DNA from: Boothiomyces macroporosus
Lineage: Eukaryota > Chytridiomycota > Chytridiomycetes > Rhizophydiales > Terramycetaceae
NCBI GenBank assembly: GCA_027604185.1
Contig: JADGKB010000001.1
Span: 248,001-312,000 of the forward strand
Direction: 5' to 3'
DNA: 64,000 bases
The notes under the pieces were generated by a model. It worked only from the letters and a program-made list of their open reading frames with translations. It ran no database searches and was not told the origin of the DNA. Position 1 is the stretch's first letter; every line of letters starts with the position of its first letter. This document shows positions 1-64,000 of the stretch, one piece after another. Made by a program: the position numbers and the translations under genes.

Positions 1-322
1 CTATTTTGACGGGTCAGTTTCCCTTCTTCCAATCTACAGATGATGTAGAAGCTATGTTGGAAATCTCACATATATTTGGTAAACAGAAAATGAAACAGTT
101 GGCATGCACTCTTAGTAATTACTTACTAACTTGGATCGTTCATTTGAAACTAATATCCCTACAATAGGAAAAGAAATTGGTCTAAGGCATATCGTTGACA
201 AAATGAGTGAAAACCCAGTTGATGAGGAAGCTCTGGATTTGCTCGAAAAACTGTTAGAATTAGATCCTTCTAAACGGATTACGGCAAGTGAAGCATTACA
301 CCATACTTATCTCCAGCAATAA
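1..322 (+). CDS. CDC7: CDC7-like protein kinase, C-terminal part
   Basis: This is the 3' end of a serine/threonine kinase gene; the 5' part lies outside the window. The first exon reads ILTGQFPFFQSTDDVEAML and then EISHIFGKQKM, which is the C-lobe insert-side pattern of CDC7/Hsk1, the DDK kinase that fires replication origins by phosphorylating MCM. The last exon carries ETNIPTIG and ends with LLEKLLELDPSKRITASEAL, the usual kinase subdomain XI. The two exons are joined across an intron at about 115-134 that begins GTAATT and has a CTAAC branch but no AG end; only removal of 20 nt ending in GG keeps the frame. The catalytic loop is not in the window, so CDC7 is assigned from the C-lobe only. 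Confidence 0.75.
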
Positions 323-501
323 TATCAAATTAATAAAATAGTCCAACTAGACATTAAATCTTTCTAGCTGCTAAAGAACTAGTTTTGTTGATCTAGTGAG
401 ATATTTGGGAAGGATTGCGATCAGAGCACATTGTCTATCTATAAATACTGGGTTTCCGAGACATACCGTGACTTGACTTTTTAAATCAGAAATTGTTGGA
501 A

Positions 502-1431
502 ATGCAACCTCAAGATACTGTCGGCTTTATCGGATTAGGAAATATGGGAAGTGCTATGGCGGCTAATCTCATGCAAGGTAAGTACAGCATAACCAAGGGA
601 TTGCACCAAAACCGCTCCACATTTGGAACAGAACAAAATCCAAGGCAGATGAATTAGTTAAACAAGGCGCTGTTTGGATGAATTCAATTCAAGAATTGGG
701 AAAGAAATGTAACATTATTATTTGCGTTGCATTTGACGATGCTGCCTTGAGGCAGATTATTTGCAAAGTGATTGAAGGAGGACCTCAACCAGGAACAATC
801 TTTGCCAGTTGCTCAACGATCCATCCGGATACTACCAAAGAACTTGTTCCATTGGCTTTGAAGCATGGTGTTCACTTTATGGGAACACCAGTCTTTGGAA
901 GGTAATAATAACTAACATAGACCCGATGCAGCGGCGAATAAGATGCTTGTTATGGTACTAGCAGGTCACCCAGAGGCTAAAAAGACTATTTCTCCTTATT
1001 TGATGACTATGGGAAAAGGAATTCTTGACTCTGGCGATGAAGCCCATTTGGCAAACGTTCAGAAACTTGTAGGCAACTTTTTTGTGTCGGCACTCATCGA
1101 ATTAAGTGCCGAAGCCCAAACCTTGGCAGAAAAGAATGGATTAAACAGAGAAAAGGTGGTAGAATTTGTCGATATGATGTTCCCAATCCGCACTTTTCAA
1201 GTTTACAATCGCATCATTGCCGATGAAGATTTTAGCCAAGGATTCAGCGTATCTGGCGGTTTAAAAGATGTTGGATTGATTCGGGATATAGCCCAAAAGA
1301 CAGGAACAAAAGTCCCGATTGCCGATATCACTTTTGATCACTTGTCCAAAGTTGGCCCTGAAGATAAAGACAAGGACTGGGCAGTCTTGTCAAATATCGT
1401 AAAGAAAGAGTCAAATTTGCCGACAAAATAA
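502..1431 (+). CDS. NAD(P)-dependent beta-hydroxyacid dehydrogenase (HIBADH/GLYR1 family)
   Basis: Spliced product is 296 aa, three exons (introns 578-597 and 902-920, 20 and 19 nt). The N-terminus has the Rossmann motif GFIGLGNMGSAMAANL. The substrate-side motif TPVFGRPDAAAN follows, and the catalytic lysine sits in QKLVGNF (KxxxN spacing typical of the family). Family members reduce or oxidise 3-hydroxyisobutyrate, succinic semialdehyde or glyoxylate; the exact substrate cannot be read from the sequence. The start ATG at 502 gives the Rossmann fold at residue 8, so any mitochondrial presequence is very short or absent. The next gene begins 28 nt after the stop. Confidence 0.9.
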
Positions 1432-1459
1432 AAAAGGGTTTTTTGATCTAAATTTTTTA

Positions 1460-2708
1460 ATGCGAATTAAAGTCCAAGTCGATCTCAACTCGCCATTTAA
1501 ATCTTGGTACTCAATATCCGATAGATTTCGCAAATTCTCCTCGCTCTTGGACAGCCTCTCTGCCGACTTTGGATTTGATACAAAGGATATTTCAATGACA
1601 ATGGACGGCTTTGAATTGCCTTTATTTCTGGATCCATTCTCTATCCTAAAGGAAGATGATTTAATATTGTACTATTGTGAATTGATTTAGAATATCCAGA
1701 AAACGTAATGGAAAACGCAAGATTGACGATTCTTACGTTAACACAAAGAAACACAAGTCGGAGGAGATATTGGACACCAAAAAAGAACAGGAGAGTAGGA
1801 GTGATGCGGGTGAATCCGATGAAAGCTCAGATTCGTCAGAGAGTGCATCATCAGAATCTTCTAGTGATTCTGATTCTAGCAGTTCCTCTGAAACAGATAG
1901 TGACTCTAGCTCAGATGAATCGGAAGAAACTAAAGCGGCAGAAGCCGTATTAAAAGCCGTAGATCCAAAGTTGGTCAAGACGTTGCACAAGAACAAACGA
2001 AAGGCTGTCAATAACATGCTTCATGTAAAACCATTGCATCAAAAGTTTGATCAAAATGAACCTAAAGTTTTCAATACTAAAGTGGAGCTTTTTAACGCAC
2101 CTGGAACGTTTAGTCAAAACCAAATGAAACGGCATCGTAAACTAAACAAGGAGGCAGTACCAATTGAAATGGAAGAGGATCAAGAGAATTACGAAGAGAA
2201 TCAAGAATATGAGGAAACTGAAGGTTGGGAAGAGGCTCCAAATGAAGAAACTAATGTTATTGAGGAGGATGTAAATCAAAACGAGCAGGACGATATGGAG
2301 TTAGAAGATAATAATGAGCCAAGTACGCAAGCACTTGATGCGATTGATTACAACGAATTGCCGGTTTTGAAAGAACCAAAGGAAAATGCTGAAATAGTGT
2401 ATAAGGTAACGCGTTATTTACAGTAGACTCTGGAATTATCTTTGGCATATACAGCAGAAATTAGCGATTACAAACGAGCTAGGATTTTATCGTTCATTCC
2501 AACCAAAAAGAGCTTCAAAGTTGTGCTGCAAAAACTGAATCCAGATATTCCAAAAATGCCCAGCTCTGCGTGGGAACCTAAAATTTACGACTACATCTTT
2601 CCCAAAGCTAGAAAATTCGAAATAGACCAAGATGAGCAAGATGAATCAACAGATAATACTGTAGAAGTAGATTGGAAAGACCTGATTGAAGTTAGACTAA
2701 TAAAGTAA
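1460..2708 (+). CDS. COIL: Coilin
   Basis: Spliced product is 401 aa with introns 1669-1690 (22 nt) and 21 nt near 2416-2436. The N-terminus is a ubiquitin-like coilin head (RIKVQVDLNSPFKSW, then FGFDTKDISMTMDG). It is followed by a basic stretch RKRNGKRK that looks like a nuclear localisation signal, a serine/acid-rich disordered centre, and a C-terminal Tudor-like domain with IDYNELPVLKEP, AEISDYKRARILSFIP and the closing VDWKDLIEVRLIK. The head-linker-Tudor order and the C-terminal motif match p80 coilin, the scaffold of Cajal bodies that handles snRNPs. Coilin is missing from yeasts, so its retention fits a basal lineage that splices many introns. Confidence 0.88.
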
Positions 2709-2842
2709 TGGTACCTAAAATCAACGGTAAACAGCTATGTGCCTTAAATGATGAAGTGATTTAATTTAATATTGTAAATTGTAGCATTTAGGAATCCTAA
2801 TATCGACTTTGGATAATAGCCAACAATGACGTTTTTCTAAAA

Positions 2843-3829
2843 ATGTCAACAAGGGCGATACCTCCACAAGATGCTCGAGGGTTAATATATGGATCAGGAA
2901 TGACAATGATGCAGCTGAGCTTAGTGTGTTCATCATATATCATTTATAGAGTGTTGAAAAGATGGAAACAAAGGAAACGAAGGCCAATTACACTTCGGTT
3001 TCCATTCTATATTGCTCTTACAGATATATTACTATATATTGCAGTTATGACTGATCAATTGCACGATGTTATTTTTGGAGATAGCTGGACCGGACCAATG
3101 TGTACTATTACTGCTTGCATGGTCGCGATAGCAAGTTCCGCAAACATGGCATTGGTCTGTAGTGTATCATTTCAAGCGTATGCAAGCATAGTATTGAAAA
3201 GCCCGTTAGATTTGGGGAAACATGATTGGAAGCTATTATTAACCATCGGCACTTTTTTTATCACAATTGTAATGATTGTCTTTACGGGAACCGGGCAGTC
3301 ATGGTACTGGTGTTATGAACAGTAACCTTGGATAACCATAGAATGTATAGTAGCAATAAGTCGGTAGTTATCGCTTCATTTTGCTGTGAAGCCAGTCTAT
3401 TCATGCTAACGTTTTACTTTTCTGGCCATGTGCTGTACACTCTGTCCTCTGTCAAAACTTTGCGAAAAGATCTCATTGAAACAAAGCTACCGTCCACTAC
3501 AATCGCTCATTCTAATATCACACATACCCATGTTCATGAAACTGCCCATTCAGCTACATCGAAAGAGCCGCCAAGTCTCAAACTAAAAGAGACAGTCATG
3601 GATAGAGCCGCTAGAAAGTTGTTGATATTTATCCTAAACTATTTTATCCAGTGGTAAACCCAACTAATTCAGGTCATTTGTCTCTGTATACGTGTTCTTG
3701 GGGATATTCGACTATTACTCGGACACAGTAATCTTCCTTTGCACCATATCAATGAATGCTGGAGGCTTGCTAAATATGGTTGGGTTTATTCGAAACGAAG
3801 GTTGGCAGGATACTGCTGAATCGGAATAA
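2843..3829 (+). CDS. Seven-transmembrane receptor, cAMP-receptor/Git3-like
   Basis: Three exons (introns 3322-3341 and 3654-3672) give 315 aa. Hydrophobic segments occur at the N-terminus (GMTMMQLSLVCSSYIIY), PFYIALTDILLYIAV, MCTITACMVAIASSANMALV, a segment around LLLTIGTFFITIVMIVF, then SVVIASFCCEASLFMLTFYF, LLIFILNYFIQWSFVSVYVF and VIFLCTISMNAGGLLNMVGF. That is seven, with a Cys in the first outer loop region (GPMCTI) and a WYWCY motif before TM5. A long basic/His-rich third cytoplasmic loop follows TM5. This is the layout of Dictyostelium cAMP-type and fungal Git3-type GPCRs. The ligand is unknown. Confidence 0.7.
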
Positions 3830-3976
3830 ATATAATTTATTAGTTTCTAATTTCGAACCCTTCACTGATATCACGACCCATCACAATTGTTTCATTGATC
3901 TTGTTCGGTTCATGTATCTTTGTTGATTTATTCCCCAATGCCAATCCGTACAGTAGGGGCCTTGATTAATGCAAAT

Positions 3977-4331
3977 TTACACTCCGCTTGGATAGAACTT
4001 GTCGTTCAACCCCAAGTCCTCGATTTGGTCTGATCGATCTCTAGGCAGATTACTCAAATTCGCTTCTGCTATTAATTCAAGAAACCTGCTTTAAACACTG
4101 AAAGAGTGTGTCCGTAGCCGTTAAATTGCAAGTATTCTCGTACCAGTTCATTGATAAGTCTGGTTTCTTGCGAAGGATTTGGAACGGAATCATATCCTGC
4201 TTTTATGGATTCAAACATCTCTGCTCTCAGTATCGCTTCCAGTTTGGCAATCACTCCTCTCTCCTTCAAGTTGACTGTCATCGCTAATGTTAAATCTCTG
4301 TACCATCTTTTAAATCGTTGTACGACGCCAT
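3977..4331 (-). CDS. CEP20: CEP20/FOPNL-like LisH centrosomal protein
   Basis: Short protein of about 105 aa starting [19 protein letters not shown]. It carries the FOP/TEL N-terminal dimerisation region ([13 protein letters not shown]) and a LisH motif ([20 protein letters not shown]), in the order found in CEP20 (FOPNL), a centriolar-satellite and basal-body protein needed to build cilia. Intron 1 is at 4284-4303. The second intron can be read as 17 or 20 nt without changing frame. The 3' end is uncertain: another 22-nt intron (GTGTAAATT...CAAG) would replace the stop at 3977 and add about ten residues. Only 40 nt separate this start codon from that of the mannose-6-phosphate isomerase gene. 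Confidence 0.82.
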
Positions 4332-4371
4332 TTTAGTCCAAATTAATTTGCTTGAAATCAACAAAGCAAAA

Positions 4372-5591
4372 ATGCAAGCAATCACTGGGACAACACAATC
4401 GTATGACTGGGGGAAACTGGGCGATGTTTCTCAAGTAGCTAAACTGGCATCTGCTAATGGATTGGTGCCAGATATCTCCAAGCCGTATGCTGAATTATGG
4501 ATGGGAACTCACCCAAATGGCCCATCAACAATAACTGGTAGCGCAACCACCCTAAAGTCACTGTTAAACAAACAAACGCTATCGCCTGGTATCTACGAAA
4601 AGTATAATGGAGACTTGCCATTTCTGTTCAAAGTGCTGTCCATTAGAAAAGCACTTTCAATTCAAGCTCACCCTGACAAGATACTTGCTGCGAAATTGCA
4701 CGCTGAAAGACCAGATATTTACAAGGATGGCAATCACAAACCGGAAATGGTAAAATATAATTAACGCAGGCGATTGCTCTAACCGAGTTTGAAGCCTTCA
4801 TTGCTTTCAGACCTTTGGAGGAAATTGCTCAGCACTTGAAAGAATATCCAGAATTTAGGGACTTGGTTGGTCAAGCTGGAATAGATTTTACAGTCTCTAG
4901 TGATGTCGCAAAGAACAAGGAATCCCTAAAGAAGCTTTTCCACGCTCTTCAAACTTCTACTCAGGAACAAATCACTGAAGCGATTAGAAAATTAATTTCT
5001 AGAATTCATACTTCTACGAAGCCTCTCGATCAATTATTATGTAGATTGGATTCTCAGTTCAAGAATGATGTAGGCACTTTTTGTGCATTCTTGTTGAATT
5101 ACGTTACATTGAAGCCAGGAGAAGCGATATTTTTGGCTGCAAATGAACCTCATGCGTACCTGTCTGGGGATTGTATCGAGTGTATGGCGGCTAGTGATAA
5201 TGTGGTTCGTAGCGGGCTGACTCCAAAATACAAGGATGTTGACACTCTAGTGTCGATGCTTACCTATAACTATGGCTCAGCAAATAAGCAAATTCTGACT
5301 GGCGAACAAGTCACTAAACAGACCAAAGAATACAATCCGCCAATTGAAGAATTTTCAATTTATCAAACTGTTTTGGATAATCAAAATGAATTACAAGCTG
5401 GTGTTCAAGGACCAAGTATAATAATTGTTGTCAATGGTAACGGGACGTTTGCAGGGGACAAGGAATTCCAAGCAAAACCAGGAACCATCTTGTTTGTACC
5501 AAGTGGAATGGAAATCAATGTAAAGTCCTTTGGAGCTGATAAACTGATCTTTTACCGTGCATTTTGTGAACTACCAACTTCAAGGATGTAA
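4372..5591 (+). CDS. PMI/MPI: Mannose-6-phosphate isomerase
   Basis: Two exons with a 20-nt intron at 4750-4769 give 399 aa. The type I PMI signature is clear: [34 protein letters not shown] (zinc-binding Gln and His), GNHKPEM before the intron, [24 protein letters not shown] in the cupin, and the conserved Arg-containing segment [16 protein letters not shown]. It interconverts fructose-6-P and mannose-6-P and feeds GDP-mannose for N-glycans, GPI anchors and cell-wall mannan. Length and domain order are normal. The gene is convergent with the TBC gene, with 14 nt between stop codons. Confidence 0.95.
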
Positions 5592-5605
5592 TAAACAATA
5601 TTGCT

Positions 5606-6887
5606 TTATTGAAACTGGCTATTATATTCAAGTAAAAGTTCTTTGAGGACTTTGTCATTAATTTCATTTGAAAGTCCTACCGCTTGTTCAATAATTAATT
5701 CGTATTTTCCTTCATAAGATTTAACCAAGTTGTTTCCCTTTAGTATCTCAAAGATCAGTTCCAGATCATTTGCAGATAAAATCAAATCTTGGTTATGTGA
5801 CAGAATCGCTAGAGAAATTCTAATCAAAGTCAGAACTGGGCCTTCAGCTAGCATTATATCGTATATCCGGAATACTATATCAATAGGAAAACAAGACGCA
5901 AAAAATGTAAGGAACCACTGGGTAGCATACGTAGAAGGTGCAACACCAAACTCTGTAAAGTGTTCAGCGAGGTCAGGCAATAGCTCGGCAACCAAGTAAG
6001 AATGCTGGTATAAAATCAAATCGAGGCCATCCAACCCGGTAGTAAAAAGAGATCGCGTTCCCTCCTGTTTATTGATGGAATAGTCCCACTTCAAAGCATC
6101 AAGAATTGGGTTTCTAGGTATTCTTCCCATCATTGAAATAAATAGGGCAAATACCTCCTCTTCGGGAATCTAGAGTTATAAAAACTTACATTTTGCATTA
6201 ACAGTGGTCCTACACAAAACGGCATTCCCTGACAAAACCCAAGAGTGCTGTCATAAATAGAATACGCTTTTAAAATTCTAAATAGAGCCATTTGGCCTTC
6301 ACCGTCTTTATCCTTGAACATGTCATGGTCAGGAAAGGTTCGATGAATATCCCTTGAATAAGTAACAATTACAATAGGATTTCTCGCTCGCATGGAGAGG
6401 TCATTTCCAACAATTGTTTGTATAGTGGAACAGCAGAGTTGAGATTTGCAGCAGATAACATAACCCAGACTTGTTTCCGTAATTGATAAGGAATCGGACT
6501 TGCTCGTACTTTTGCTATTACCAATTGTTTGTATTTATCTCTCTTTCCTTCCGAATCGTTCAAGTATTCTATCCAGAAATCCAGATTTGAGTCTCGGTGA
6601 ATTTTCGTAAGTGAACTTCTAGCTTGAGGCTTTACATTGATCGTACCGTTGTTTGCAGTTACTGATTTTGGATCTGACTGCAAGTCCAGATTTACTTTAT
6701 TGAGCTGTGACAGTAATGAATTAACGTATTCAGAGTCTTCCGCGGAAATAGACTGTTCGCTATCCTCTTCCCATAGACTCGGCGCCAGCTTCGATGCTTG
6801 GTCTATAATCGCATTGGAAATATTTGCAAGAGACCATTCAAACTGCTTCTTTGGAAGTGAAGATGACCTTGGATATTGTTTTTCCAT
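5606..6887 (-). CDS. TBC-domain Rab GTPase-activating protein
   Basis: Three exons (introns 6353-6372 and 6170-6189, both 20 nt) make 413 aa. The TBC domain fills roughly residues 140-380. The catalytic arginine is in ILLDIHRTFPDHDMF and the glutamine finger in GFCQGMPF; both are intact, so the protein should be an active GAP. GPLLMQNIPEEEVFALFISM and WFLTFFASCFPIDIVFRIYD follow, as in the GYP5/EVI5/RABGAP1-like branch. The N-terminal 100 residues are low-complexity and not recognised. It likely stimulates GTP hydrolysis by a Rab in the secretory pathway; the Rab cannot be predicted. Confidence 0.9.
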
Positions 6888-7013
6888 CTTTGAGAAAGGA
6901 ATTAAAAACGAGGCTGAGTGAATTGAGAAAGAAGTGAGGCAGTACCTTTGAAATCACTTACAATGAGGTTAAAATTGAAAATCATCTGATATCAATTTTT
7001 GCCTAATTTCCAA

Positions 7014-7944
7014 ATGCATCTCACAAAGGAACAGATAAATCAGGTACATTCAATTCACTGACATTCAGTTTGACAGAGACGGATTCCTGGTAATCCCAAA
7101 CTTTTTTGATCCAAAAGAGTTGCGAGAGGAGGCTTCCAACTTGTTGAATGGTAATTATCTGTTTACTGAGCAATGGACTTGAAGGAGCACCCGCTTGTTA
7201 AATTTACCACTGGAGACAAGGAACATGTTGGAAACGAATATTTCTTGGAATCTGGCGATAAGATCCGTTACTTTTTGGAGACGGATGCCTTGGATGAGAA
7301 CAACAATTTAAAGTATGGAAAAGAGCGAGCAATCAACAAAATTGGACACGCCTTGCATGAATTGAACCCAGTTTTCAAGAAATTCACTATGAACAAGAAT
7401 TTGGCTGAAATTGCCGAAAGTTTGGAATTTAAGGATCCGCGTGTACTTCAATCAATGTTGATTTTCAAAGTATTTTTCGTCTAAAATAGCAACCTTCAAT
7501 TGGAGGGATTGTCCCGGCTCATGTCGACTCTACCTTTTTGTATACCGATCCTCCATCTTGCAAAGGATTGTGGTTTGCTCTTGAAGATTGCACTCTGGAC
7601 AATGGATGCATGTGGTTTGCACCAGGTTCTCACAAGAGTATATATCTCTAATTATAGAGTATCCATTGCAAAAAAGATTTGTAAGGGATGGCAATAGTGC
7701 TACAAAGGCGGTCTACTTGGAAGACAAGTCGAATGAACCTTCTGATGATGAATATGTTGCTGCTCCAGTTACCGCAGGGTCATTGGTATTGATTCATGGC
7801 CTTGTTCATCATAAATCCGGAGCAAACAAGTCTGACAAGAGCAGATGGATCTATACTTTCCACATGATTGAAGGCGAATATCCTTATCCAAGCGATAATT
7901 GGTTATTGCCTACTCCTGCCATGCCATTCTCAAAATTGTTTTAA
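7014..7944 (+). CDS. PHYHD1: Phytanoyl-CoA dioxygenase domain protein (PHYHD1-like)
   Basis: Five exons with introns of 25, 20, 20 and 20 nt (7044-7068, 7151-7170, 7470-7489, 7638-7657) give 281 aa, close to animal PHYHD1. The 2-oxoglutarate/Fe(II) triad is present: HVDSTF (HxD), the distal His in [15 protein letters not shown], and the 2-oxoglutarate-binding Arg in KSDKSR. The segments [32 protein letters not shown] and the C-terminal [15 protein letters not shown] match the subfamily. The substrate of PHYHD1 is unknown. None of the exons alone would be recognised as a full domain, which shows how the tiny introns hide genes. Confidence 0.92.
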
Positions 7945-8123
7945 TATGACAATATAATTAGACTTTTTCGTCAAAGAATATATTAGAGATTTTTGGTGGA
8001 TGTGTGCGAAAACAGAGTATTTCTTGTAAGATTCACATGTACAGAAATAAACATGGTCATTAAAAGAGAATGGTTGGTCAAAGATATTGATATAGTGATG
8101 TAAGTTCATAAAGGATGGATAGA

Positions 8124-8286
8124 CTAATACCGCTGTGCTTCAATTGTGTAATAGCAACGTTTGATTGTTTTAAGCTCATATTGCTCATCAAGTGCGTTTC
8201 TTAACAGCCTGGTGAGCTTTGAATGGGATTCCAAAGTCTCCCCTAAAATATGTTAGGCTATGTCGAAAACGAACCATGAATAACAT
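8124..8286 (-). CDS. Possible 42-aa protein, unrecognised
   Basis: Between the KNTC1-like stop and the PHYHD1 3' end there is a short coding-like exon reading GETLESHSKLTRLLRNALDE and then QYELKTIKRCYYTIEAQRY before a TAG stop. It can be joined to an upstream ATG (MLFM) by a 32-nt GT...AG interval containing a CCTAAC branch sequence. The composition looks like a short amphipathic helix. I do not recognise a family, and a longer intron than usual is needed, so this may be wrong. It could also be a kinetochore- or dynein-type small subunit, but nothing in the sequence proves that. Confidence 0.35.
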
Positions 8287-8291
8287 ATAAA

Positions 8292-11200
8292 TCAATATAT
8301 TTCTTGAGATTCTGCAAGATATTCTTGAATTTGTACCAACTCATCCCCTTCTTTTGAGATACCATTATATTTCTTGTACAGCTTCCAAAGCTTGACGGCA
8401 TCGGCATTCCTAACATTAATCTTGATCTACCTAGAGGCTGCTAGTGTAGCTGAGAGTAAATTTGTAATTCTATCCTGTCTGATCAAGTATTTCACAAAAG
8501 ATTCCATAAATTGAGATTTGCCAATACCCAAATACAATCCGCGGTAATTGAGCATATCAAAAATTAATGATGACAATTGATTTTGAACCTCAGCTATAAA
8601 TGCATATTTCTGGCCATAGCTGTTTAAAAGTTTCAAGGTTTCGATTGCTCGTTGTTCGTCATCCCATTGGAGGAAATGCTTCAATTCTTTTGCTACCAAA
8701 GAATTCGGAAGTCTGTGGAGAATAGCAAATGATGCTATCGTTTCCAATGCAGTATGTTGGCGGGATTTGCACATCTCGGTGATTTTCATTATTATTTCAT
8801 CTGCCAGAAACTCTGTCTGGAGCAAATGATCAACCAATTCTTTCAAATCTGCTACGTCACATTCGTTCTTGAACCATTCTTCCAAGGATGAAAAGAGCAC
8901 CTTGCTCCAAACTTCATTTACTTTACTCACTGAGGAAAGATCTGGCCTTTTAAGAACTTCTTTCATGATGGCATATTGTACTTTAAGAGCTACTTCAGCA
9001 GGTACAAAACTCTCCATCACATTTGCCCACAATTCAAAATCGTAGACAGAGTAATCTAGGCAAATTTTACAAATCAGAGCTAACGCCTACATTAACTGTA
9101 ATTACTATTGGGTTTGATCTATGTGAGAGCCACAAAGATCTCACTAGTGCCAGCTTGTTGCTATTTTCAAAGTCTGATACCAGTTGTGGAAATCCGATTT
9201 GTTCAAAGTCTTTGATGTACATTAGTACTTTTACTTTTTTACTTGTTAATATAAACTTACTGTATAGATTCTGGATCAATATTCTTAAATCCACCGACCA
9301 TTGTGAAACGTAGGATTAAAGAAAGACTTTGGATCCTGGCAGATATGGAAATCTTATTGTTTGGCTATTGATTAAAAGCTAATTACCAGTTGCGAAAATG
9401 CATAGAGTTTGCTTACACCCCACTCCAATTTGCCATAAAACAAAAACAATACCCGTTCTTGAAGCTCCAAGTCTGAAGTTATAACATCTGCCGTAATCCA
9501 TTTTTGTAACAGCATCAATTTCAACTTTTCTAAATCAATGCTGTTTCGTCTAGCTATTTCTTCAGCCAGTTTGTGATAGGTAGAAACTAAATGAGGCGAA
9601 TATTACCTTCCAAGGTTGGCCTGGTATGTTCATGTGTTAGTAACTGCGCAATAAGCGAATTTGGTTTGGTGACCAACTTATCATACATTTGCAGTCCATA
9701 TAATTGCAATGAATTTTCTGTTTCAGCTATTGACAGCATATTTTTAATTTTGGAAGCACCAGTCATTGCCATTTCTAATGTTTCAGTTTCCTAAAATTAA
9801 TTATTATTTACGTTATCAGCCTGAAGAGATTTTACCCACTTTTCAGCATACTGTAAAGCAGTTTTGTAAGCAGCGATACGGTCTTCTCCCCGAGGAAAGT
9901 TGCCGGCTACATAAACCGTAGTCCTCACCAACAATTCGCTGTCAACAATTTTAGATAGTAACGGTTTAAAATCACTAAAAGTAATGTCCCGAGAAATAGC
10001 TCGGAGTTCATATTCTTCCAGAGATAAATACTGTTTGAGCTCCAATTGCTATATTAGTGGTAATTTACCAACTTTTGAATTTTCTGATTGATTAAAGCTT
10101 CGTAAAATTTATCAGTTGTAAGCTCTAGCACCTGTGTTAAAGGAATTAGTTTTGCAATAGTAGACTCGGTAATCTCCAAAGCTAGGATTTTCGAGGGATC
10201 GGATAGGATCAAATGGAACGGCATCCTTTTCGTTCTCTGAGAATAATACTGCAATTAGCATTTTGGTACCACTTCAACAGTTGTCTTCCACGATCTTTCA
10301 ATTAAGGACAACCCAACTTCAACATCTTCAGGGCTGTTGCATTCGCCCTCTGTAGGCACAGATGTCCTCGTATAGCGTAATAGAATTTCAATGATAGCCT
10401 TATTTCTCTTTGCTACTTTGGATGTAGGGTCCAAATAAATTACCTGTTGACACAAAAAGAGCAAACCTAATTTGGAAAATAGATTACCTTCATAATCGTA
10501 TGAGGACAATTTAGGAAAGTAGTCGTTCAAGAGGAGATCCAGCAGCAGCATTTTGTTTGTATACTTTTCAATCGCAAACACAATCTTTGATTCTCGGTCT
10601 TCATCGTCCGAGTAGATAAACAGCAGTTGCTGGATATACTTTTTGTAAACTAAATCCAGTTCTACATTGAATTGGTCTGCATAATCCTCAGCCAAAGTTA
10701 TATCACCAGTTTTAAATAACAAATATGGAATCAAAGATCTTCGATATTCTTCTCCTTGAGGTGTTTGAGCCTTAAATAACATTTCTTCGCATGGTATTTC
10801 AAAATTAGATCATAAATACCTAGCAATTTGAACTCTTGAAGCCACTTTGAGTGAATTACCAGTTGTAAGCAATTCACTTGAAAATTTCTTTGATTCCAGT
10901 GTTTACCGGCCAATGCACCTAAATTACCAATTCTTTGTAATTTCACATAATCTCTTCCTGCATTTGATATGCCGTTCTACAATAAGTACGAGTTACTTTG
11001 AAAATTTCGTTTGCTTTCCCGATTGGAAGATACAGCATACAACCTAGAGAATAATTGTAATCCAGGTTTGAAGTTGTCAGTAAATTCTGCAAGGTACTGA
11101 CTACAGAGTCATTAACCAGCTGTTCAAGTTCTTCAGAAGGCTGTTGATTATGGAACTGCATCTTTAAGAGCTGACAAATACGTATGCAGCTGGCATAGTT

Positions 11201-14200
11201 CCTGGTGGAGAAGCATTCCTGGGCTACATTCAACGCAGCAGAGTAGACTTCGTTTTCCGACGATTTGCCCTTCCCTTTTGAAGATGGTGCGTTTTCCTTC
11301 AAATCCTGCGTTTTGATAAACGTCAGCAAGTTTGGTAATATCGCAGATGAGGATGTTACTAGCCCGCCATCATGGTAAATTTCTTCAAACAAGCCATCCA
11401 AGTGGGAGTCTATATCCCTGCTTTCAACTGACTGTTTGTAGGCACCAAGATCTGTTTGCAAAATAATATGGTGTGCAATTTCTAATCTTTTGAAAAGAGT
11501 CATATAGTCTTTGTTAGAAACAAATTACATTCCAGCAAATTTGGTTTGCAATAGCGAACAGTCAACTTGGCCATCTCCAACAAATTGAGTGAAATGTCGA
11601 GGCACTGATCCACGTATTTGCTAGCATTGCCAATTAATTCAATGATTAAAGCAGAAATCAGGTCGGAAGAGCTATCTACATCTAACTTTACCAGTTCCTG
11701 ATGTTAGAATTGCAATACCTTGCAAATTGAAAGAACATGTTTGGCATCTCCTTTTCTCGCCAAATAGCGGGCTATTCTGGATAGTATAATATGCTGCTCA
11801 AATCCAAGCAAGTCGCCTAATCTAATGCAATTTCCTTCTGCACCGCCACATTGAATAATATATTCATCCAACAGCTGGATAGTAAATTCCTTATCTTCGA
11901 GTTGCTTAGGTGTTATATTTCTTTTCAGCTCTTCACACAACTTTAAGGTTTTACCATAAACAGGGGAAGACGAAATTATATCCCCTGCCTCCAAGAAACT
12001 TTTAAAAACTTGTGAATCAGAGGATAGCATTCCGTCCAACTTGAATAGTATCCATGTATCAACATGCTTCAGTGCATACTCGAGTTCTTCTTGCTCAAGA
12101 TATTTGTTGTCGTCTGGACTATCAGCAACTTCGGTGCCGTATTTTATCAATCTTTGAATCGTGCTGTTGTATAAATTGCTAATTAAATACTGTAAACGCT
12201 GTACAAAGACCTCGATTCTGCTGATCCCATACACATCTGATACCATGATTGCATCTTGAAGTGCACAGGTACTTTCATTTGACAAAATGAGACTGATTAT
12301 TTTCAAAGCAGTAACTTTGTCTGCTACGTTGAATTTTTCAACCCCATATGACTTTACCATTCTCTTCAATTCCATCATCTTGTACTGTTCTGCTAGATCC
12401 GTAGACAGCTTATTTTCCATCATTAGTGATTCTTTGATCAAAGTATCCAAGTTATCGGACCAGGGTATTGGAGATCTACGCATCAGCTCGATGAGTATTT
12501 CGCTCCTATATGTTTGGCATTCAATCAAAGAAAGTATTGGGAAAATTCTTGTTTCTACGTATTCAGCATTTTGAACCATTTCTTTAACATAGTCAACCAA
12601 AAATAGATTAAGCGATATGAAATGTTTTTTCAAATACGGTTTAGTGTGAGATTGGATATGGGGAAGGATATCATCTGGGGACTGTACTCGATCCAACATG
12701 GACATTGCAATTGTTTGAAGTGAACTCTCACTATATAATTCAATGCTAATGTGAAATTGATGATTATCCTAGCTTTAGAACCTCTTACTGCCAAATCTAT
12801 GATATCTTCCAGCTGGATTATACGTTTGGAAATATCTTTCATAATATTACTGTTCATCAAATGACGCTTCTGCGAGGCTTCCATGATACTAGCCACATAC
12901 AAGTTGGGAGAAGTATTATTTTCGATCGACTTCAAGTTTTGCGCTGCCCATTCCAGCAGAAACAGGGCATTTTTTGGTTGCCCTAGCTTTTCAATTTCTA
13001 CTGATCTATCAAATACCCAAGTATAAAGCTCTTCTTTATGGTTAGTTATTTTCTCGAATTCCACGAGAATCAATGTAAGTAGCTTTGCAGGGATATCTGT
13101 TGGGATAGAGGAAAGCACAAGTTCTAAATTCTGATTTAAATCCAATTCCAAGTTAATTTCCTAATACCTGCTCTGTGGCGACGACAAACTAAAAGCGCCA
13201 ATTCATAACTTTCAAGCGACAACAATAATTGAAAGTTCAAGATCATTTTGGACTTTAAAAACGTGCGGATTTGGGGCCAGTACTGAGCGTAGCCCTTTAG
13301 ATTTTTGATTTCTGAAAACGTATGCACTCTTGCAAGCAAATGCGTAAATTCTTGCGCAATATCTGATTGTCGAAGAATGGCAAACTTGTTTCTAGCGAAT
13401 TGATACACTGTCTTCAATTCCTGAGCACTTTCTGATTCAAAGTTTTGACAAAAACTGTGGAGATATTCATAATCCTAACATTAAAATCATTTACATTGAT
13501 TTCATTCAGAATGCCTACTAATTCTTCAAATGGACATTCTGCCAATTTCAATTTGTTCAAAGTATCGATGGATATATCATTATTTAAGCAATACGCTTCC
13601 ACCATTTCCGGGTTTGATCTTAGTAATTGCAAAATAACTTCTTGAGGATCGGTTTCTAGCTTTTGGCACAATTTCAAAATCCCTTCCCTGGCGACTACAA
13701 ATAATTCATCTGATAAAGACATTATTTCTCTTTCCTTTGTATGATGATGAAATTTAAACCCTCGAGTATCCAATATCCGCGTTGAATCTTCAAATTCGCA
13801 CAAAACATGGTAATCGTCCATTTTCTTTAATCTCTTGGGAGTAATCTCAAGTTTCTTTGCAATCAAAAAGCTACATTAATTGAAAGAACCTTTCTGAATC
13901 TACAATAAAGACACAAGACTTCAGGTGGACGGCAATCATCTCATTGAGGATGACTACCCCAAGTATTTCCTGTTTGAAATTGATTGATTCTTGCACAGAG
14001 TTTTCATAAAGTAAGAGTGAGTCTAATTAAAAAATAGCTACCTCCTATGGTTATATAAATAGTCTGATTTTAAACATGAATTACCACCACTTGCAATCAA
14101 TACCATTCCTCTATTATATTTTTCTACAGCAACAAATTCCATATTCAACTTGATCATTTCATGTTTCACACTATCCATAGTGAATCCGGTATTTTGAACC

Positions 14201-14700
14201 TACTATTAGCCAGTTGGTACATCCGAGTCGGTGGTGATTTTCAATAAATTTCCAGCAAATACAACAATGAGCTCAAATTCATTGTTGAAAAACAGTCCCT
14301 GGAATTTCTTTCCATCTCCGTTATTAAGTACTATTGAATGCAAAGCATTCCCATTGAAATCAATAAACGACAGGCTTCCAAGTGAGTCTGCAATCACTAA
14401 AAAGTTTGAGGATAGTGCGATATATTCAATAGGGCAATCTATAATTAGATTGGAGAACCTAATTGGATTGTAGTTACATCGTGGGTTTCCAAATCTACTA
14501 TAAAAAGTTCATCATTGCAGGTAATTGCACCTTTTGAATGGTTCGAAGCTGCAATAAATCCATGTGCTTCCGCCAAATCTTTTACATCCTTTAACGCCAA
14601 TTCTGTTTCTCTGAAATCCAGTTCAAGTTTATCCTTTTCTGCAAGCATGGAGATTTGATCTGGACAAAAATTATCAAGTGGACACGATTCAAATTCCACC
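8292..14700 (-). CDS. KNTC1: KNTC1/ROD-like kinetochore protein (RZZ complex)
   Basis: A single long gene of many exons runs leftwards from about 14.7 kb. The N-terminal part looks like a degenerate WD40/beta-propeller (ADSLGSLSFIDFNGNALHSI, ELIVVFAGNLLKI). The rest is helical repeats, ending with ALALICKICLDYSVYDFELW and AASRNADAVKLWKLYKKYN. This order (propeller, long helical solenoid, about 2000 residues) and several segments resemble KNTC1/ROD, the scaffold of the ROD-ZW10-Zwilch spindle-checkpoint complex. Three introns near the 3' end were resolved (21 nt at 8410-8430, 19 nt and 19 nt). The start codon is unclear: the first ORF begins with GTG at 14699, so a small upstream exon is probably missed. 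NBAS-like proteins are the main alternative. Confidence 0.7.
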
Positions 14701-15031
14701 TCTATAATGGAAATGAATCATGTCGGTTTATTCTTTTCATTTCCCACATCCGCAAATCAAAAATTCATGCGAGATCGTGTCTATCTTAAAGTACCCATTA
14801 TGCACGCGTTTACTGATTCGACAATAACGGCAAGTAAATAAAGATTGTGCTTAATCTGATTTGCTCATTTGTTGCTAGTGAGGATAAAGAAGATTAGATT
14901 CCACATTGACTCAACACTGAGATAATCAAGTACAGACTCGCCAATTTCCGTTCTGTTTATAGTCTGCTAGAGTGTGGCCTCGCACAGCAGTCGCCAATTT
15001 GTTGCTTGCAAATTAAAACGCATCTCAAAAA
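14701..15031. promoter_or_regulatory. Divergent intergenic region between KNTC1-like and MO25 genes
   Basis: About 330 bases between two divergent starts. It may hold the first small exon of the KNTC1-like gene (several ATGs near 14.72-14.78 kb). I see no coding ORF, RNA gene or repeat. By location it should carry both promoters. Confidence 0.4.
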
Positions 15032-16148
15032 ATGAACTTTTTCAAACCAAAACAAAAGTCACCAACAGAATTAGTGAAAATTACCAAAGATTCGATTTCT
15101 AAATTAGATTCCGGCGATTCCAGGAAGGTTATTTTTGTGTTAATTTCAGCTGAATGAGGAGATATCGAAAAACTTGGTTTCAATGAAAAATGTTTTGTAT
15201 GGAGATGGAGGTACTCTTTCTATTTAATCAAGAAAACGATCCAATTCCGGAATTAGTTACTCAGCTTTCTACGGAAATTATCAACACCGATTTATTGGTA
15301 ATTTTAGTCCAGAATATCCAACTGTTGGAATTCGAAGCAAAGAAGGATGTTGCGCAGATTTTTAATAATTTGCTCCGCAGACAATTAGGCACTCGATTTC
15401 CTACCGCAGATTACATTGGTGGGAAGCCAGAGGTGTTAATGTCGTTGATTGGAGGATACGAAAAGCAGGATATTTCTCTGAATTGCGGTATGATACTCAG
15501 AGAGAGTTTAAGACATGAACTTTTAGCAAAGATAATCATAGAGTCACCTCAATTCTGGAATTTCTTTCAATACGTTGAACTCTCCACTTTTGACGTTGCA
15601 TCTGATGCTTTCGCAACTTTCAAGGATTGCTTAACCAAGCACAAATCTCTTGTAGTTGGATTTCTCGAAGCACATTACGATCAAGTATTTTGATTTTCAT
15701 TCTAGTTTTTTGAAAAATACAATGCGTTGTTGAACTCATCAAACTATGTTACCAAGAGACAGAGCTTAAAGGTAATCTTTAGCTAATTCAGTTACTGGGC
15801 GAGCTATTACTGGATCGCAACAACTATTCGATCATGCTAAAGTACATTGCCAGTCCAGACAATCTCAGGCTGATGATGAACCTGTTGCGGGAAAAGAGCA
15901 AAAATATCCAATTTGAAGCATTCCATGTATTTAAGGTATTCATTTGTTAACCAGATATTTATTGCCAACCCTCAAAAAACAAAGCCCATACTTGATATCT
16001 TGTACAAAAACAAAGATCGTTTGATCACCTTTTTGAGTAATTTCCACAATGACAAGGCGGGTAAACTGGTTTTAAGATAGACGACGAACACTTTAACGAT
16101 GAAAAGGTATTCTTGATCAACCAAATATCGGAATTAAAGGCTCCATAA
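15032..16148 (+). CDS. CAB39: MO25/CAB39 scaffold protein
   Basis: Seven exons joined by six introns of 22, 22, 21, 20, 19 and 20 nt make 330 aa. The protein starts [16 protein letters not shown] and reads [59 protein letters not shown] and [20 protein letters not shown], the diagnostic Mo25 blocks of an armadillo-like helical repeat protein. MO25 activates STE20/LKB1-family kinases and in fungi acts in the cell-morphogenesis (RAM/MOR) network. Frame is maintained across all six splices, which makes this gene a strong calibration set for the local intron rules. Confidence 0.95.
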
Positions 16149-16427
16149 ACGCTTGTAGAATTTCAATTTTTTCTTATGCCATATAATTAAAATAATAGAT
16201 GGTGACGTAGGGCCATTGTTGAGCGTGCAACGGAATCAACCTATCGAGGGAGAGCATTGGCGTGCCGAATAATCGATCGCAACATTGCTATCGCGATTAT
16301 CGATTTATCAATCTCTCTTTTTATTGTTTGATTGACGATTCTGAATTATTCTGGTTCAGAAGTGTGACGCGGCTTCGCTTGTAGAAATGAAAACGCCTTT
16401 TTACTTTTGCTAATCTATATTTGAATC

Positions 16428-16850
16428 ATGTCTTGGCAAGCATACGTTGATACCAACCTTGTTGGAACTGGAAAAATCGCAAGAGCTGCAATTTACGGCC
16501 ACGATGGATCTCTCTGGGCTACCTCTAAAGGATTCAATGTACCCTGGCACTAATGATAGGTCTCATCTACTGAAATCCAAGGAATCCTCGCCGCTTTCAA
16601 AGATGCAACTGCTATCCGTGCTAATGGACTTTTGGTTGGAGGAATCAAGCATATCGCTATCCGCGCTGACGAACGTAGTGTTTATGGTAAAAAGGTACGA
16701 GTATTCTGATTGCAGGGCACTGGTGGTGTATGTTGCGTAAAAACCAAGCAAGCAATCCTCATCGCCATGTATGAAGAACCTGTTCAATTTGGAGAAGCAA
16801 CCAAGGTTGTTGAAGCACTTGCTGATTACTTGATTAGCGTCAACTATTAA
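16428..16850 (+). CDS. PFN: Profilin
   Basis: Three exons with 21-nt introns at 16539-16559 and 16695-16715 give 126 aa, the usual profilin length. It begins [20 protein letters not shown] and continues [39 protein letters not shown] and [20 protein letters not shown]. The N-terminal WQAYVD and the C-terminal helix ([14 protein letters not shown]) are the poly-proline-binding face. Profilin binds G-actin and feeds formin/WAVE-driven polymerisation, which pairs with the CYFIP gene elsewhere in the window. No single frame shows the whole gene, so simple ORF calling misses it. Confidence 0.95.
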
Positions 16851-18750
<1,900 letters not shown>

Positions 18751-18774
18751 ACATGAATTTATATTATTTAAATG

Positions 18775-19305
18775 TTAATCCAGATCTTGTCTTTGAAATT
18801 CATAACTAATCTTTCTGTAAATGGAATTTGAGGCTTGATTATCCACATCTGTATACAGCATCATTTGGCGCATCCATTTTCGAAACAGTATTTTGTTACC
18901 TGACTTATCACTGCCCGCATATCTATTTATCTGGAGTATAAACCATTTGAATGCGATGTATGTCATTCAAATGGTTCAGGCGGTATGCAGCTGTACTAAC
19001 CGCCGAGCATTCATTATCAAATTCGTCTATCCATAGACTCTTTTGTTCTTGATACAATTCCGACCAGTTTGTCTGTTTTAATTGCGTACCCTCTTTCTAC
19101 AAGGTTATACAGCATTGCAATCATCATGTCCGCATCGATCAAATGAGTCTTTACCCACTCGTGATGTTCATTACCCTATAGATAATGGTAGATTTCGTAT
19201 CCTTGAGTTTAAAATCAAAGAGTGACTCACAAGAAAGAGATGATAATTTAGTTCTAGTCTCAGTCGGAAAGATCCATTATACGAACTCAAACAGTTCCAA
19301 TTCAT
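18775..19305 (-). CDS. Unresolved multi-exon gene, function unknown
   Basis: Several coding-like exons lie on the minus strand: a start MNWNCLSSYNGSFRLRLEL, then WVKTHLIDADMMIAMLYNL, then WSELYQEQKSLWIDEFDNEC, and a last exon NKILFRKWMRQMMLYTDVD ending at 18775. Unlike neighbouring genes I could not find one set of 19-23 nt introns that joins them all; candidate introns are 17, 28-29 and possibly 13 nt. A perfect 13-bp inverted repeat sits inside. The gene may be real with odd introns, or decaying. I recognise no family. Confidence 0.4.
18941..18976. repeat. Perfect 13-bp inverted repeat with 10-nt loop
   Basis: AACCATTTGAATG at 18941-18953 and its exact reverse complement CATTCAAATGGTT at 18964-18976 flank a 10-nt loop. 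It would form a stable hairpin in either strand's RNA. It lies about 190 nt after the PRMT3 stop, inside the unresolved minus-strand gene. Confidence 0.85.
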
Positions 19306-19343
19306 AATACAGATACCCAATATAAAGACAGAATAATCGAAAT

Positions 19344-19846
19344 TTAAATTGGTTTAATCTTGAAATGTAGGGAAATTAAAGAGAATACCAAGCACTTCAA
19401 GTCCTGAATCAAGTAGTAAAAGACCCTTAGCCCTTCTGGGTCTTTACTGTTTTGTACATCTGCAAGTGATCCTATTTTAGACGTCTACCATCAAATCAGA
19501 ATTACAGTGAATGAAATATGCTCATCGCCTAAAACAATTTCCAGCTCTTGTCTACCAACTCTATCTGGTTCCGGCTTGATTAATAACGGTTACCCATTGA
19601 GAATCATCTTCCTTCAATATTTCACTCTCTTCAATAATCCTTTTCAGTTCTTCCATTAGCGTAGCTGAAACATAAACTTCCTTTTTGATCAGTGTGTCGT
19701 TCTTGTAGTTGCTGTTGTTTGCGTATCTCAGGTTCCCGTCCGGTCTAAACTCAAATTCAAGAAATTCATGGCCAAACTTTCCCATATGTCCCACACTATA
19801 TTAATGATTTTTACTAGTAGCGAACGTAAAATTCTTCAAGAGCCAT
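19344..19846 (-). CDS. MAGOH: Mago nashi, exon junction complex core subunit
   Basis: Four exons, introns of 19, 19 and 21 nt, 147 aa. The protein reads [80 protein letters not shown] and [15 protein letters not shown], almost identical to metazoan MAGOH. With Y14 it locks eIF4A3 onto spliced mRNA. Its strong conservation fixes each splice site: the third intron (GTAATT...GGTAG) must be 21 nt to restore TTSKIGSL. Presence of an EJC subunit fits the very high intron load here. Confidence 0.97.
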
Positions 19847-20111
19847 TGGAGATTCAGATCAGAAAAAAACACAAGCTGAAAAGTGTTTGGAGAGTGTTTG
19901 ATAAAATTATTAAGAAATAATCAATACAGATTTAGAGTTGCTATTAAACTTCAAGTTACTTGATCTGTAAACTTTAATTTGAATATAAATACCCACAATA
20001 AACTGCAATTTATTCAAATCAGATATCCAAATTGGTCATTCTATAGAAATGTTTGTTAAATGCTCAAATTCATGTTTTTGTGAGTCAGAAAAAAAGTTTT
20101 ACAAAATCAAA

Positions 20112-21275
20112 ATGTCGGTTATTAACATTCGTCGTGATGTATCAGATAAATTCTACCGTTACAAGATGCCTAAAGTACTCGAATTTAACCCTAGTTGATT
20201 TCAAAGATTGAAGGTAAAGGGAACGGTATCAAAACTGTGATTGTCAACATGTCGGAAATCGCAAAGGCTTTAAGCAGACCTCCAGCTTACCCAACTAAAT
20301 ACTTTGGATTCGAATTGGGTACTCAAGTGAAATTGGATGAAAAGAATGACAGATATGTGATCAATGGTGCCCATAATGCTGATAGTTTACAAGATATTCT
20401 TGATGGATTCATTGACAAGTTTGTACTGTGTGCCTCATGCAAGAACCCAGAAACTGAATTTGTACTTTTTGATTTAACCTAGACCTTTACCAAGGATGAT
20501 ATTTTGAAAGATTGTAAAGCATGTGGTGCACATTTGCCTGTGGATATGAGACATAAATTGACTTCATACATCATGAAAAACAAACCGGCCGAGAAAAAGT
20601 AATTATTGTTAACTTAGGGATAAATATTCAAAAGTAAAAGACAAGGCTGCTGATGCAGAAGAAGAAGGAATGCAGGTTGATGATGAATTGGAAAAAGAAT
20701 TGGCTGCATTACCAACCGCTGAACAACATGGTGTTGATGATGACTGGGCTGTTGATACCAGTGCTGACGCAGTCGCTGCTCGTGTTAAAGACCTTGGTAT
20801 TTCAGAATCTGCTTTGGATGGTGACTTGAAGGATCCTGTTGAAGAATTTGCAGACTTTTTAACACCAGATTTGTCCGATGAAGATATAATTGCTAAAGCG
20901 GAAGAGCTAGAAGTCAGGGAAGACAAAGTCTGCGCCGTATTACCTCAAGTATTCCTGAACGAAAAAGTACTGCAAGATAAGCAAATTGAAGCAAGATTAA
21001 ACCTTTTCAAGGCTTTCCTAAAGAATGAGAAATGCCAAAAAGGTTTGTTGGGCGGTATTGAGCGGTTGGTTGGAATCAACCACCCCGAATTACTTCCTCG
21101 CGTTTCGTTGATTTTCAAAGTACTGTATTTTGAAGATTTGGTTGACGAAGAAGTATTCTTGAGTTGGTCTGAAAAAGCATCCAAAAAGTATGTCGACAAA
21201 AAGATTAGTGTCAAAATCAGAGAAGCTGCAGCTCCATTTATTACTTGGCTAAAAGAAGCTGAAGAAGAAGAATAA
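20112..21275 (+). CDS. EIF5: Translation initiation factor eIF5
   Basis: Four exons (introns 20, 21 and 19 nt) give 367 aa. The N-terminal GAP domain starts [20 protein letters not shown] and has [19 protein letters not shown] and the Arg finger region near residue 15. A zinc ribbon follows (CASC and CKAC). After an acidic linker comes a C-terminal W2/HEAT domain with [36 protein letters not shown] and the closing acidic/aromatic box ending EEEE. eIF5 stimulates GTP hydrolysis by eIF2 at start-codon recognition. Confidence 0.96.
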
Positions 21276-21320
21276 AAATATTTTTACATTGCAGATCAAT
21301 TAAAAGATAGGAAATTATGT

Positions 21321-22595
<1,275 letters not shown>

Positions 22596-22673
22596 TGTGA
22601 TTTCTAAAAAAATTTGAGCAAGGGTTTGCAATTGAAGAATGAGGGTGGATGAGCTGTTATTTTTACTCAGGAA

Positions 22674-23738
22674 ATGAAGCACATTAAAATACTATTAAAA
22701 GGGATATTCTACGGGCCAATAGAATCCCAATGCACACTGGAAGCAATCTGTCAAATGTTTAAAATCCCCCCACAGTCAAACCCGACTTTGACCAGCTTAC
22801 AAGACAAGGGCGTAATTGTTCACCGACAGTCTGATATAGTGGAGTCTGGAATTTACGAATTGACTTTTAATCCCAATGTTCCTTTTGTCGATATTCCCTT
22901 AAAACCCCAGCTGTCAAAAACAGTTCAAACCATCAGCATTTCTACCCAGACCATTACCTCTACATCGCAAGTAATACAGAGCCAAGATAGTTTACCTTTA
23001 AAGCCAAAGATAATGAAAGAATGTACTGACCGTATGCTCCAGTTGATAGCTTCAATCCCGCCAAGATATATTCTTTACAACAAGCTGCTGAGCGCCCAGA
23101 TAGACTCCACATTGGAAGAAGTAGAATCACTTACAAAATATCTGCGATACTTGCACGCCGACTATACCTTGGACCAAGAATTGGATCAAGGGCTTAAAGT
23201 GTCATTGTTTGCTACCTTTCTTCAATACAGAATCCTTAATATGCTGCATGACATATGGAAAAAAGTATGGACCAGATTCTCACCTCCAATGAGAGTATTT
23301 AGTGTATCTAAAATCCATCAGCTTCATACGTTAGACCAGGCTGAAGATCTACTCAACCGGTTATGCATGTGGAGAAGAATGATGAACCAATCAGACTGGA
23401 ACAAAATTAAAGGATATTGCTCGCAGCATATCAAAGGGAAAAAGAAAGCAAAAATATTACTGCCTGACAGGTTGGTTTCCGACGAACATGCGGGCGATTA
23501 CATACAACTAACAACAGAGAGACCTAAAATCCAAACAGAGAGCAATTCCAAAGCAGTGCTGGATCAATTCAGATTAACGTTTTTAAAAGAGTCGGGAAGG
23601 CGGGAAGCTTATACCGTAAAGGAATTAAAAAATATCATGAATGACTTGCTAGCTTCTAATGCAAGCATTTCCAGCACGCATTTCCCTTGCGATTATATCG
23701 AGAGGGAAATTACCAGAGAATTCCTTCTGTTTGAATAA
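22674..23738 (+). CDS. Conserved-looking protein of unknown function
   Basis: An uninterrupted 354-codon ORF, unusual here for lacking introns. I do not recognise it. The first 70 residues (ILLKGIFYGPIESQCTLEAI; LTSLQDKGVIVHRQ) could be a small winged-helix-like fold; a Ser/Thr/Gln-rich linker follows; the centre is helical and basic (LLNRLCMWRRMMNQSDWNKI, IKGKKKAKILLPDRL); the end is helical (KELKNIMNDLLASNA...IEREITREFLLFE). Composition suggests a nuclear or nucleic-acid-associated protein, but that is a guess. An upstream ATG at about 22640 opens a different frame (MRVDELLFLLRK) that could be a first exon. Confidence 0.7.
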   Translation: MKHIKILLKGIFYGPIESQCTLEAICQMFKIPPQSNPTLTSLQDKGVIVHRQSDIVESGIYELTFNPNVPFVDIPLKPQLSKTVQTISISTQTITSTSQVIQSQDSLPLKPKIMKECTDRMLQLIASIPPRYILYNKLLSAQIDSTLEEVESLTKYLRYLHADYTLDQELDQGLKVSLFATFLQYRILNMLHDIWKKVWTRFSPPMRVFSVSKIHQLHTLDQAEDLLNRLCMWRRMMNQSDWNKIKGYCSQHIKGKKKAKILLPDRLVSDEHAGDYIQLTTERPKIQTESNSKAVLDQFRLTFLKESGRREAYTVKELKNIMNDLLASNASISSTHFPCDYIEREITREFLLFE

Positions 23739-23796
23739 AAAGTTACTCCATCAAGGCCAAAATTTCCTTTTGAATTTTTTTGTCAAATCATCAAAT

Positions 23797-24100
23797 ATGG
23801 GTCATCAGTAATAAATACTAACTGTAGATGGTGGGGTTCTCCTTTACAAAAAATGAATGGATTCTATTCTTACGGAGTCAGTCCATATCAATTGAAAGCA
23901 TTTAAAGGATTTTTAGTACCTGGATTCCCACAATACGTTGCAAGAACAGCTCGCCAATTAGTCTTCATTCTACCACCAGCAATTTTCTTTTGGCAACTAG
24001 CAGGATGGGCTAAAGCAAAGGTAAACAATTGTAACAGTAGGAAGAATATTATCACAGAAAAGTTTATCTTTTATCCGACGAAAACACCGGAGGTCATTAA
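23797..24100 (+). CDS. QCR8: Cytochrome bc1 complex subunit 8 (QCR8)
   Basis: Three exons (introns 23808-23827, 20 nt, and another 20 nt) give 87 aa. The protein begins MGHQWWGSPLQKMNGFYSYG and reads VSPYQLKAFKGFLVPGFPQY, one transmembrane segment (LVFILPPAIFFWQLAGWA), then KAKEEYYHRKVYLLSDENTG and ends GH. This is the UcrQ/QCR8 pattern of the ubiquinone-binding small subunit of respiratory complex III. Both splices are needed to recover the N- and C-terminal conserved parts. Confidence 0.93.
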
Positions 24101-24123
24101 ATAAATCGTTTCAAAAGTTTATA

Positions 24124-25650
<1,527 letters not shown>

Positions 25651-26014
25651 TAGTAGCAAGTTACTGGGCTTTGTAATGACATCTGATACATCGAATGAGA
25701 ATTTCATCTCAGTATGAAAAGTAAAAACGTCACTTTACGCGCAATTCAGTTATACTCATGTCCTTCTCCAGTAAAGGAGTCTCAAATAAATCAACAGCCA
25801 GAGTTACTCTCGCATCTAAATTTAATTTTGATATATCAAGGTTGATTGTATTTAATCAAGCAAATCCACGCGGAAACAAGAAGAACAGGGAAATTCTGGA
25901 AGTTTCTCGCCAGTAAAGGTTGCTAGCAGTTCAACAAGGAGAGCAAAGCTGAGAAGCGAAGATGTCAGCTCAAAGTAACTCTGTTATTGATTCAGAAAGC
26001 TGGGATTGCCAAAA
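25651..26014. promoter_or_regulatory. Divergent intergenic region between ATAT1 and USP genes
   Basis: About 364 bases between divergent genes. An ATG at 25962 opens MSAQSNSVIDSESWDCQK, but no local GT...AG interval joins it in frame to the USP gene. No repeat or RNA gene seen. It should hold two promoters. Confidence 0.4.
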
Positions 26015-27418
26015 ATGAATTCATTGATTCGCTCCATCACTCAAATTAAATCATCCTCTATTAAATCAAGCGATAAACAGTCGAGCTTGAGCGCCGCTAG
26101 TCAAGCGGGATATAGACGAGAAACACTTCCAGAGCTACGCCCCAAACACAACTATAACTCCAACGACTTGTCTTTGGAAAAGTTGAGCATCAAGGGTCCA
26201 GAAACTAGAAGTAATTCTAACCTTTCTAGCCATCAGTTTTCAAATAGCATTCATCCTGAGCTGGTTCAACTGTCTAAAGATTCTTCTTCAAGTTCAATCA
26301 ATCAAGATATAAAGTTACCAGAGGCTTTGACTGGACTAATCAACTTGGGCAATACTGTAATCTGATTTTATAATAGTGCTACATGAATTCAATTTTGCAA
26401 TGCCTCATGTCAATCAATTCATTTGCATTAATATTTCTGACGCAAGATATTAGAATCAGAAAGTCTGGCCCTTTAGCACACGCATTTTCAGATTTTGTTG
26501 TTCATTACTTTAAAAACACAAAGGGGAAGATTTCTCCTCAGCAACTAAAGAGTGCAATCCAAAGAAGGTTAAACCAATTCTATGGAAATGAGTAATTTGA
26601 CCTGATATTAGCCAGCACGATTCTCAAGAGTTTCTGAGGGAGCTTTTATCCTGTCTGCACAACGACATGAACCAGGTAAAGAGTATTCCAAAGTTTTCTT
26701 ACAAGGAAAACGAATTCGATACCTTAAGGTAAATCGGATTTAAGATAGCAATGAATTGAAATCAAAAATATCTTGGAATAGATACAGGATGTATGATAAC
26801 AGTCTGATATTCAACATATTCGGAGGGCAGTTAGAAAGTGTTGTTACTTGCTGTGCCTGTCAATCCTCTTCAACCACATATGACACATTTTGGGATCTTT
26901 CAATCCCTGTAGCTGGCGATGCCAGCAATGATAATTGCATATATTCAGATTTACAAACCTGTTTGCAATCTTACTTTAAAGAAGAGTTGTTAGATGCGAA
27001 ATATAAATGTGCTAAATGTAAATCCTATCAAAAAGCATCAAAAAAACTATCCATATCCAGGTATCCCAAAATCCTAGTACTTCGTGAGTTGTTGCTGATT
27101 TTAGATTTGAAAAGGTTTAAAACAGGGAATGGAGGTTTCGAAACTAGCAGGAAACTAAATCATCCCATTCATTACCCTTTGACTAAGTTAGACCTGCGCA
27201 AATACGAAAGTGAAGTCTGCAAATCAGAAAATATTTATTACAATCTAATTTCCGTTTCTAATCATTTCGGAACCTTGTATGGCGGTCATTATACAGCACT
27301 TACAAAAAGTAGGCTGGAGGAAAAATGGCACGACAGAAATGACTCCCAAGTTACTGTACAGAATGCTCATGATACCAAATCTGCATATATTCTATTTTAT
27401 GAAAAATATGAAAAATAA
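26015..27418 (+). CDS. Ubiquitin-specific protease (USP/UCH2 family)
   Basis: Five exons, 440 aa. After a Ser-rich N-terminus, the Cys box is GLINLGNTCYMNSILQCLMS, with a 20-nt intron placed exactly before the catalytic Cys codon. QHDSQEFLRELL, a CxxC/CxxC zinc pair (CCAC, CAKC) and the His box NHFGTLYGGHYTA complete the fold; the usual FDD after it is WHDRNDSQV. A fourth intron at 27084-27104 is 21 nt and has no stop, so it is translated if unspliced; removing it restores PKILVLHLKRFKTG, the expected USP block. Closest in pattern to USP2/USP8/DOA4-type enzymes; the substrate is unknown. Confidence 0.92.
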
Positions 27419-27450
27419 ATGTATAATTATAAATGAACAGCTTTGTTAGT

Positions 27451-29457
27451 TTAGATTTTGAATGCCGTTGAAAACCATTTGGCCTCTGGAGTTGGCTCTC
27501 CTGTGAGAGAAGGCAAGCTTTCGAGTTTAAGGAGTTCAATAAGATTGCTAGTCTGTGACAGGGGTTCTATTTCCAGAGCAGACATTACGTTTCGAAGATA
27601 TTGAATATCAGCCAGAAGCTGTCTTTTGCCAGACACAGTCAATTCTTTAATTTTGATAACATTTGATACAAGCCGTACCTCAATTGTTCTTACTGCAGAA
27701 GAGATCCACAAATGGTACAGCTCCTCATCATCGCCGTTGTCACTTTCAATGTCCTGAGGAGACAGCTCTTGAAGGTTCTTCAGTCCAAAGTTTATCCATG
27801 GTTCCGAAAAGTAGCTGTCAAACTTTTGTGGTATCGCTAAAAGATACTCGCCAATGCTAGTGATATACGGTAAAGGTGACAGACTGAATTGAAATTTGTC
27901 ATTATCATTCTTTGACTTTTTCCAAACTGCCATTTGTGGAATTTGATCAAATAGAATCAAGGCATCTTGCACCAAAAAGTTGACAACTTTGTTCTGCCAG
28001 AATGATATCAGATTGAGGCAGCGATATAAACTTTCTGGCTTTGCAGGTTCAATTTTGGTCTTTCCAATCATTTTGATAAATGGTACAACCGCCCGACATT
28101 CTACTTCATCCAAGATTTTAGGTGAAATACTAGCAATAGAAGTAATGAACTGATCTAAAGTGGTGTAAAATTGTACAAGTTTCTTAACAGTGTCGATATA
28201 ACCATGGAATTCAAGCTCTTTAGAGTCTGTAAGTTGGAGAATAAAAGGTTTTTCCTCCCATCCATCTTGAAAAGTACTGTTTGAAATAGTTGGCGCAGTC
28301 TTAACAAACAGCTGTTCCATTAGAGAAACAAGCAAACTGTCGTACATTTTCGTTAATGAGAAATTAGCATATCCATATGTAAAGGTTTGAAATCTGGTAA
28401 CTGAAGAATCTAGAATTGGAAAAATTTGGTTGATCTTTGAAATATCCTGTGGTGAATTAATGATTGATTTCATTTTTAAATTCAAAAATCGTTCTTCCAG
28501 TTGTTTGAACTTCTTTTGATATGCTACGAATGGGTGATAAAGCAAATAACTCCATGAATCTTCACTCTGGCTTTTACTAGAGTATGGAACACCAAATTCT
28601 ACGCATGCCCTATAGATATCGGTAATTTGAACAATTTGATTTGGAGAGTCAAGCTTTCCTAAAACATCCTCTATTGATGGATTTAAGCAACTGAATACTT
28701 TGAACAAAAGTCGTTCTATCTTGATATCATCATTCTTAACTGATAAAAACGCGGAAGCTTCTGTGAGGACTGGGAAAAGAGCCTTCATAAAATACACGGC
28801 ATCAGCACCATCCTTCCACAGGTCTTTAATAGTTGAAGACTTGATTTCATAATAAAGGTCCACCACATCATCTTGTTTTCCAAGCTTTTCAAAATATGAA
28901 GAGTACTTTTGAAGATCCTGGTAATTCCCGTCTTCCACACAAGTAGAAATGCCTGCTTTTAATATTTCAAAAAATCTTTCTTTGAGCGAGATCAAGATCG
29001 CATTCCTATCACCAAAGTTACTTGAATTTTGCAACAGGTCCAAGGATTTTTCAGCTTCAATCAAACGAGAAGCAGCCTTATCCAAATCTTTAGAAACAAA
29101 AAGCGCCTCCATTTCAGCTTCAACAGTGTTCCAATTGTCCGCATCCTTTAGACATGATTTGGTTTGATTCATCCTTTCGAGCACTTTGTCCATCTGCAAG
29201 AGAACATCAAATAGGGCAGATTTATGATGCTCTGTGACAATCTTTTTCTTTGAGGCTTCTATCAGTGTTTTGCAAGCGTCGATTTGTTCCTTTTGCTGCT
29301 CCAATGCTTTGAGCAAATTTGGAATTTCTGTGACCGTTGAGCTGGTCAGCATTTCCAGCTTCTGCGACAATTCAAACTTTTTCATTTCATTTTTCAATAT
29401 TAAAGCCGAAATGGTTTCCAGCTTTGAATCGTTTGTAGCTTCGTTCAAATTCACCAT
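27451..29457 (-). CDS. COG7: Conserved oligomeric Golgi complex subunit 7
   Basis: One intron-free exon of 668 codons from the ATG at 29457 (MVNLNEATNDSK). The N-terminal helical region EIPNLLKALEQQKEQIDACK, MDKVLERMNQTKSCLKDADN and WNTVEAEMEALFVSKDLDKA follows the COG7 order, as does DVVDLYYEIKSSTIKDLW. The remaining helical-rod part is less conserved. COG7 belongs to lobe B of the COG tether, which recycles Golgi enzymes. The start codon is only 10 nt from that of the divergent DDI1 gene. Confidence 0.85.
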   Translation of the reverse strand: MVNLNEATNDSKLETISALILKNEMKKFELSQKLEMLTSSTVTEIPNLLKALEQQKEQIDACKTLIEASKKKIVTEHHKSALFDVLLQMDKVLERMNQTKSCLKDADNWNTVEAEMEALFVSKDLDKAASRLIEAEKSLDLLQNSSNFGDRNAILISLKERFFEILKAGISTCVEDGNYQDLQKYSSYFEKLGKQDDVVDLYYEIKSSTIKDLWKDGADAVYFMKALFPVLTEASAFLSVKNDDIKIERLLFKVFSCLNPSIEDVLGKLDSPNQIVQITDIYRACVEFGVPYSSKSQSEDSWSYLLYHPFVAYQKKFKQLEERFLNLKMKSIINSPQDISKINQIFPILDSSVTRFQTFTYGYANFSLTKMYDSLLVSLMEQLFVKTAPTISNSTFQDGWEEKPFILQLTDSKELEFHGYIDTVKKLVQFYTTLDQFITSIASISPKILDEVECRAVVPFIKMIGKTKIEPAKPESLYRCLNLISFWQNKVVNFLVQDALILFDQIPQMAVWKKSKNDNDKFQFSLSPLPYITSIGEYLLAIPQKFDSYFSEPWINFGLKNLQELSPQDIESDNGDDEELYHLWISSAVRTIEVRLVSNVIKIKELTVSGKRQLLADIQYLRNVMSALEIEPLSQTSNLIELLKLESLPSLTGEPTPEAKWFSTAFKI

Positions 29458-29467
29458 CCTGGAAAAA

Positions 29468-30628
29468 ATGAGAATTACAATCACGACTGAAGACGGCCAA
29501 ATCCACACACTGGATGTAGATCAAGATATGGAGATTTTGAATTTAAAAGCTTTAATTGAAGCTGATATGCAATTCTCCACTACCAGCCAGCAGTTGTATC
29601 ACAATGGCAACTTGCTGTCCAACGACAAGGCAACGATCAGGAATGCGGGAATAGCTCAAGATGATATTTTACTGGTTCGAATTCTGGCCCAAGCTATAAG
29701 CCAAGCGGAGCAGGTCAGAAGAAGAATTTTGGCTGATCCAACATTACGCTTCCAAATGATTCAAGTAAGATTGAATTCACCTTAGCAATATCCACCAATG
29801 GAACAAGCTTTAAACAACCCGCAGCAGTTTGAAAGGATATTTAATGAAATGCAAAGACAAGCCCAAATGCAGAGACAGGCTATTAGTGTTAGTGACGATC
29901 CTTTTGATATCGAGTCACAAAGACGGATCGAAGAAGAAATCCGAAAGCAGAATATACAACAAAATCTAGGAGTAAAAATTGTTAATTTAGAATGCAATGG
30001 AGCATCATCCGGAATCATTTGGACGTGTAATCATGTTGTACATAAATGTCACGGTTAATGGGCATCCAGTTAAAGCCTTTGTTGACTCTGGTGCCCAAGC
30101 AACTATTATGAGTCCAGAATGCGCTGAAAAATGTCATGTTATGCATTTGCTGGATGATAGGTAGTTAATTTTTAATTGCAGATTCGCTGGCATTGCAAAA
30201 GGAGTGGGAACCGCAAAGATTCTAGGGAGAATCCACAGTACGCAAATTAAAGTTGGAAATCAGTTTCTACACTGTTCATTGACTGTAATGGAAGGAAAGG
30301 ATGTGGATTTACTGTTTGGACTTGATATGTTGAAAAGGCATCAAGTAATTTTCATTAACTGAAGGCATGCATTGATCTTGAAAAAAATGTACTTCGAATC
30401 AATGGAGAAGAAGTACCGTTTTTGTCTGAACATGAATTGCCAGATAAAGCTAAAGAACCCCTCCCAAAAGACCAGACACCAGAATCCTCTCAACCACCAC
30501 CATCAAAATATCCTGAAGAGGTGATCAAGAATTTAGTGGCATTAGGCGTTAGTCGAGAGGAAGTAATTTCTGCATTGGATGCTGCTGGAGGGAATCCGGA
30601 CGTTGCTGCTGGACTACTGTTTCAGTAA
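29468..30628 (+). CDS. DDI1: DDI1-like proteasomal shuttle aspartic protease
   Basis: Five exons with introns of 21, 19, 21 and 20 nt give 359 aa. Domains in order: ubiquitin-like ([20 protein letters not shown]), a helical linker, the retropepsin-like protease with active-site [12 protein letters not shown] and the flap region [36 protein letters not shown], and a C-terminal UBA domain ([20 protein letters not shown]). The DSGA catalytic triad is intact. DDI1 cleaves heavily ubiquitinated proteins and escorts others to the proteasome. This is a cellular family, not a retroviral remnant. Confidence 0.96.
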
Positions 30629-30667
30629 TAATTAAAAATAAATTTGAATACTCCCATGTCTTTTTTA

Positions 30668-32305
30668 TTATCCAATATGGGCGCCTTTAAGGGACTTGAC
30701 AGTAACAGGGCCATCACTAGTTTTGAATGGAACACCCTTGTACAAGGCAATGCATTCTTCAGAGGTGATAAAGTCAACTGCGACTTTTTCAAAAATCTTG
30801 TGCTTCGGATTAAGAACAGCATCTGGTTGAGAGTGGAAACCTTCAAAAGTAATTGCTTCTCCGATTATTGAATCTTCTGCTGGTTCCAGCAACTCAACAA
30901 CTGTTTTGTCACTGTTGGAAGCAGCTAAAACCATACCTTCTGATAGCACCCCGGCAAATTTAGCAGGCTTCAAGTTTGATGCGACCACCACCAATTTTCC
31001 AGTGAATTCTTCCTTTGAGACGAATTGCGCTAGCCCACTTACAATTGTTCTTGGTCCTGTTTCTTCTCCCAAATCTATTTTCTCTACATACAAGTTCTAG
31101 TTTAAAGATAAAATACCTCACGCTCTGGATGCGATTCAACACTCAAGACCTTTCCAACACGGAGGTCAAGTCTAGAGACTTCAGTGGTGATCTTAGGAAC
31201 TGGTGGAGGATATGCTTCCAAAGTTAGTTTTTGTAGTTCTTTGCTTTCCTCCCAGATTTTTCTAATTGGTTCGAGCAGCTTATTTAGTGCGACTGCAGTG
31301 GCAGCCTTCAAATCTCCTGGATGTAATTCCTTGTTTTCAAATGCTTTTTCCAAATCATCATAAGTACCGTAAGCAACGTTCCCGCCGAATTTCTCTGGTC
31401 TTGTAACTTCAAATTTATATTCATGGCCGCCTAAAGTATTGACAGGGAAAATTACTGCCTTGACGAAGGCTAACAAAGGATTGTCAACAATGTTACCTTC
31501 TTCACAGAACGCCTTCTTTAATTTGTTTGCAACAGACTCTGCGGAATCTAAGAGATCGACCTTTGAGTCAGGATCTGAGGAGCTCATTTTGGAGCCACTC
31601 AATCCCCCAACCATGGCATTCATTAAATGAGATCGCTTTTTGTATCCCAACACTGGCAGGTACTTTTCTGCGAACGTAAAGATTTTTCTCTGGTCAACCC
31701 CACCAAATTGGCAATCAACATCAAGATATTCTTCGTCCAATGCCTGTAATAACGGATAAATCAATCCAGAAAGTAACGGCGAATCAACTTGCTTCACTAC
31801 TTCTGCACCGGCTTTCTTGGCATCTCTTACGGAGGTGATAGCAGTTAGGCGATAGACATCCAGAGTGTACTTTTCAGATAACTACCAATTAATATCAATT
31901 ACTTGAAAAGACGTTCCAAACACAAACTTCAACTTTTCAATTGGCACTCCAATTGAAGTAAGCATAGCCTTGATGACAGCTTCATAATACTTTGCACGTA
32001 ATTTCAGCAAAGACCATGGTGCTTTCATGTTGTCCAAATATGCATGTAAATCAGCAAAGAGAATAGTTACATGGCATCCAGCTTGCAGCAAATCAGCGAT
32101 TTTTGCCATTGGCACAAAGTAGCCTGCAATTAATACAACTTACCAATATGAGGCTTCCCAGTAGTAGCGGTTCCCCAGTATACATTCAAGTCCCTTTCCG
32201 CCAAGACTTCCTTAATACGATCGCCTCCTAAATATTCTTGTAAATTTCTGGTAATCAGTTCAAATCTGAGTGAAAATTGAATTACTTTTGCTCTGGAGTT
32301 TGCAT
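30668..32305 (-). CDS. YARS1: Cytosolic tyrosyl-tRNA synthetase with EMAPII domain
   Basis: Five exons (introns 20, 20, 21 and 20 nt) give 518 aa. The class I core has [20 protein letters not shown] (HIGH-type motif, split by an intron), [37 protein letters not shown] and [18 protein letters not shown] (KMSKS motif). A C-terminal EMAPII-like tRNA-binding domain begins [18 protein letters not shown] and ends [10 protein letters not shown]. The fused EMAPII domain is the metazoan-type architecture; most fungal TyrRS lack it. The true start is the ATG at 32305 (MQTPEQK), spliced to [13 protein letters not shown]. Confidence 0.96.
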
Positions 32306-32355
32306 TTCTGAAAACTTTTTTCAAAGCAAAATTTTGAACAAACCTAGGGAATCTT

Positions 32356-34062
32356 ATGACTCAGATTAATCTCACACCAAGGGCAGGAACAGTATTGGAT
32401 TTCAATGATAATGGTGCCGTTCAAGAGTAATATGCGCTGACCCAAGGGAATATAATCCAAATAATACGTTGCGCAGGAATTTGGAATTAATTCAAATGGA
32501 GAGGGATCGGGGAAGGGAAGATGATCATACGCAAACGGCGGTGGAAAAGATTAAAGAGATTATATTGTAATTTTGAGTTGATACAGTTACGCGAGGGAAG
32601 AAATGCAAATCACATTTGATATAGCATCCAGGTTGGTCACCAGCCAAGCTCTCGAACCGTCAGCGTTGGAGAAATCAGAAGATCCCCATTTGAAGACTTG
32701 TGTTGGCGCAAAGGCTCCACAAGCTCCTCCCATGGTTCAACTTCAAAAAGCGCAGTACATTGAAGCCATCAAAAATCAAGTTGTTTATCATTAACTTAGA
32801 ATATTGATTCATTTGTACAATTTCTAGTTGAGAATGTGGCAAATATTTCCAAGATGGTTGAAACTTCCCAAAAGTTTTTCATGGAACTGGCATTTGACCT
32901 CCTGAAAAGGAACTGGGTCTTGCAGGAAAGAAATTGGAGCCCTATCAAAGGGATTCTATTTGTTATATATGGATTCGTAAATGGTACTAGTGCTTTAAAA
33001 CATTAGATGGTTCCCGTTTGCCTGAAGTTGGTGAGGCAGATATCTGGAGACTTACTTTATCCTCAGATACTAGTGAAAATGAGGGTTTTGATGTGATTTG
33101 TAATCATAGTACCCCGCTAATAACAGTATTGAAGTTGATTCCGTCAGCAGATGTAAATATCTTGGACTGGGGGAATCCTTTGGTAGAAAGTAATTCTTCG
33201 TCTGTAATCAAGAAGCTTCAACTAGCGCGAAACTCAATTTTCGAAAAGGATTTATTTGGTCAAGTATCCAGGCTTAATGTTAGATATTGTCCGATATTTC
33301 ACAAAACGAAAAGCTGTTCAAGAAATGTATCATTACTTCAAAAAAAATTGTCATACCTTTGCTGGAAAATTTCAATTTACAGGTTACCTTGGAGAAAGCT
33401 GAAGATGTGCATTATGAATTTACAGGTCCCCCTGATGCAAAGAGTTATATTCAACTATTAGCCAGGATGGGGCTACGGGATATTCATCGACAAAACCTGG
33501 ACGTGCCAATGAAGAAATTGCCAATGAACTTGACTACCAAATTGAAAAAATATTTGGAGAAACAACTGCTGGCTGAAAAGATTAATACCCTATTTACCAC
33601 TGTAGAAGAATTGCTATTGAATTGCTCAAGTGCACGCTTAACGCGAACAGCGACCGAGTGGAAACTTTCTTTTGATTTGGACGGCATCCGAGAGATATTT
33701 ATATCCTGTAGAATATCTGACCATACACGAATTTATTATATCTCATCTCAAACTCAAATGCTTGAAATATTCTCTGTTGCATATCTGGAAGAACTTTTGA
33801 CGTCGTTCGTAATCAAACATCTGTTTGACACTGTAGTTGAGGTATCAAACTGTTTGTTCCAAAGAGTTGTAATAGGGGATGGCCAAGTTGTAAGGGTAGA
33901 TCAGAGGTGATTTAATTTTAAAGTAGAAATATTTCTGTTGTTGGAGATAAGGTAGCGAATATCGCTGTGAAGGTGCAAAACGGAGCAGAGTCCAAGCTAT
34001 ATAGAGTGGCAGAAATGTCAGAGTCTTTCCAGGTAGAGGTAGTAAGGTTCCTTGTAAATTGA
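32356..34062 (+). CDS. MED17: Mediator complex subunit 17
   Basis: Seven exons with introns of 20, 20, 20, 23, 20 and 20 nt make 527 aa in one continuous frame. Recognised blocks: [20 protein letters not shown] (the Mediator head stretch), [40 protein letters not shown] and [20 protein letters not shown], the last resembling the MED17 segment that precedes the conserved C-terminal region. MED17 (Srb4) is the architectural centre of the Mediator head module and contacts RNA polymerase II. Similarity is spread thinly, as usual for this family. Confidence 0.82.
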
Positions 34063-34105
34063 GCAATAAATATTGAAAAAATTGTCGCGTATTTCAAGCT
34101 CAGCT

Positions 34106-36729
34106 ATGGAAAATTCAATCAAAGAACTAATGAAAATGGAAAACTTTAAGAGTAAAGACTACTCTCCAAAAGAATTGGTCGAGGCCGCAAATAAAAAGAC
34201 AGTTACAGATTTGAAAGGAATTGGTAAGCAACAAATAACAAAGCATTTGACCCAAAGCCATTTATCAGATCTTTTGAGGCCCTCACAGAAGAGCTGCTTC
34301 GTTTGAAAAGAAAGTTGCAAAACAAGATAGAGGATCAAGAGGATCAATTAACAGCTTCTGAAAATTCCAAACGCAAAGCATTTTCAGAGTTCAACGAGAC
34401 ATTTGATGTACATAGTTATTGACAAGTAGGAAGTTAATAGGTCATTTGAATACCTGAATTCGCGATTAAGCGAAGTTGGAAACACTGCAATTAGAATAGG
34501 TTACGCGATTCTAAATGTAGGAGAGCAGCTGGAAACTATAGACAAGCATCGAACACGAGCGTCTGAATCAAAAGACATTATCCAATATTTTTTAGAGTTC
34601 AACAAAGGATCGTTTGCACGGCTGGATGCTTTGCGGATGGAAAGTCTAGAAGGTGAAAGAAAGGTAAGCTTCGCCCAATTTTAGACTGCGATAATTGCAC
34701 GACGACTTAATACTATTGCCAAAGAAATTGATATTGGCGGAATCGACAACGTAACTAATATGTAAACTTAGGCAAGAGCCAATATTGAAAAGTATTGCGA
34801 AAACTTTGAAAAAAGCTTACTTCAAAAGTTTGACCAGGTCTACAGCAGTGCGGATAGAGATACCATGAATGTAATTCACTTTAATTTCAGCATATTGCTA
34901 ATACGTTGATTGATTTTAATGGCGGGAATTCATGTGTTCAAACTTATGTGAATCAACATGCCTTTTTCATCAACATTCTAAAACTGGCAGAAACTGATAC
35001 TGAAAATCTAGGGGAGACGTACGATTGAATTAATTTTAGGACATGGGAAAATCAGAAACTGGGTGCCTTGCAAAGACTATATGACGAAATCCGACAAGCG
35101 GTTTCATCTGAATGGGATATTATCTATGATGTATTTCCCAATGCTATAAATGTAATACAGGTATTCGTCCAAAGAATATTCGCTCAATCCATTCAAAATT
35201 TCCTGGAGGTTTTGATGCAAGAGGCTTCCTTTAAATCATCTCAAATTTACTTGCAAGTACTAACCAAATCTCATAAAGAAACCTCGGATTTGGTTTCGGA
35301 TTTGCGAAACTTTGACGAAACTTACATACTTCCTTTAACTGGGACACTAGCGCTAGGAAGTATATTGGACAGATCATTCGAGGATTTGTATATTCCATAT
35401 ATAAATGATGAGAAATATATGAAAATAGAAAAGTCTTGGTTAGTTGAAACGTTCAACGCTGCAATGGAGTCGTTTGACGGTAAAATGGTATTCTGCTTTA
35501 ACAAAGGAATCTGCTCAAAAAAGAAAGAATGCAGGTAAATCAAATGCAAAGCAGGTATCAAATCCAAAAGAATCAAGTGTTTTCGTTAGCTCATTGCTTA
35601 GCACAGTTACAACAATGACATCGGAAATAAAGCAGCAATTGGCAACCCCTACTTCTAACGTGCCCCCACCACTTGACGAATCAAAGCCGTTGCCAACTAT
35701 TAGTATTTGTTTAAAGTGCATTGAATCCAATTTGATGTCAATGGAAAGGGCAAAAGAACTTTTTCACGAAACGGAATTGTAACTACCATATGACGTTAGA
35801 GCAGAATCAATTGCGATATTGTTCAAACTATTTTTGGAAAGAATTGGAGAGCGATATCTATTTTACTCCCTTGATAGGTTTTTAGTCGTTGATCTAGTAC
35901 CATAGAAGAAATATCTTCACTGGACTCTAAAAGCCAGCCTGAAATTGGAATTTTGGGAGTGGTAAAAGTAGCAAACGAAATCACCCAGCTTGTTAATCTT
36001 CATTACCAAAATTGCGAAGTACGATCCTATTAATATAGGGACACGTACTGAAAAACTCTCTGACAATACATAGAGATCTAAATATTGCAAAGAACGACTT
36101 TTGTAGTAATGTTGAAAACAAAATCAACTCAATTATGCAAAAGCAATTGGCCGGTAATTGATTGTTAACCGCAGCTAATTTAAATTGGATAGAAGGCATC
36201 CTAGCTAAGCAGAAAAAGTCCGATTACAACATGAAAGATGGACTGCTGGGCAATACCATTCCAACTCAAACCAGTAATCAAATTATAGAGTTTTTGAGAA
36301 GACTTTCAGGAGAGGCGTTTGAATTCCTAGATGAAGGGAATAGAGATCTATACCTGACTGAGATTGGAACCTCATTATGCAAGTAATTATTTTTTAACTT
36401 TGATTGCTATTGGACCATATTAAAAAATTCCAATTCACTTACAGTGGAGGGCTCATTTTATCAACGTGAATAGATCTTAACTTAGTGATATAACCAGGTA
36501 CCACGAAGTTGTCATTCAGTTCCGTGTAGAAAACTTGGATGAATATTTCAATGTTTTGAAGGAACTATGCAACCTGTATATTGTAAAGCCTGAAAATTTG
36601 CGAATGGTCCTTCAAGAAGGATATTTGGGTAGAATGGAGCTACCTGTTCTGCATTCATACATTAGCTTACGGGCAGACTGGTCCAAATTGGGTAAGCTTG
36701 AAAAGGATTTATTTTACAATACTCAATAG
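34106..36729 (+). CDS. SEC10/EXOC5: Exocyst complex subunit SEC10
   Basis: Fourteen exons with thirteen introns of 19-22 nt give 785 aa. Blocks: GIAFDPKPFIRSFEALTEEL, ADRDTMNHIANTLIDFNGGN, SCVQTYVNQHAFFINILKLA, FDETYILPLTGTLALGSILD and the C-terminal CKLLLDHIKKFQFTYSGGLI, LSTDITRYHEVVIQF. These match the Sec10 pfam order. The exocyst tethers secretory vesicles at the plasma membrane. The intron at 36383-36402 appears to end in TTTG rather than AG; a 20-nt excision is required to restore the conserved LLLDHIKKF block and the overall frame. The stop lies 3 nt from the stop of convergent SEC66. Confidence 0.93.
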
Positions 36730-36732
36730 AAT

Positions 36733-37405
36733 TTATTTCTTTCCCTTTTTCTTTTGTTTCTTTTCCTTTTCTTCCTCTTCAATCAATTCACGGGCAATTC
36801 GTTCCCTTTCTGCTTGCTCATCCAATGGTTGTTTTTCAGATGATTGCTCTTGCTGTTGTGCTTCCATATTTTGCTGTTGTGCTTCCATACTTTGCTGTTC
36901 CTGTTGGGCAGCTTGCTGCATCTTCATCTGTACTAATTGAGAAACTTCTTGTAAAAAGCTAGCACTCCAGTTTGGCTTGTATAAATTGGATTCCTCCATG
37001 AGCTACTATGAGATGAACATTACCTCTTGCATTTCCAGTTCGATTTCTGCTTCCGCTGCCAACAGCTTCTCCCATAACCCTTCGTTTACTATTCCTTCCT
37101 TGACCATTCCTTGCAAAGGTGGTTTTTCATCTCTAATCCGTAACACTCGAGTGACAGCCTCTACTGCTCTCTTTAGCAGTGCCGCAACAAGAACTTTCTT
37201 TCCAGTAGAGTCATCTGGAGAGTACTGCTCTGCCAATTCCTCGTATTCAAACTTTGCTCTGTTCAATGGGAAATATCCAGCTTCTGTACATCAGCGACTG
37301 CTTACCTACTTTTTTGGACTTTGATTTGATAAATCGACCCACAAAGAACAGTAATCCAAACAATCCTCCTACATAGAATACAGGGAATAAAATTGACAGA
37401 TTCAT
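36733..37405 (-). CDS. SEC66: SEC66/SEC71-like ER translocation subunit
   Basis: Three exons (introns 22 and 21 nt) give 209 aa, close to yeast Sec66. One N-terminal membrane anchor (ILFPVFYVGGLFGLLFFVGRF) is followed by KKVEAGYFPLNRAKFEYEEL, VLVAALLKRAVEAVTRVLRI, GMVKEGIVNEGLWEKLLAAE and ELMEESNLYKPNWSASFLQE, the family blocks. The C-terminus is a long Gln/Glu-rich helix ending in poly-basic KKQKKKGKK. Sec66 with Sec62/63/72 drives post-translational import into the ER and is characteristic of fungi. Confidence 0.85.
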
Positions 37406-37430
37406 TGAAGATGGAAAAAAAGCAAAATCG

Positions 37431-38039
37431 CTATGAAAATTTATCTATTGAAAAGCATGAGAATGAATTGTCTTCAATAACGGCGAAATTGCTACCCACT
37501 GAAATTGGGAGAACCTCGTTTGGCCTAGGGTTAGTACGTGCTTGCCTTTGCATGTGTAGCTGGAATAGCGGTTTGCTTTTGTTCTTGCTAAAGTTGTTCA
37601 CTGACTTGTAGACGTCAAACAATTTTCCTAATATCATTGTCTGCTGGTTGTTGGAATCAATCAACTGCGAGCGGCGAATAATTTGCAGCTGGCGATAGAT
37701 TTTCGACAAGTTATAATTGAAATAAATATACAGGATCGGTTTGCGGAATAATAGATAATTGATTACCCACCAGGGCTTTTTGCTGTTCCTTTCAGTGCTA
37801 ATAGTATTGGCAATTTTAGTTGCCTGGAACACTTGATATCCATTTTCCCTAAAGTGCGAGTAGAGAATGTAGCTAGAGATATCAATGTTCAATAGCGAGT
37901 AAGCTTCTTGTATTGATACTGGAACATTTGGGTTTAGAATTTGCAAATTCCTTTTTTCAGCCTTGTAAATTATTTCCTGGTTCTCGAGCGATTCCTTCCC
38001 TTTCAATAACTTGAGGTTATCATATACAATTGTATTCAT
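37431..38039 (-). CDS. SEN54: tRNA-splicing endonuclease subunit SEN54
   Basis: Intron-free ORF of 202 aa. The N-terminal part has EKRNLQILNPNVPVSIQEAY, SLLNIDISSYILYSHFRENG, YQVFQ, which is the Sen54 helix that precedes the endonuclease-like fold; the C-terminus has LFDVYKSVNNFSKNKSKPLF matching the DVYKP...F.K..P..P block. Sen54 is a structural partner of the catalytic Sen2/Sen34 subunits. It is shorter than yeast Sen54, mostly by lacking the central insertion. Confidence 0.72.
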   Translation of the reverse strand: MNTIVYDNLKLLKGKESLENQEIIYKAEKRNLQILNPNVPVSIQEAYSLLNIDISSYILYSHFRENGYQVFQATKIANTISTERNSKKPWWVINYLLFRKPILYIYFNYNLSKIYRQLQIIRRSQLIDSNNQQTMILGKLFDVYKSVNNFSKNKSKPLFQLHMQRQARTNPRPNEVLPISVGSNFAVIEDNSFSCFSIDKFS

Positions 38040-38087
38040 TCAACTGGGCTTGTGCTGCGGTTCTAATTTTGGCAAATTGACCTGCTG

Positions 38088-39733
38088 ATGGATCTTGTGA
38101 ACAATTTTCTCCCCCACACTCAAAAACTAATGGCTGCATTCAAGTATTTGAGGTTAGCATCCCATCATACAAAAGTAGCAGCATCTGCGGAGGAGGCTTT
38201 ATCAAGGGCCAAATTAACCTCGTCCAAAACATTATTGGTTGGAGGATTTGGACTATGTGGTAATCAAAACTATAACACTAGGTATTCCAATGTCATCTAT
38301 CAAAGCGATTTCAAAGATGGATGTAAAAGATCTTACAGTCGTTAGTAATAACTGCGGTGTTGATAACTGGGGGCTGGGGTTGCTTCTCAAGCAGGGCAAG
38401 ATTAGAAGGTAATCTCTATTAATCTCAAGAATGATATCATCATACGTGGGAGAAAATAAGGAATTTGAACGACAGTACTTGAATGGCGAATTGGAAGTCG
38501 AACTAGTCCCCCAGGGTACGTTAGCTGAGAAGCTGAGGGCTGGAGGTGCTGGAATCCCTGCATTCTTTACACGTACAGCAGTGGGGACTATCGTGCAAGA
38601 GGGAGGATTCCCAATTAAATATCAACTTGGAGGGAAACAAGTTGATATTGTTAGCAAACCCAAAGAAACTCGAGAATTCAAATGTGAGAGAACTGCCAAG
38701 AGCCACAAGTATGTAATGGAAAAGGCAATCACTGGAGACATCGCGTTGATTAAAGCATGGAAAGGAGACAAATTTGGGAACTTGGTATTTAAAGGAACTT
38801 CTCAAAATTTTAATCCAGATGCAGCTAAAGCAGCAGATTTTGCAATTGCTGAAGTTGAAGAATTGGTTGAAGTTGGGGAAATCAAACCAGAAAGTGTACA
38901 TCTGCCTGGGGTGTACGTTCATGCACTAGTTCATGCCCCAAATGAAGAAAAGCGTATTGAAAAAGTGACCATTAATGATGGAAACCAAGCAAATGTGGAA
39001 ACCAGTGCTGCTGCAAAAATGCGCGAACTAATTGTTCGAAGAGCTGCCAAAGAGTTGAAAAATGGGATGAATGTTAACTTGGGTATAGGAATGCCAACCT
39101 TGGCCCCAAATTTTGTTCCAAAAGATGTAACAATCATGTTACAGTCTGAAAATGGTTTATTGGGAATAGGGCCATATCCAACAAAAGAAAATGTAGACCC
39201 AGATTTGATCAATGCTGGCAAAGAGACAGTAACAATGATCCCAGGCTCATCTATTTTCACTTCATCAGAGTCATTTGCAATGATACGTGGAGGGTAATGT
39301 CTTTCTAACTATTAGCCACATTGATATCTCTATTCTAGGAGCAATGGTAATAAAATTATTAATCACAGCAAGTGTCAGAAGATGGCTCTCTTGCCAATTG
39401 GATTATTCCTGGTAAAATGGTGAAAGGAATGGGGTATTAGGCGAGCTTAACAATAGTGGCGCGATGGATTTAGTAAGTTCTGGAAGTAAGGTAGTGGTTG
39501 TCATGGAGCACACTGCAAAAGGTGGAAAACCAAAAATCTTGAAAAAGTGCACACTTCCACTAACTGGCATTAAATGCGTTAATCGAATAATTACTGAATT
39601 AGCAGTATTTGATGTTACAGAATCAGGTCTAGTTTTAATTGAACTTGCCGATGGTGTTACTGTAGAGCAGGTACAAAATGTGACTGAAGCGCCATTCACT
39701 GTTTCTTCAGCTTTGAAAAGAGGATACGAATAA
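38088..39733 (+). CDS. OXCT1: Succinyl-CoA:3-ketoacid CoA-transferase
   Basis: Six exons (introns 22, 21, 22, 22 and 23 nt) give 511 aa. Subunit A part: [60 protein letters not shown]. Subunit B part: [14 protein letters not shown], the catalytic glutamate in [28 protein letters not shown] and [20 protein letters not shown]. Start may be 38088 or the next ATG at 38130, which gives a basic amphipathic mitochondrial presequence ([19 protein letters not shown]). It transfers CoA between succinyl-CoA and acetoacetate or acetate. Confidence 0.95.
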
Positions 39734-39745
39734 ATCTCATTATGA

Positions 39746-41399
39746 CTAAATATATTTAAACTTTTGCAGCTCAATTAAGGTGTGATTAGTGAACTGGTGT
39801 ACCAAAACGCAGACCAAAACAAACTCCAGAAAATTCACTGAGGTGCTTGCAGAAAATTTGATTTCATCTCGTATTCTTTGCTTTATCTCACTGTAGTGTG
39901 TTGGAATCAAATGCAAAGATTTCAATAATTGGTCAAACTTTTCTTCTGAAATGAAAAATTCTTCCGCAAAACTAAGGAATACTTTCTACCAATCACTAAA
40001 AATGTACCTCAAAAGCCTGGATATCATCTATAATTTTTTCTAAACCATCGATGGGTATGGTCTTTTCCAAACGTATCATTTTTTCAATGAACGCAAAAAA
40101 CACTAGAAGTATATTTCTGGTGATTATATGGGAGGGGGAATTGTTACAAATCTTGGTTAACAGAGTCTCTTACTATTTTAATAAGCGCAATGGTGCTTTT
40201 CCCAACTTCAGGATACAAAGATACTATAAAGTCAATCAATCCTGAGGTTGGTTGATATTCTTGATCAAATGTACTACTCACAACACCGTTTAATCTTGTG
40301 TATTCAACCAACTCGACTGAAGATAAAAATTCTGGTGTAATCAAAAAACTGCTTGTAGTTGGCTTTGTCATAATATCATTGTCCTTTTTATTACCGGATA
40401 TTTCGTCTGTCATATATGGATTTTCCCTTTGAGGTAATATCTCAAGTACTGGTGAATATCTACTCTGTCCATTCAACTTATTCATGTTGTTAAATTCCAT
40501 AATGTTTTTTTGATTTCTTTCACTATAATCCTTCGCCAAATTCTTTTGAACAGTGGTATTTTCAATTTCTTCAAAGTCGTTTGGATATTCATCTTCAAAC
40601 TCATCCGTTCCCTCTGAATCAGTTTCGTCATTATTACTAATACCTATTTGTAGAATGTTGATCTCAGAATCTAAGTTGGGAGACAATCTTGACATATTAG
40701 CTTCATTATTTCTTTGATTTTGAGAATTAATGTTATTTCTTATCAGTAACTTTGGTGGAGTTGGATCAAACATGCTATGTTGATGCTCAGAATTAAATAA
40801 ATTTGAATTGGATTCCGTTTTTGAATAAGGAGCATTTTCAAAGTGATCGAATTCATTTATCTCTGCCATGTTAGGTGCAATTTCTGGACCATTCACTCTC
40901 CTTTTCGCCAGTGGTTTACCTGGAATAAATTTCGGTTTGATTGGCTTTAGAAGAACCAAAGGTTTATCACCATAGATTCTAATGGATTTCTTAGTACGAT
41001 GTGGAAGGAGAGCATCTAACCGACTTTTTGAATTTGATGGAATAGAAACGGTATTAACAAATGCTCTGAAATAATTAGAGTGTCCATTAGATTGCCCAAG
41101 TACAATTGATACATTCTTATCATACTGTGATACCTCAGTGATTTTTTTCTATGTAAGCTGCACGTTACCCAATGATTTTCCCTGGAACTTAATGCTTTAT
41201 AAGTGGGTGCTACACTTTTTTTAATATACTTTTCTCTCTGAATGTCAAATATTTTCTTGTCATTCCTCTTTGAAGAAAATTCGATATTGCTTTTGATTTC
41301 ACCATTTTCCTTTTTGAATTTTAAGTTGTTAGATTTTTGCGCTCGATCATACAGAATAGTTCCTATCAATTAAACTGTTGCTTTACTTTCCATATACAT
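39746..41399 (-). CDS. Large protein of unknown function
   Basis: Five exons (introns 24, 20, 22 and 22 nt) can be joined into about 520 aa beginning MYMERTILYDRAQKSNNLKF. The N-terminal half is basic, with KSRLDALLPHRTKKSIRIYG and KPIKPKFIPGKPLAKRRV. The middle is Asn/Glu-rich and disordered. The C-terminal 190 residues are helical: SGLIDFIVSLYPEVGKSTIA, HIITRNILLVFFAFIEKMIR, KVFLSFAEEFFISEEKFDQL and FLEFVLVCVLVHQFTNHTLI. No family recognised. It is convergent with OXCT1, 12 nt between stops. Confidence 0.7.
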
Positions 41400-42968
41400 T
41401 GATACAGTTAGTTTTTAAGAAGTAAACAAGGAATATTGTTTGCAAGGTATAATGAAAATATCTTCAGCCTCCAATTGTACTTTTCTTGGCTATTAAGAGT
41501 ATTTGATTTTGCTGAGGGAAATGTGAGGTGGACAATCGCTATATAGGATGGCCAACTTATGTACGTTTGCCCAGATTCTTCAAATTGTTTTTTCTAGTTA
41601 CGAATTGCAACGATTCAAACAACGACATTCAAATGCCAATTTGGATCTCCATGACTTGATAAAAAATAGAGTTATTGATGTTACTAATTAATTTAGACAT
41701 ATTTTTTTGAGACCTTGCTCCAAAGACAATTTGGCATTCATCCCAATTGAAATTTGTTGGGAAGGTTTTTCAGGAGACCTAGTGTCGAGAAATAAAGGAG
41801 TGAGGATGTGTAAAACATAAACGAGGTTATGTATGGTTCTTTTATGATTTAATAGATTTGACAATCGAAATATGATTATTAAAGCCCTTCAACTATGGAC
41901 AAAATATTTCTACTTAAAACGTGAGTATATAATATTTCCTGCGAAAACTGTCTTCAATTAACCACCTTCCGTATATTACTTAACACTCTTGTTGCCATAT
42001 TGGTCGTTCTAACCTCCTGTTTGATCAGGTTAAATTCAGAGCATCATCTTTAGTTGCGGATTGGAGTACATTTTATCTTCTCCTGGAGCTTTTTGCCGAC
42101 TTTGCGCGTAAATGATGGAATGGAAATACATTAAATAAAAAAGTTAGGAAAATTGAAATTGGATTGTTTTCCACCCAAGTAAATTGTTGAAGCTTACCAC
42201 TTTGAAGACACTAAAATGAAAAGGGTAACAGGGTTCACAACATTTGATAATCTATTATATTGCATTGAGGTAGAGATATATAGTATATTTATAAATTAGG
42301 TATACCTAAAGCTATTGAGTGTTTGGTAATAATTAGGATTAATTGTCCATCAAGCAAAAGTAGAAGAAAAATTTGATATTCACACAGTCGTTTTATTTAG
42401 GTAAAGTATTTTGTGTATAATATGACCTGAAATTGATTGAATTAAGCGAGATATTTAATTCATAGGGACCAGTATCATTTGTTTTTGCAAGTTAAATTTA
42501 TTTTAGTGATGTTAGCTGTCTGACTAAAGAGATTGTAGATCCCTAAATATGTAACCAATCTTGAAATAGTTTGACTGATTGATTCATCAAAGTGGGACGA
42601 TAAAACTAAATTTTTGATTGCTTCTGTGTGAATCTGAATACTTTTACATATAAACCATGAACCTTTTAATTCAGACTGCTTGGGATCCCATAAGTTTATC
42701 ACATTGCAAACCTTTAAATCAATCTTAAATATTGAATACTGTAGTTCAGAGCCCAGTCACATAAACTTTGAGTAAGCATTATATTCAACTGAAAAGACAG
42801 CAATCTGTTTGGGCTTTATTGTATTCTATAGTATAATGTTGAACCATCACTCAAATTCCTCCTATATTTGACCGTATTTACTGAAATGGCCTCTGAAGAG
42901 AGGTGTCACGGGTCTTATAGAATGTAAAATATGGTAGTCATGGATTCATAAGGGCAAAAATTTATTTG
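41400..42968. other. AT-rich intergenic region, mostly non-coding
   Basis: About 1.57 kb between a minus-strand start and the arginine-kinase stop. It is visibly more AT-rich than its surroundings and stops are dense in all frames through 41.4-42.47 kb. Only a weak minus-strand coding signal near 42.47-42.85 kb is listed separately. No tandem repeat, RNA gene or transposon ORF was seen. Confidence 0.6.
42472..42850 (-). CDS. Weak WD40-like coding signal, possibly a gene remnant
   Basis: Minus-strand pieces read KPKQIAVFSVEYNAYSK and, further on, VCNVINLWDPKQSELKGSWF, which resemble one or two WD40 blades (a VFSVEYN strand, then INLWDPK). A stop-containing, AT-rich stretch lies between them and no 19-23 nt intron joins them neatly; a 43-nt GT...AG interval might. 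The downstream part (HTEAIKNLVLSSHFDESISQ) lacks a further WD. It may be a small gene or a decayed copy. Confidence 0.3.
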
Positions 42969-45254
42969 CTAAGCTTCTTCTTTTGCCTTATTTTCTGCTT
43001 CAAGTAGTAACTTGATTCCTTCGTACAAGGAGCAAATGATATCAGCTTCTTCAATCATCAATCTTGCAGATGGCGAAATGTCAACAGTGCCATCTTCGCC
43101 AATTGGAGTGTGTTCTCCTCCCAATCCTCTAACTGACAACCCCAATGGCTTGCATACTTTTTTGGCTTCTTTGTCGCTGCCTCCTTTAGTCAAAGCTGGA
43201 ATCTTGATATGAACAGATGCACGCATCCCTGTTCCCAAATTAGTAGGACAGCTTGTAACAAATCCATAGTTTTTGGCTTTGGCAAACTTGTCGGCATGCT
43301 TTTCAACTATCTTCTCTGCAGTCTGAAGACGGTCAAATACAGTGTTCAACACTGTTCCTTGAACCATGCACATAATACGAAGGTGATCCTCTTCTCCCAC
43401 CCAGACAATGAATTCCTTGTCAGCACTGACATAGCATCCTCTTCCGTATGGCCAGTTTGAGGAAATGCCAGCACTGTTGAGGTACTTGTCAGCAGACATA
43501 TCCTTGAACATGATGTGCTCGTTCACCAATTCTTGATACTTGGCTTCATTGATAAAGTAAGGATTTCCAGGGGTCAATGAGTAGTATGTACCGCCATAAG
43601 CCTTATCGGAAATCAAATTCTTGAAGGCGGCAATCATGGTGTTTTCCATCTTAATTCTGTCGCTCTTTGTCATAGCACCAGGAAGAGGGAACGAACTAAG
43701 GTTTCTTCCCACTCTAACGCGCATACTGGACTTTCCTAAACCAAGCTTTGCCAAGTCCAATTTTCCATCAGTGCAGCCCAGCATATCCAATCGTGACTGC
43801 TTGGAAGTAAGATCCCAGTTGGTAGTATGAACCTTTTCACCTTCGATTTTGTGATAGTCTCGAATTACCTTGTCAAAGTAGACTCCAAACACATCATAGT
43901 CGTCAGGCTGCATAGCGTACATACCCAAGCTTGAATCTGGATTATCGGACCCACTTTTACATATCTTCAACAATCTTTGACGCATGGAATCATTTTCAAG
44001 ACCATCAAAGTAAGATTTTTCAAAGTATTTTGCCATCAAATTATCCGGATTACTTTCCTTTGCCGCATCTATTTTGGCTAGCTGTTCAGAAATGTCTTTC
44101 TTTGCAGCTTCTGACTCTGCTGCTAATAGTTGTTTTACCCCTTCATATAGAGAACAAATTATATCCACTTCTTCTATCATAAGTCTTCCAGAAGGGGAAA
44201 TATCTACTGTACCATCTTCCCCAATAGGTGTATGTTCACCACCAAGTCCCCGAACTGATAACCCCAAAGGTTTGCAAACAGCTTTTGCCTTCTTGTCACT
44301 ACCGTCACTGGTTAATTTTGGAAGTTTAATGTGAAGAGACGCACGCATACCAGTTCCCAAATTTGTTGGACAACTTGTTACATAACCATACTTCTTGGCT
44401 TTTGCGAAAGGTCCTGCTTGTTTCTCAACAAGTTGTTCGGCAACTTGAAGCCGGTCGAAAACATCATTCAACACTGTTCCTTGAACCATGCACATAATAC
44501 GAAGGTGATCCTCTTCTCCCACCCAGACAATGAATTCCTTGTCAGCGCTGACATAGCATCCTCTTCCGTATGGCCAGTTTGAGGAAATGCCAGCACTGTT
44601 GAGGTACTTGTCAGCAGACATATCCTTGAACATGATGTGCTCGTTCACCAATTCTTGGTATTTCTCTTTGCTTATGTGGTATGGACTAGATGGTGTCAGC
44701 GAGTAGTAGCTTCCACCATAACGAGGGTCGGCAATCAATGTTTTAAACGCAGTGGCCATTTTTTCCTCCATTTTAATTCTGTCAGTCTTAGTCATTGAAC
44801 CAGGGAGAGGGAATGAACTAAGGTTTCTTCCAACCCTAACACGCATACTAGTTTTCCCAAGCCCCAACGATGCCAAATCCAATTTCCCATTTGCACATCC
44901 CATGGACTCCAATTTAGCTTGCCTGGTAGACATATCCCAGTTATTGACATGAGTGCCATCGGTAGTTATTTTATGATACTCTCGAATTACTTTGTCAAAG
45001 TAAATGGCGAATTCGTCATAGTCATCCGGTTGCTGGGCATACATACCTAAGGAAGAGTCTGGATTGTCTCCCCCACTCTTACATATTTTCAAAAGTCGAG
45101 CTTTTTTGGCATCATCCAATGAGTTGTAGTATTCTTCTGAAAAATGCTTTGCCATCAGATTATCTGGATTTCTAACTTTTGCCGCTAGAATCTTGTTGAC
45201 AAGTGATTCCGATGAATCTACTGCCATAGTTTGCTTTGAAGTACCTCCGCCCAT
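42969..45254 (-). CDS. Two-domain arginine-kinase-like phosphagen kinase
   Basis: Intron-free 761-aa ORF with two complete phosphagen kinase domains (about residues 20-385 and 395-755). Each has RVRVGRNLSSFPLPGSMTK-type nucleotide-binding sequence, GEEDHLRIMCMVQG and the reactive cysteine motif TSCPTNLGTGMRAS; each ends RLMIEEVDIICSLYEG-like. Catalytic residues look intact in both halves. The N-terminus MGGGTSKQ fits an N-myristoylation signal, so membrane or flagellar attachment is likely. The enzyme would buffer ATP through a phosphorylated guanidino compound; arginine is the likely acceptor but taurocyamine or others are possible. Most fungi lack this family. Part of the two domains is nearly identical in DNA (see findings). 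Confidence 0.92.
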   Translation of the reverse strand: MGGGTSKQTMAVDSSESLVNKILAAKVRNPDNLMAKHFSEEYYNSLDDAKKARLLKICKSGGDNPDSSLGMYAQQPDDYDEFAIYFDKVIREYHKITTDGTHVNNWDMSTRQAKLESMGCANGKLDLASLGLGKTSMRVRVGRNLSSFPLPGSMTKTDRIKMEEKMATAFKTLIADPRYGGSYYSLTPSSPYHISKEKYQELVNEHIMFKDMSADKYLNSAGISSNWPYGRGCYVSADKEFIVWVGEEDHLRIMCMVQGTVLNDVFDRLQVAEQLVEKQAGPFAKAKKYGYVTSCPTNLGTGMRASLHIKLPKLTSDGSDKKAKAVCKPLGLSVRGLGGEHTPIGEDGTVDISPSGRLMIEEVDIICSLYEGVKQLLAAESEAAKKDISEQLAKIDAAKESNPDNLMAKYFEKSYFDGLENDSMRQRLLKICKSGSDNPDSSLGMYAMQPDDYDVFGVYFDKVIRDYHKIEGEKVHTTNWDLTSKQSRLDMLGCTDGKLDLAKLGLGKSSMRVRVGRNLSSFPLPGAMTKSDRIKMENTMIAAFKNLISDKAYGGTYYSLTPGNPYFINEAKYQELVNEHIMFKDMSADKYLNSAGISSNWPYGRGCYVSADKEFIVWVGEEDHLRIMCMVQGTVLNTVFDRLQTAEKIVEKHADKFAKAKNYGFVTSCPTNLGTGMRASVHIKIPALTKGGSDKEAKKVCKPLGLSVRGLGGEHTPIGEDGTVDISPSARLMIEEADIICSLYEGIKLLLEAENKAKEEA
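43345..43535 (-). repeat. Homogenised segment, copy in domain 2 of the phosphagen kinase
   Basis: These 191 bases match 44467-44657 with a single difference (A at 43425 against G at 44547 on the plus strand). The neighbouring parts of the two domains differ at many positions. It encodes the stretch from VNEHIMFKDMSADKYLNSAG to GEEDHLRIMCMVQGTVLN. Confidence 0.95.
44467..44657 (-). repeat. Homogenised segment, copy in domain 1 of the phosphagen kinase
   Basis: Direct partner of 43345-43535, offset by exactly 1122 bases, 190 of 191 positions the same by eye. The surrounding domain sequence has diverged in DNA though the protein is similar, which points to recent gene conversion. Confidence 0.95.
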
Positions 45255-45358
45255 TTTACTTTATTGAAAGAATATTCCATAGCCATCGTGGATTGTTTGC
45301 CTACAACAATGCTATAGTGAACAATGCACAGAAACCCATCGTCAAACAAACTAATATA

Positions 45359-46785
45359 TTAAATTTCTAATAATTGAACAGCCTGCTCAGTTTTATATAC
45401 TTTTGCCTGCATTAAAATAAGTTACTTTGATATCTTGAAGATGCTCGGAAATTTTCCCGGCCTTTTCACCGGTTAGACGGGCAGTTGATTAAATATAAGT
45501 TACCAATATTGAGTAAAACAAGTTCCTTATCTTCTAGAGCACCGTATTTTAGAATACTTTTTTCAAGAGTTCGTAATTGCTGGCGCAAATTAACAATGTC
45601 ACTTGTAAAGCCCTCAATTTCATAATCCCTCCTCCTCTTTAACGCCAAATAACTGGATAAGTGCTTGATTACTTTTGATTTGCAGCATCTACCTTACTTT
45701 TGTAAAAATCTATCTTTCTGTCCGTTGAGATTCGATATTGCTCATAGTCATTCTGCGTAAATAGTAATTACATTGACCTTGCGAAGATTCTGCTGCAATT
45801 TGTATACTTTATCATTGAGTTCAACAACCATATTTTGTTGCTCCTTTGAAACGCGTTCTTCAATGGTCTGATTAGGGTTGAAGTTACCTTCTCTTGATTG
45901 CTGTTCCTCTCTTTTTCCTTATTCAACAGATTATTTAGCTTTTTGATTTCATCTACAAGCATAGCTTTTTCCTCAATCAGCGTTTTCTCATTTCTGTGCG
46001 ACATCTTCTTTGTCCTAAGAAGCTCCTTTGTATTTTCTCGACAGAGCAACCTCATTTGGGCTAATTTCTTTGTCAAGGCTTCAATCTTTTCTTCCTCATA
46101 ATCCCTCCTGGCCTTTTCTTCATCTTCCCTTAGCCTCCTCTCTTTCATCAAACCAGATATAGCTTCCTCATAAGTGGCTTTCTTGTAAAATACCAAATAC
46201 TTGTTCTTCAATCTGGGTTTGTAACGATGAAATTGTCAATTTTAATCCTTCAACTTCATCTTCCAATATTATCAAGTCCTGCTCTTCTAACCTAGGACCC
46301 TGCTGCGTTCGACTAATCTTTACCAGCCGCTTGTCTAATCTACATTAATTTTACTTGCCTATCCCTGAAATATGTGACTTCTTCTTCTGGTGAACCAGAC
46401 AAAGAAAGCAAGAATCTAATTTTCTTTCTGTCCTTTAGTTCCTGAACTATTCTTAAACTTGTGTTACTCTTTAGAGCATCGTTTTCGGCAACAATAGCCA
46501 AAGTGTGTTTACGTTCTTCAAACACAGCGGCTTGAAAATCACCAAGCGCTTGTTGGAGCGAGTATACTGGTGTTATTAACGACTACCTTCTTTGGTTCTT
46601 TTGAATACTTCCCAAGATAGCCTAGATTAAGGTGAATTACTTGTGAGTTTCCTCATGCGCGATCTTTAGCTCCTGGATTGAATCAAGAGCAGCTTGATAC
46701 TCTATTTCAGCAAATTCTATGTTAATCAGTCTATACCCAGGCGTTGCTTGTAGTAGTTGATTAGCTCTTCCTGCAGTGGTGACAT
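45359..46785 (-). CDS. CCDC77: CCDC77-like centrosomal coiled-coil protein
   Basis: About ten exons. The protein starts MSPLQEELINYYKQRLEFAE, then VFEERKHTLAIVAENDAL, the diagnostic block DRKKIRFLLSLSGSPEEEVT (YF), a long coiled coil rich in Glu/Lys/Leu, and near the end LKRRRDYEIEGFTSDIVNLR followed by KELVLLNIARLTGEKAGKIS. Order and motifs match vertebrate CCDC77, a centriole/basal-body protein kept in ciliated species. Two introns are atypical: 46340-46358 is GC-AG (GCAAGT donor), and 45482-45503 seems to end in TG. A 25-nt intron with a GTCAAT donor and a 26-nt intron also occur. Confidence 0.8.
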
Positions 46786-46801
46786 TGAAAAATTGTTTGA
46801 A

Positions 46802-47412
46802 ATGCAAAAAGTCACAGTTCGTTTTGTGGACGCTCGAGATGACTATGTGATTGAAACTGATGAAATATCGATTGAAGAGATTAAAGAAAGAATTATTAAT
46901 AACTATCCTGATGTGCGGGACAAGTTTCTCAGAATAATACAGAGAGGGAAGATTCTAAACAACTCAGTTGTCATTAATTCTGATACCGTATTGCACTGTA
47001 GCATTTCTGACGAAGAAAGCAACCAGTCATCAGCAGAGCAAGATGCAAGAAGAGTGGGATTTGACCGGTTATTGGAAATGGGTAATTTCTTTTCCTAAAC
47101 AAAGGGTTGGAAGAAAATGAAGTGTTGGAGTTGCGGCAACAATTTCATACTCTACGAGGAGTTAATGTTCTAGAGACCCCAAACTTGGCTACACAAGCGG
47201 AGGAGCAATGGATTGAAAATGCAGGAAACGAAAGTGTGGAAGTATCAGAATCGCAGGTGGATTTGTTGATGGGACTGGTTCTGGGATATTTCGCAGGAAT
47301 TATTATTATATTTTGGTTGAAGGAAGCCAACATCTTTTCCAGAAGGCAGCAGCAAGGAATAATTTCCGGTATCGTGATTAACGTATTTTTCGGAATTCTT
47401 CGTTGGTTCTGA
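46802..47412 (+). CDS. DSC3: DSC3-like ubiquitin-domain membrane protein
   Basis: Two exons joined by a 23-nt intron give 195 aa. The N-terminus is ubiquitin-like (VTVRFVDARDDYVIETDEIS; FLRIIQRGKILNN; TVLHCSISDEES), then GFDRLLEMGLEENEVLELRQ QF-type sequence and two hydrophobic segments near the C-terminus (LLMGLVLGYFAGIIIIFWL and GIISGIVINVFFGILRWF). This is the DUF2407/Dsc3 arrangement, a subunit of the Golgi/ER Dsc E3 ubiquitin ligase of fungi; the animal relative is TMUB. The start codon is 16 nt from that of CCDC77. Confidence 0.78.
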
Positions 47413-47444
47413 CTGCAAGTTTGTAAATTGTTCATATATATTAA

Positions 47445-47622
47445 TCATGATTTATTTGCCAATTTCTGTAATATTTCATCCTTTGAAATCTGTATTTGTT
47501 TCTTCTCTGGCTGTCTGGTCATTTCGTGGATTTGATATCCAATTGCTAGTCCCAATGCGCTTCCAAAAGTAATCTGATTACTAATTATTTACCTTTACAA
47601 GGAATTTACTTAGTACAGACAT
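47445..47622 (-). CDS. Small membr­ane protein of 52 aa, unrecognised
   Basis: Two exons separated by a 19-nt intron at 47574-47592 (GTAAATAATTAGTAATCAG). The product starts MSVLSKFLVKITFGSALGLA, has one short hydrophobic segment (FGSALGLAIGYQI) and ends in a charged tail (RQPEKKQIQISKDEILQKLA). Size and shape fit a small organelle inner-membrane protein, but I recognise no family. It sits between convergent DSC3 and co-oriented ATG10, with 32 and 64 nt gaps. Confidence 0.6.
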
Positions 47623-47686
47623 GAATTTTTTGGCCAAAAATTTAAAAGTAAAAAATTGATTGTATCGACCCGCCAATGGATGATAA

Positions 47687-48028
47687 CTATAGTAATTTCA
47701 ATCCCAGATTATTCTGCCACATGCTGATCAAGAACTGCAGTCTGTCTTTTTGCTTCACTTTCAATTCGTTCATGAGCAAATTACTCTGACAAGGGTGTAT
47801 GAAATAATAAGGGATTCCCAGTACTGGATGCTCCTCTTGAGAAATGAATTCAATTTCTCTGAATTTAAAAGGGGACACTGGCGAACCAGACTGATCTTGA
47901 ATCCTGAAATACAGAACATGGCATTCCCAAATACTTGATTCAACTATATGAAGATCCCACACATATATTTGGTCAGTGAAAATTTCAATTCTTTTCTCTA
48001 GAAATCCTCTTTTGGTTTCCCACTCCAT
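47687..48028 (-). CDS. ATG10: ATG10-like autophagy E2 enzyme
   Basis: Single exon of 113 aa starting at the ATG of 48028 (MEWETKRGFLEKRIEIF). It contains ECHVLYFRIQDQSGSPV, FISQEEHPVLGIPYYFIHPC (the HPC catalytic-cysteine motif of ATG10/ATG3) and a C-terminal LQFLISMWQNNLGLKLL. ATG10 attaches ATG12 to ATG5. It is shorter than animal ATG10, keeping essentially the E2 core. The start codon is 9 nt from that of the divergent CX9C gene. Confidence 0.82.
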   Translation of the reverse strand: MEWETKRGFLEKRIEIFTDQIYVWDLHIVESSIWECHVLYFRIQDQSGSPVSPFKFREIEFISQEEHPVLGIPYYFIHPCQSNLLMNELKVKQKDRLQFLISMWQNNLGLKLL

Positions 48029-48037
48029 CTCTTGAAA

Positions 48038-48224
48038 ATGGGAAAAGGAATTCAAAAGTTGTCAAAGTCCGTGGCGAGTTGCAGTCAGCAGGTAATCTTT
48101 TGTAACGCAGGCAATAGTATATGGGGCGTGTGTAAACAAATATTTCAGTGAAGTCCAGCGAGACTCTTGTAAAGTTGAGTTTGAAGCATTCAAGAAATGC
48201 GTTACAAAGTCACTTGGAGGATAA
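48038..48224 (+). CDS. NDUFAF8: Twin CX9C protein, NDUFAF8-like
   Basis: Two exons with a 19-nt intron (48092-48110) encode 55 aa: MGKGIQKLSKSVASCSQQAI, VYGACVNKYFSEVQRDSCKV, EFEAFKKCVTKSLGG. The cysteines form two exact CX9C motifs (C-SQQAIVYGA-C and C-KVEFEAFKK-C), the coiled-coil-helix fold imported into the mitochondrial intermembrane space by MIA40. The spacing and the YG.CV / C..EFE..K.C pattern match NDUFAF8, a complex I assembly factor that partners NDUFAF5. The gene is too short for ordinary ORF calling and is only visible after splicing. Confidence 0.85.
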
Positions 48225-48302
48225 TTAATTATAGGACATGAAATAAATTATAATTCAACTATATATTTGAGTGTCAATATAAAATACTATCATTAATGGA
48301 GA

Positions 48303-49916
48303 TTACCTTGGTTCAACAAGTCCCACAGCCGGTTGATAAACAGCAAACTGGAACTGGTTATTGGGAAACGATCCGGGATTTACCACTTGGCATTCTTCAT
48401 ATTCATGCTGATATGCTTCGAATTTATCAGCCAAAATTACCTACAGTTAATATCACTTACCAAATCAGGTAACGGATATACCAGCATTGCATTATAGTGA
48501 GATATAACAATCGGTTTGACTTCTGCTGGAACAGGCAATAAGAATCCTTGATCAAGAATCGTAGATATCAGCTACATTAACTATATTTACATGTTTCTCG
48601 ATATTGTCATTTGGAACAGGGATAGCTGCGTTTCTAACCATAATATTCATCATATCTTCTCGGAAAATAAGAATGTCCTTTTTGCAATACTTGATTCGGC
48701 ATGGATTGCTTGCTAATGTAACATTCTTTACTTTTGAAAGCAACTTTTTACAATATTGGGCTGGAATTGGAGGTTTCGAATACATGTTTCCAAAGGGATC
48801 ATTTGGCCCAGGAATAAAAATGAAATGTGAATTTTGAGATATTAATGGATATTTTGAAATGATATTGGCCAACTGATCAAAATTTTCTCTATATGTAGTA
48901 GCAGCAGCAGCACTATGAACATAACTAGTGGACTGAAAGTTACCAATGAATATAAACAAGAAAGGAATAATGGCTTCTGAATAGCCTTTAAATAAAACAT
49001 CAAGCTTTTCAAGTGTCTGCAATTAGGCAATTGTTACTAAATGATTGTCCAACCAAACATCGGATAATATTACAAACGAAACTTCAGATTTTTCCAGTTC
49101 CGCCAATAAATAATCGTTAGGATCATACGGATGGCCTCCAAAAAACTCTTTGCTATTTGGTATGCAGGATAATGTTTTACTTCTCGTTTCTGGTTGAGGC
49201 ATTGCCAAAGTTTCAACTATAAATTCTCCATTCACTGTATAGTCTCCTTCAGCCAATACAAAGCATCCGCGTGTAAATATCCCATTCCCAAGCTGTAAAT
49301 TTTCGCTTAATTTCACTTCTATGTAACTATCAGAGTCTTCTATAAACAATTTCCCTTCTTGTATTTCGCAAAACATTCCAAACAAAAGATATTTGCCAGG
49401 AGGTTTACCTTTCAAATGAATGATGGGCGTAATTTTGTAGTAGGAATTCAAATCCGCTGAAAAGGTTGGTTTTAGAAACACTTCGTTTCGTAATAGCCTT
49501 TGCTTTACCAATTCATAGCGATTCCTGTACTCTAATGATTTTTCTTGCACATTACCAAGGAATTGTCTTTCACCCTTGGATAGTGCAAAAACGTCCTGCT
49601 GTGGATAATATACAAATTTAGGGAGGGCAAATATGTCTATGATTGCCAGGTACTTTTCCAGTTGTTGAAATACCTCATCGTTTGAAGAATCCGAGTTTTT
49701 GCTGAGAATTTCCCTTACTACATTTTGCAATTGATCTTTTTCAATGATATTGTCCTGATACTGTTTTGATATTTCATCCAACAAGTAAAGGAAATTGTCT
49801 TGATCGATCTGCTGCTCTTCAACGAATTCCTCCAGGTATTGTATTGCAGGCATTGTGACTTTGTAACCATATTTCCTGGTTAGTATTTTGTATATCAATG
49901 GAGCCAACTTTGTCAT
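48303..49916 (-). CDS. POLE2: DNA polymerase epsilon subunit B
   Basis: Four exons (introns 21, 19 and 20 nt) give 517 aa, close to human POLE2. The N-terminus is the helical C-domain-like module (MTKLAPLIYKILTRKYGYKV), followed by an OB fold (KYLLFGMFCEIQEGKLFIED) and an inactive calcineurin-like phosphoesterase domain (FVILSDVWLDNHLTLEKLDV, FIFIGNF, FIFIPGPNDPF). The end reads CQVVNPGSFPNNQFQFAVYQ. It is the essential structural partner of Pol epsilon on the leading strand. Confidence 0.95.
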
Positions 49917-49952
49917 GATCTAGATGTCCGATTTTTTTAATTTTTTTGCAAA

Positions 49953-51289
49953 ATGAGAAATTATTTAACGACGGTAAAGCAGAGAGGCCAATTCCGCAGG
50001 GTCTCTTATTGGGATGAACTGGCACGGAAGGAGCGGAAGAAGCAGGCGATGCCGGATGAACCCCGAAATTTTAAATTCATCTCTGGGAAGGAAATTTCGC
50101 TTTTGCCTGAAATGCCAACACAAGTTAGAATGACAACGAGGGAATTTATTCATAATTCGCTTTATCACCCAAAATATGGCTACTTTTCAAAGGAAGCAAA
50201 AGTTTTCTCTGATTCCCCAATCGAATTTAATAATATAAAGAACAACAATGACTTTTTCCTTCACTTGGGCAAGCTCTATGAAAATTACGGAAACGATCAG
50301 ATATGGCACACTCCATCGGAAATATTCAAGGTAGTTTGAAATTAATGCAGCCTTGGTATGGATATTCAATCGCCAAATATATTGTCAGTGAATTCATCAA
50401 AAGTGGAGAGTCTGAGCTTTTGATTTATGAAGCAGGTGCTGGGAATGGAACATTAATGAATGATATTATGACTTTTATCCAATCAAACCACCCGGATATC
50501 TATCAGTCAACTAGATACACAATTATTGAAATTTCAGGAAAGTTGGCAAATATACAAAGACAAAATCCTCACCCAGTCACCGTCTTGAACCAATCTGTAC
50601 TGGAATTCAATGAGTTGCAACCCAAGCCATGTTTCTTTATAGCTTTGGAAGTATTGGTATTCTATCCTTAATACCAGGATAATTTGTCTCATGACGTTGT
50701 TAGATATGACGGCGAAGAGCCAGTACAGGGAATTGTAGAAATTGACGAATATCGAGATTACAAGGAAGGATATATTCCAGTTACCGACCCATTACTCCTC
50801 GAATATTTGCAAGTTAGGAACTCTACAAACTACAAAGTACCAATTTTAGATTGGAAAACTCGTGCAGTGGACTTTATCAATCCATTTAAGGCGAATCTGT
50901 CGAGAAGAGAGTTTGTTCCTACCAATGCGTTCCAACTGCTAAAGAATTTGAACGAATATTTCCCAAAGCATCGACTTGTGTTATCCGACTTTGATCTTTT
51001 ACCTGATACCATTGAAGGAGTAGATGCTCCGGTAGTTCAAACTCGTCACAGGGATGAAATGGTGGCATGTAGCACTTACCTCGTGCAGCCTGGATATTTT
51101 GACATATTTTTCCCTACAAACTTTAGTCTTTTGAATCAAATATACCAAAAACTAAGCGGGAAAAGGGCGAATGTATTGAAACATGGGGACTTTTTAAAGC
51201 AGTATGGGAATTTGGCAAAAACAAGAACGCGCTCAGGAGATAATCCGATGGTACAGTACTATGAAAATGTTTCATTTTTCCTAACATAA
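49953..51289 (+). CDS. NDUFAF7: NDUFAF7/MidA-like SAM-dependent methyltransferase
   Basis: Three exons (introns 20 and 21 nt) give 431 aa. Blocks: MTTREFIHNSLYHPKYGYFS, PWYGYSIAKYIVSEFIKSGE, LLIYEAGAGNGTLMNDIMTF (SAM-binding glycine loop), IEISGKLANIQRQNP, and ALEVLDNLSHDVVRYDGEEP, which is the EVLDNLPHD motif of DUF185/MidA proteins, complete only after splicing. NDUFAF7 dimethylates an arginine of complex I subunit NDUFS2. The long C-terminal extension is like the plant/fungal branch. Together with NDUFAF8 this argues for a functional complex I. Confidence 0.85.
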
Positions 51290-51321
51290 TCAAGAAATTC
51301 TTTTAATTTTTTATTTTTGGA

Positions 51322-52029
51322 TCATTTACCAATGATATTTTTCATTACAACTCGATTTTGCGACTTGTGAGCTTCTTCTTTGCTTTCTTTCTTTGGTTTA
51401 ATTTTTGACGCTCTTTCGTAATGACTATCAATTGATTGCGTGTCCGCATCCTTTTCTCCACCCAATACCGACATCAATACCCCAGGCTTTGAGTTCCTTC
51501 TTTCAATTGGAGGAGGCGCTTGCGAATTACTTATGATCCTTTCAGCCCTGTTTAGTTTGTTTTCTATTTCAGGGCTCATTAGGCCTGAGTTTTCGTTGTT
51601 GTTATCTGGAATTCCCAAAACAGTATTAAGGACATTAAGTCTCTGACTATGATATTTCGAATCCTTCTTTCCAGAGGAAAGGTACTTTTCTGCCCTATCC
51701 AGTTTCTCGTCTAGGTCTGTAAGAGATCCAGAGCTTCGTTTTCCCAACACTCCAGACAGAATATTGGCTCTGGTTGATGCAGAATTTAAATTATTCCCGC
51801 TGAGACTCGTTTTTTTGCTTCCTTCTAAAGTTTTTTCAGCTCTTTTAAGCTTTTCTTGCATCCTGCTGATATTTGCATCACTCAATCTCCTGCTTTGATT
51901 TATAATCAAGTCCATTTCGTCATCATCTATTATCAACATAAGGTTACCTTCGGTAAGGTTAGTCTTGCTGTCAGGGACGTCGCTAGCGGTGAGTATTTTG
52001 AGTTTTTCTATTGACGAAAGTGTAGTCAT
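51322..52029 (-). CDS. Novel protein with about four 35-40 residue repeats
   Basis: Intron-free ORF of 235 aa. From residue 57 it contains repeated units of the form (E/N)KL.RAE..(L/I)...(about 15 variable residues)...N.L..VLG: EKLKRAEKTL...ILSGVLG, EKLDRAEKYL...VLNTVLG, NKLNRAERII...VLMSVLG, and a degenerate last unit HYERASKI...VMKNIIG. The spacers are Ser/Lys/Asn-rich. Each unit looks like two short amphipathic helices with a flexible link. I know no family with this repeat; a signalling or cytoskeletal adaptor is possible but not shown. Confidence 0.75.
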   Translation of the reverse strand: MTTLSSIEKLKILTASDVPDSKTNLTEGNLMLIIDDDEMDLIINQSRRLSDANISRMQEKLKRAEKTLEGSKKTSLSGNNLNSASTRANILSGVLGKRSSGSLTDLDEKLDRAEKYLSSGKKDSKYHSQRLNVLNTVLGIPDNNNENSGLMSPEIENKLNRAERIISNSQAPPPIERRNSKPGVLMSVLGGEKDADTQSIDSHYERASKIKPKKESKEEAHKSQNRVVMKNIIGK

Positions 52030-52254
52030 AAGTCAAAAAAGCGCGATATTTGGTCAAACAATAACAAATCATAAGCCATGGATATTTACCAGTTGTAGAC
52101 ATGTACACTCTGGGGATTTGATTTCCTAAGAAATGTGGAGGAGAAGAAATATGAATCAAAGGGAGAGCATATCTTTCATTGCTCAAAGATAAGGCTGTAA
52201 ACAAACAAATAGACATTTATCGCGCTTCAACTTTGCACTCTTTCGAATTTAATC

Positions 52255-53166
52255 ATGACTAGAAGAGACGCAAATGAGTTTAACAGGAAAATGTTGGATG
52301 TCCAGTACAACGACGATTTCATTGCATCCTATCAAAACTTTTACAGTGACATTGACTTAAATTCGCAAAAATCACCTTTAAATTCACCAAGACCAATCAC
52401 ACTATCTCGAGGCCTCACCTATCAAGCCTCTAATCAATATAAAGCAAAGTAAGCTGTATGTAACCTAGACCGGCATCTACTGGCCGAAATCTGAATGACC
52501 TGTGGAAAAAGCTGACCAACAAGGCCAAGCAAAACTTTAACAAAACATTTAGAAAAGATAACTCAAAAATTGTTATTGGCAGAGCTTCGATTTCATCGTT
52601 GCCAGACTTTTACTCTGGAAATAACCGATCCGAAAATCATAGAAGGGTAGAGTCCGTCACTGTCAGACCACTTCCAACTATTCCTGCAGCCCCACGTAAT
52701 AGACACACTAGACGACCAACTGGGCCAAGAGAAATGCCAAGCCTGCCTCCTCCCACATGTAACTTTAAATTAATTCAGCGCAAAAACTAAACATGTCAAA
52801 GGTTCTTGAAATCGAATCCCAAATTTCATCTGACTTGGAGGGATTGGTTAGCATGATGAAGATGCATTATGCAGTTGAAGACCCTAGACTGGAATCTGCA
52901 ATTGGGGCAAAGTGGCTGGCATTGAAAAAAAGCCTATCGTCAATGGAGGTATTCTTGATTTAATGCAGGAAATTGTCTCTAGCGCGTTCGCCATAAAGAA
53001 AGAGGAATTAGTTGTAGACGATGACGCCCAAACAGCAATTATTGACAATACCCCAAGCCGCAACTCTTCTGCTGATTCAATCGAGAACTTGAAAGAGTTG
53101 ATTCACAAGCTCTCTTCAGAAGTCAATCGCAAGGCATCCAGAAAGTCATTAAAGAACTATGACTAG
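52255..53166 (+). CDS. Basic, proline-rich protein of unknown function
   Basis: Four exons (20-nt introns; the last, GTATTCTTGATTTAATGCAG near 52949, has been read through in a simple ORF) give about 280 aa starting MTRRDANEFNRKMLDVQYND. The middle has WKKLTNKAKQNFNKTFRKDN and a proline/arginine-rich stretch (RPLPTIPAAPRNRHTRRP, MPSLPPPTSQ). The end is helical: LEIESQISSDLEGLVSMMKM, EDPRLESAIGAKWLALKKSL, and ENLKELIHKLSSEVNRKASR. The PPP and RPLP motifs could bind SH3 or profilin, which is inference only. Confidence 0.65.
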
Positions 53167-53371
53167 GATCCGTCAAATAAAACTAAAATTTAAGAATTTG
53201 GAGCTTTTTATCCCAATGAGTGATAAATGAAAACTTGGAATTACTTGTGGTCGTCGTCGGCTTATTGGTGTGAATGTGTAACAGCGATTGATCCCTTCTT
53301 GCCACAGGAAATACAAGCCAGGTATTCTGCAAAACTTCAAATTCTGCTCAGGCGAAAAAACTTTTTCTAAG

Positions 53372-55586
53372 ATGAAGTATTCCCTTCAAATTATCTCTAC
53401 GAGGAATGGAAGCAATCGGCCGGCATTATATTTAAGTTTCGATTCAGCAAAGTATTTGTTTAATGCTGGAGAAGGCACCCAGAGAAGCTGTAACGAGCAT
53501 CAAATCAAATTATCCAAATTGAAGGCGATATTTCTCTCAAAAATGAAATGGGATAGTATAGGTGGATTACCAGGATTGATATTCACCATCGCTGACGCCA
53601 ATGTTCCCCAAGTGGATATTATCGGTCCAAATTATCTAACTCACTTTCTTGCTGCAACAAGAAAGTTCATGCTTCGATCAAATTTCAAAGTAAAACTAAA
53701 GGAGGTTGAAGCTGACGAAATTTGCTACCAAGACGAATTAATAACGGTATATTCCACCACAATTACTTCAGACTCCAAACCCAAATCAAAGCTAAATGGA
53801 CAGGAAACAGTAGAATATGAAAATGCGTCTAGAAAGAAGCTAAAATTGATTGCACAGATTTTCCCTTCATCAAAGGATATATTGCGGAATGAGAATCTGT
53901 TCGCCTCGAAGAACAGAGAATATTACACAGATTCTACCACATGCTATGTTTGTAGAGGGCCAACAGTTCCAGGAAAGATGGATGCTAAAAAAGCAAAAGA
54001 ATTAGGGGTAAAAAATGGTCCGGACATGGGGAAACTGGTGAAGGGTGAAAGTGTAATGTCGACTTTTGGCACTGTGGTCCACCCAAGTGATTGTGTACTC
54101 CCAGCTACACCTGGTTCAATCTTTTTGATTCTCGACTGCCCAGATACGTCATATATTGCTTCACTGATCAATAATCAATACATCAAAAGCTTTTTAACTG
54201 GGACAGAGTCAGCAAAGTGCGTAATCCATCAATGCGGAGAGAATGTCATCAATGACGGCCGGTATTTAAAGTGGATTAAAGGCTTTAATCCATCTATTCA
54301 AAATGTATTCATTGCCGATGGGTTGCACAATACAGAAATACCATTTAGATCTTCAACTGGAATCATAAACATCCTTAATCAGATCGATAAGGTTGCATTC
54401 CCCAAAGTTTATCAGTCTGATATCAACGATATACCAAGCCGTATTTTATTATTAACTATAGATCTAGAAAACCCACAAAATTGCAGAATAGCAAAGCCAA
54501 AGATGAATCTTATCATTGAACCAAAGTTTTCCATCCAGTTAGAAGAAGAAAAAGTTTTGGAAAATCCCTCTAGAGGGTTAATGCAGAGCATAAAACACGT
54601 TACTTCTCAATTATCTAAATTTAAACACGTAGATGCAGTAAATGAGTTTGATAAGTACACCATACCACTGGGAACGGGATCAGCTATTCCAGGGAAATAT
54701 AGGAATGGTAATTTAGACTAATCTATAGTAAGCTCTACGCTATTCCGCAGTTCGGAAAATCTTACAATTCTATTAGATTGCGGAGAGGGTACTATGGGTC
54801 AGTTACATCGACATTTTGGGCCAGAAAAGTTGGAAAAAGAGGTGAAAGACATGAAATTGATTTTTATCTCACATATGCACGCAGACCACCATCTTGGATT
54901 ATTTGAACTGTTAAATTTTAGAAGAAAGATCACCAAAGACAAAATATGCATTGTCGGCCCTTACCCAATGTTTGAATGGATTAGAGATTATTCAGAAGTA
55001 GAAGATATTGGGATTGAATCGGCGGTGTTCATAGATTCAAAAGAATTTACTTTGAAACCTATAGCTATTCCTAGAGAGCCATATTTTCAGCATTGTGGTA
55101 TTGCTAGTATTCAAACTGTACCGGTTAAACATTGTCACTTATCCTTTGCTATTTCACTTCAATTCGACTGTGGATTTAAGCTTTCGTAACAACCTGATAA
55201 TAATAGGTTTTCTGGAGACTGTAGGCCATCCGATAGATTTTGTGAGATTGGAATGAACTCTAACCTTCTCATTCACGAAGCTACTTTAACTGACGATTTG
55301 CAAGAAGAGGCTCTGTTGAAAAACCACTGCACTATTGGAGAGGCCATTCAAGTGGGGATAAAGTAATTGTTGCTAATATAGAATGAAAGCAAAGCATGTG
55401 CTATTAACACATTTCTCTCAGAGATACCCAAAATTCCCTGAATCTCTAACTATTCCGAAAGATGGCCCTTTATTTGGAGTTGCTTTCGATTTGATGCATG
55501 TGTCCATGAGAGATTTTTGGAAATTGCCATTCTACAACAAATTGTACAATCAAGCATTTGGAGAACTGCTTGATCCCGATGAATAA
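53372..55586 (+). CDS. ELAC2: tRNase Z, long form
   Basis: Four exons (introns 21, 21 and 19 nt) give 717 aa, the long form. The N-terminal half is the degenerate beta-lactamase-like domain (YLFNAGEGTQRSCNEHQIKL, FLSKMKWDSIGGLPGLIFT, PTVPGKMDAKKAKELG). The C-terminal half is catalytic: IPLGTGSAIPGKYRNVSSTL, LLDCGEGTMGQL, the zinc motif ISHMHADHHLGLFELL, SGDCRPSDRF, LLIHEATL and LLTHFSQRYPK. It removes the 3' trailer of pre-tRNA. No transit peptide is obvious if translation starts at 53372; an earlier exon could exist. Confidence 0.94.
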
Positions 55587-55602
55587 TATATCATTTATCT
55601 AT

Positions 55603-56537
55603 TTATTGATCTATAATGCAGGCGTGTGCCCCTATTGCGATATCCCATACCCAGGTATGAAGAAGGATGGAAAAGATCTTGTTGGACAGCGCACATTCTT
55701 CATTCTCATTGCCATCGCAATAATATGTTTCTCCAATCTCATTCTCTATGTACACCTCCCCAAAAGTATGTGAAAATCCAAACGACCTTGGGGGAAGATG
55801 TGGACACAAGTCAAATTGATTGCTGAGTTAATATAGAGCTTACATTATGCGATGCATTGTAAAGGGGAAGCCTTCGAACCACAAGCTGAATTCTTGATTT
55901 CCAACTCTAAAGTCAGATCTTCCATACCTTGGCTGTCCAACTGTGATCAATCTCCATTCTCTAAAAACCAATTCCGGGAACGAGGAATATAAGTCAGCGC
56001 TTGCCAAGGTGGCCACTGCACCTCCTAGGCTATGGCCAGTAAGAAGCAGCTTTGAACCAGGATATTTTTTGTACAGAGTCATGAGAGCATCCAACACATC
56101 TGCCTTTAAGAATTGCCAAGTCTCCAAAAAACCTAAATGCACTTTGGCGTTATCAGGAGCTTCAGGAAATGGACAGTCCGGTTTTGCGAAACGAAGATCA
56201 CTAATCCAGTTTTTGAAGTTTCTGGTGCCTCTAAATGACAGTACGATGCTTTCAATTGGTTTTGAATACGCGACAAATCTAAGTAAACTGCAAACTACCC
56301 AAAGGCGTTGTCGTCGAAATTTCCAACAGGATATATATCTGTAGTTTGAAGTTCAGGATTGCAGGTGGTACAATTCCAGTCGATCAGACCTTCGAAACAA
56401 TACGAGGCTCTAGCAAACCCAAGCACCGACTTGAATTCTTCAATATCTTGACTCGGAACTGGAATTTTCGTTTCACCCTCCATAATTAATGGGATTTGAT
56501 GGGATAGTACTGAAGCTATGAACACTACTCCACGCAT
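55603..56537 (-). CDS. Secreted class 3 lipase
   Basis: Three exons (introns 20 and 21 nt) give 297 aa. A signal peptide-like start (MRGVVFIASVLSHQIPLI) is followed by FARASYCFEGLIDWNCTTC, SIVLSFRGTRNFKNWISDL, the nucleophile elbow LLLTGHSLGGAVATLASADL, ITVGQPRYG and, after the last splice, RIINQFDLCPHLPPRSFGFS and a final HACIID. Cysteine pairs and the signal peptide fit a secreted Rhizomucor-type (alpha/beta hydrolase) triacylglycerol lipase. It probably digests external or phagosomal lipids. Confidence 0.92.
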
Positions 56538-56594
56538 TGATAAAAAGTTAAAAATCGCCACATGGAAGATCAGAGTCAAAACTAAAAGAAATCT

Positions 56595-59500
56595 CTATTG
56601 AATTAAACTGGTGCCTAAAAACGACTTTGTTTCCTCGTTCAATCTGCTAAACCAAAGAGCGTTTTGAAGATGAAGATGGATATCATTCCTCTTCTCGTCG
56701 TTTTCTAACTGAGGTAGTATCTTGCCATTTAGATCAATAAGAGAAAACAAGTTTGCCTGTCCACTTGCAAATAAAAGTGAAGTGAAGGCGATTGGTAATC
56801 CATCACCAAATAGCTCCCTTCAATAAGCTCCCTATTACCTTATGGTACGGTCCCCAGAGACAGCTGGGGTAGACGCAGCAAATTGCAGTATTGAGCATAC
56901 TTTTGCACATGATCTGTCACTCGCAACAATTTCTGGCTTTTTCCATTCTGGAATGGTTTTAAGACTGGCTCCAATCTTGGAAAACAGGGCTTTGAAAAAC
57001 ACTGGTTTCCTGCGTATTCTACGAGAATACTCAATTGACTCTTTAACCCAGTCCTTGTAGGCATACTGTTGGACAGCAGGGTTTAATTGCTCGTCCAATT
57101 CAGAAACTTGGGACAAAAAGCAAGAATCATTTTCTGTCATTAGGCAACAATTACCATCAGAAATTATATCCCTGACACTCAAGGAGGTAAAAGTCGCGTC
57201 AGAGGCCTAAAATAAATGATAAAATACAAGCGTTTCTTCAACGATCTTTGAAAGCATTATTCCATTTCCAACTTCCCTAAACGCTTGCAGTATCTCACTC
57301 TTTAGCTCTTTGTAATGGAGTAACCTATGATAACTCTGTAAAAGACTGTCATATTTTTCAATGTTAGCAAAAATTTACCAGATGCCGTTCCGCTTGAAGG
57401 AATCGTAATTGGCAGTGGAGCTAATTCATCAACGCTGAGGAAAAATTTGGACATTGTATGATCCAACTGTAATTAATATGCAGTTACAATCAACTTGATG
57501 TGGTTTGAAATTTCACTTATTATTACACTTAGACCCTCAACACCAACCATATTTGAAATAGCGTTAAAATGGGAAGTTCCAATACTGTCCTTGAACACAC
57601 CAAATTTCATAGTGAATTCAATTGACAGGCCCTAAATATGAAATAGAAATCACCTTTGTGCCGTAAAGATACATCAACTTTGCGTTAGGGAAGTGAGGTC
57701 TCTGTACTGGTTCAGCATAAAAGACTGAACTTTTTACAAATTTCATACTTGTATTGTTGAAACAGTAGTTTGGAATTATATCACGAATAATTTCTTGGGT
57801 GATGTGCGTAAGAATTCTTCCATTTGTCTCACCAGGTGTAACGCATTCATTAATTTCTTTTAGGAGCTCTTCAAAAGGCTCCAAATCCAGATGTTCAGAC
57901 AAAAGTAAGTGAGTTAAACGAGAGGATTCAAGTAAACATTCAAACTCCTACAGTTAGGCGTAATTACTGGAATGTAGGTTAAATCACTGGCTTCCAGTCT
58001 CGAAATTGCAGTGTCAATACTGTGCCGCAAGTATTGGTCCATCATTTGAGATAGGATTTTCGAAACATCCACAGTTCTACCCAATAGCTAACTTAAGGGT
58101 TCAAAGTACCTTTATCGTGCGCTGTTTCAACGCACTAACATAAGCATCTGCCTGAAGTCCTTCTTGACTCCACACAGCTTTCCCTCCTTCCTGAATTGCC
58201 ACCTTGTTGTCTGTATCCAAAATCTGAGTTGATGCCAACTTTTTATAATGGCGAAAAACATTTCGCCCAAGCTTAAACATGAATTGATCAAAGCACAGGT
58301 TTACCTGAATTTAATAAAATTTACCTCTGCTTCAACCTCGTTGTAAATATATCGGCTTTTTAAACTGTTCAGCGTTTTAAATCCAGCGTCATTGTATAAA
58401 TCTAAAGGTATAAAAATATTTTGCAATACGCTTGTTTCGTGCGATTCTAAGCCATATTCAGTCAATATCCACGGCAAGGAGGTGCTTGTGGGGAACTATC
58501 GATTAGCCATACTATTGCCTGGACTTGTCTAGTTAGCTCCAAGTAAAACTCCTTAAACCACAAGTTGGACAGATCGGAGCAATCTGCAATTGTTTCTAGA
58601 GTTAACGTTCTTTACTTTTGATATTCATCATCAGCGGATAATAATGACTATCGTCGAAAAATTTTTGCAATTCTGTTACTTGACTTTCTTTGAAATTCTT
58701 TTCTTTCATCATCCCTCCTTTCATTCCTTTGGATTTCTCATTGAAAATTAAGTCTAATAAAGCTCTAGAAAAGAACAGCTAAACGTAAAGTTGAACTAAC
58801 CTGGCTGAGCGAAATGGGGTCAGCTCGAACAACTGTTTCGTTATTGTCAGATAGAGCGTCTTGTACGCTTTTGAGAATACTACTTTAATTCAGAATTACC
58901 TAACGATGGGTTTCTTTTTCTTTGCTGCATGGTTGTAAATGTCTGTTAATGATCCTTTGGCAAACAGCTGAATTTCGTTTCCAATATGACTATCAATCAT
59001 TGGCTGCAACAATGGCTCCATGGTGTACAAAAGTGAGCTCAAACTTTTGATCATGGCAATATATTCGATTAAAACTTTCTTTTCTTCGTGATTATAGTTA
59101 TGTTGAACGGCCTGTATTAGCAGATTTTACTTGCTCGTAAATTTCGGTGAGTTGAACCCCGGAAGCAGATTTCGCTGGGTTCAAATACTTCCAGGCTGCC
59201 TGAATTAGCTCAGTTTACCTGTTCCAGAACACGAGTTGTCAGTTGCGATAACAAATTCAAACCATTATAAGCAGCGTTATAAACTTCACGTGTTTCTTCC
59301 AAACTTACCGCTTGGTGAATAAGCTATAGTTAAATTGCAAAAACCTTCACATGAAAACGTTTCAATTGAAGATATACGGATTCATAATTCATTTTCGCAG
59401 TTTCAATCTGATTTGATAAGAGGTAAGCCTTTGTTATTTCAATTCGTAATTCTTCATCTAAATTCTTAATATCCAGTTTTGAGTGTGGCCAATGGGGAGC

Positions 59501-60620
59501 CTTTGCCAAAATACTGGCAATTGAGATGGCGATATCACCAAAAAGAGGGACAACAGCAGTGGTCTAGATTACCGAGGTGTTACTCTAAACAATTTGATTA
59601 GCCTTTCAGGCTTAATCTTCTTTTTCTTTACAAAATCCATGTCATCCCCCTCCCCGTCAATCAAAAAGATGGCGAAAGCAATTGCCTATGTTAGAATGAA
59701 CGGCTACCCTAACATATATGTGTTTAGTATTTGGCGTCAGGTAGTGTCCCTTTTCAATGAAATCTGCACACATATTGATCATGTCCAAGAATATTTCCTC
59801 ATAAAAGCTATTCATAGTTGATAGGGCTTTTTTCAAGTCGTTTGCAAAGTGGTCCTTGTTTGCCAAAAAGAAAACGAGCTTTGGTAATATTGCAAATTCA
59901 GGATCTGATTGGTCCTTCACCAATACAGACTTTGCTCTTTTGTACATTGATAAATCGTTGCTCATTGACCCTTTAAAGTTTTTCATCACATCAATGCTAA
60001 CAGTCAAGTCGAGCAAATTGGCAAGAGTAATCAGAAATGCCTCAGAGGGGAAAAAGTCTCTGTCCTTCACGTCTGGAATGAGTCCAGTAAGAGATTCAGA
60101 GAATGCCGCTATTAGTTTATCCCTGAATTGCATCAAATCCACCATTCTTCCAATTTCTGGATTCAGGACTGCGCAAGTTTGATGGTAGAGTAACTCTTTG
60201 TTTGCTTGATCATGGCTTTGAACCTGTCATTTTAATTTTGTATTACTTGCGGTATAGCTTTCCCACAACTCCTGAATGCGTACAAAGTATTTACCAATGC
60301 TCTTCCTTCTTCCAAAACAGAATTCTACAATTAGTATATTCTACAATTCGAGAAATGTATTGAGCTTCTTTTTGAAAGTATTTGTGCGCTGCTACAGAAG
60401 TCTTTTCTGCCTTTACATCCAAGTATTGCGCTTGATCGAAATAGGATTTGTCTGCAAGATTCAGATTGACCAATGATTCCGTGAATACGGATTGAAAAGG
60501 AGCATTAATATCTGGAGAATCATGAGCAATGCTGATGGCTCGTAATTCCTTTGCTGTATTTAACACTTCCATGGACGCGTTTGGATTTTGAGTAATTAAA
60601 CTTCGACAAAAGCGCGCCAT
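56595..60620 (-). CDS. CYFIP1: CYFIP/SRA1, WAVE regulatory complex subunit
   Basis: Many exons on the minus strand from MARFCRSLITQNPNASMEVL to a stop at 56595. Recognised blocks: MVDLMQFRDKLIAAFSESL, FFPSEAFLITLANLLDLTVS, MKNFKGSMSNDLSMYKRAKS, VLVKDQSDPEFAILPKLVFF, LANKDHFANDLKK, GHYLTPNTKH, the core IIPNYCFNNTSMKFVKSSVF, NAKLMYLYGTK and the C-terminal RELFGDGLPIAFTSLLFASG. This is the CYFIP (PIR121/SRA1) order. The protein links Rac to Arp2/3 activation through WAVE. The N-terminus appears shorter than in animals. The central exons (57.2-59.6 kb) were not fully spliced by eye. Confidence 0.9.
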
Positions 60621-60627
60621 TCAAAAA

Positions 60628-61778
60628 ATGACAGTCAACATAAAGTACGATCATTTCTAACCATTTAGCGATGAAGTAAACTTTCTGTGCGGTCCGCCAA
60701 AGAAATACGCCCAGCGTTCAACAATCCAACATTGGCAATTGCGAGACTTGGTGTTGTGTCCCACAGTGAAAACGCAATTTCTCTATGTAAATCAAAATAC
60801 TGTCAACTTTTATGACACAATAACCCAAACTGTATGCGCATGATTAATATAGACATCTCCAGCCATAAAAGATCTTTCGTTTTCTCCGACTTCGATTACT
60901 TCAGGGTAGAGATTAATTAACGATCTGGTATGGCTACCTTGCAGCCGGAGGACAGCGCTCGCAGCTTTTGGTGAGGAAGCTGAACTCTGATTGGTATTTA
61001 TCAGCTCATCAAAGGTTTTCAGTTTTGAATGTTGGCGGTTCCATCAACAATGCTCTATGTATATCCAAACACAATAATCAGACTCGCATCTTAATATGTA
61101 ATAATGACGAAACAATCAAAGTTTATTCACTTCCTGATTTACAAAGAATTACCAGCATATCATTCCCAACTGCAGTCAATTATGCAGCAGTTAGCCCTGA
61201 CGGGAAGAAAATGATAGCAGTGGGGGATAGCTCCCAGGTATTCTTGTATAACATTACAAGTAATGGAGATTATGAAAAAGTTGCTGCTATGACAGGCAAG
61301 TACTTGTTAACTCAGCTTCGAATGATGCCGGGTTCAGCTGCGCATGGAATCAAACATCCGAAAAATTTGCAGTAGCTAGTCAAGATGGATATGTTAGTGT
61401 GTGGGATATTCGTAGCAGCGAGAAGCTCACTAAAATCGCGACCAATCAAAACCCCCAGGTTAAAGGTGCTTGTAGATGCGTCAAATTCTCACAATCGGGT
61501 TCAATGGATTTACTTGCCTTTACTGAGGTGATTTTCATTTGATTTTAGCATGTTTCCTATGTTAGCTTAGTCGATGCAAGGACATTCAACGATAGACAGG
61601 CAATTAGGGTCTCTCCCATTGGAAGCGACCAACATATTTCTGGTATGGCGTTTTCTCCAGACAGTCAATCACTGTTTGTTGGTATTTTCAAGCTAACACA
61701 GGACTGGAACACAGCATGCTGCAATTTGATATCGACACTATCAGACGAAGAAGTTTTCCTGAAGGGTCTCTCATATAG
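60628..61778 (+). CDS. WD40 protein, DUF2415-like
   Basis: Seven exons give 340 aa in continuous frame (introns 24, 21, 22, 20, 21 and 20 nt). Blocks: MTVNINDEVNFLCGPPKKYA, GYLAAGGQRSQLLVRKLNSD, LICNNDETIKVYSLPDLQRI, VNYAAVSPDGKKMIAVGDSS, FAVASQDGYVSVWDIRSSEK, and LFVGLEHSMLQFDIDTIRRR. This resembles fungal WD40 proteins with a DUF2415 insert. The second half keeps the RRRSFPEGSLI end. One intron (60906-60927) appears to end in TG and another (61296-61315) is GC-AG. The start codon is 7 nt from that of CYFIP. Confidence 0.75.
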
Positions 61779-61857
61779 AAATAAAAATATACTGCTTGAA
61801 TGTTTTAATCGTGACGTAACTGTTGAAATTTGAACGCGATCAATTTCTACTTATCAA

Positions 61858-64000
61858 ATGACAGGAAATTTATTTGGTGAATTAGAATTAGGGTATTTTT
61901 TATTAATCTAGCAAATCATATGGATATAGCAAAGATGTTCGAGCGAAGATTGTCAGAGGAAATTTGGTTTTCTACGCTTCAGGATCTTGCATTAATGTTG
62001 TAGAATGTATGAATTACAATATTAGCGAATCCCAAGTACTGCATGGTTATCGTATTGTTGGAGAATGTCCAAGTGAGATGCATGTTAAAGTGGTCGCAGC
62101 TGATCAACCGATAACTGCATTTGCCATTCATCCAAAGGAAAATACCATCGCTTACTCTGAAAGACATTCAAAATGCATAAAGATAGTAAAATGGTCCCAA
62201 GTTTCTGGAATAGTGACGAATATCGCGAGATTAGAATGTAAGGATGTACTAACACAGCACCTGCTGATTTATCAATCTGTCTTCTTAGTTTCTCTGCAGA
62301 CGGCTTATATTTGGCAGCAGCAGGCGATATACCATCACATCAGATTAATGTGTGGGACTGGCGAGCTCAAAAACTTCTCGCTTCAAAGGAAAATGGTGGA
62401 CCTGCCAATTTCCTTTCTTTCAATCCTCTAGATTCAAAGCAATTCTGTACCTCAGGGGGCAATGGAGATATTAGATTTTGGAAAATCAAAATTGGATTCA
62501 AGAAATATGTTTTGACAAATATGTAAGCAGCAAGCTAATCAAAGTGAAGGAAAAAAGAATCCAAATCCTTCGTTTGGGTCTGAAAGTTATCAATCAAGAT
62601 TTAACCAAGTATCATGGACAGATAATAGTGTTGCTGAGCTCAGCGAAGATTTATCCTTCAAGATTTCGCAACATGTTTGGGCTCCAGAAAAAAAGGTATA
62701 CTGCAGTGAAATATCTGGCGGAATATTATACAAATACAGCGCTGATACTGGAAGCTATGAAACTGTCTTTGATGTTGAAAGGCTAGCTGCCTTGTATCCG
62801 AAAGAAAATTTCAATAGTTCCATCCTTAAAAATATAGCAATATACTCCAAAGGTATAATAACTGGGGGAACAGTATTTATGTTTTAATGCCAGGATGGCT
62901 ATCTTTATTATTTCAGCTTCAAAGGAGATTTTGTTAAAAGCGTCAAAGTTACCAATGGAAATCCAATTTTAGCAATAACCAACTCGCCTGATTACTCCAG
63001 ATTACTAATTGAAGTATCTGACGGTAAGCTTCTGCTCCACCAAATTGCAAATGAAACTACAATAATGGTAGCCTTCTTTAATGTTAGGCAAGACACAACA
63101 ACTACGAGGGAATCAATGGCTTCGGAATATTCAATATAGAACCAATCATGGTCTCTACTCACCATAACGGAGTGGTATATTTGAGAGATATTGAAAAGAA
63201 CACTATTATCCAAAGTTTAGCTACCAATACTGTAATAACTGCAATGGCAACATCCTTGGTTTCAATGCTTTTTGCATTGGGATCCAATGCCGGTGTAGTG
63301 AGGATTTATTCGGTAAACCCTCAGGGAAAAGAGCCAAAACTGATCTACCGGAAAAAAGTCCATAAAAATGCTGTAACCAAGGTATATAAATACTAATTAG
63401 CTTTCTTTCGACGGGACAGGAAAGTTTTTGGCATCTGGATCTGATGATCGCCAAATTTGGATTTTTGAAGTTGCAAGCAGTTTTAAAGCAATTGGCTATA
63501 TAAACTACCTCGGAACTTTTAAAAGTTTACGTTGGGAAGTTGTGGAGGAGCTCGAGCAGCAGGTAAGCTTGCTTAATGCTAGTCTTCTAAACTCTTTGTT
63601 CTTACAGAGGAGGGCGATTCCAGCTCAAGCAGCATCACAGTATATGAATTATCTTTTACTTCACCAATCCCAGTATTATCCGAAGAAGATAGTAAAATTC
63701 AACGAAGCGCTATTCCTGTATTTCCATTTTAACATAGCACTGGAGTTTTAAAATTGATGCAGAGGGGCAAGATATATTTGTGGGCTCAAGGTTTCTTGAA
63801 TCTAAAGTAGACAGCTGAACGCTGGAAAGGAAACCATATTGATATTTTGCAAAGACAAAAAAATACGCACCTACAACGCCCTATGTTCAGGACAACAGGC
63901 TGCTGAAAAACTTCTTCTTTCCCCATTGGCAGAAGAGGTAAAAATAGCCATTAATTTAGTACAAGGAACACCAAGGAGATTGTGTTCAATTTTATTCGTC
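61858..64000 (+). CDS. CFAP43/CFAP44-like flagellar WD40 protein, 5' part
   Basis: The gene begins MTGNLFGELEL, splices over a 19-nt intron to GKSYGYSKDVRAKIVRGNLV, and runs off the window. Propeller segments: ITAFAIHPKENTIAYSERHS, AAGDIPSHQINVWDWRAQKL, FLSFNPLDSKQFCTSGGNGD, IRFWKIK, and further VVYLRDIEKNTIIQSLAT and SGSDDRQIWIFEVASSF. GDIPSHQINVWDW matches the G.PD..I.VWNW block of the CFAP43/44 (FAP43/FAP44) pair, the tether complex that holds inner dynein arm f in axonemes. The two members cannot be separated from this piece. Exon junctions after 62.0 kb are only partly resolved. Confidence 0.72.

Follow-up and report, generated by a model that had tools for sequence, protein, structure and literature searches.

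Introns of about 20 nt prevail throughout the window, i.e., the whole 64,000-nt stretch of Boothiomyces macroporosus DNA analysed here, as well as in further samples of the same genome. With high confidence, we consider them to be ordinary U2-type introns whose length has shrunk to a nearly uniform 19-23 nt and which are most likely removed by a conventional spliceosome via intron definition, where sequence and homology lead us to infer that these intervals leave the mRNA. The source is a true fungus, a chytrid, whose full nuclear genome measures 15.2 Mb, and the original prediction of a "fungal-grade nuclear genome" is thus correct.

For arginine kinase, MO25 and CYFIP, the named matches of highest identity come, among the matches listed, from Terramyces, Globomyces and Boothiomyces. 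Among the matches listed for arginine kinase, the B. macroporosus entry appears only as a 74% paralogue, and the 120 MO25 matches listed do not include this species. Furthermore, the Zn(2)Cys(6) domain has 47 matches in the genome, while a genome search for nuclear receptors (zf-C4), run without a positive control, gave no match.

Intron lengths and decoy controls

We used a gene finder with a flat length prior, i.e., no length preference, that allowed introns of 14-120 nt. Its penalties were adjusted by hand before the window run and again before the run on a second sample, C2:1-210000, which is an independent stretch of 210 kb from another contig. For the latter, the splice matrices were taken from window training only and two penalties were slightly altered. 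Within the window, 165 introns were called in 31 models, 124 of which measure 19-23 nt (21, 59, 26, 14 and 4 introns for lengths 19, 20, 21, 22 and 23, respectively), while every other length occurs at most twice. For C2:1-210000, the range of 19-23 nt covers 285/377 introns. Both samples show a sharp peak at 19-22 nt with mode 20. With far fewer calls of this size from decoys (see below), this bears out the earlier claim that most introns are 19-23 nt long.

Such calls could be artefacts if finder or reader bridged frameshifts, sequencing errors or decayed genes by means of short gaps. False calls do exist: decoy runs yield 5-22 calls of 18-24 nt per 140 kb, and two of the 22 calls in CYFIP are exonic. 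Nevertheless, for the same 140 kb (C2:1-140000), we obtained 187 GT-AG calls of 18-24 nt compared to 10 for GA-AG, 5 for CT-AG, 9 for GT-AC and 22 for GT-TG. Decoy calls fall mainly into the range of 25-120 nt, with 156-188 per decoy run vs. 53 for GT-AG. Motif counts that are free of any gene model likewise peak at 20 nt, i.e., the GTA..TAAC..AG motif alone is found in the window 26 times at length 20 (2.3 +/- 1.2 in 30 Markov simulations) and 8 times at length 19 (2.5 simulated). Moreover, the reconstructed proteins are conserved and relatives are interrupted at the same places. The artefact reading is extremely improbable, as the decoy tests and the homology tests already contradict it.

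The final model is length-aware and additionally permits GC donors and TG acceptors. It was applied to 314 kb (the window, C2:1-210000 and four extra 10-kb samples), i.e., about 2% of the genome, and gave 663 introns with median and mode of 20 nt, among them 611 of 19-23 nt. The window contributes 175 introns (163 of 19-23 nt); RPT6 and DDI1, which were missed by this run and modelled separately, hold 8 further ones. The tail of longer introns is real, e.g., ISY1 (outside the window) carries an intron of 46 nt, whose removal yields a gapless alignment with human ISY1. Some apparent introns of 35-115 nt more plausibly combine one tiny intron with an exon. As a correction to the original prediction, the sole 17-nt case inspected closely (in CYFIP) is more plausibly a GC-AG intron of 23 nt.

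Reading frames and relatives

All nine genes named originally (MAGOH, RPT6, YARS1, eIF5, DDI1, MO25, SEC10, MED17 and profilin) were recovered with matches to Pfam families or solved structures. Junctions are in register for MAGOH, RPT6 and MO25 when compared to solved structures, as is most of CYFIP when compared to known proteins. MAGOH (19344..19846, minus strand; introns 19485-19505, 19575-19593 and 19796-19814) covers PF02792 completely (1-142/142) and aligns without gaps, over residues 4-147, to a human MAGOH chain. RPT6 (proteasome subunit 8; 21321..22595, minus strand; introns of 21, 19, 19 and 22 nt) was compared to 26S subunit 8 across residues 6-397; the single difference, of 2 residues, is found in a glycine-rich run and sits at the third intron. 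For MO25 (CAB39; 15032..16148, plus strand), the six introns 15128-15149, 15211-15232, 15685-15705, 15772-15791, 15936-15954 and 16061-16080 leave a protein that matches PF08569 at 2-332/332 and has one 5-residue gap, near the first intron, relative to human CAB39.

On the plus strand, we furthermore find profilin (16428..16850; introns 16539-16559 and 16695-16715, 21 nt each; PF00235, 1-127/127), eIF5 (20049..21275; introns 20175-20194, 20462-20482 and 20599-20617; PF01873 and PF02020), DDI1 (29468..30628; introns of 21, 19, 21 and 20 nt; PF09668, 1-109/109, and a ubiquitin domain) and MED17 (32356..34062; eight introns of 20-27 nt; PF10156 with 42 bits). The SEC10-containing model (34106..37324, plus strand; introns mainly 19-22 nt) matches PF07393 at 1-630/637 in one stretch once intron 36383-36402 is spliced at TG; SEC10 proper stops near 36.7 kb, and the model is not reliable in its 3' portion. 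A tyrosyl-tRNA synthetase with EMAPII-like tail (TyrRS; 30668..32305, minus strand; introns 31097-31116, 31882-31902, 32124-32143 and 32266-32285) matches PF00579 and PF01588. A 3-hydroxyisobutyrate dehydrogenase-like gene (502..1431, plus strand; introns 578-597 of 20 nt and 902-920 of 19 nt) encodes, once spliced, a protein with PF03446 (profile positions 1-156/161) and PF14833.

CYFIP of the WAVE complex (56548..60572, minus strand) has 22 introns in its first model and reaches 98% identity to the deposited B. macroporosus CYFIP in the alignment. According to our own reading, relatives support 18 of the 22 calls, while 2 are mis-bounded and 2 false. The false calls (at least 2/22) are both of 21 nt and exonic in all relatives. 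A 17-nt GT-AG intron was rejected, since the 23-nt GC-AG cut at 58496..58518 (minus strand) joins QVQ to FPTSTSL as in JEL0866 and Terramyces.

Deposited proteins of relatives contain six translated insertions of 18-24 nt (6-8 residues), all at B. macroporosus intron positions and each present in just one deposited protein, either from Terramyces sp. JEL0728 or from Boothiomyces sp. JEL0866. Following our own back-translation, all six are able to encode GT...AG. The Terramyces MO25 protein carries insertions precisely at introns 5 and 6. Given that another Boothiomyces and Terramyces share these positions, the trait spans two genera. It might even be old and general in Rhizophydiales or chytrids, i.e., an ordinary property of the group that has been overlooked. 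The interruption of Terramyces at the same positions speaks for this; on the other hand, the accessible part of a survey of 644 fungal genomes, whose table of intron densities includes only two chytrid species, is silent on such introns (PMC8476143). We regard this wider distribution as quite possible, though not as the favoured reading. Deposited proteins of Globomyces and Batrachochytrium are continuous over most junctions, from which intron lengths cannot be deduced.

The common positions also bear on whether one mobile family of fixed length (introner-like) recently gave rise to the introns by copying, instead of old introns having shrunk. For 20 introns, the nearest neighbour is 1-2 mismatches away, compared to about 10 introns in column-shuffled sets. 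This excess is small, however, and the typical nearest neighbour differs at 4-5 of about 20 positions, with little in common beyond the signals. In addition, intron sequences and lengths differ between B. macroporosus and Terramyces/JEL0866 at the six common positions. Recent copying is thus very unlikely as the source of these introns.

For practical use, the few deposited chytrid gene models that we examined call for caution, as they hold a fused gene (MO25 and profilin are joined into one protein in Boothiomyces sp. JEL0838), skipped exons and translated introns.

Splice signals, machinery and proposed mechanism

The introns follow a rigid layout: they start with GTAATT-like sequence, the A of their TAA[CT] branch site occupies intron position 14-16, and the last base follows 5-6 nt further on. 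Among the 611 introns of 19-23 nt, 472 have a TRAY site (TAAC, TAAT, TGAC or TGAT); of these, 403 place the branch A at position 14-16 and 371 place it 5-6 nt ahead of the last base.

The machinery looks ordinary in the parts examined at sequence level, namely U1, U2, U6, U2AF2, SF1 and Cwc25. The U1 snRNA has the 5' end AUACUUACCUG and scores 68.8 bits, slightly below the Rfam cut-off of 69.5. Two U2 copies show GUAGUA, and a single U6 copy shows ACAGAGA. A genome search for U5 snRNA, run without a positive control, gave no hit. The U2AF2 gene carries five introns of 19-21 nt itself, and the SF1 domain is present in the genome. Cwc25 starts with MGGGDLNLKKSWHP, i.e., its N-terminal plug is intact and aligns there without gaps to human CWC25; the gene finder had placed the start farther upstream than this start codon. 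A divergent N-terminus of ISY1 would be a further adaptation of the Stentor type; here, the first 42 residues of the ISY1 model do not align with the human protein, but the first exon of this model is uncertain.

GT-AG ends, a branch site complementary to U2, positions common to relatives and canonical U1, U2 and U6 in the same genome all argue for spliceosomal introns, as originally proposed. One may instead think of DNA segments that are cut out before expression, comparable to the internal eliminated sequences of ciliates, or of translational bypass, because the intervals are short, AT-rich (GC content 30%) and almost uniform in length. Against this stand the GT-AG ends together with a branch site that fits the canonical U2 of the same genome. 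Furthermore, the organism is a fungus, and most of these intervals are handled as introns in the CYFIP models deposited for its relatives. We give such processes practically no credence and retain the interpretation as spliceosomal introns.

Based on the 614 introns of 18-24 nt, the end classes are GT-AG (592), GT-TG (12), GC-AG (9) and GC-TG (1). GC donors as a class show no excess over GA decoys (5 vs. 6 with strict architecture). Decoy GA donors lifted the model score by 41.4, such that a score gain by itself is modest evidence. GT-TG ends with strict architecture are found in 8 candidates. Homology supports two tiny introns whose last two bases seem to be TG. The first is a 20-nt interval in SEC10 (36383..36402, plus strand); once it ends at TG, the Pfam match rises from 401.7 bits in two stretches to 471.1 bits in one stretch. 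The second is found in CYFIP (57359..57378, minus strand, 20 nt), where its splicing restores 17 residues that match the CYFIP proteins deposited for Boothiomyces sp. JEL0866 and for Terramyces. A 22-nt candidate in a WD40/DUF2415 gene (60906..60927, plus strand) has strict architecture, with its junction outside the Pfam comparison. Candidate 13149-13167 is doubtful, since it abuts another predicted intron.

In Paramecium, stop-less introns are avoided when their length is 3n. For the 21-nt introns of B. macroporosus, we see no such signal: 110/154 hold an in-frame stop compared to 108 expected from phase shuffling, i.e., no selection on stop-less introns is detected by this test, which is weak since false calls may cluster among the 21-nt introns.

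We propose that the introns shrank to little beyond their signals, i.e., 5' splice site, short spacer, branch site, 2-3 nt and AG. The branch site is (C/T)TAA(C/T) with its A at position 14-16, and with only 2-3 nt and AG to follow, the last base of the intron comes to lie 5-6 nt past the branch A. A conventional spliceosome would most likely excise these introns through intron definition, giving rise to a lariat whose loop spans about 14-16 nt, and their lengths probably lie near a steric limit. Since branch site and AG are too close together to accommodate a polypyrimidine tract, the distance to the branch point is probably what largely fixes the 3' splice site. A stronger version, in which the 3' splice site is picked mainly by a ruler that measures about 5-6 nt past the branch adenosine rather than by scanning for AG, is tentative and in our view rather doubtful. 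If true, a TG at the right distance would be accepted over a farther AG, rendering the AG partly dispensable, and such a choice would enable a conventional spliceosome to handle introns of 19-20 nt.

Comparison with other ultra-short introns

Ultra-short introns as such are already known in other lineages, and the original comparison with Stentor and nucleomorphs is fair, where mikrocytids are to be added. The accessible parts of the cited papers support the following picture. Introns of Stentor coeruleus measure 15-16 nt with the branch A fixed at position 10 or 11 (PMC9505925). As in B. macroporosus, they are genome-wide, near-uniform, AT-rich and GT-AG, with conserved U6/U2 recognition motifs and a fixed branch A. 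Unlike Stentor, which is without strong branch consensus, B. macroporosus has introns of 19-23 nt, places the branch A at 14-16 and shows TAA[CT] as a clear consensus. The N-terminal glycine motif of Cwc25 is reported missing in Stentor (PMC9505925) and intact in B. macroporosus; the loss of this motif, a proposed Stentor adaptation, is evidently not needed for a loop of 14-16 nt.

More than 800 introns of 18-21 nt are known from chlorarachniophyte nucleomorphs (cited in PMC10245619), which is nearly the length range found here. They reside, however, in about 300 genes of a relict endosymbiont nucleus, whereas the full nuclear genome of B. macroporosus measures 15.2 Mb. A very narrow length range and conserved signals are shared by the introns of mikrocytids (16-17 nt), yet for Mikrocytos 224 introns are annotated and the spliceosome is strongly reduced (PMC10245619). 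In B. macroporosus, 314 kb hold 663 introns, and the few spliceosome parts examined here show no sign of reduction. Dicyemid mesozoans are, like B. macroporosus, opisthokonts with short introns genome-wide and about 5 per gene; their introns have a median of 27 nt with about one third of at least 30 bp (PMC6543705), and they are animal parasites, unlike B. macroporosus. Tiny introns are also found genome-wide in Paramecium and Nyctotherus, with about 25 nt (PMC5014332).

The B. macroporosus introns rank with the shortest known and are, to the extent that we could establish, apparently described here for the first time in a fungus. Our search of mostly freely accessible literature found no earlier mention of chytrid introns of this kind. 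An independent lineage, and a true fungus, thus joins the few with genome-wide introns of about 20 nt. Since a culture collection of zoosporic fungi exists that, in its accessible description, names Boothiomyces (PMC7537106), splicing assays may be practical. With this new fungal lineage, one can ask what sets the minimum intron size under a conventional-looking spliceosome.

Intron lengths and decoy splice pairs

We evaluated intron lengths with a small Viterbi gene finder that combines codon scores with splice-signal matrices (trained on 17-24 nt calls). Its intron length prior is flat from 14 to 120 nt, such that the finder cannot impose a length. The window (248001-312000 of a 400,918-base contig; genome of 15.2 Mb in 216 contigs) yields 165 introns in 31 gene models. 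The original prediction of about 100 introns, nearly all of 19-23 nt, is borne out: 124/165 fall into this range, while any other single length occurs at most twice. Counts of the bare motif, which require no gene model, likewise have their maximum at 20 nt (26 vs. 2.3 expected).

With the window-trained matrices and flat prior, 285/377 introns of an independent stretch (C2:1-210000, from another contig) are 19-23 nt long. On its first 140 kb, we compared GT-AG with decoy splice pairs scored identically. At 18-24 nt, GT-AG gives 187 calls, compared to 10 for GA-AG, 5 for CT-AG, 9 for GT-AC and 22 for GT-TG; part of the latter, the highest decoy count, may stem from real GT-TG introns. At 25-120 nt, 53 GT-AG calls face 156-188 calls for each decoy pair.

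The final model is length-aware, was trained on the window and C2, assigns 85% of its length prior to the peak, and permits GC donors and TG acceptors. It provides 663 introns in 314 kb (window, C2:1-210000 and four 10-kb samples) with a median length of 20 nt. Lengths of 19, 20, 21, 22 and 23 nt are found 100, 258, 154, 83 and 16 times, respectively, and 615/663 introns span 17-24 nt; for the window, 163/175 are within 19-23 nt. Intron density is 2.97 per kb of coding sequence (119 intron-bearing genes, score ≥15), and naive scaling of the 314-kb count suggests about 32,000 introns per genome. Judged from sequence, we consider the tiny introns a real feature throughout the 314 kb analyzed, and they very probably extend across the genome.

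Reconstructed genes and gene models of relatives

Over residues 4-147, the reconstructed MAGOH (3 introns) shows a gapless alignment with a human MAGOH chain. RPT6 (4 introns) aligns with 26S subunit 8 over 6-397, where the sole difference, two residues in a glycine run, coincides with the third intron. For MO25 (6 introns), the alignment covers 6-330 with a single 5-residue gap near the first intron. The Pfam profiles of MAGOH, MO25 and profilin are matched over nearly their full length; the Med17 match is weaker (42 bits). In our reading of the CYFIP alignment, 18 of the first model's 22 intron calls are supported, two are mis-bounded (a 23-nt GC-AG intron; a 20-nt GT-TG intron plus exon) and two are false. 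The latter, 21-nt calls at residues 605 and 1026, are translated in every relative and were exposed by 7-residue insertions common to the relatives. Towards its 3' end, the SEC10 model (34106-37324) runs on into an unconvincing tail and is probably overlapped by a minus-strand gene (36951-37405).

Boothiomyces is placed in Terramycetaceae, Rhizophydiales, Chytridiomycota, and 47 Zn(2)Cys(6) matches in the genome are consistent with a fungus. Among named matches, identity is highest to Boothiomyces sp. JEL0838 for MO25 (100% across 83% of the query); for CYFIP, it is highest to Boothiomyces and Terramyces. A tandem (two-domain) arginine kinase of 761 residues is encoded without introns at 42969-45254; its named matches of highest identity are Terramyces (86% over two thirds) and Globomyces (79-81%).

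Deposited proteins of relatives show six insertions at Boothiomyces macroporosus intron positions, each in one aligned protein only. In Terramyces sp. JEL0728 MO25, VRVTNK (18 nt) is located at intron 5 and GNFGLNI (21 nt) at intron 6. Boothiomyces sp. JEL0866 CYFIP has 8 residues (24 nt) past KAIPQ and 7 residues (21 nt) past SLSQ. Terramyces CYFIP has 7 residues at the intron at residue 590 and again 7 at residue 992 (8 relative to the B. macroporosus protein, which is there one residue shorter than Globomyces and Batrachochytrium). By our reading rather than a computed test, all six can be back-translated to start with GT and finish with AG. These insertions point to the same introns in relatives, in a biased sample, since only stop-free lengths divisible by three could surface. 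Furthermore, the deposited JEL0838 protein HDV04_001399 fuses MO25 and profilin, here two separate genes (15032-16850), and several exons are missing from the B. macroporosus CYFIP on deposit; thus, some public models of these fungi are wrong at tiny introns. Skipped exons or translated introns also occur in the other deposited models that we inspected.

Intron architecture and 3' splice-site choice

The consensus order is GTAATT, an AT-rich spacer, (T/C)TAA(C/T), 2-3 nt and AG. Among 592 introns of 17-26 nt, 89% have A as their third base and 61% have T directly before AG. TAAC, TAAT, TGAC or TGAT is found in 472/611 introns of 19-23 nt; among these 472, the branch A occupies position 14 in 158 cases, 15 in 192 and 16 in 53, and its distance to the last base is 5 nt in 185 cases and 6 nt in 186. 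This distance is too short for a polypyrimidine tract.

We scanned all 15 non-AG acceptors, counting introns of strict architecture. TG is foremost (8 strict introns, 6 in the window and 2 in the other 250 kb; score gain 72.6), followed by AC (19.6, one strict intron), while the remaining 13 lower the score; TC has 5 strict introns and AA, GA and TT 4 each. These gains alone are modest evidence, because the decoy donor GA also gains 41.4 (6 strict introns), donor GC loses 34.0 and a joint GC and TG model gains only 39.2.

Homology supports two tiny GT-TG introns, whose last two bases seem to be TG rather than AG. The SEC10 intron (36383-36402) raises the Pfam score from 401.7 to 471.1 bits, now in one stretch. 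The CYFIP intron (57359-57378) restores a 17-residue stretch found in JEL0866 and Terramyces; this stretch is also missing from the deposited JEL0838 protein, which counts against a sequencing error in a single assembly. Further candidates at 10800-10819, 45482-45503 and 60906-60927 seem to end in TG. In both SEC10 and CYFIP, TG lies 5 nt past the branch A and the next AG at least 13 nt beyond TG, which suggests that the 3' splice site may be picked by distance.

Splicing machinery and known short introns

Where tested, the spliceosome looks ordinary from its genes. U1 (0.7 bit below its cut-off) starts with AUACUUACCUG, U2 contains GUAGUA and U6 ACAGAGA; a genome search for U5 snRNA, run without positive control, found none. 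An SF1 domain is present, as is U2AF2 with three RRM stretches (exon-wise score below the NCBIfam cut-off). Two divergent U2 genes (L032, L033) exceed the Rfam cut-off and share an identical branch-binding motif. Cwc25 carries MGGGDLNLKKSWHP at a start codon, as in human; the finder had put the start further upstream. PMC9505925 reports that the Cwc25 glycine motif is absent in Stentor (15-16 nt introns) and proposes steric-clash avoidance; B. macroporosus retains it at a predicted loop size of 14-16 nt. Two contigs (C49, C100) carry the Cwc25 locus with identical gene models and equal match score, and C20 holds two equal RNA-binding matches; both pairs are possibly uncollapsed haplotypes or recent duplications.

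We found no report of such introns in a chytrid in the literature searched, which covered few subscription journals, and the accessible part of a 644-genome fungal survey (PMC8476143) names no fungus with introns this short. Introns measure 15-16 nt in heterotrich ciliates (PMC9505925), 16-17 nt in mikrocytids and 18-21 nt in chlorarachniophyte nucleomorphs (PMC10245619), about 25 nt in Paramecium and Nyctotherus (PMC5014332) and 27 nt (median) in dicyemids (PMC6543705). Introns this short are already known elsewhere, and a chytrid fungus is an unexpected lineage for them.
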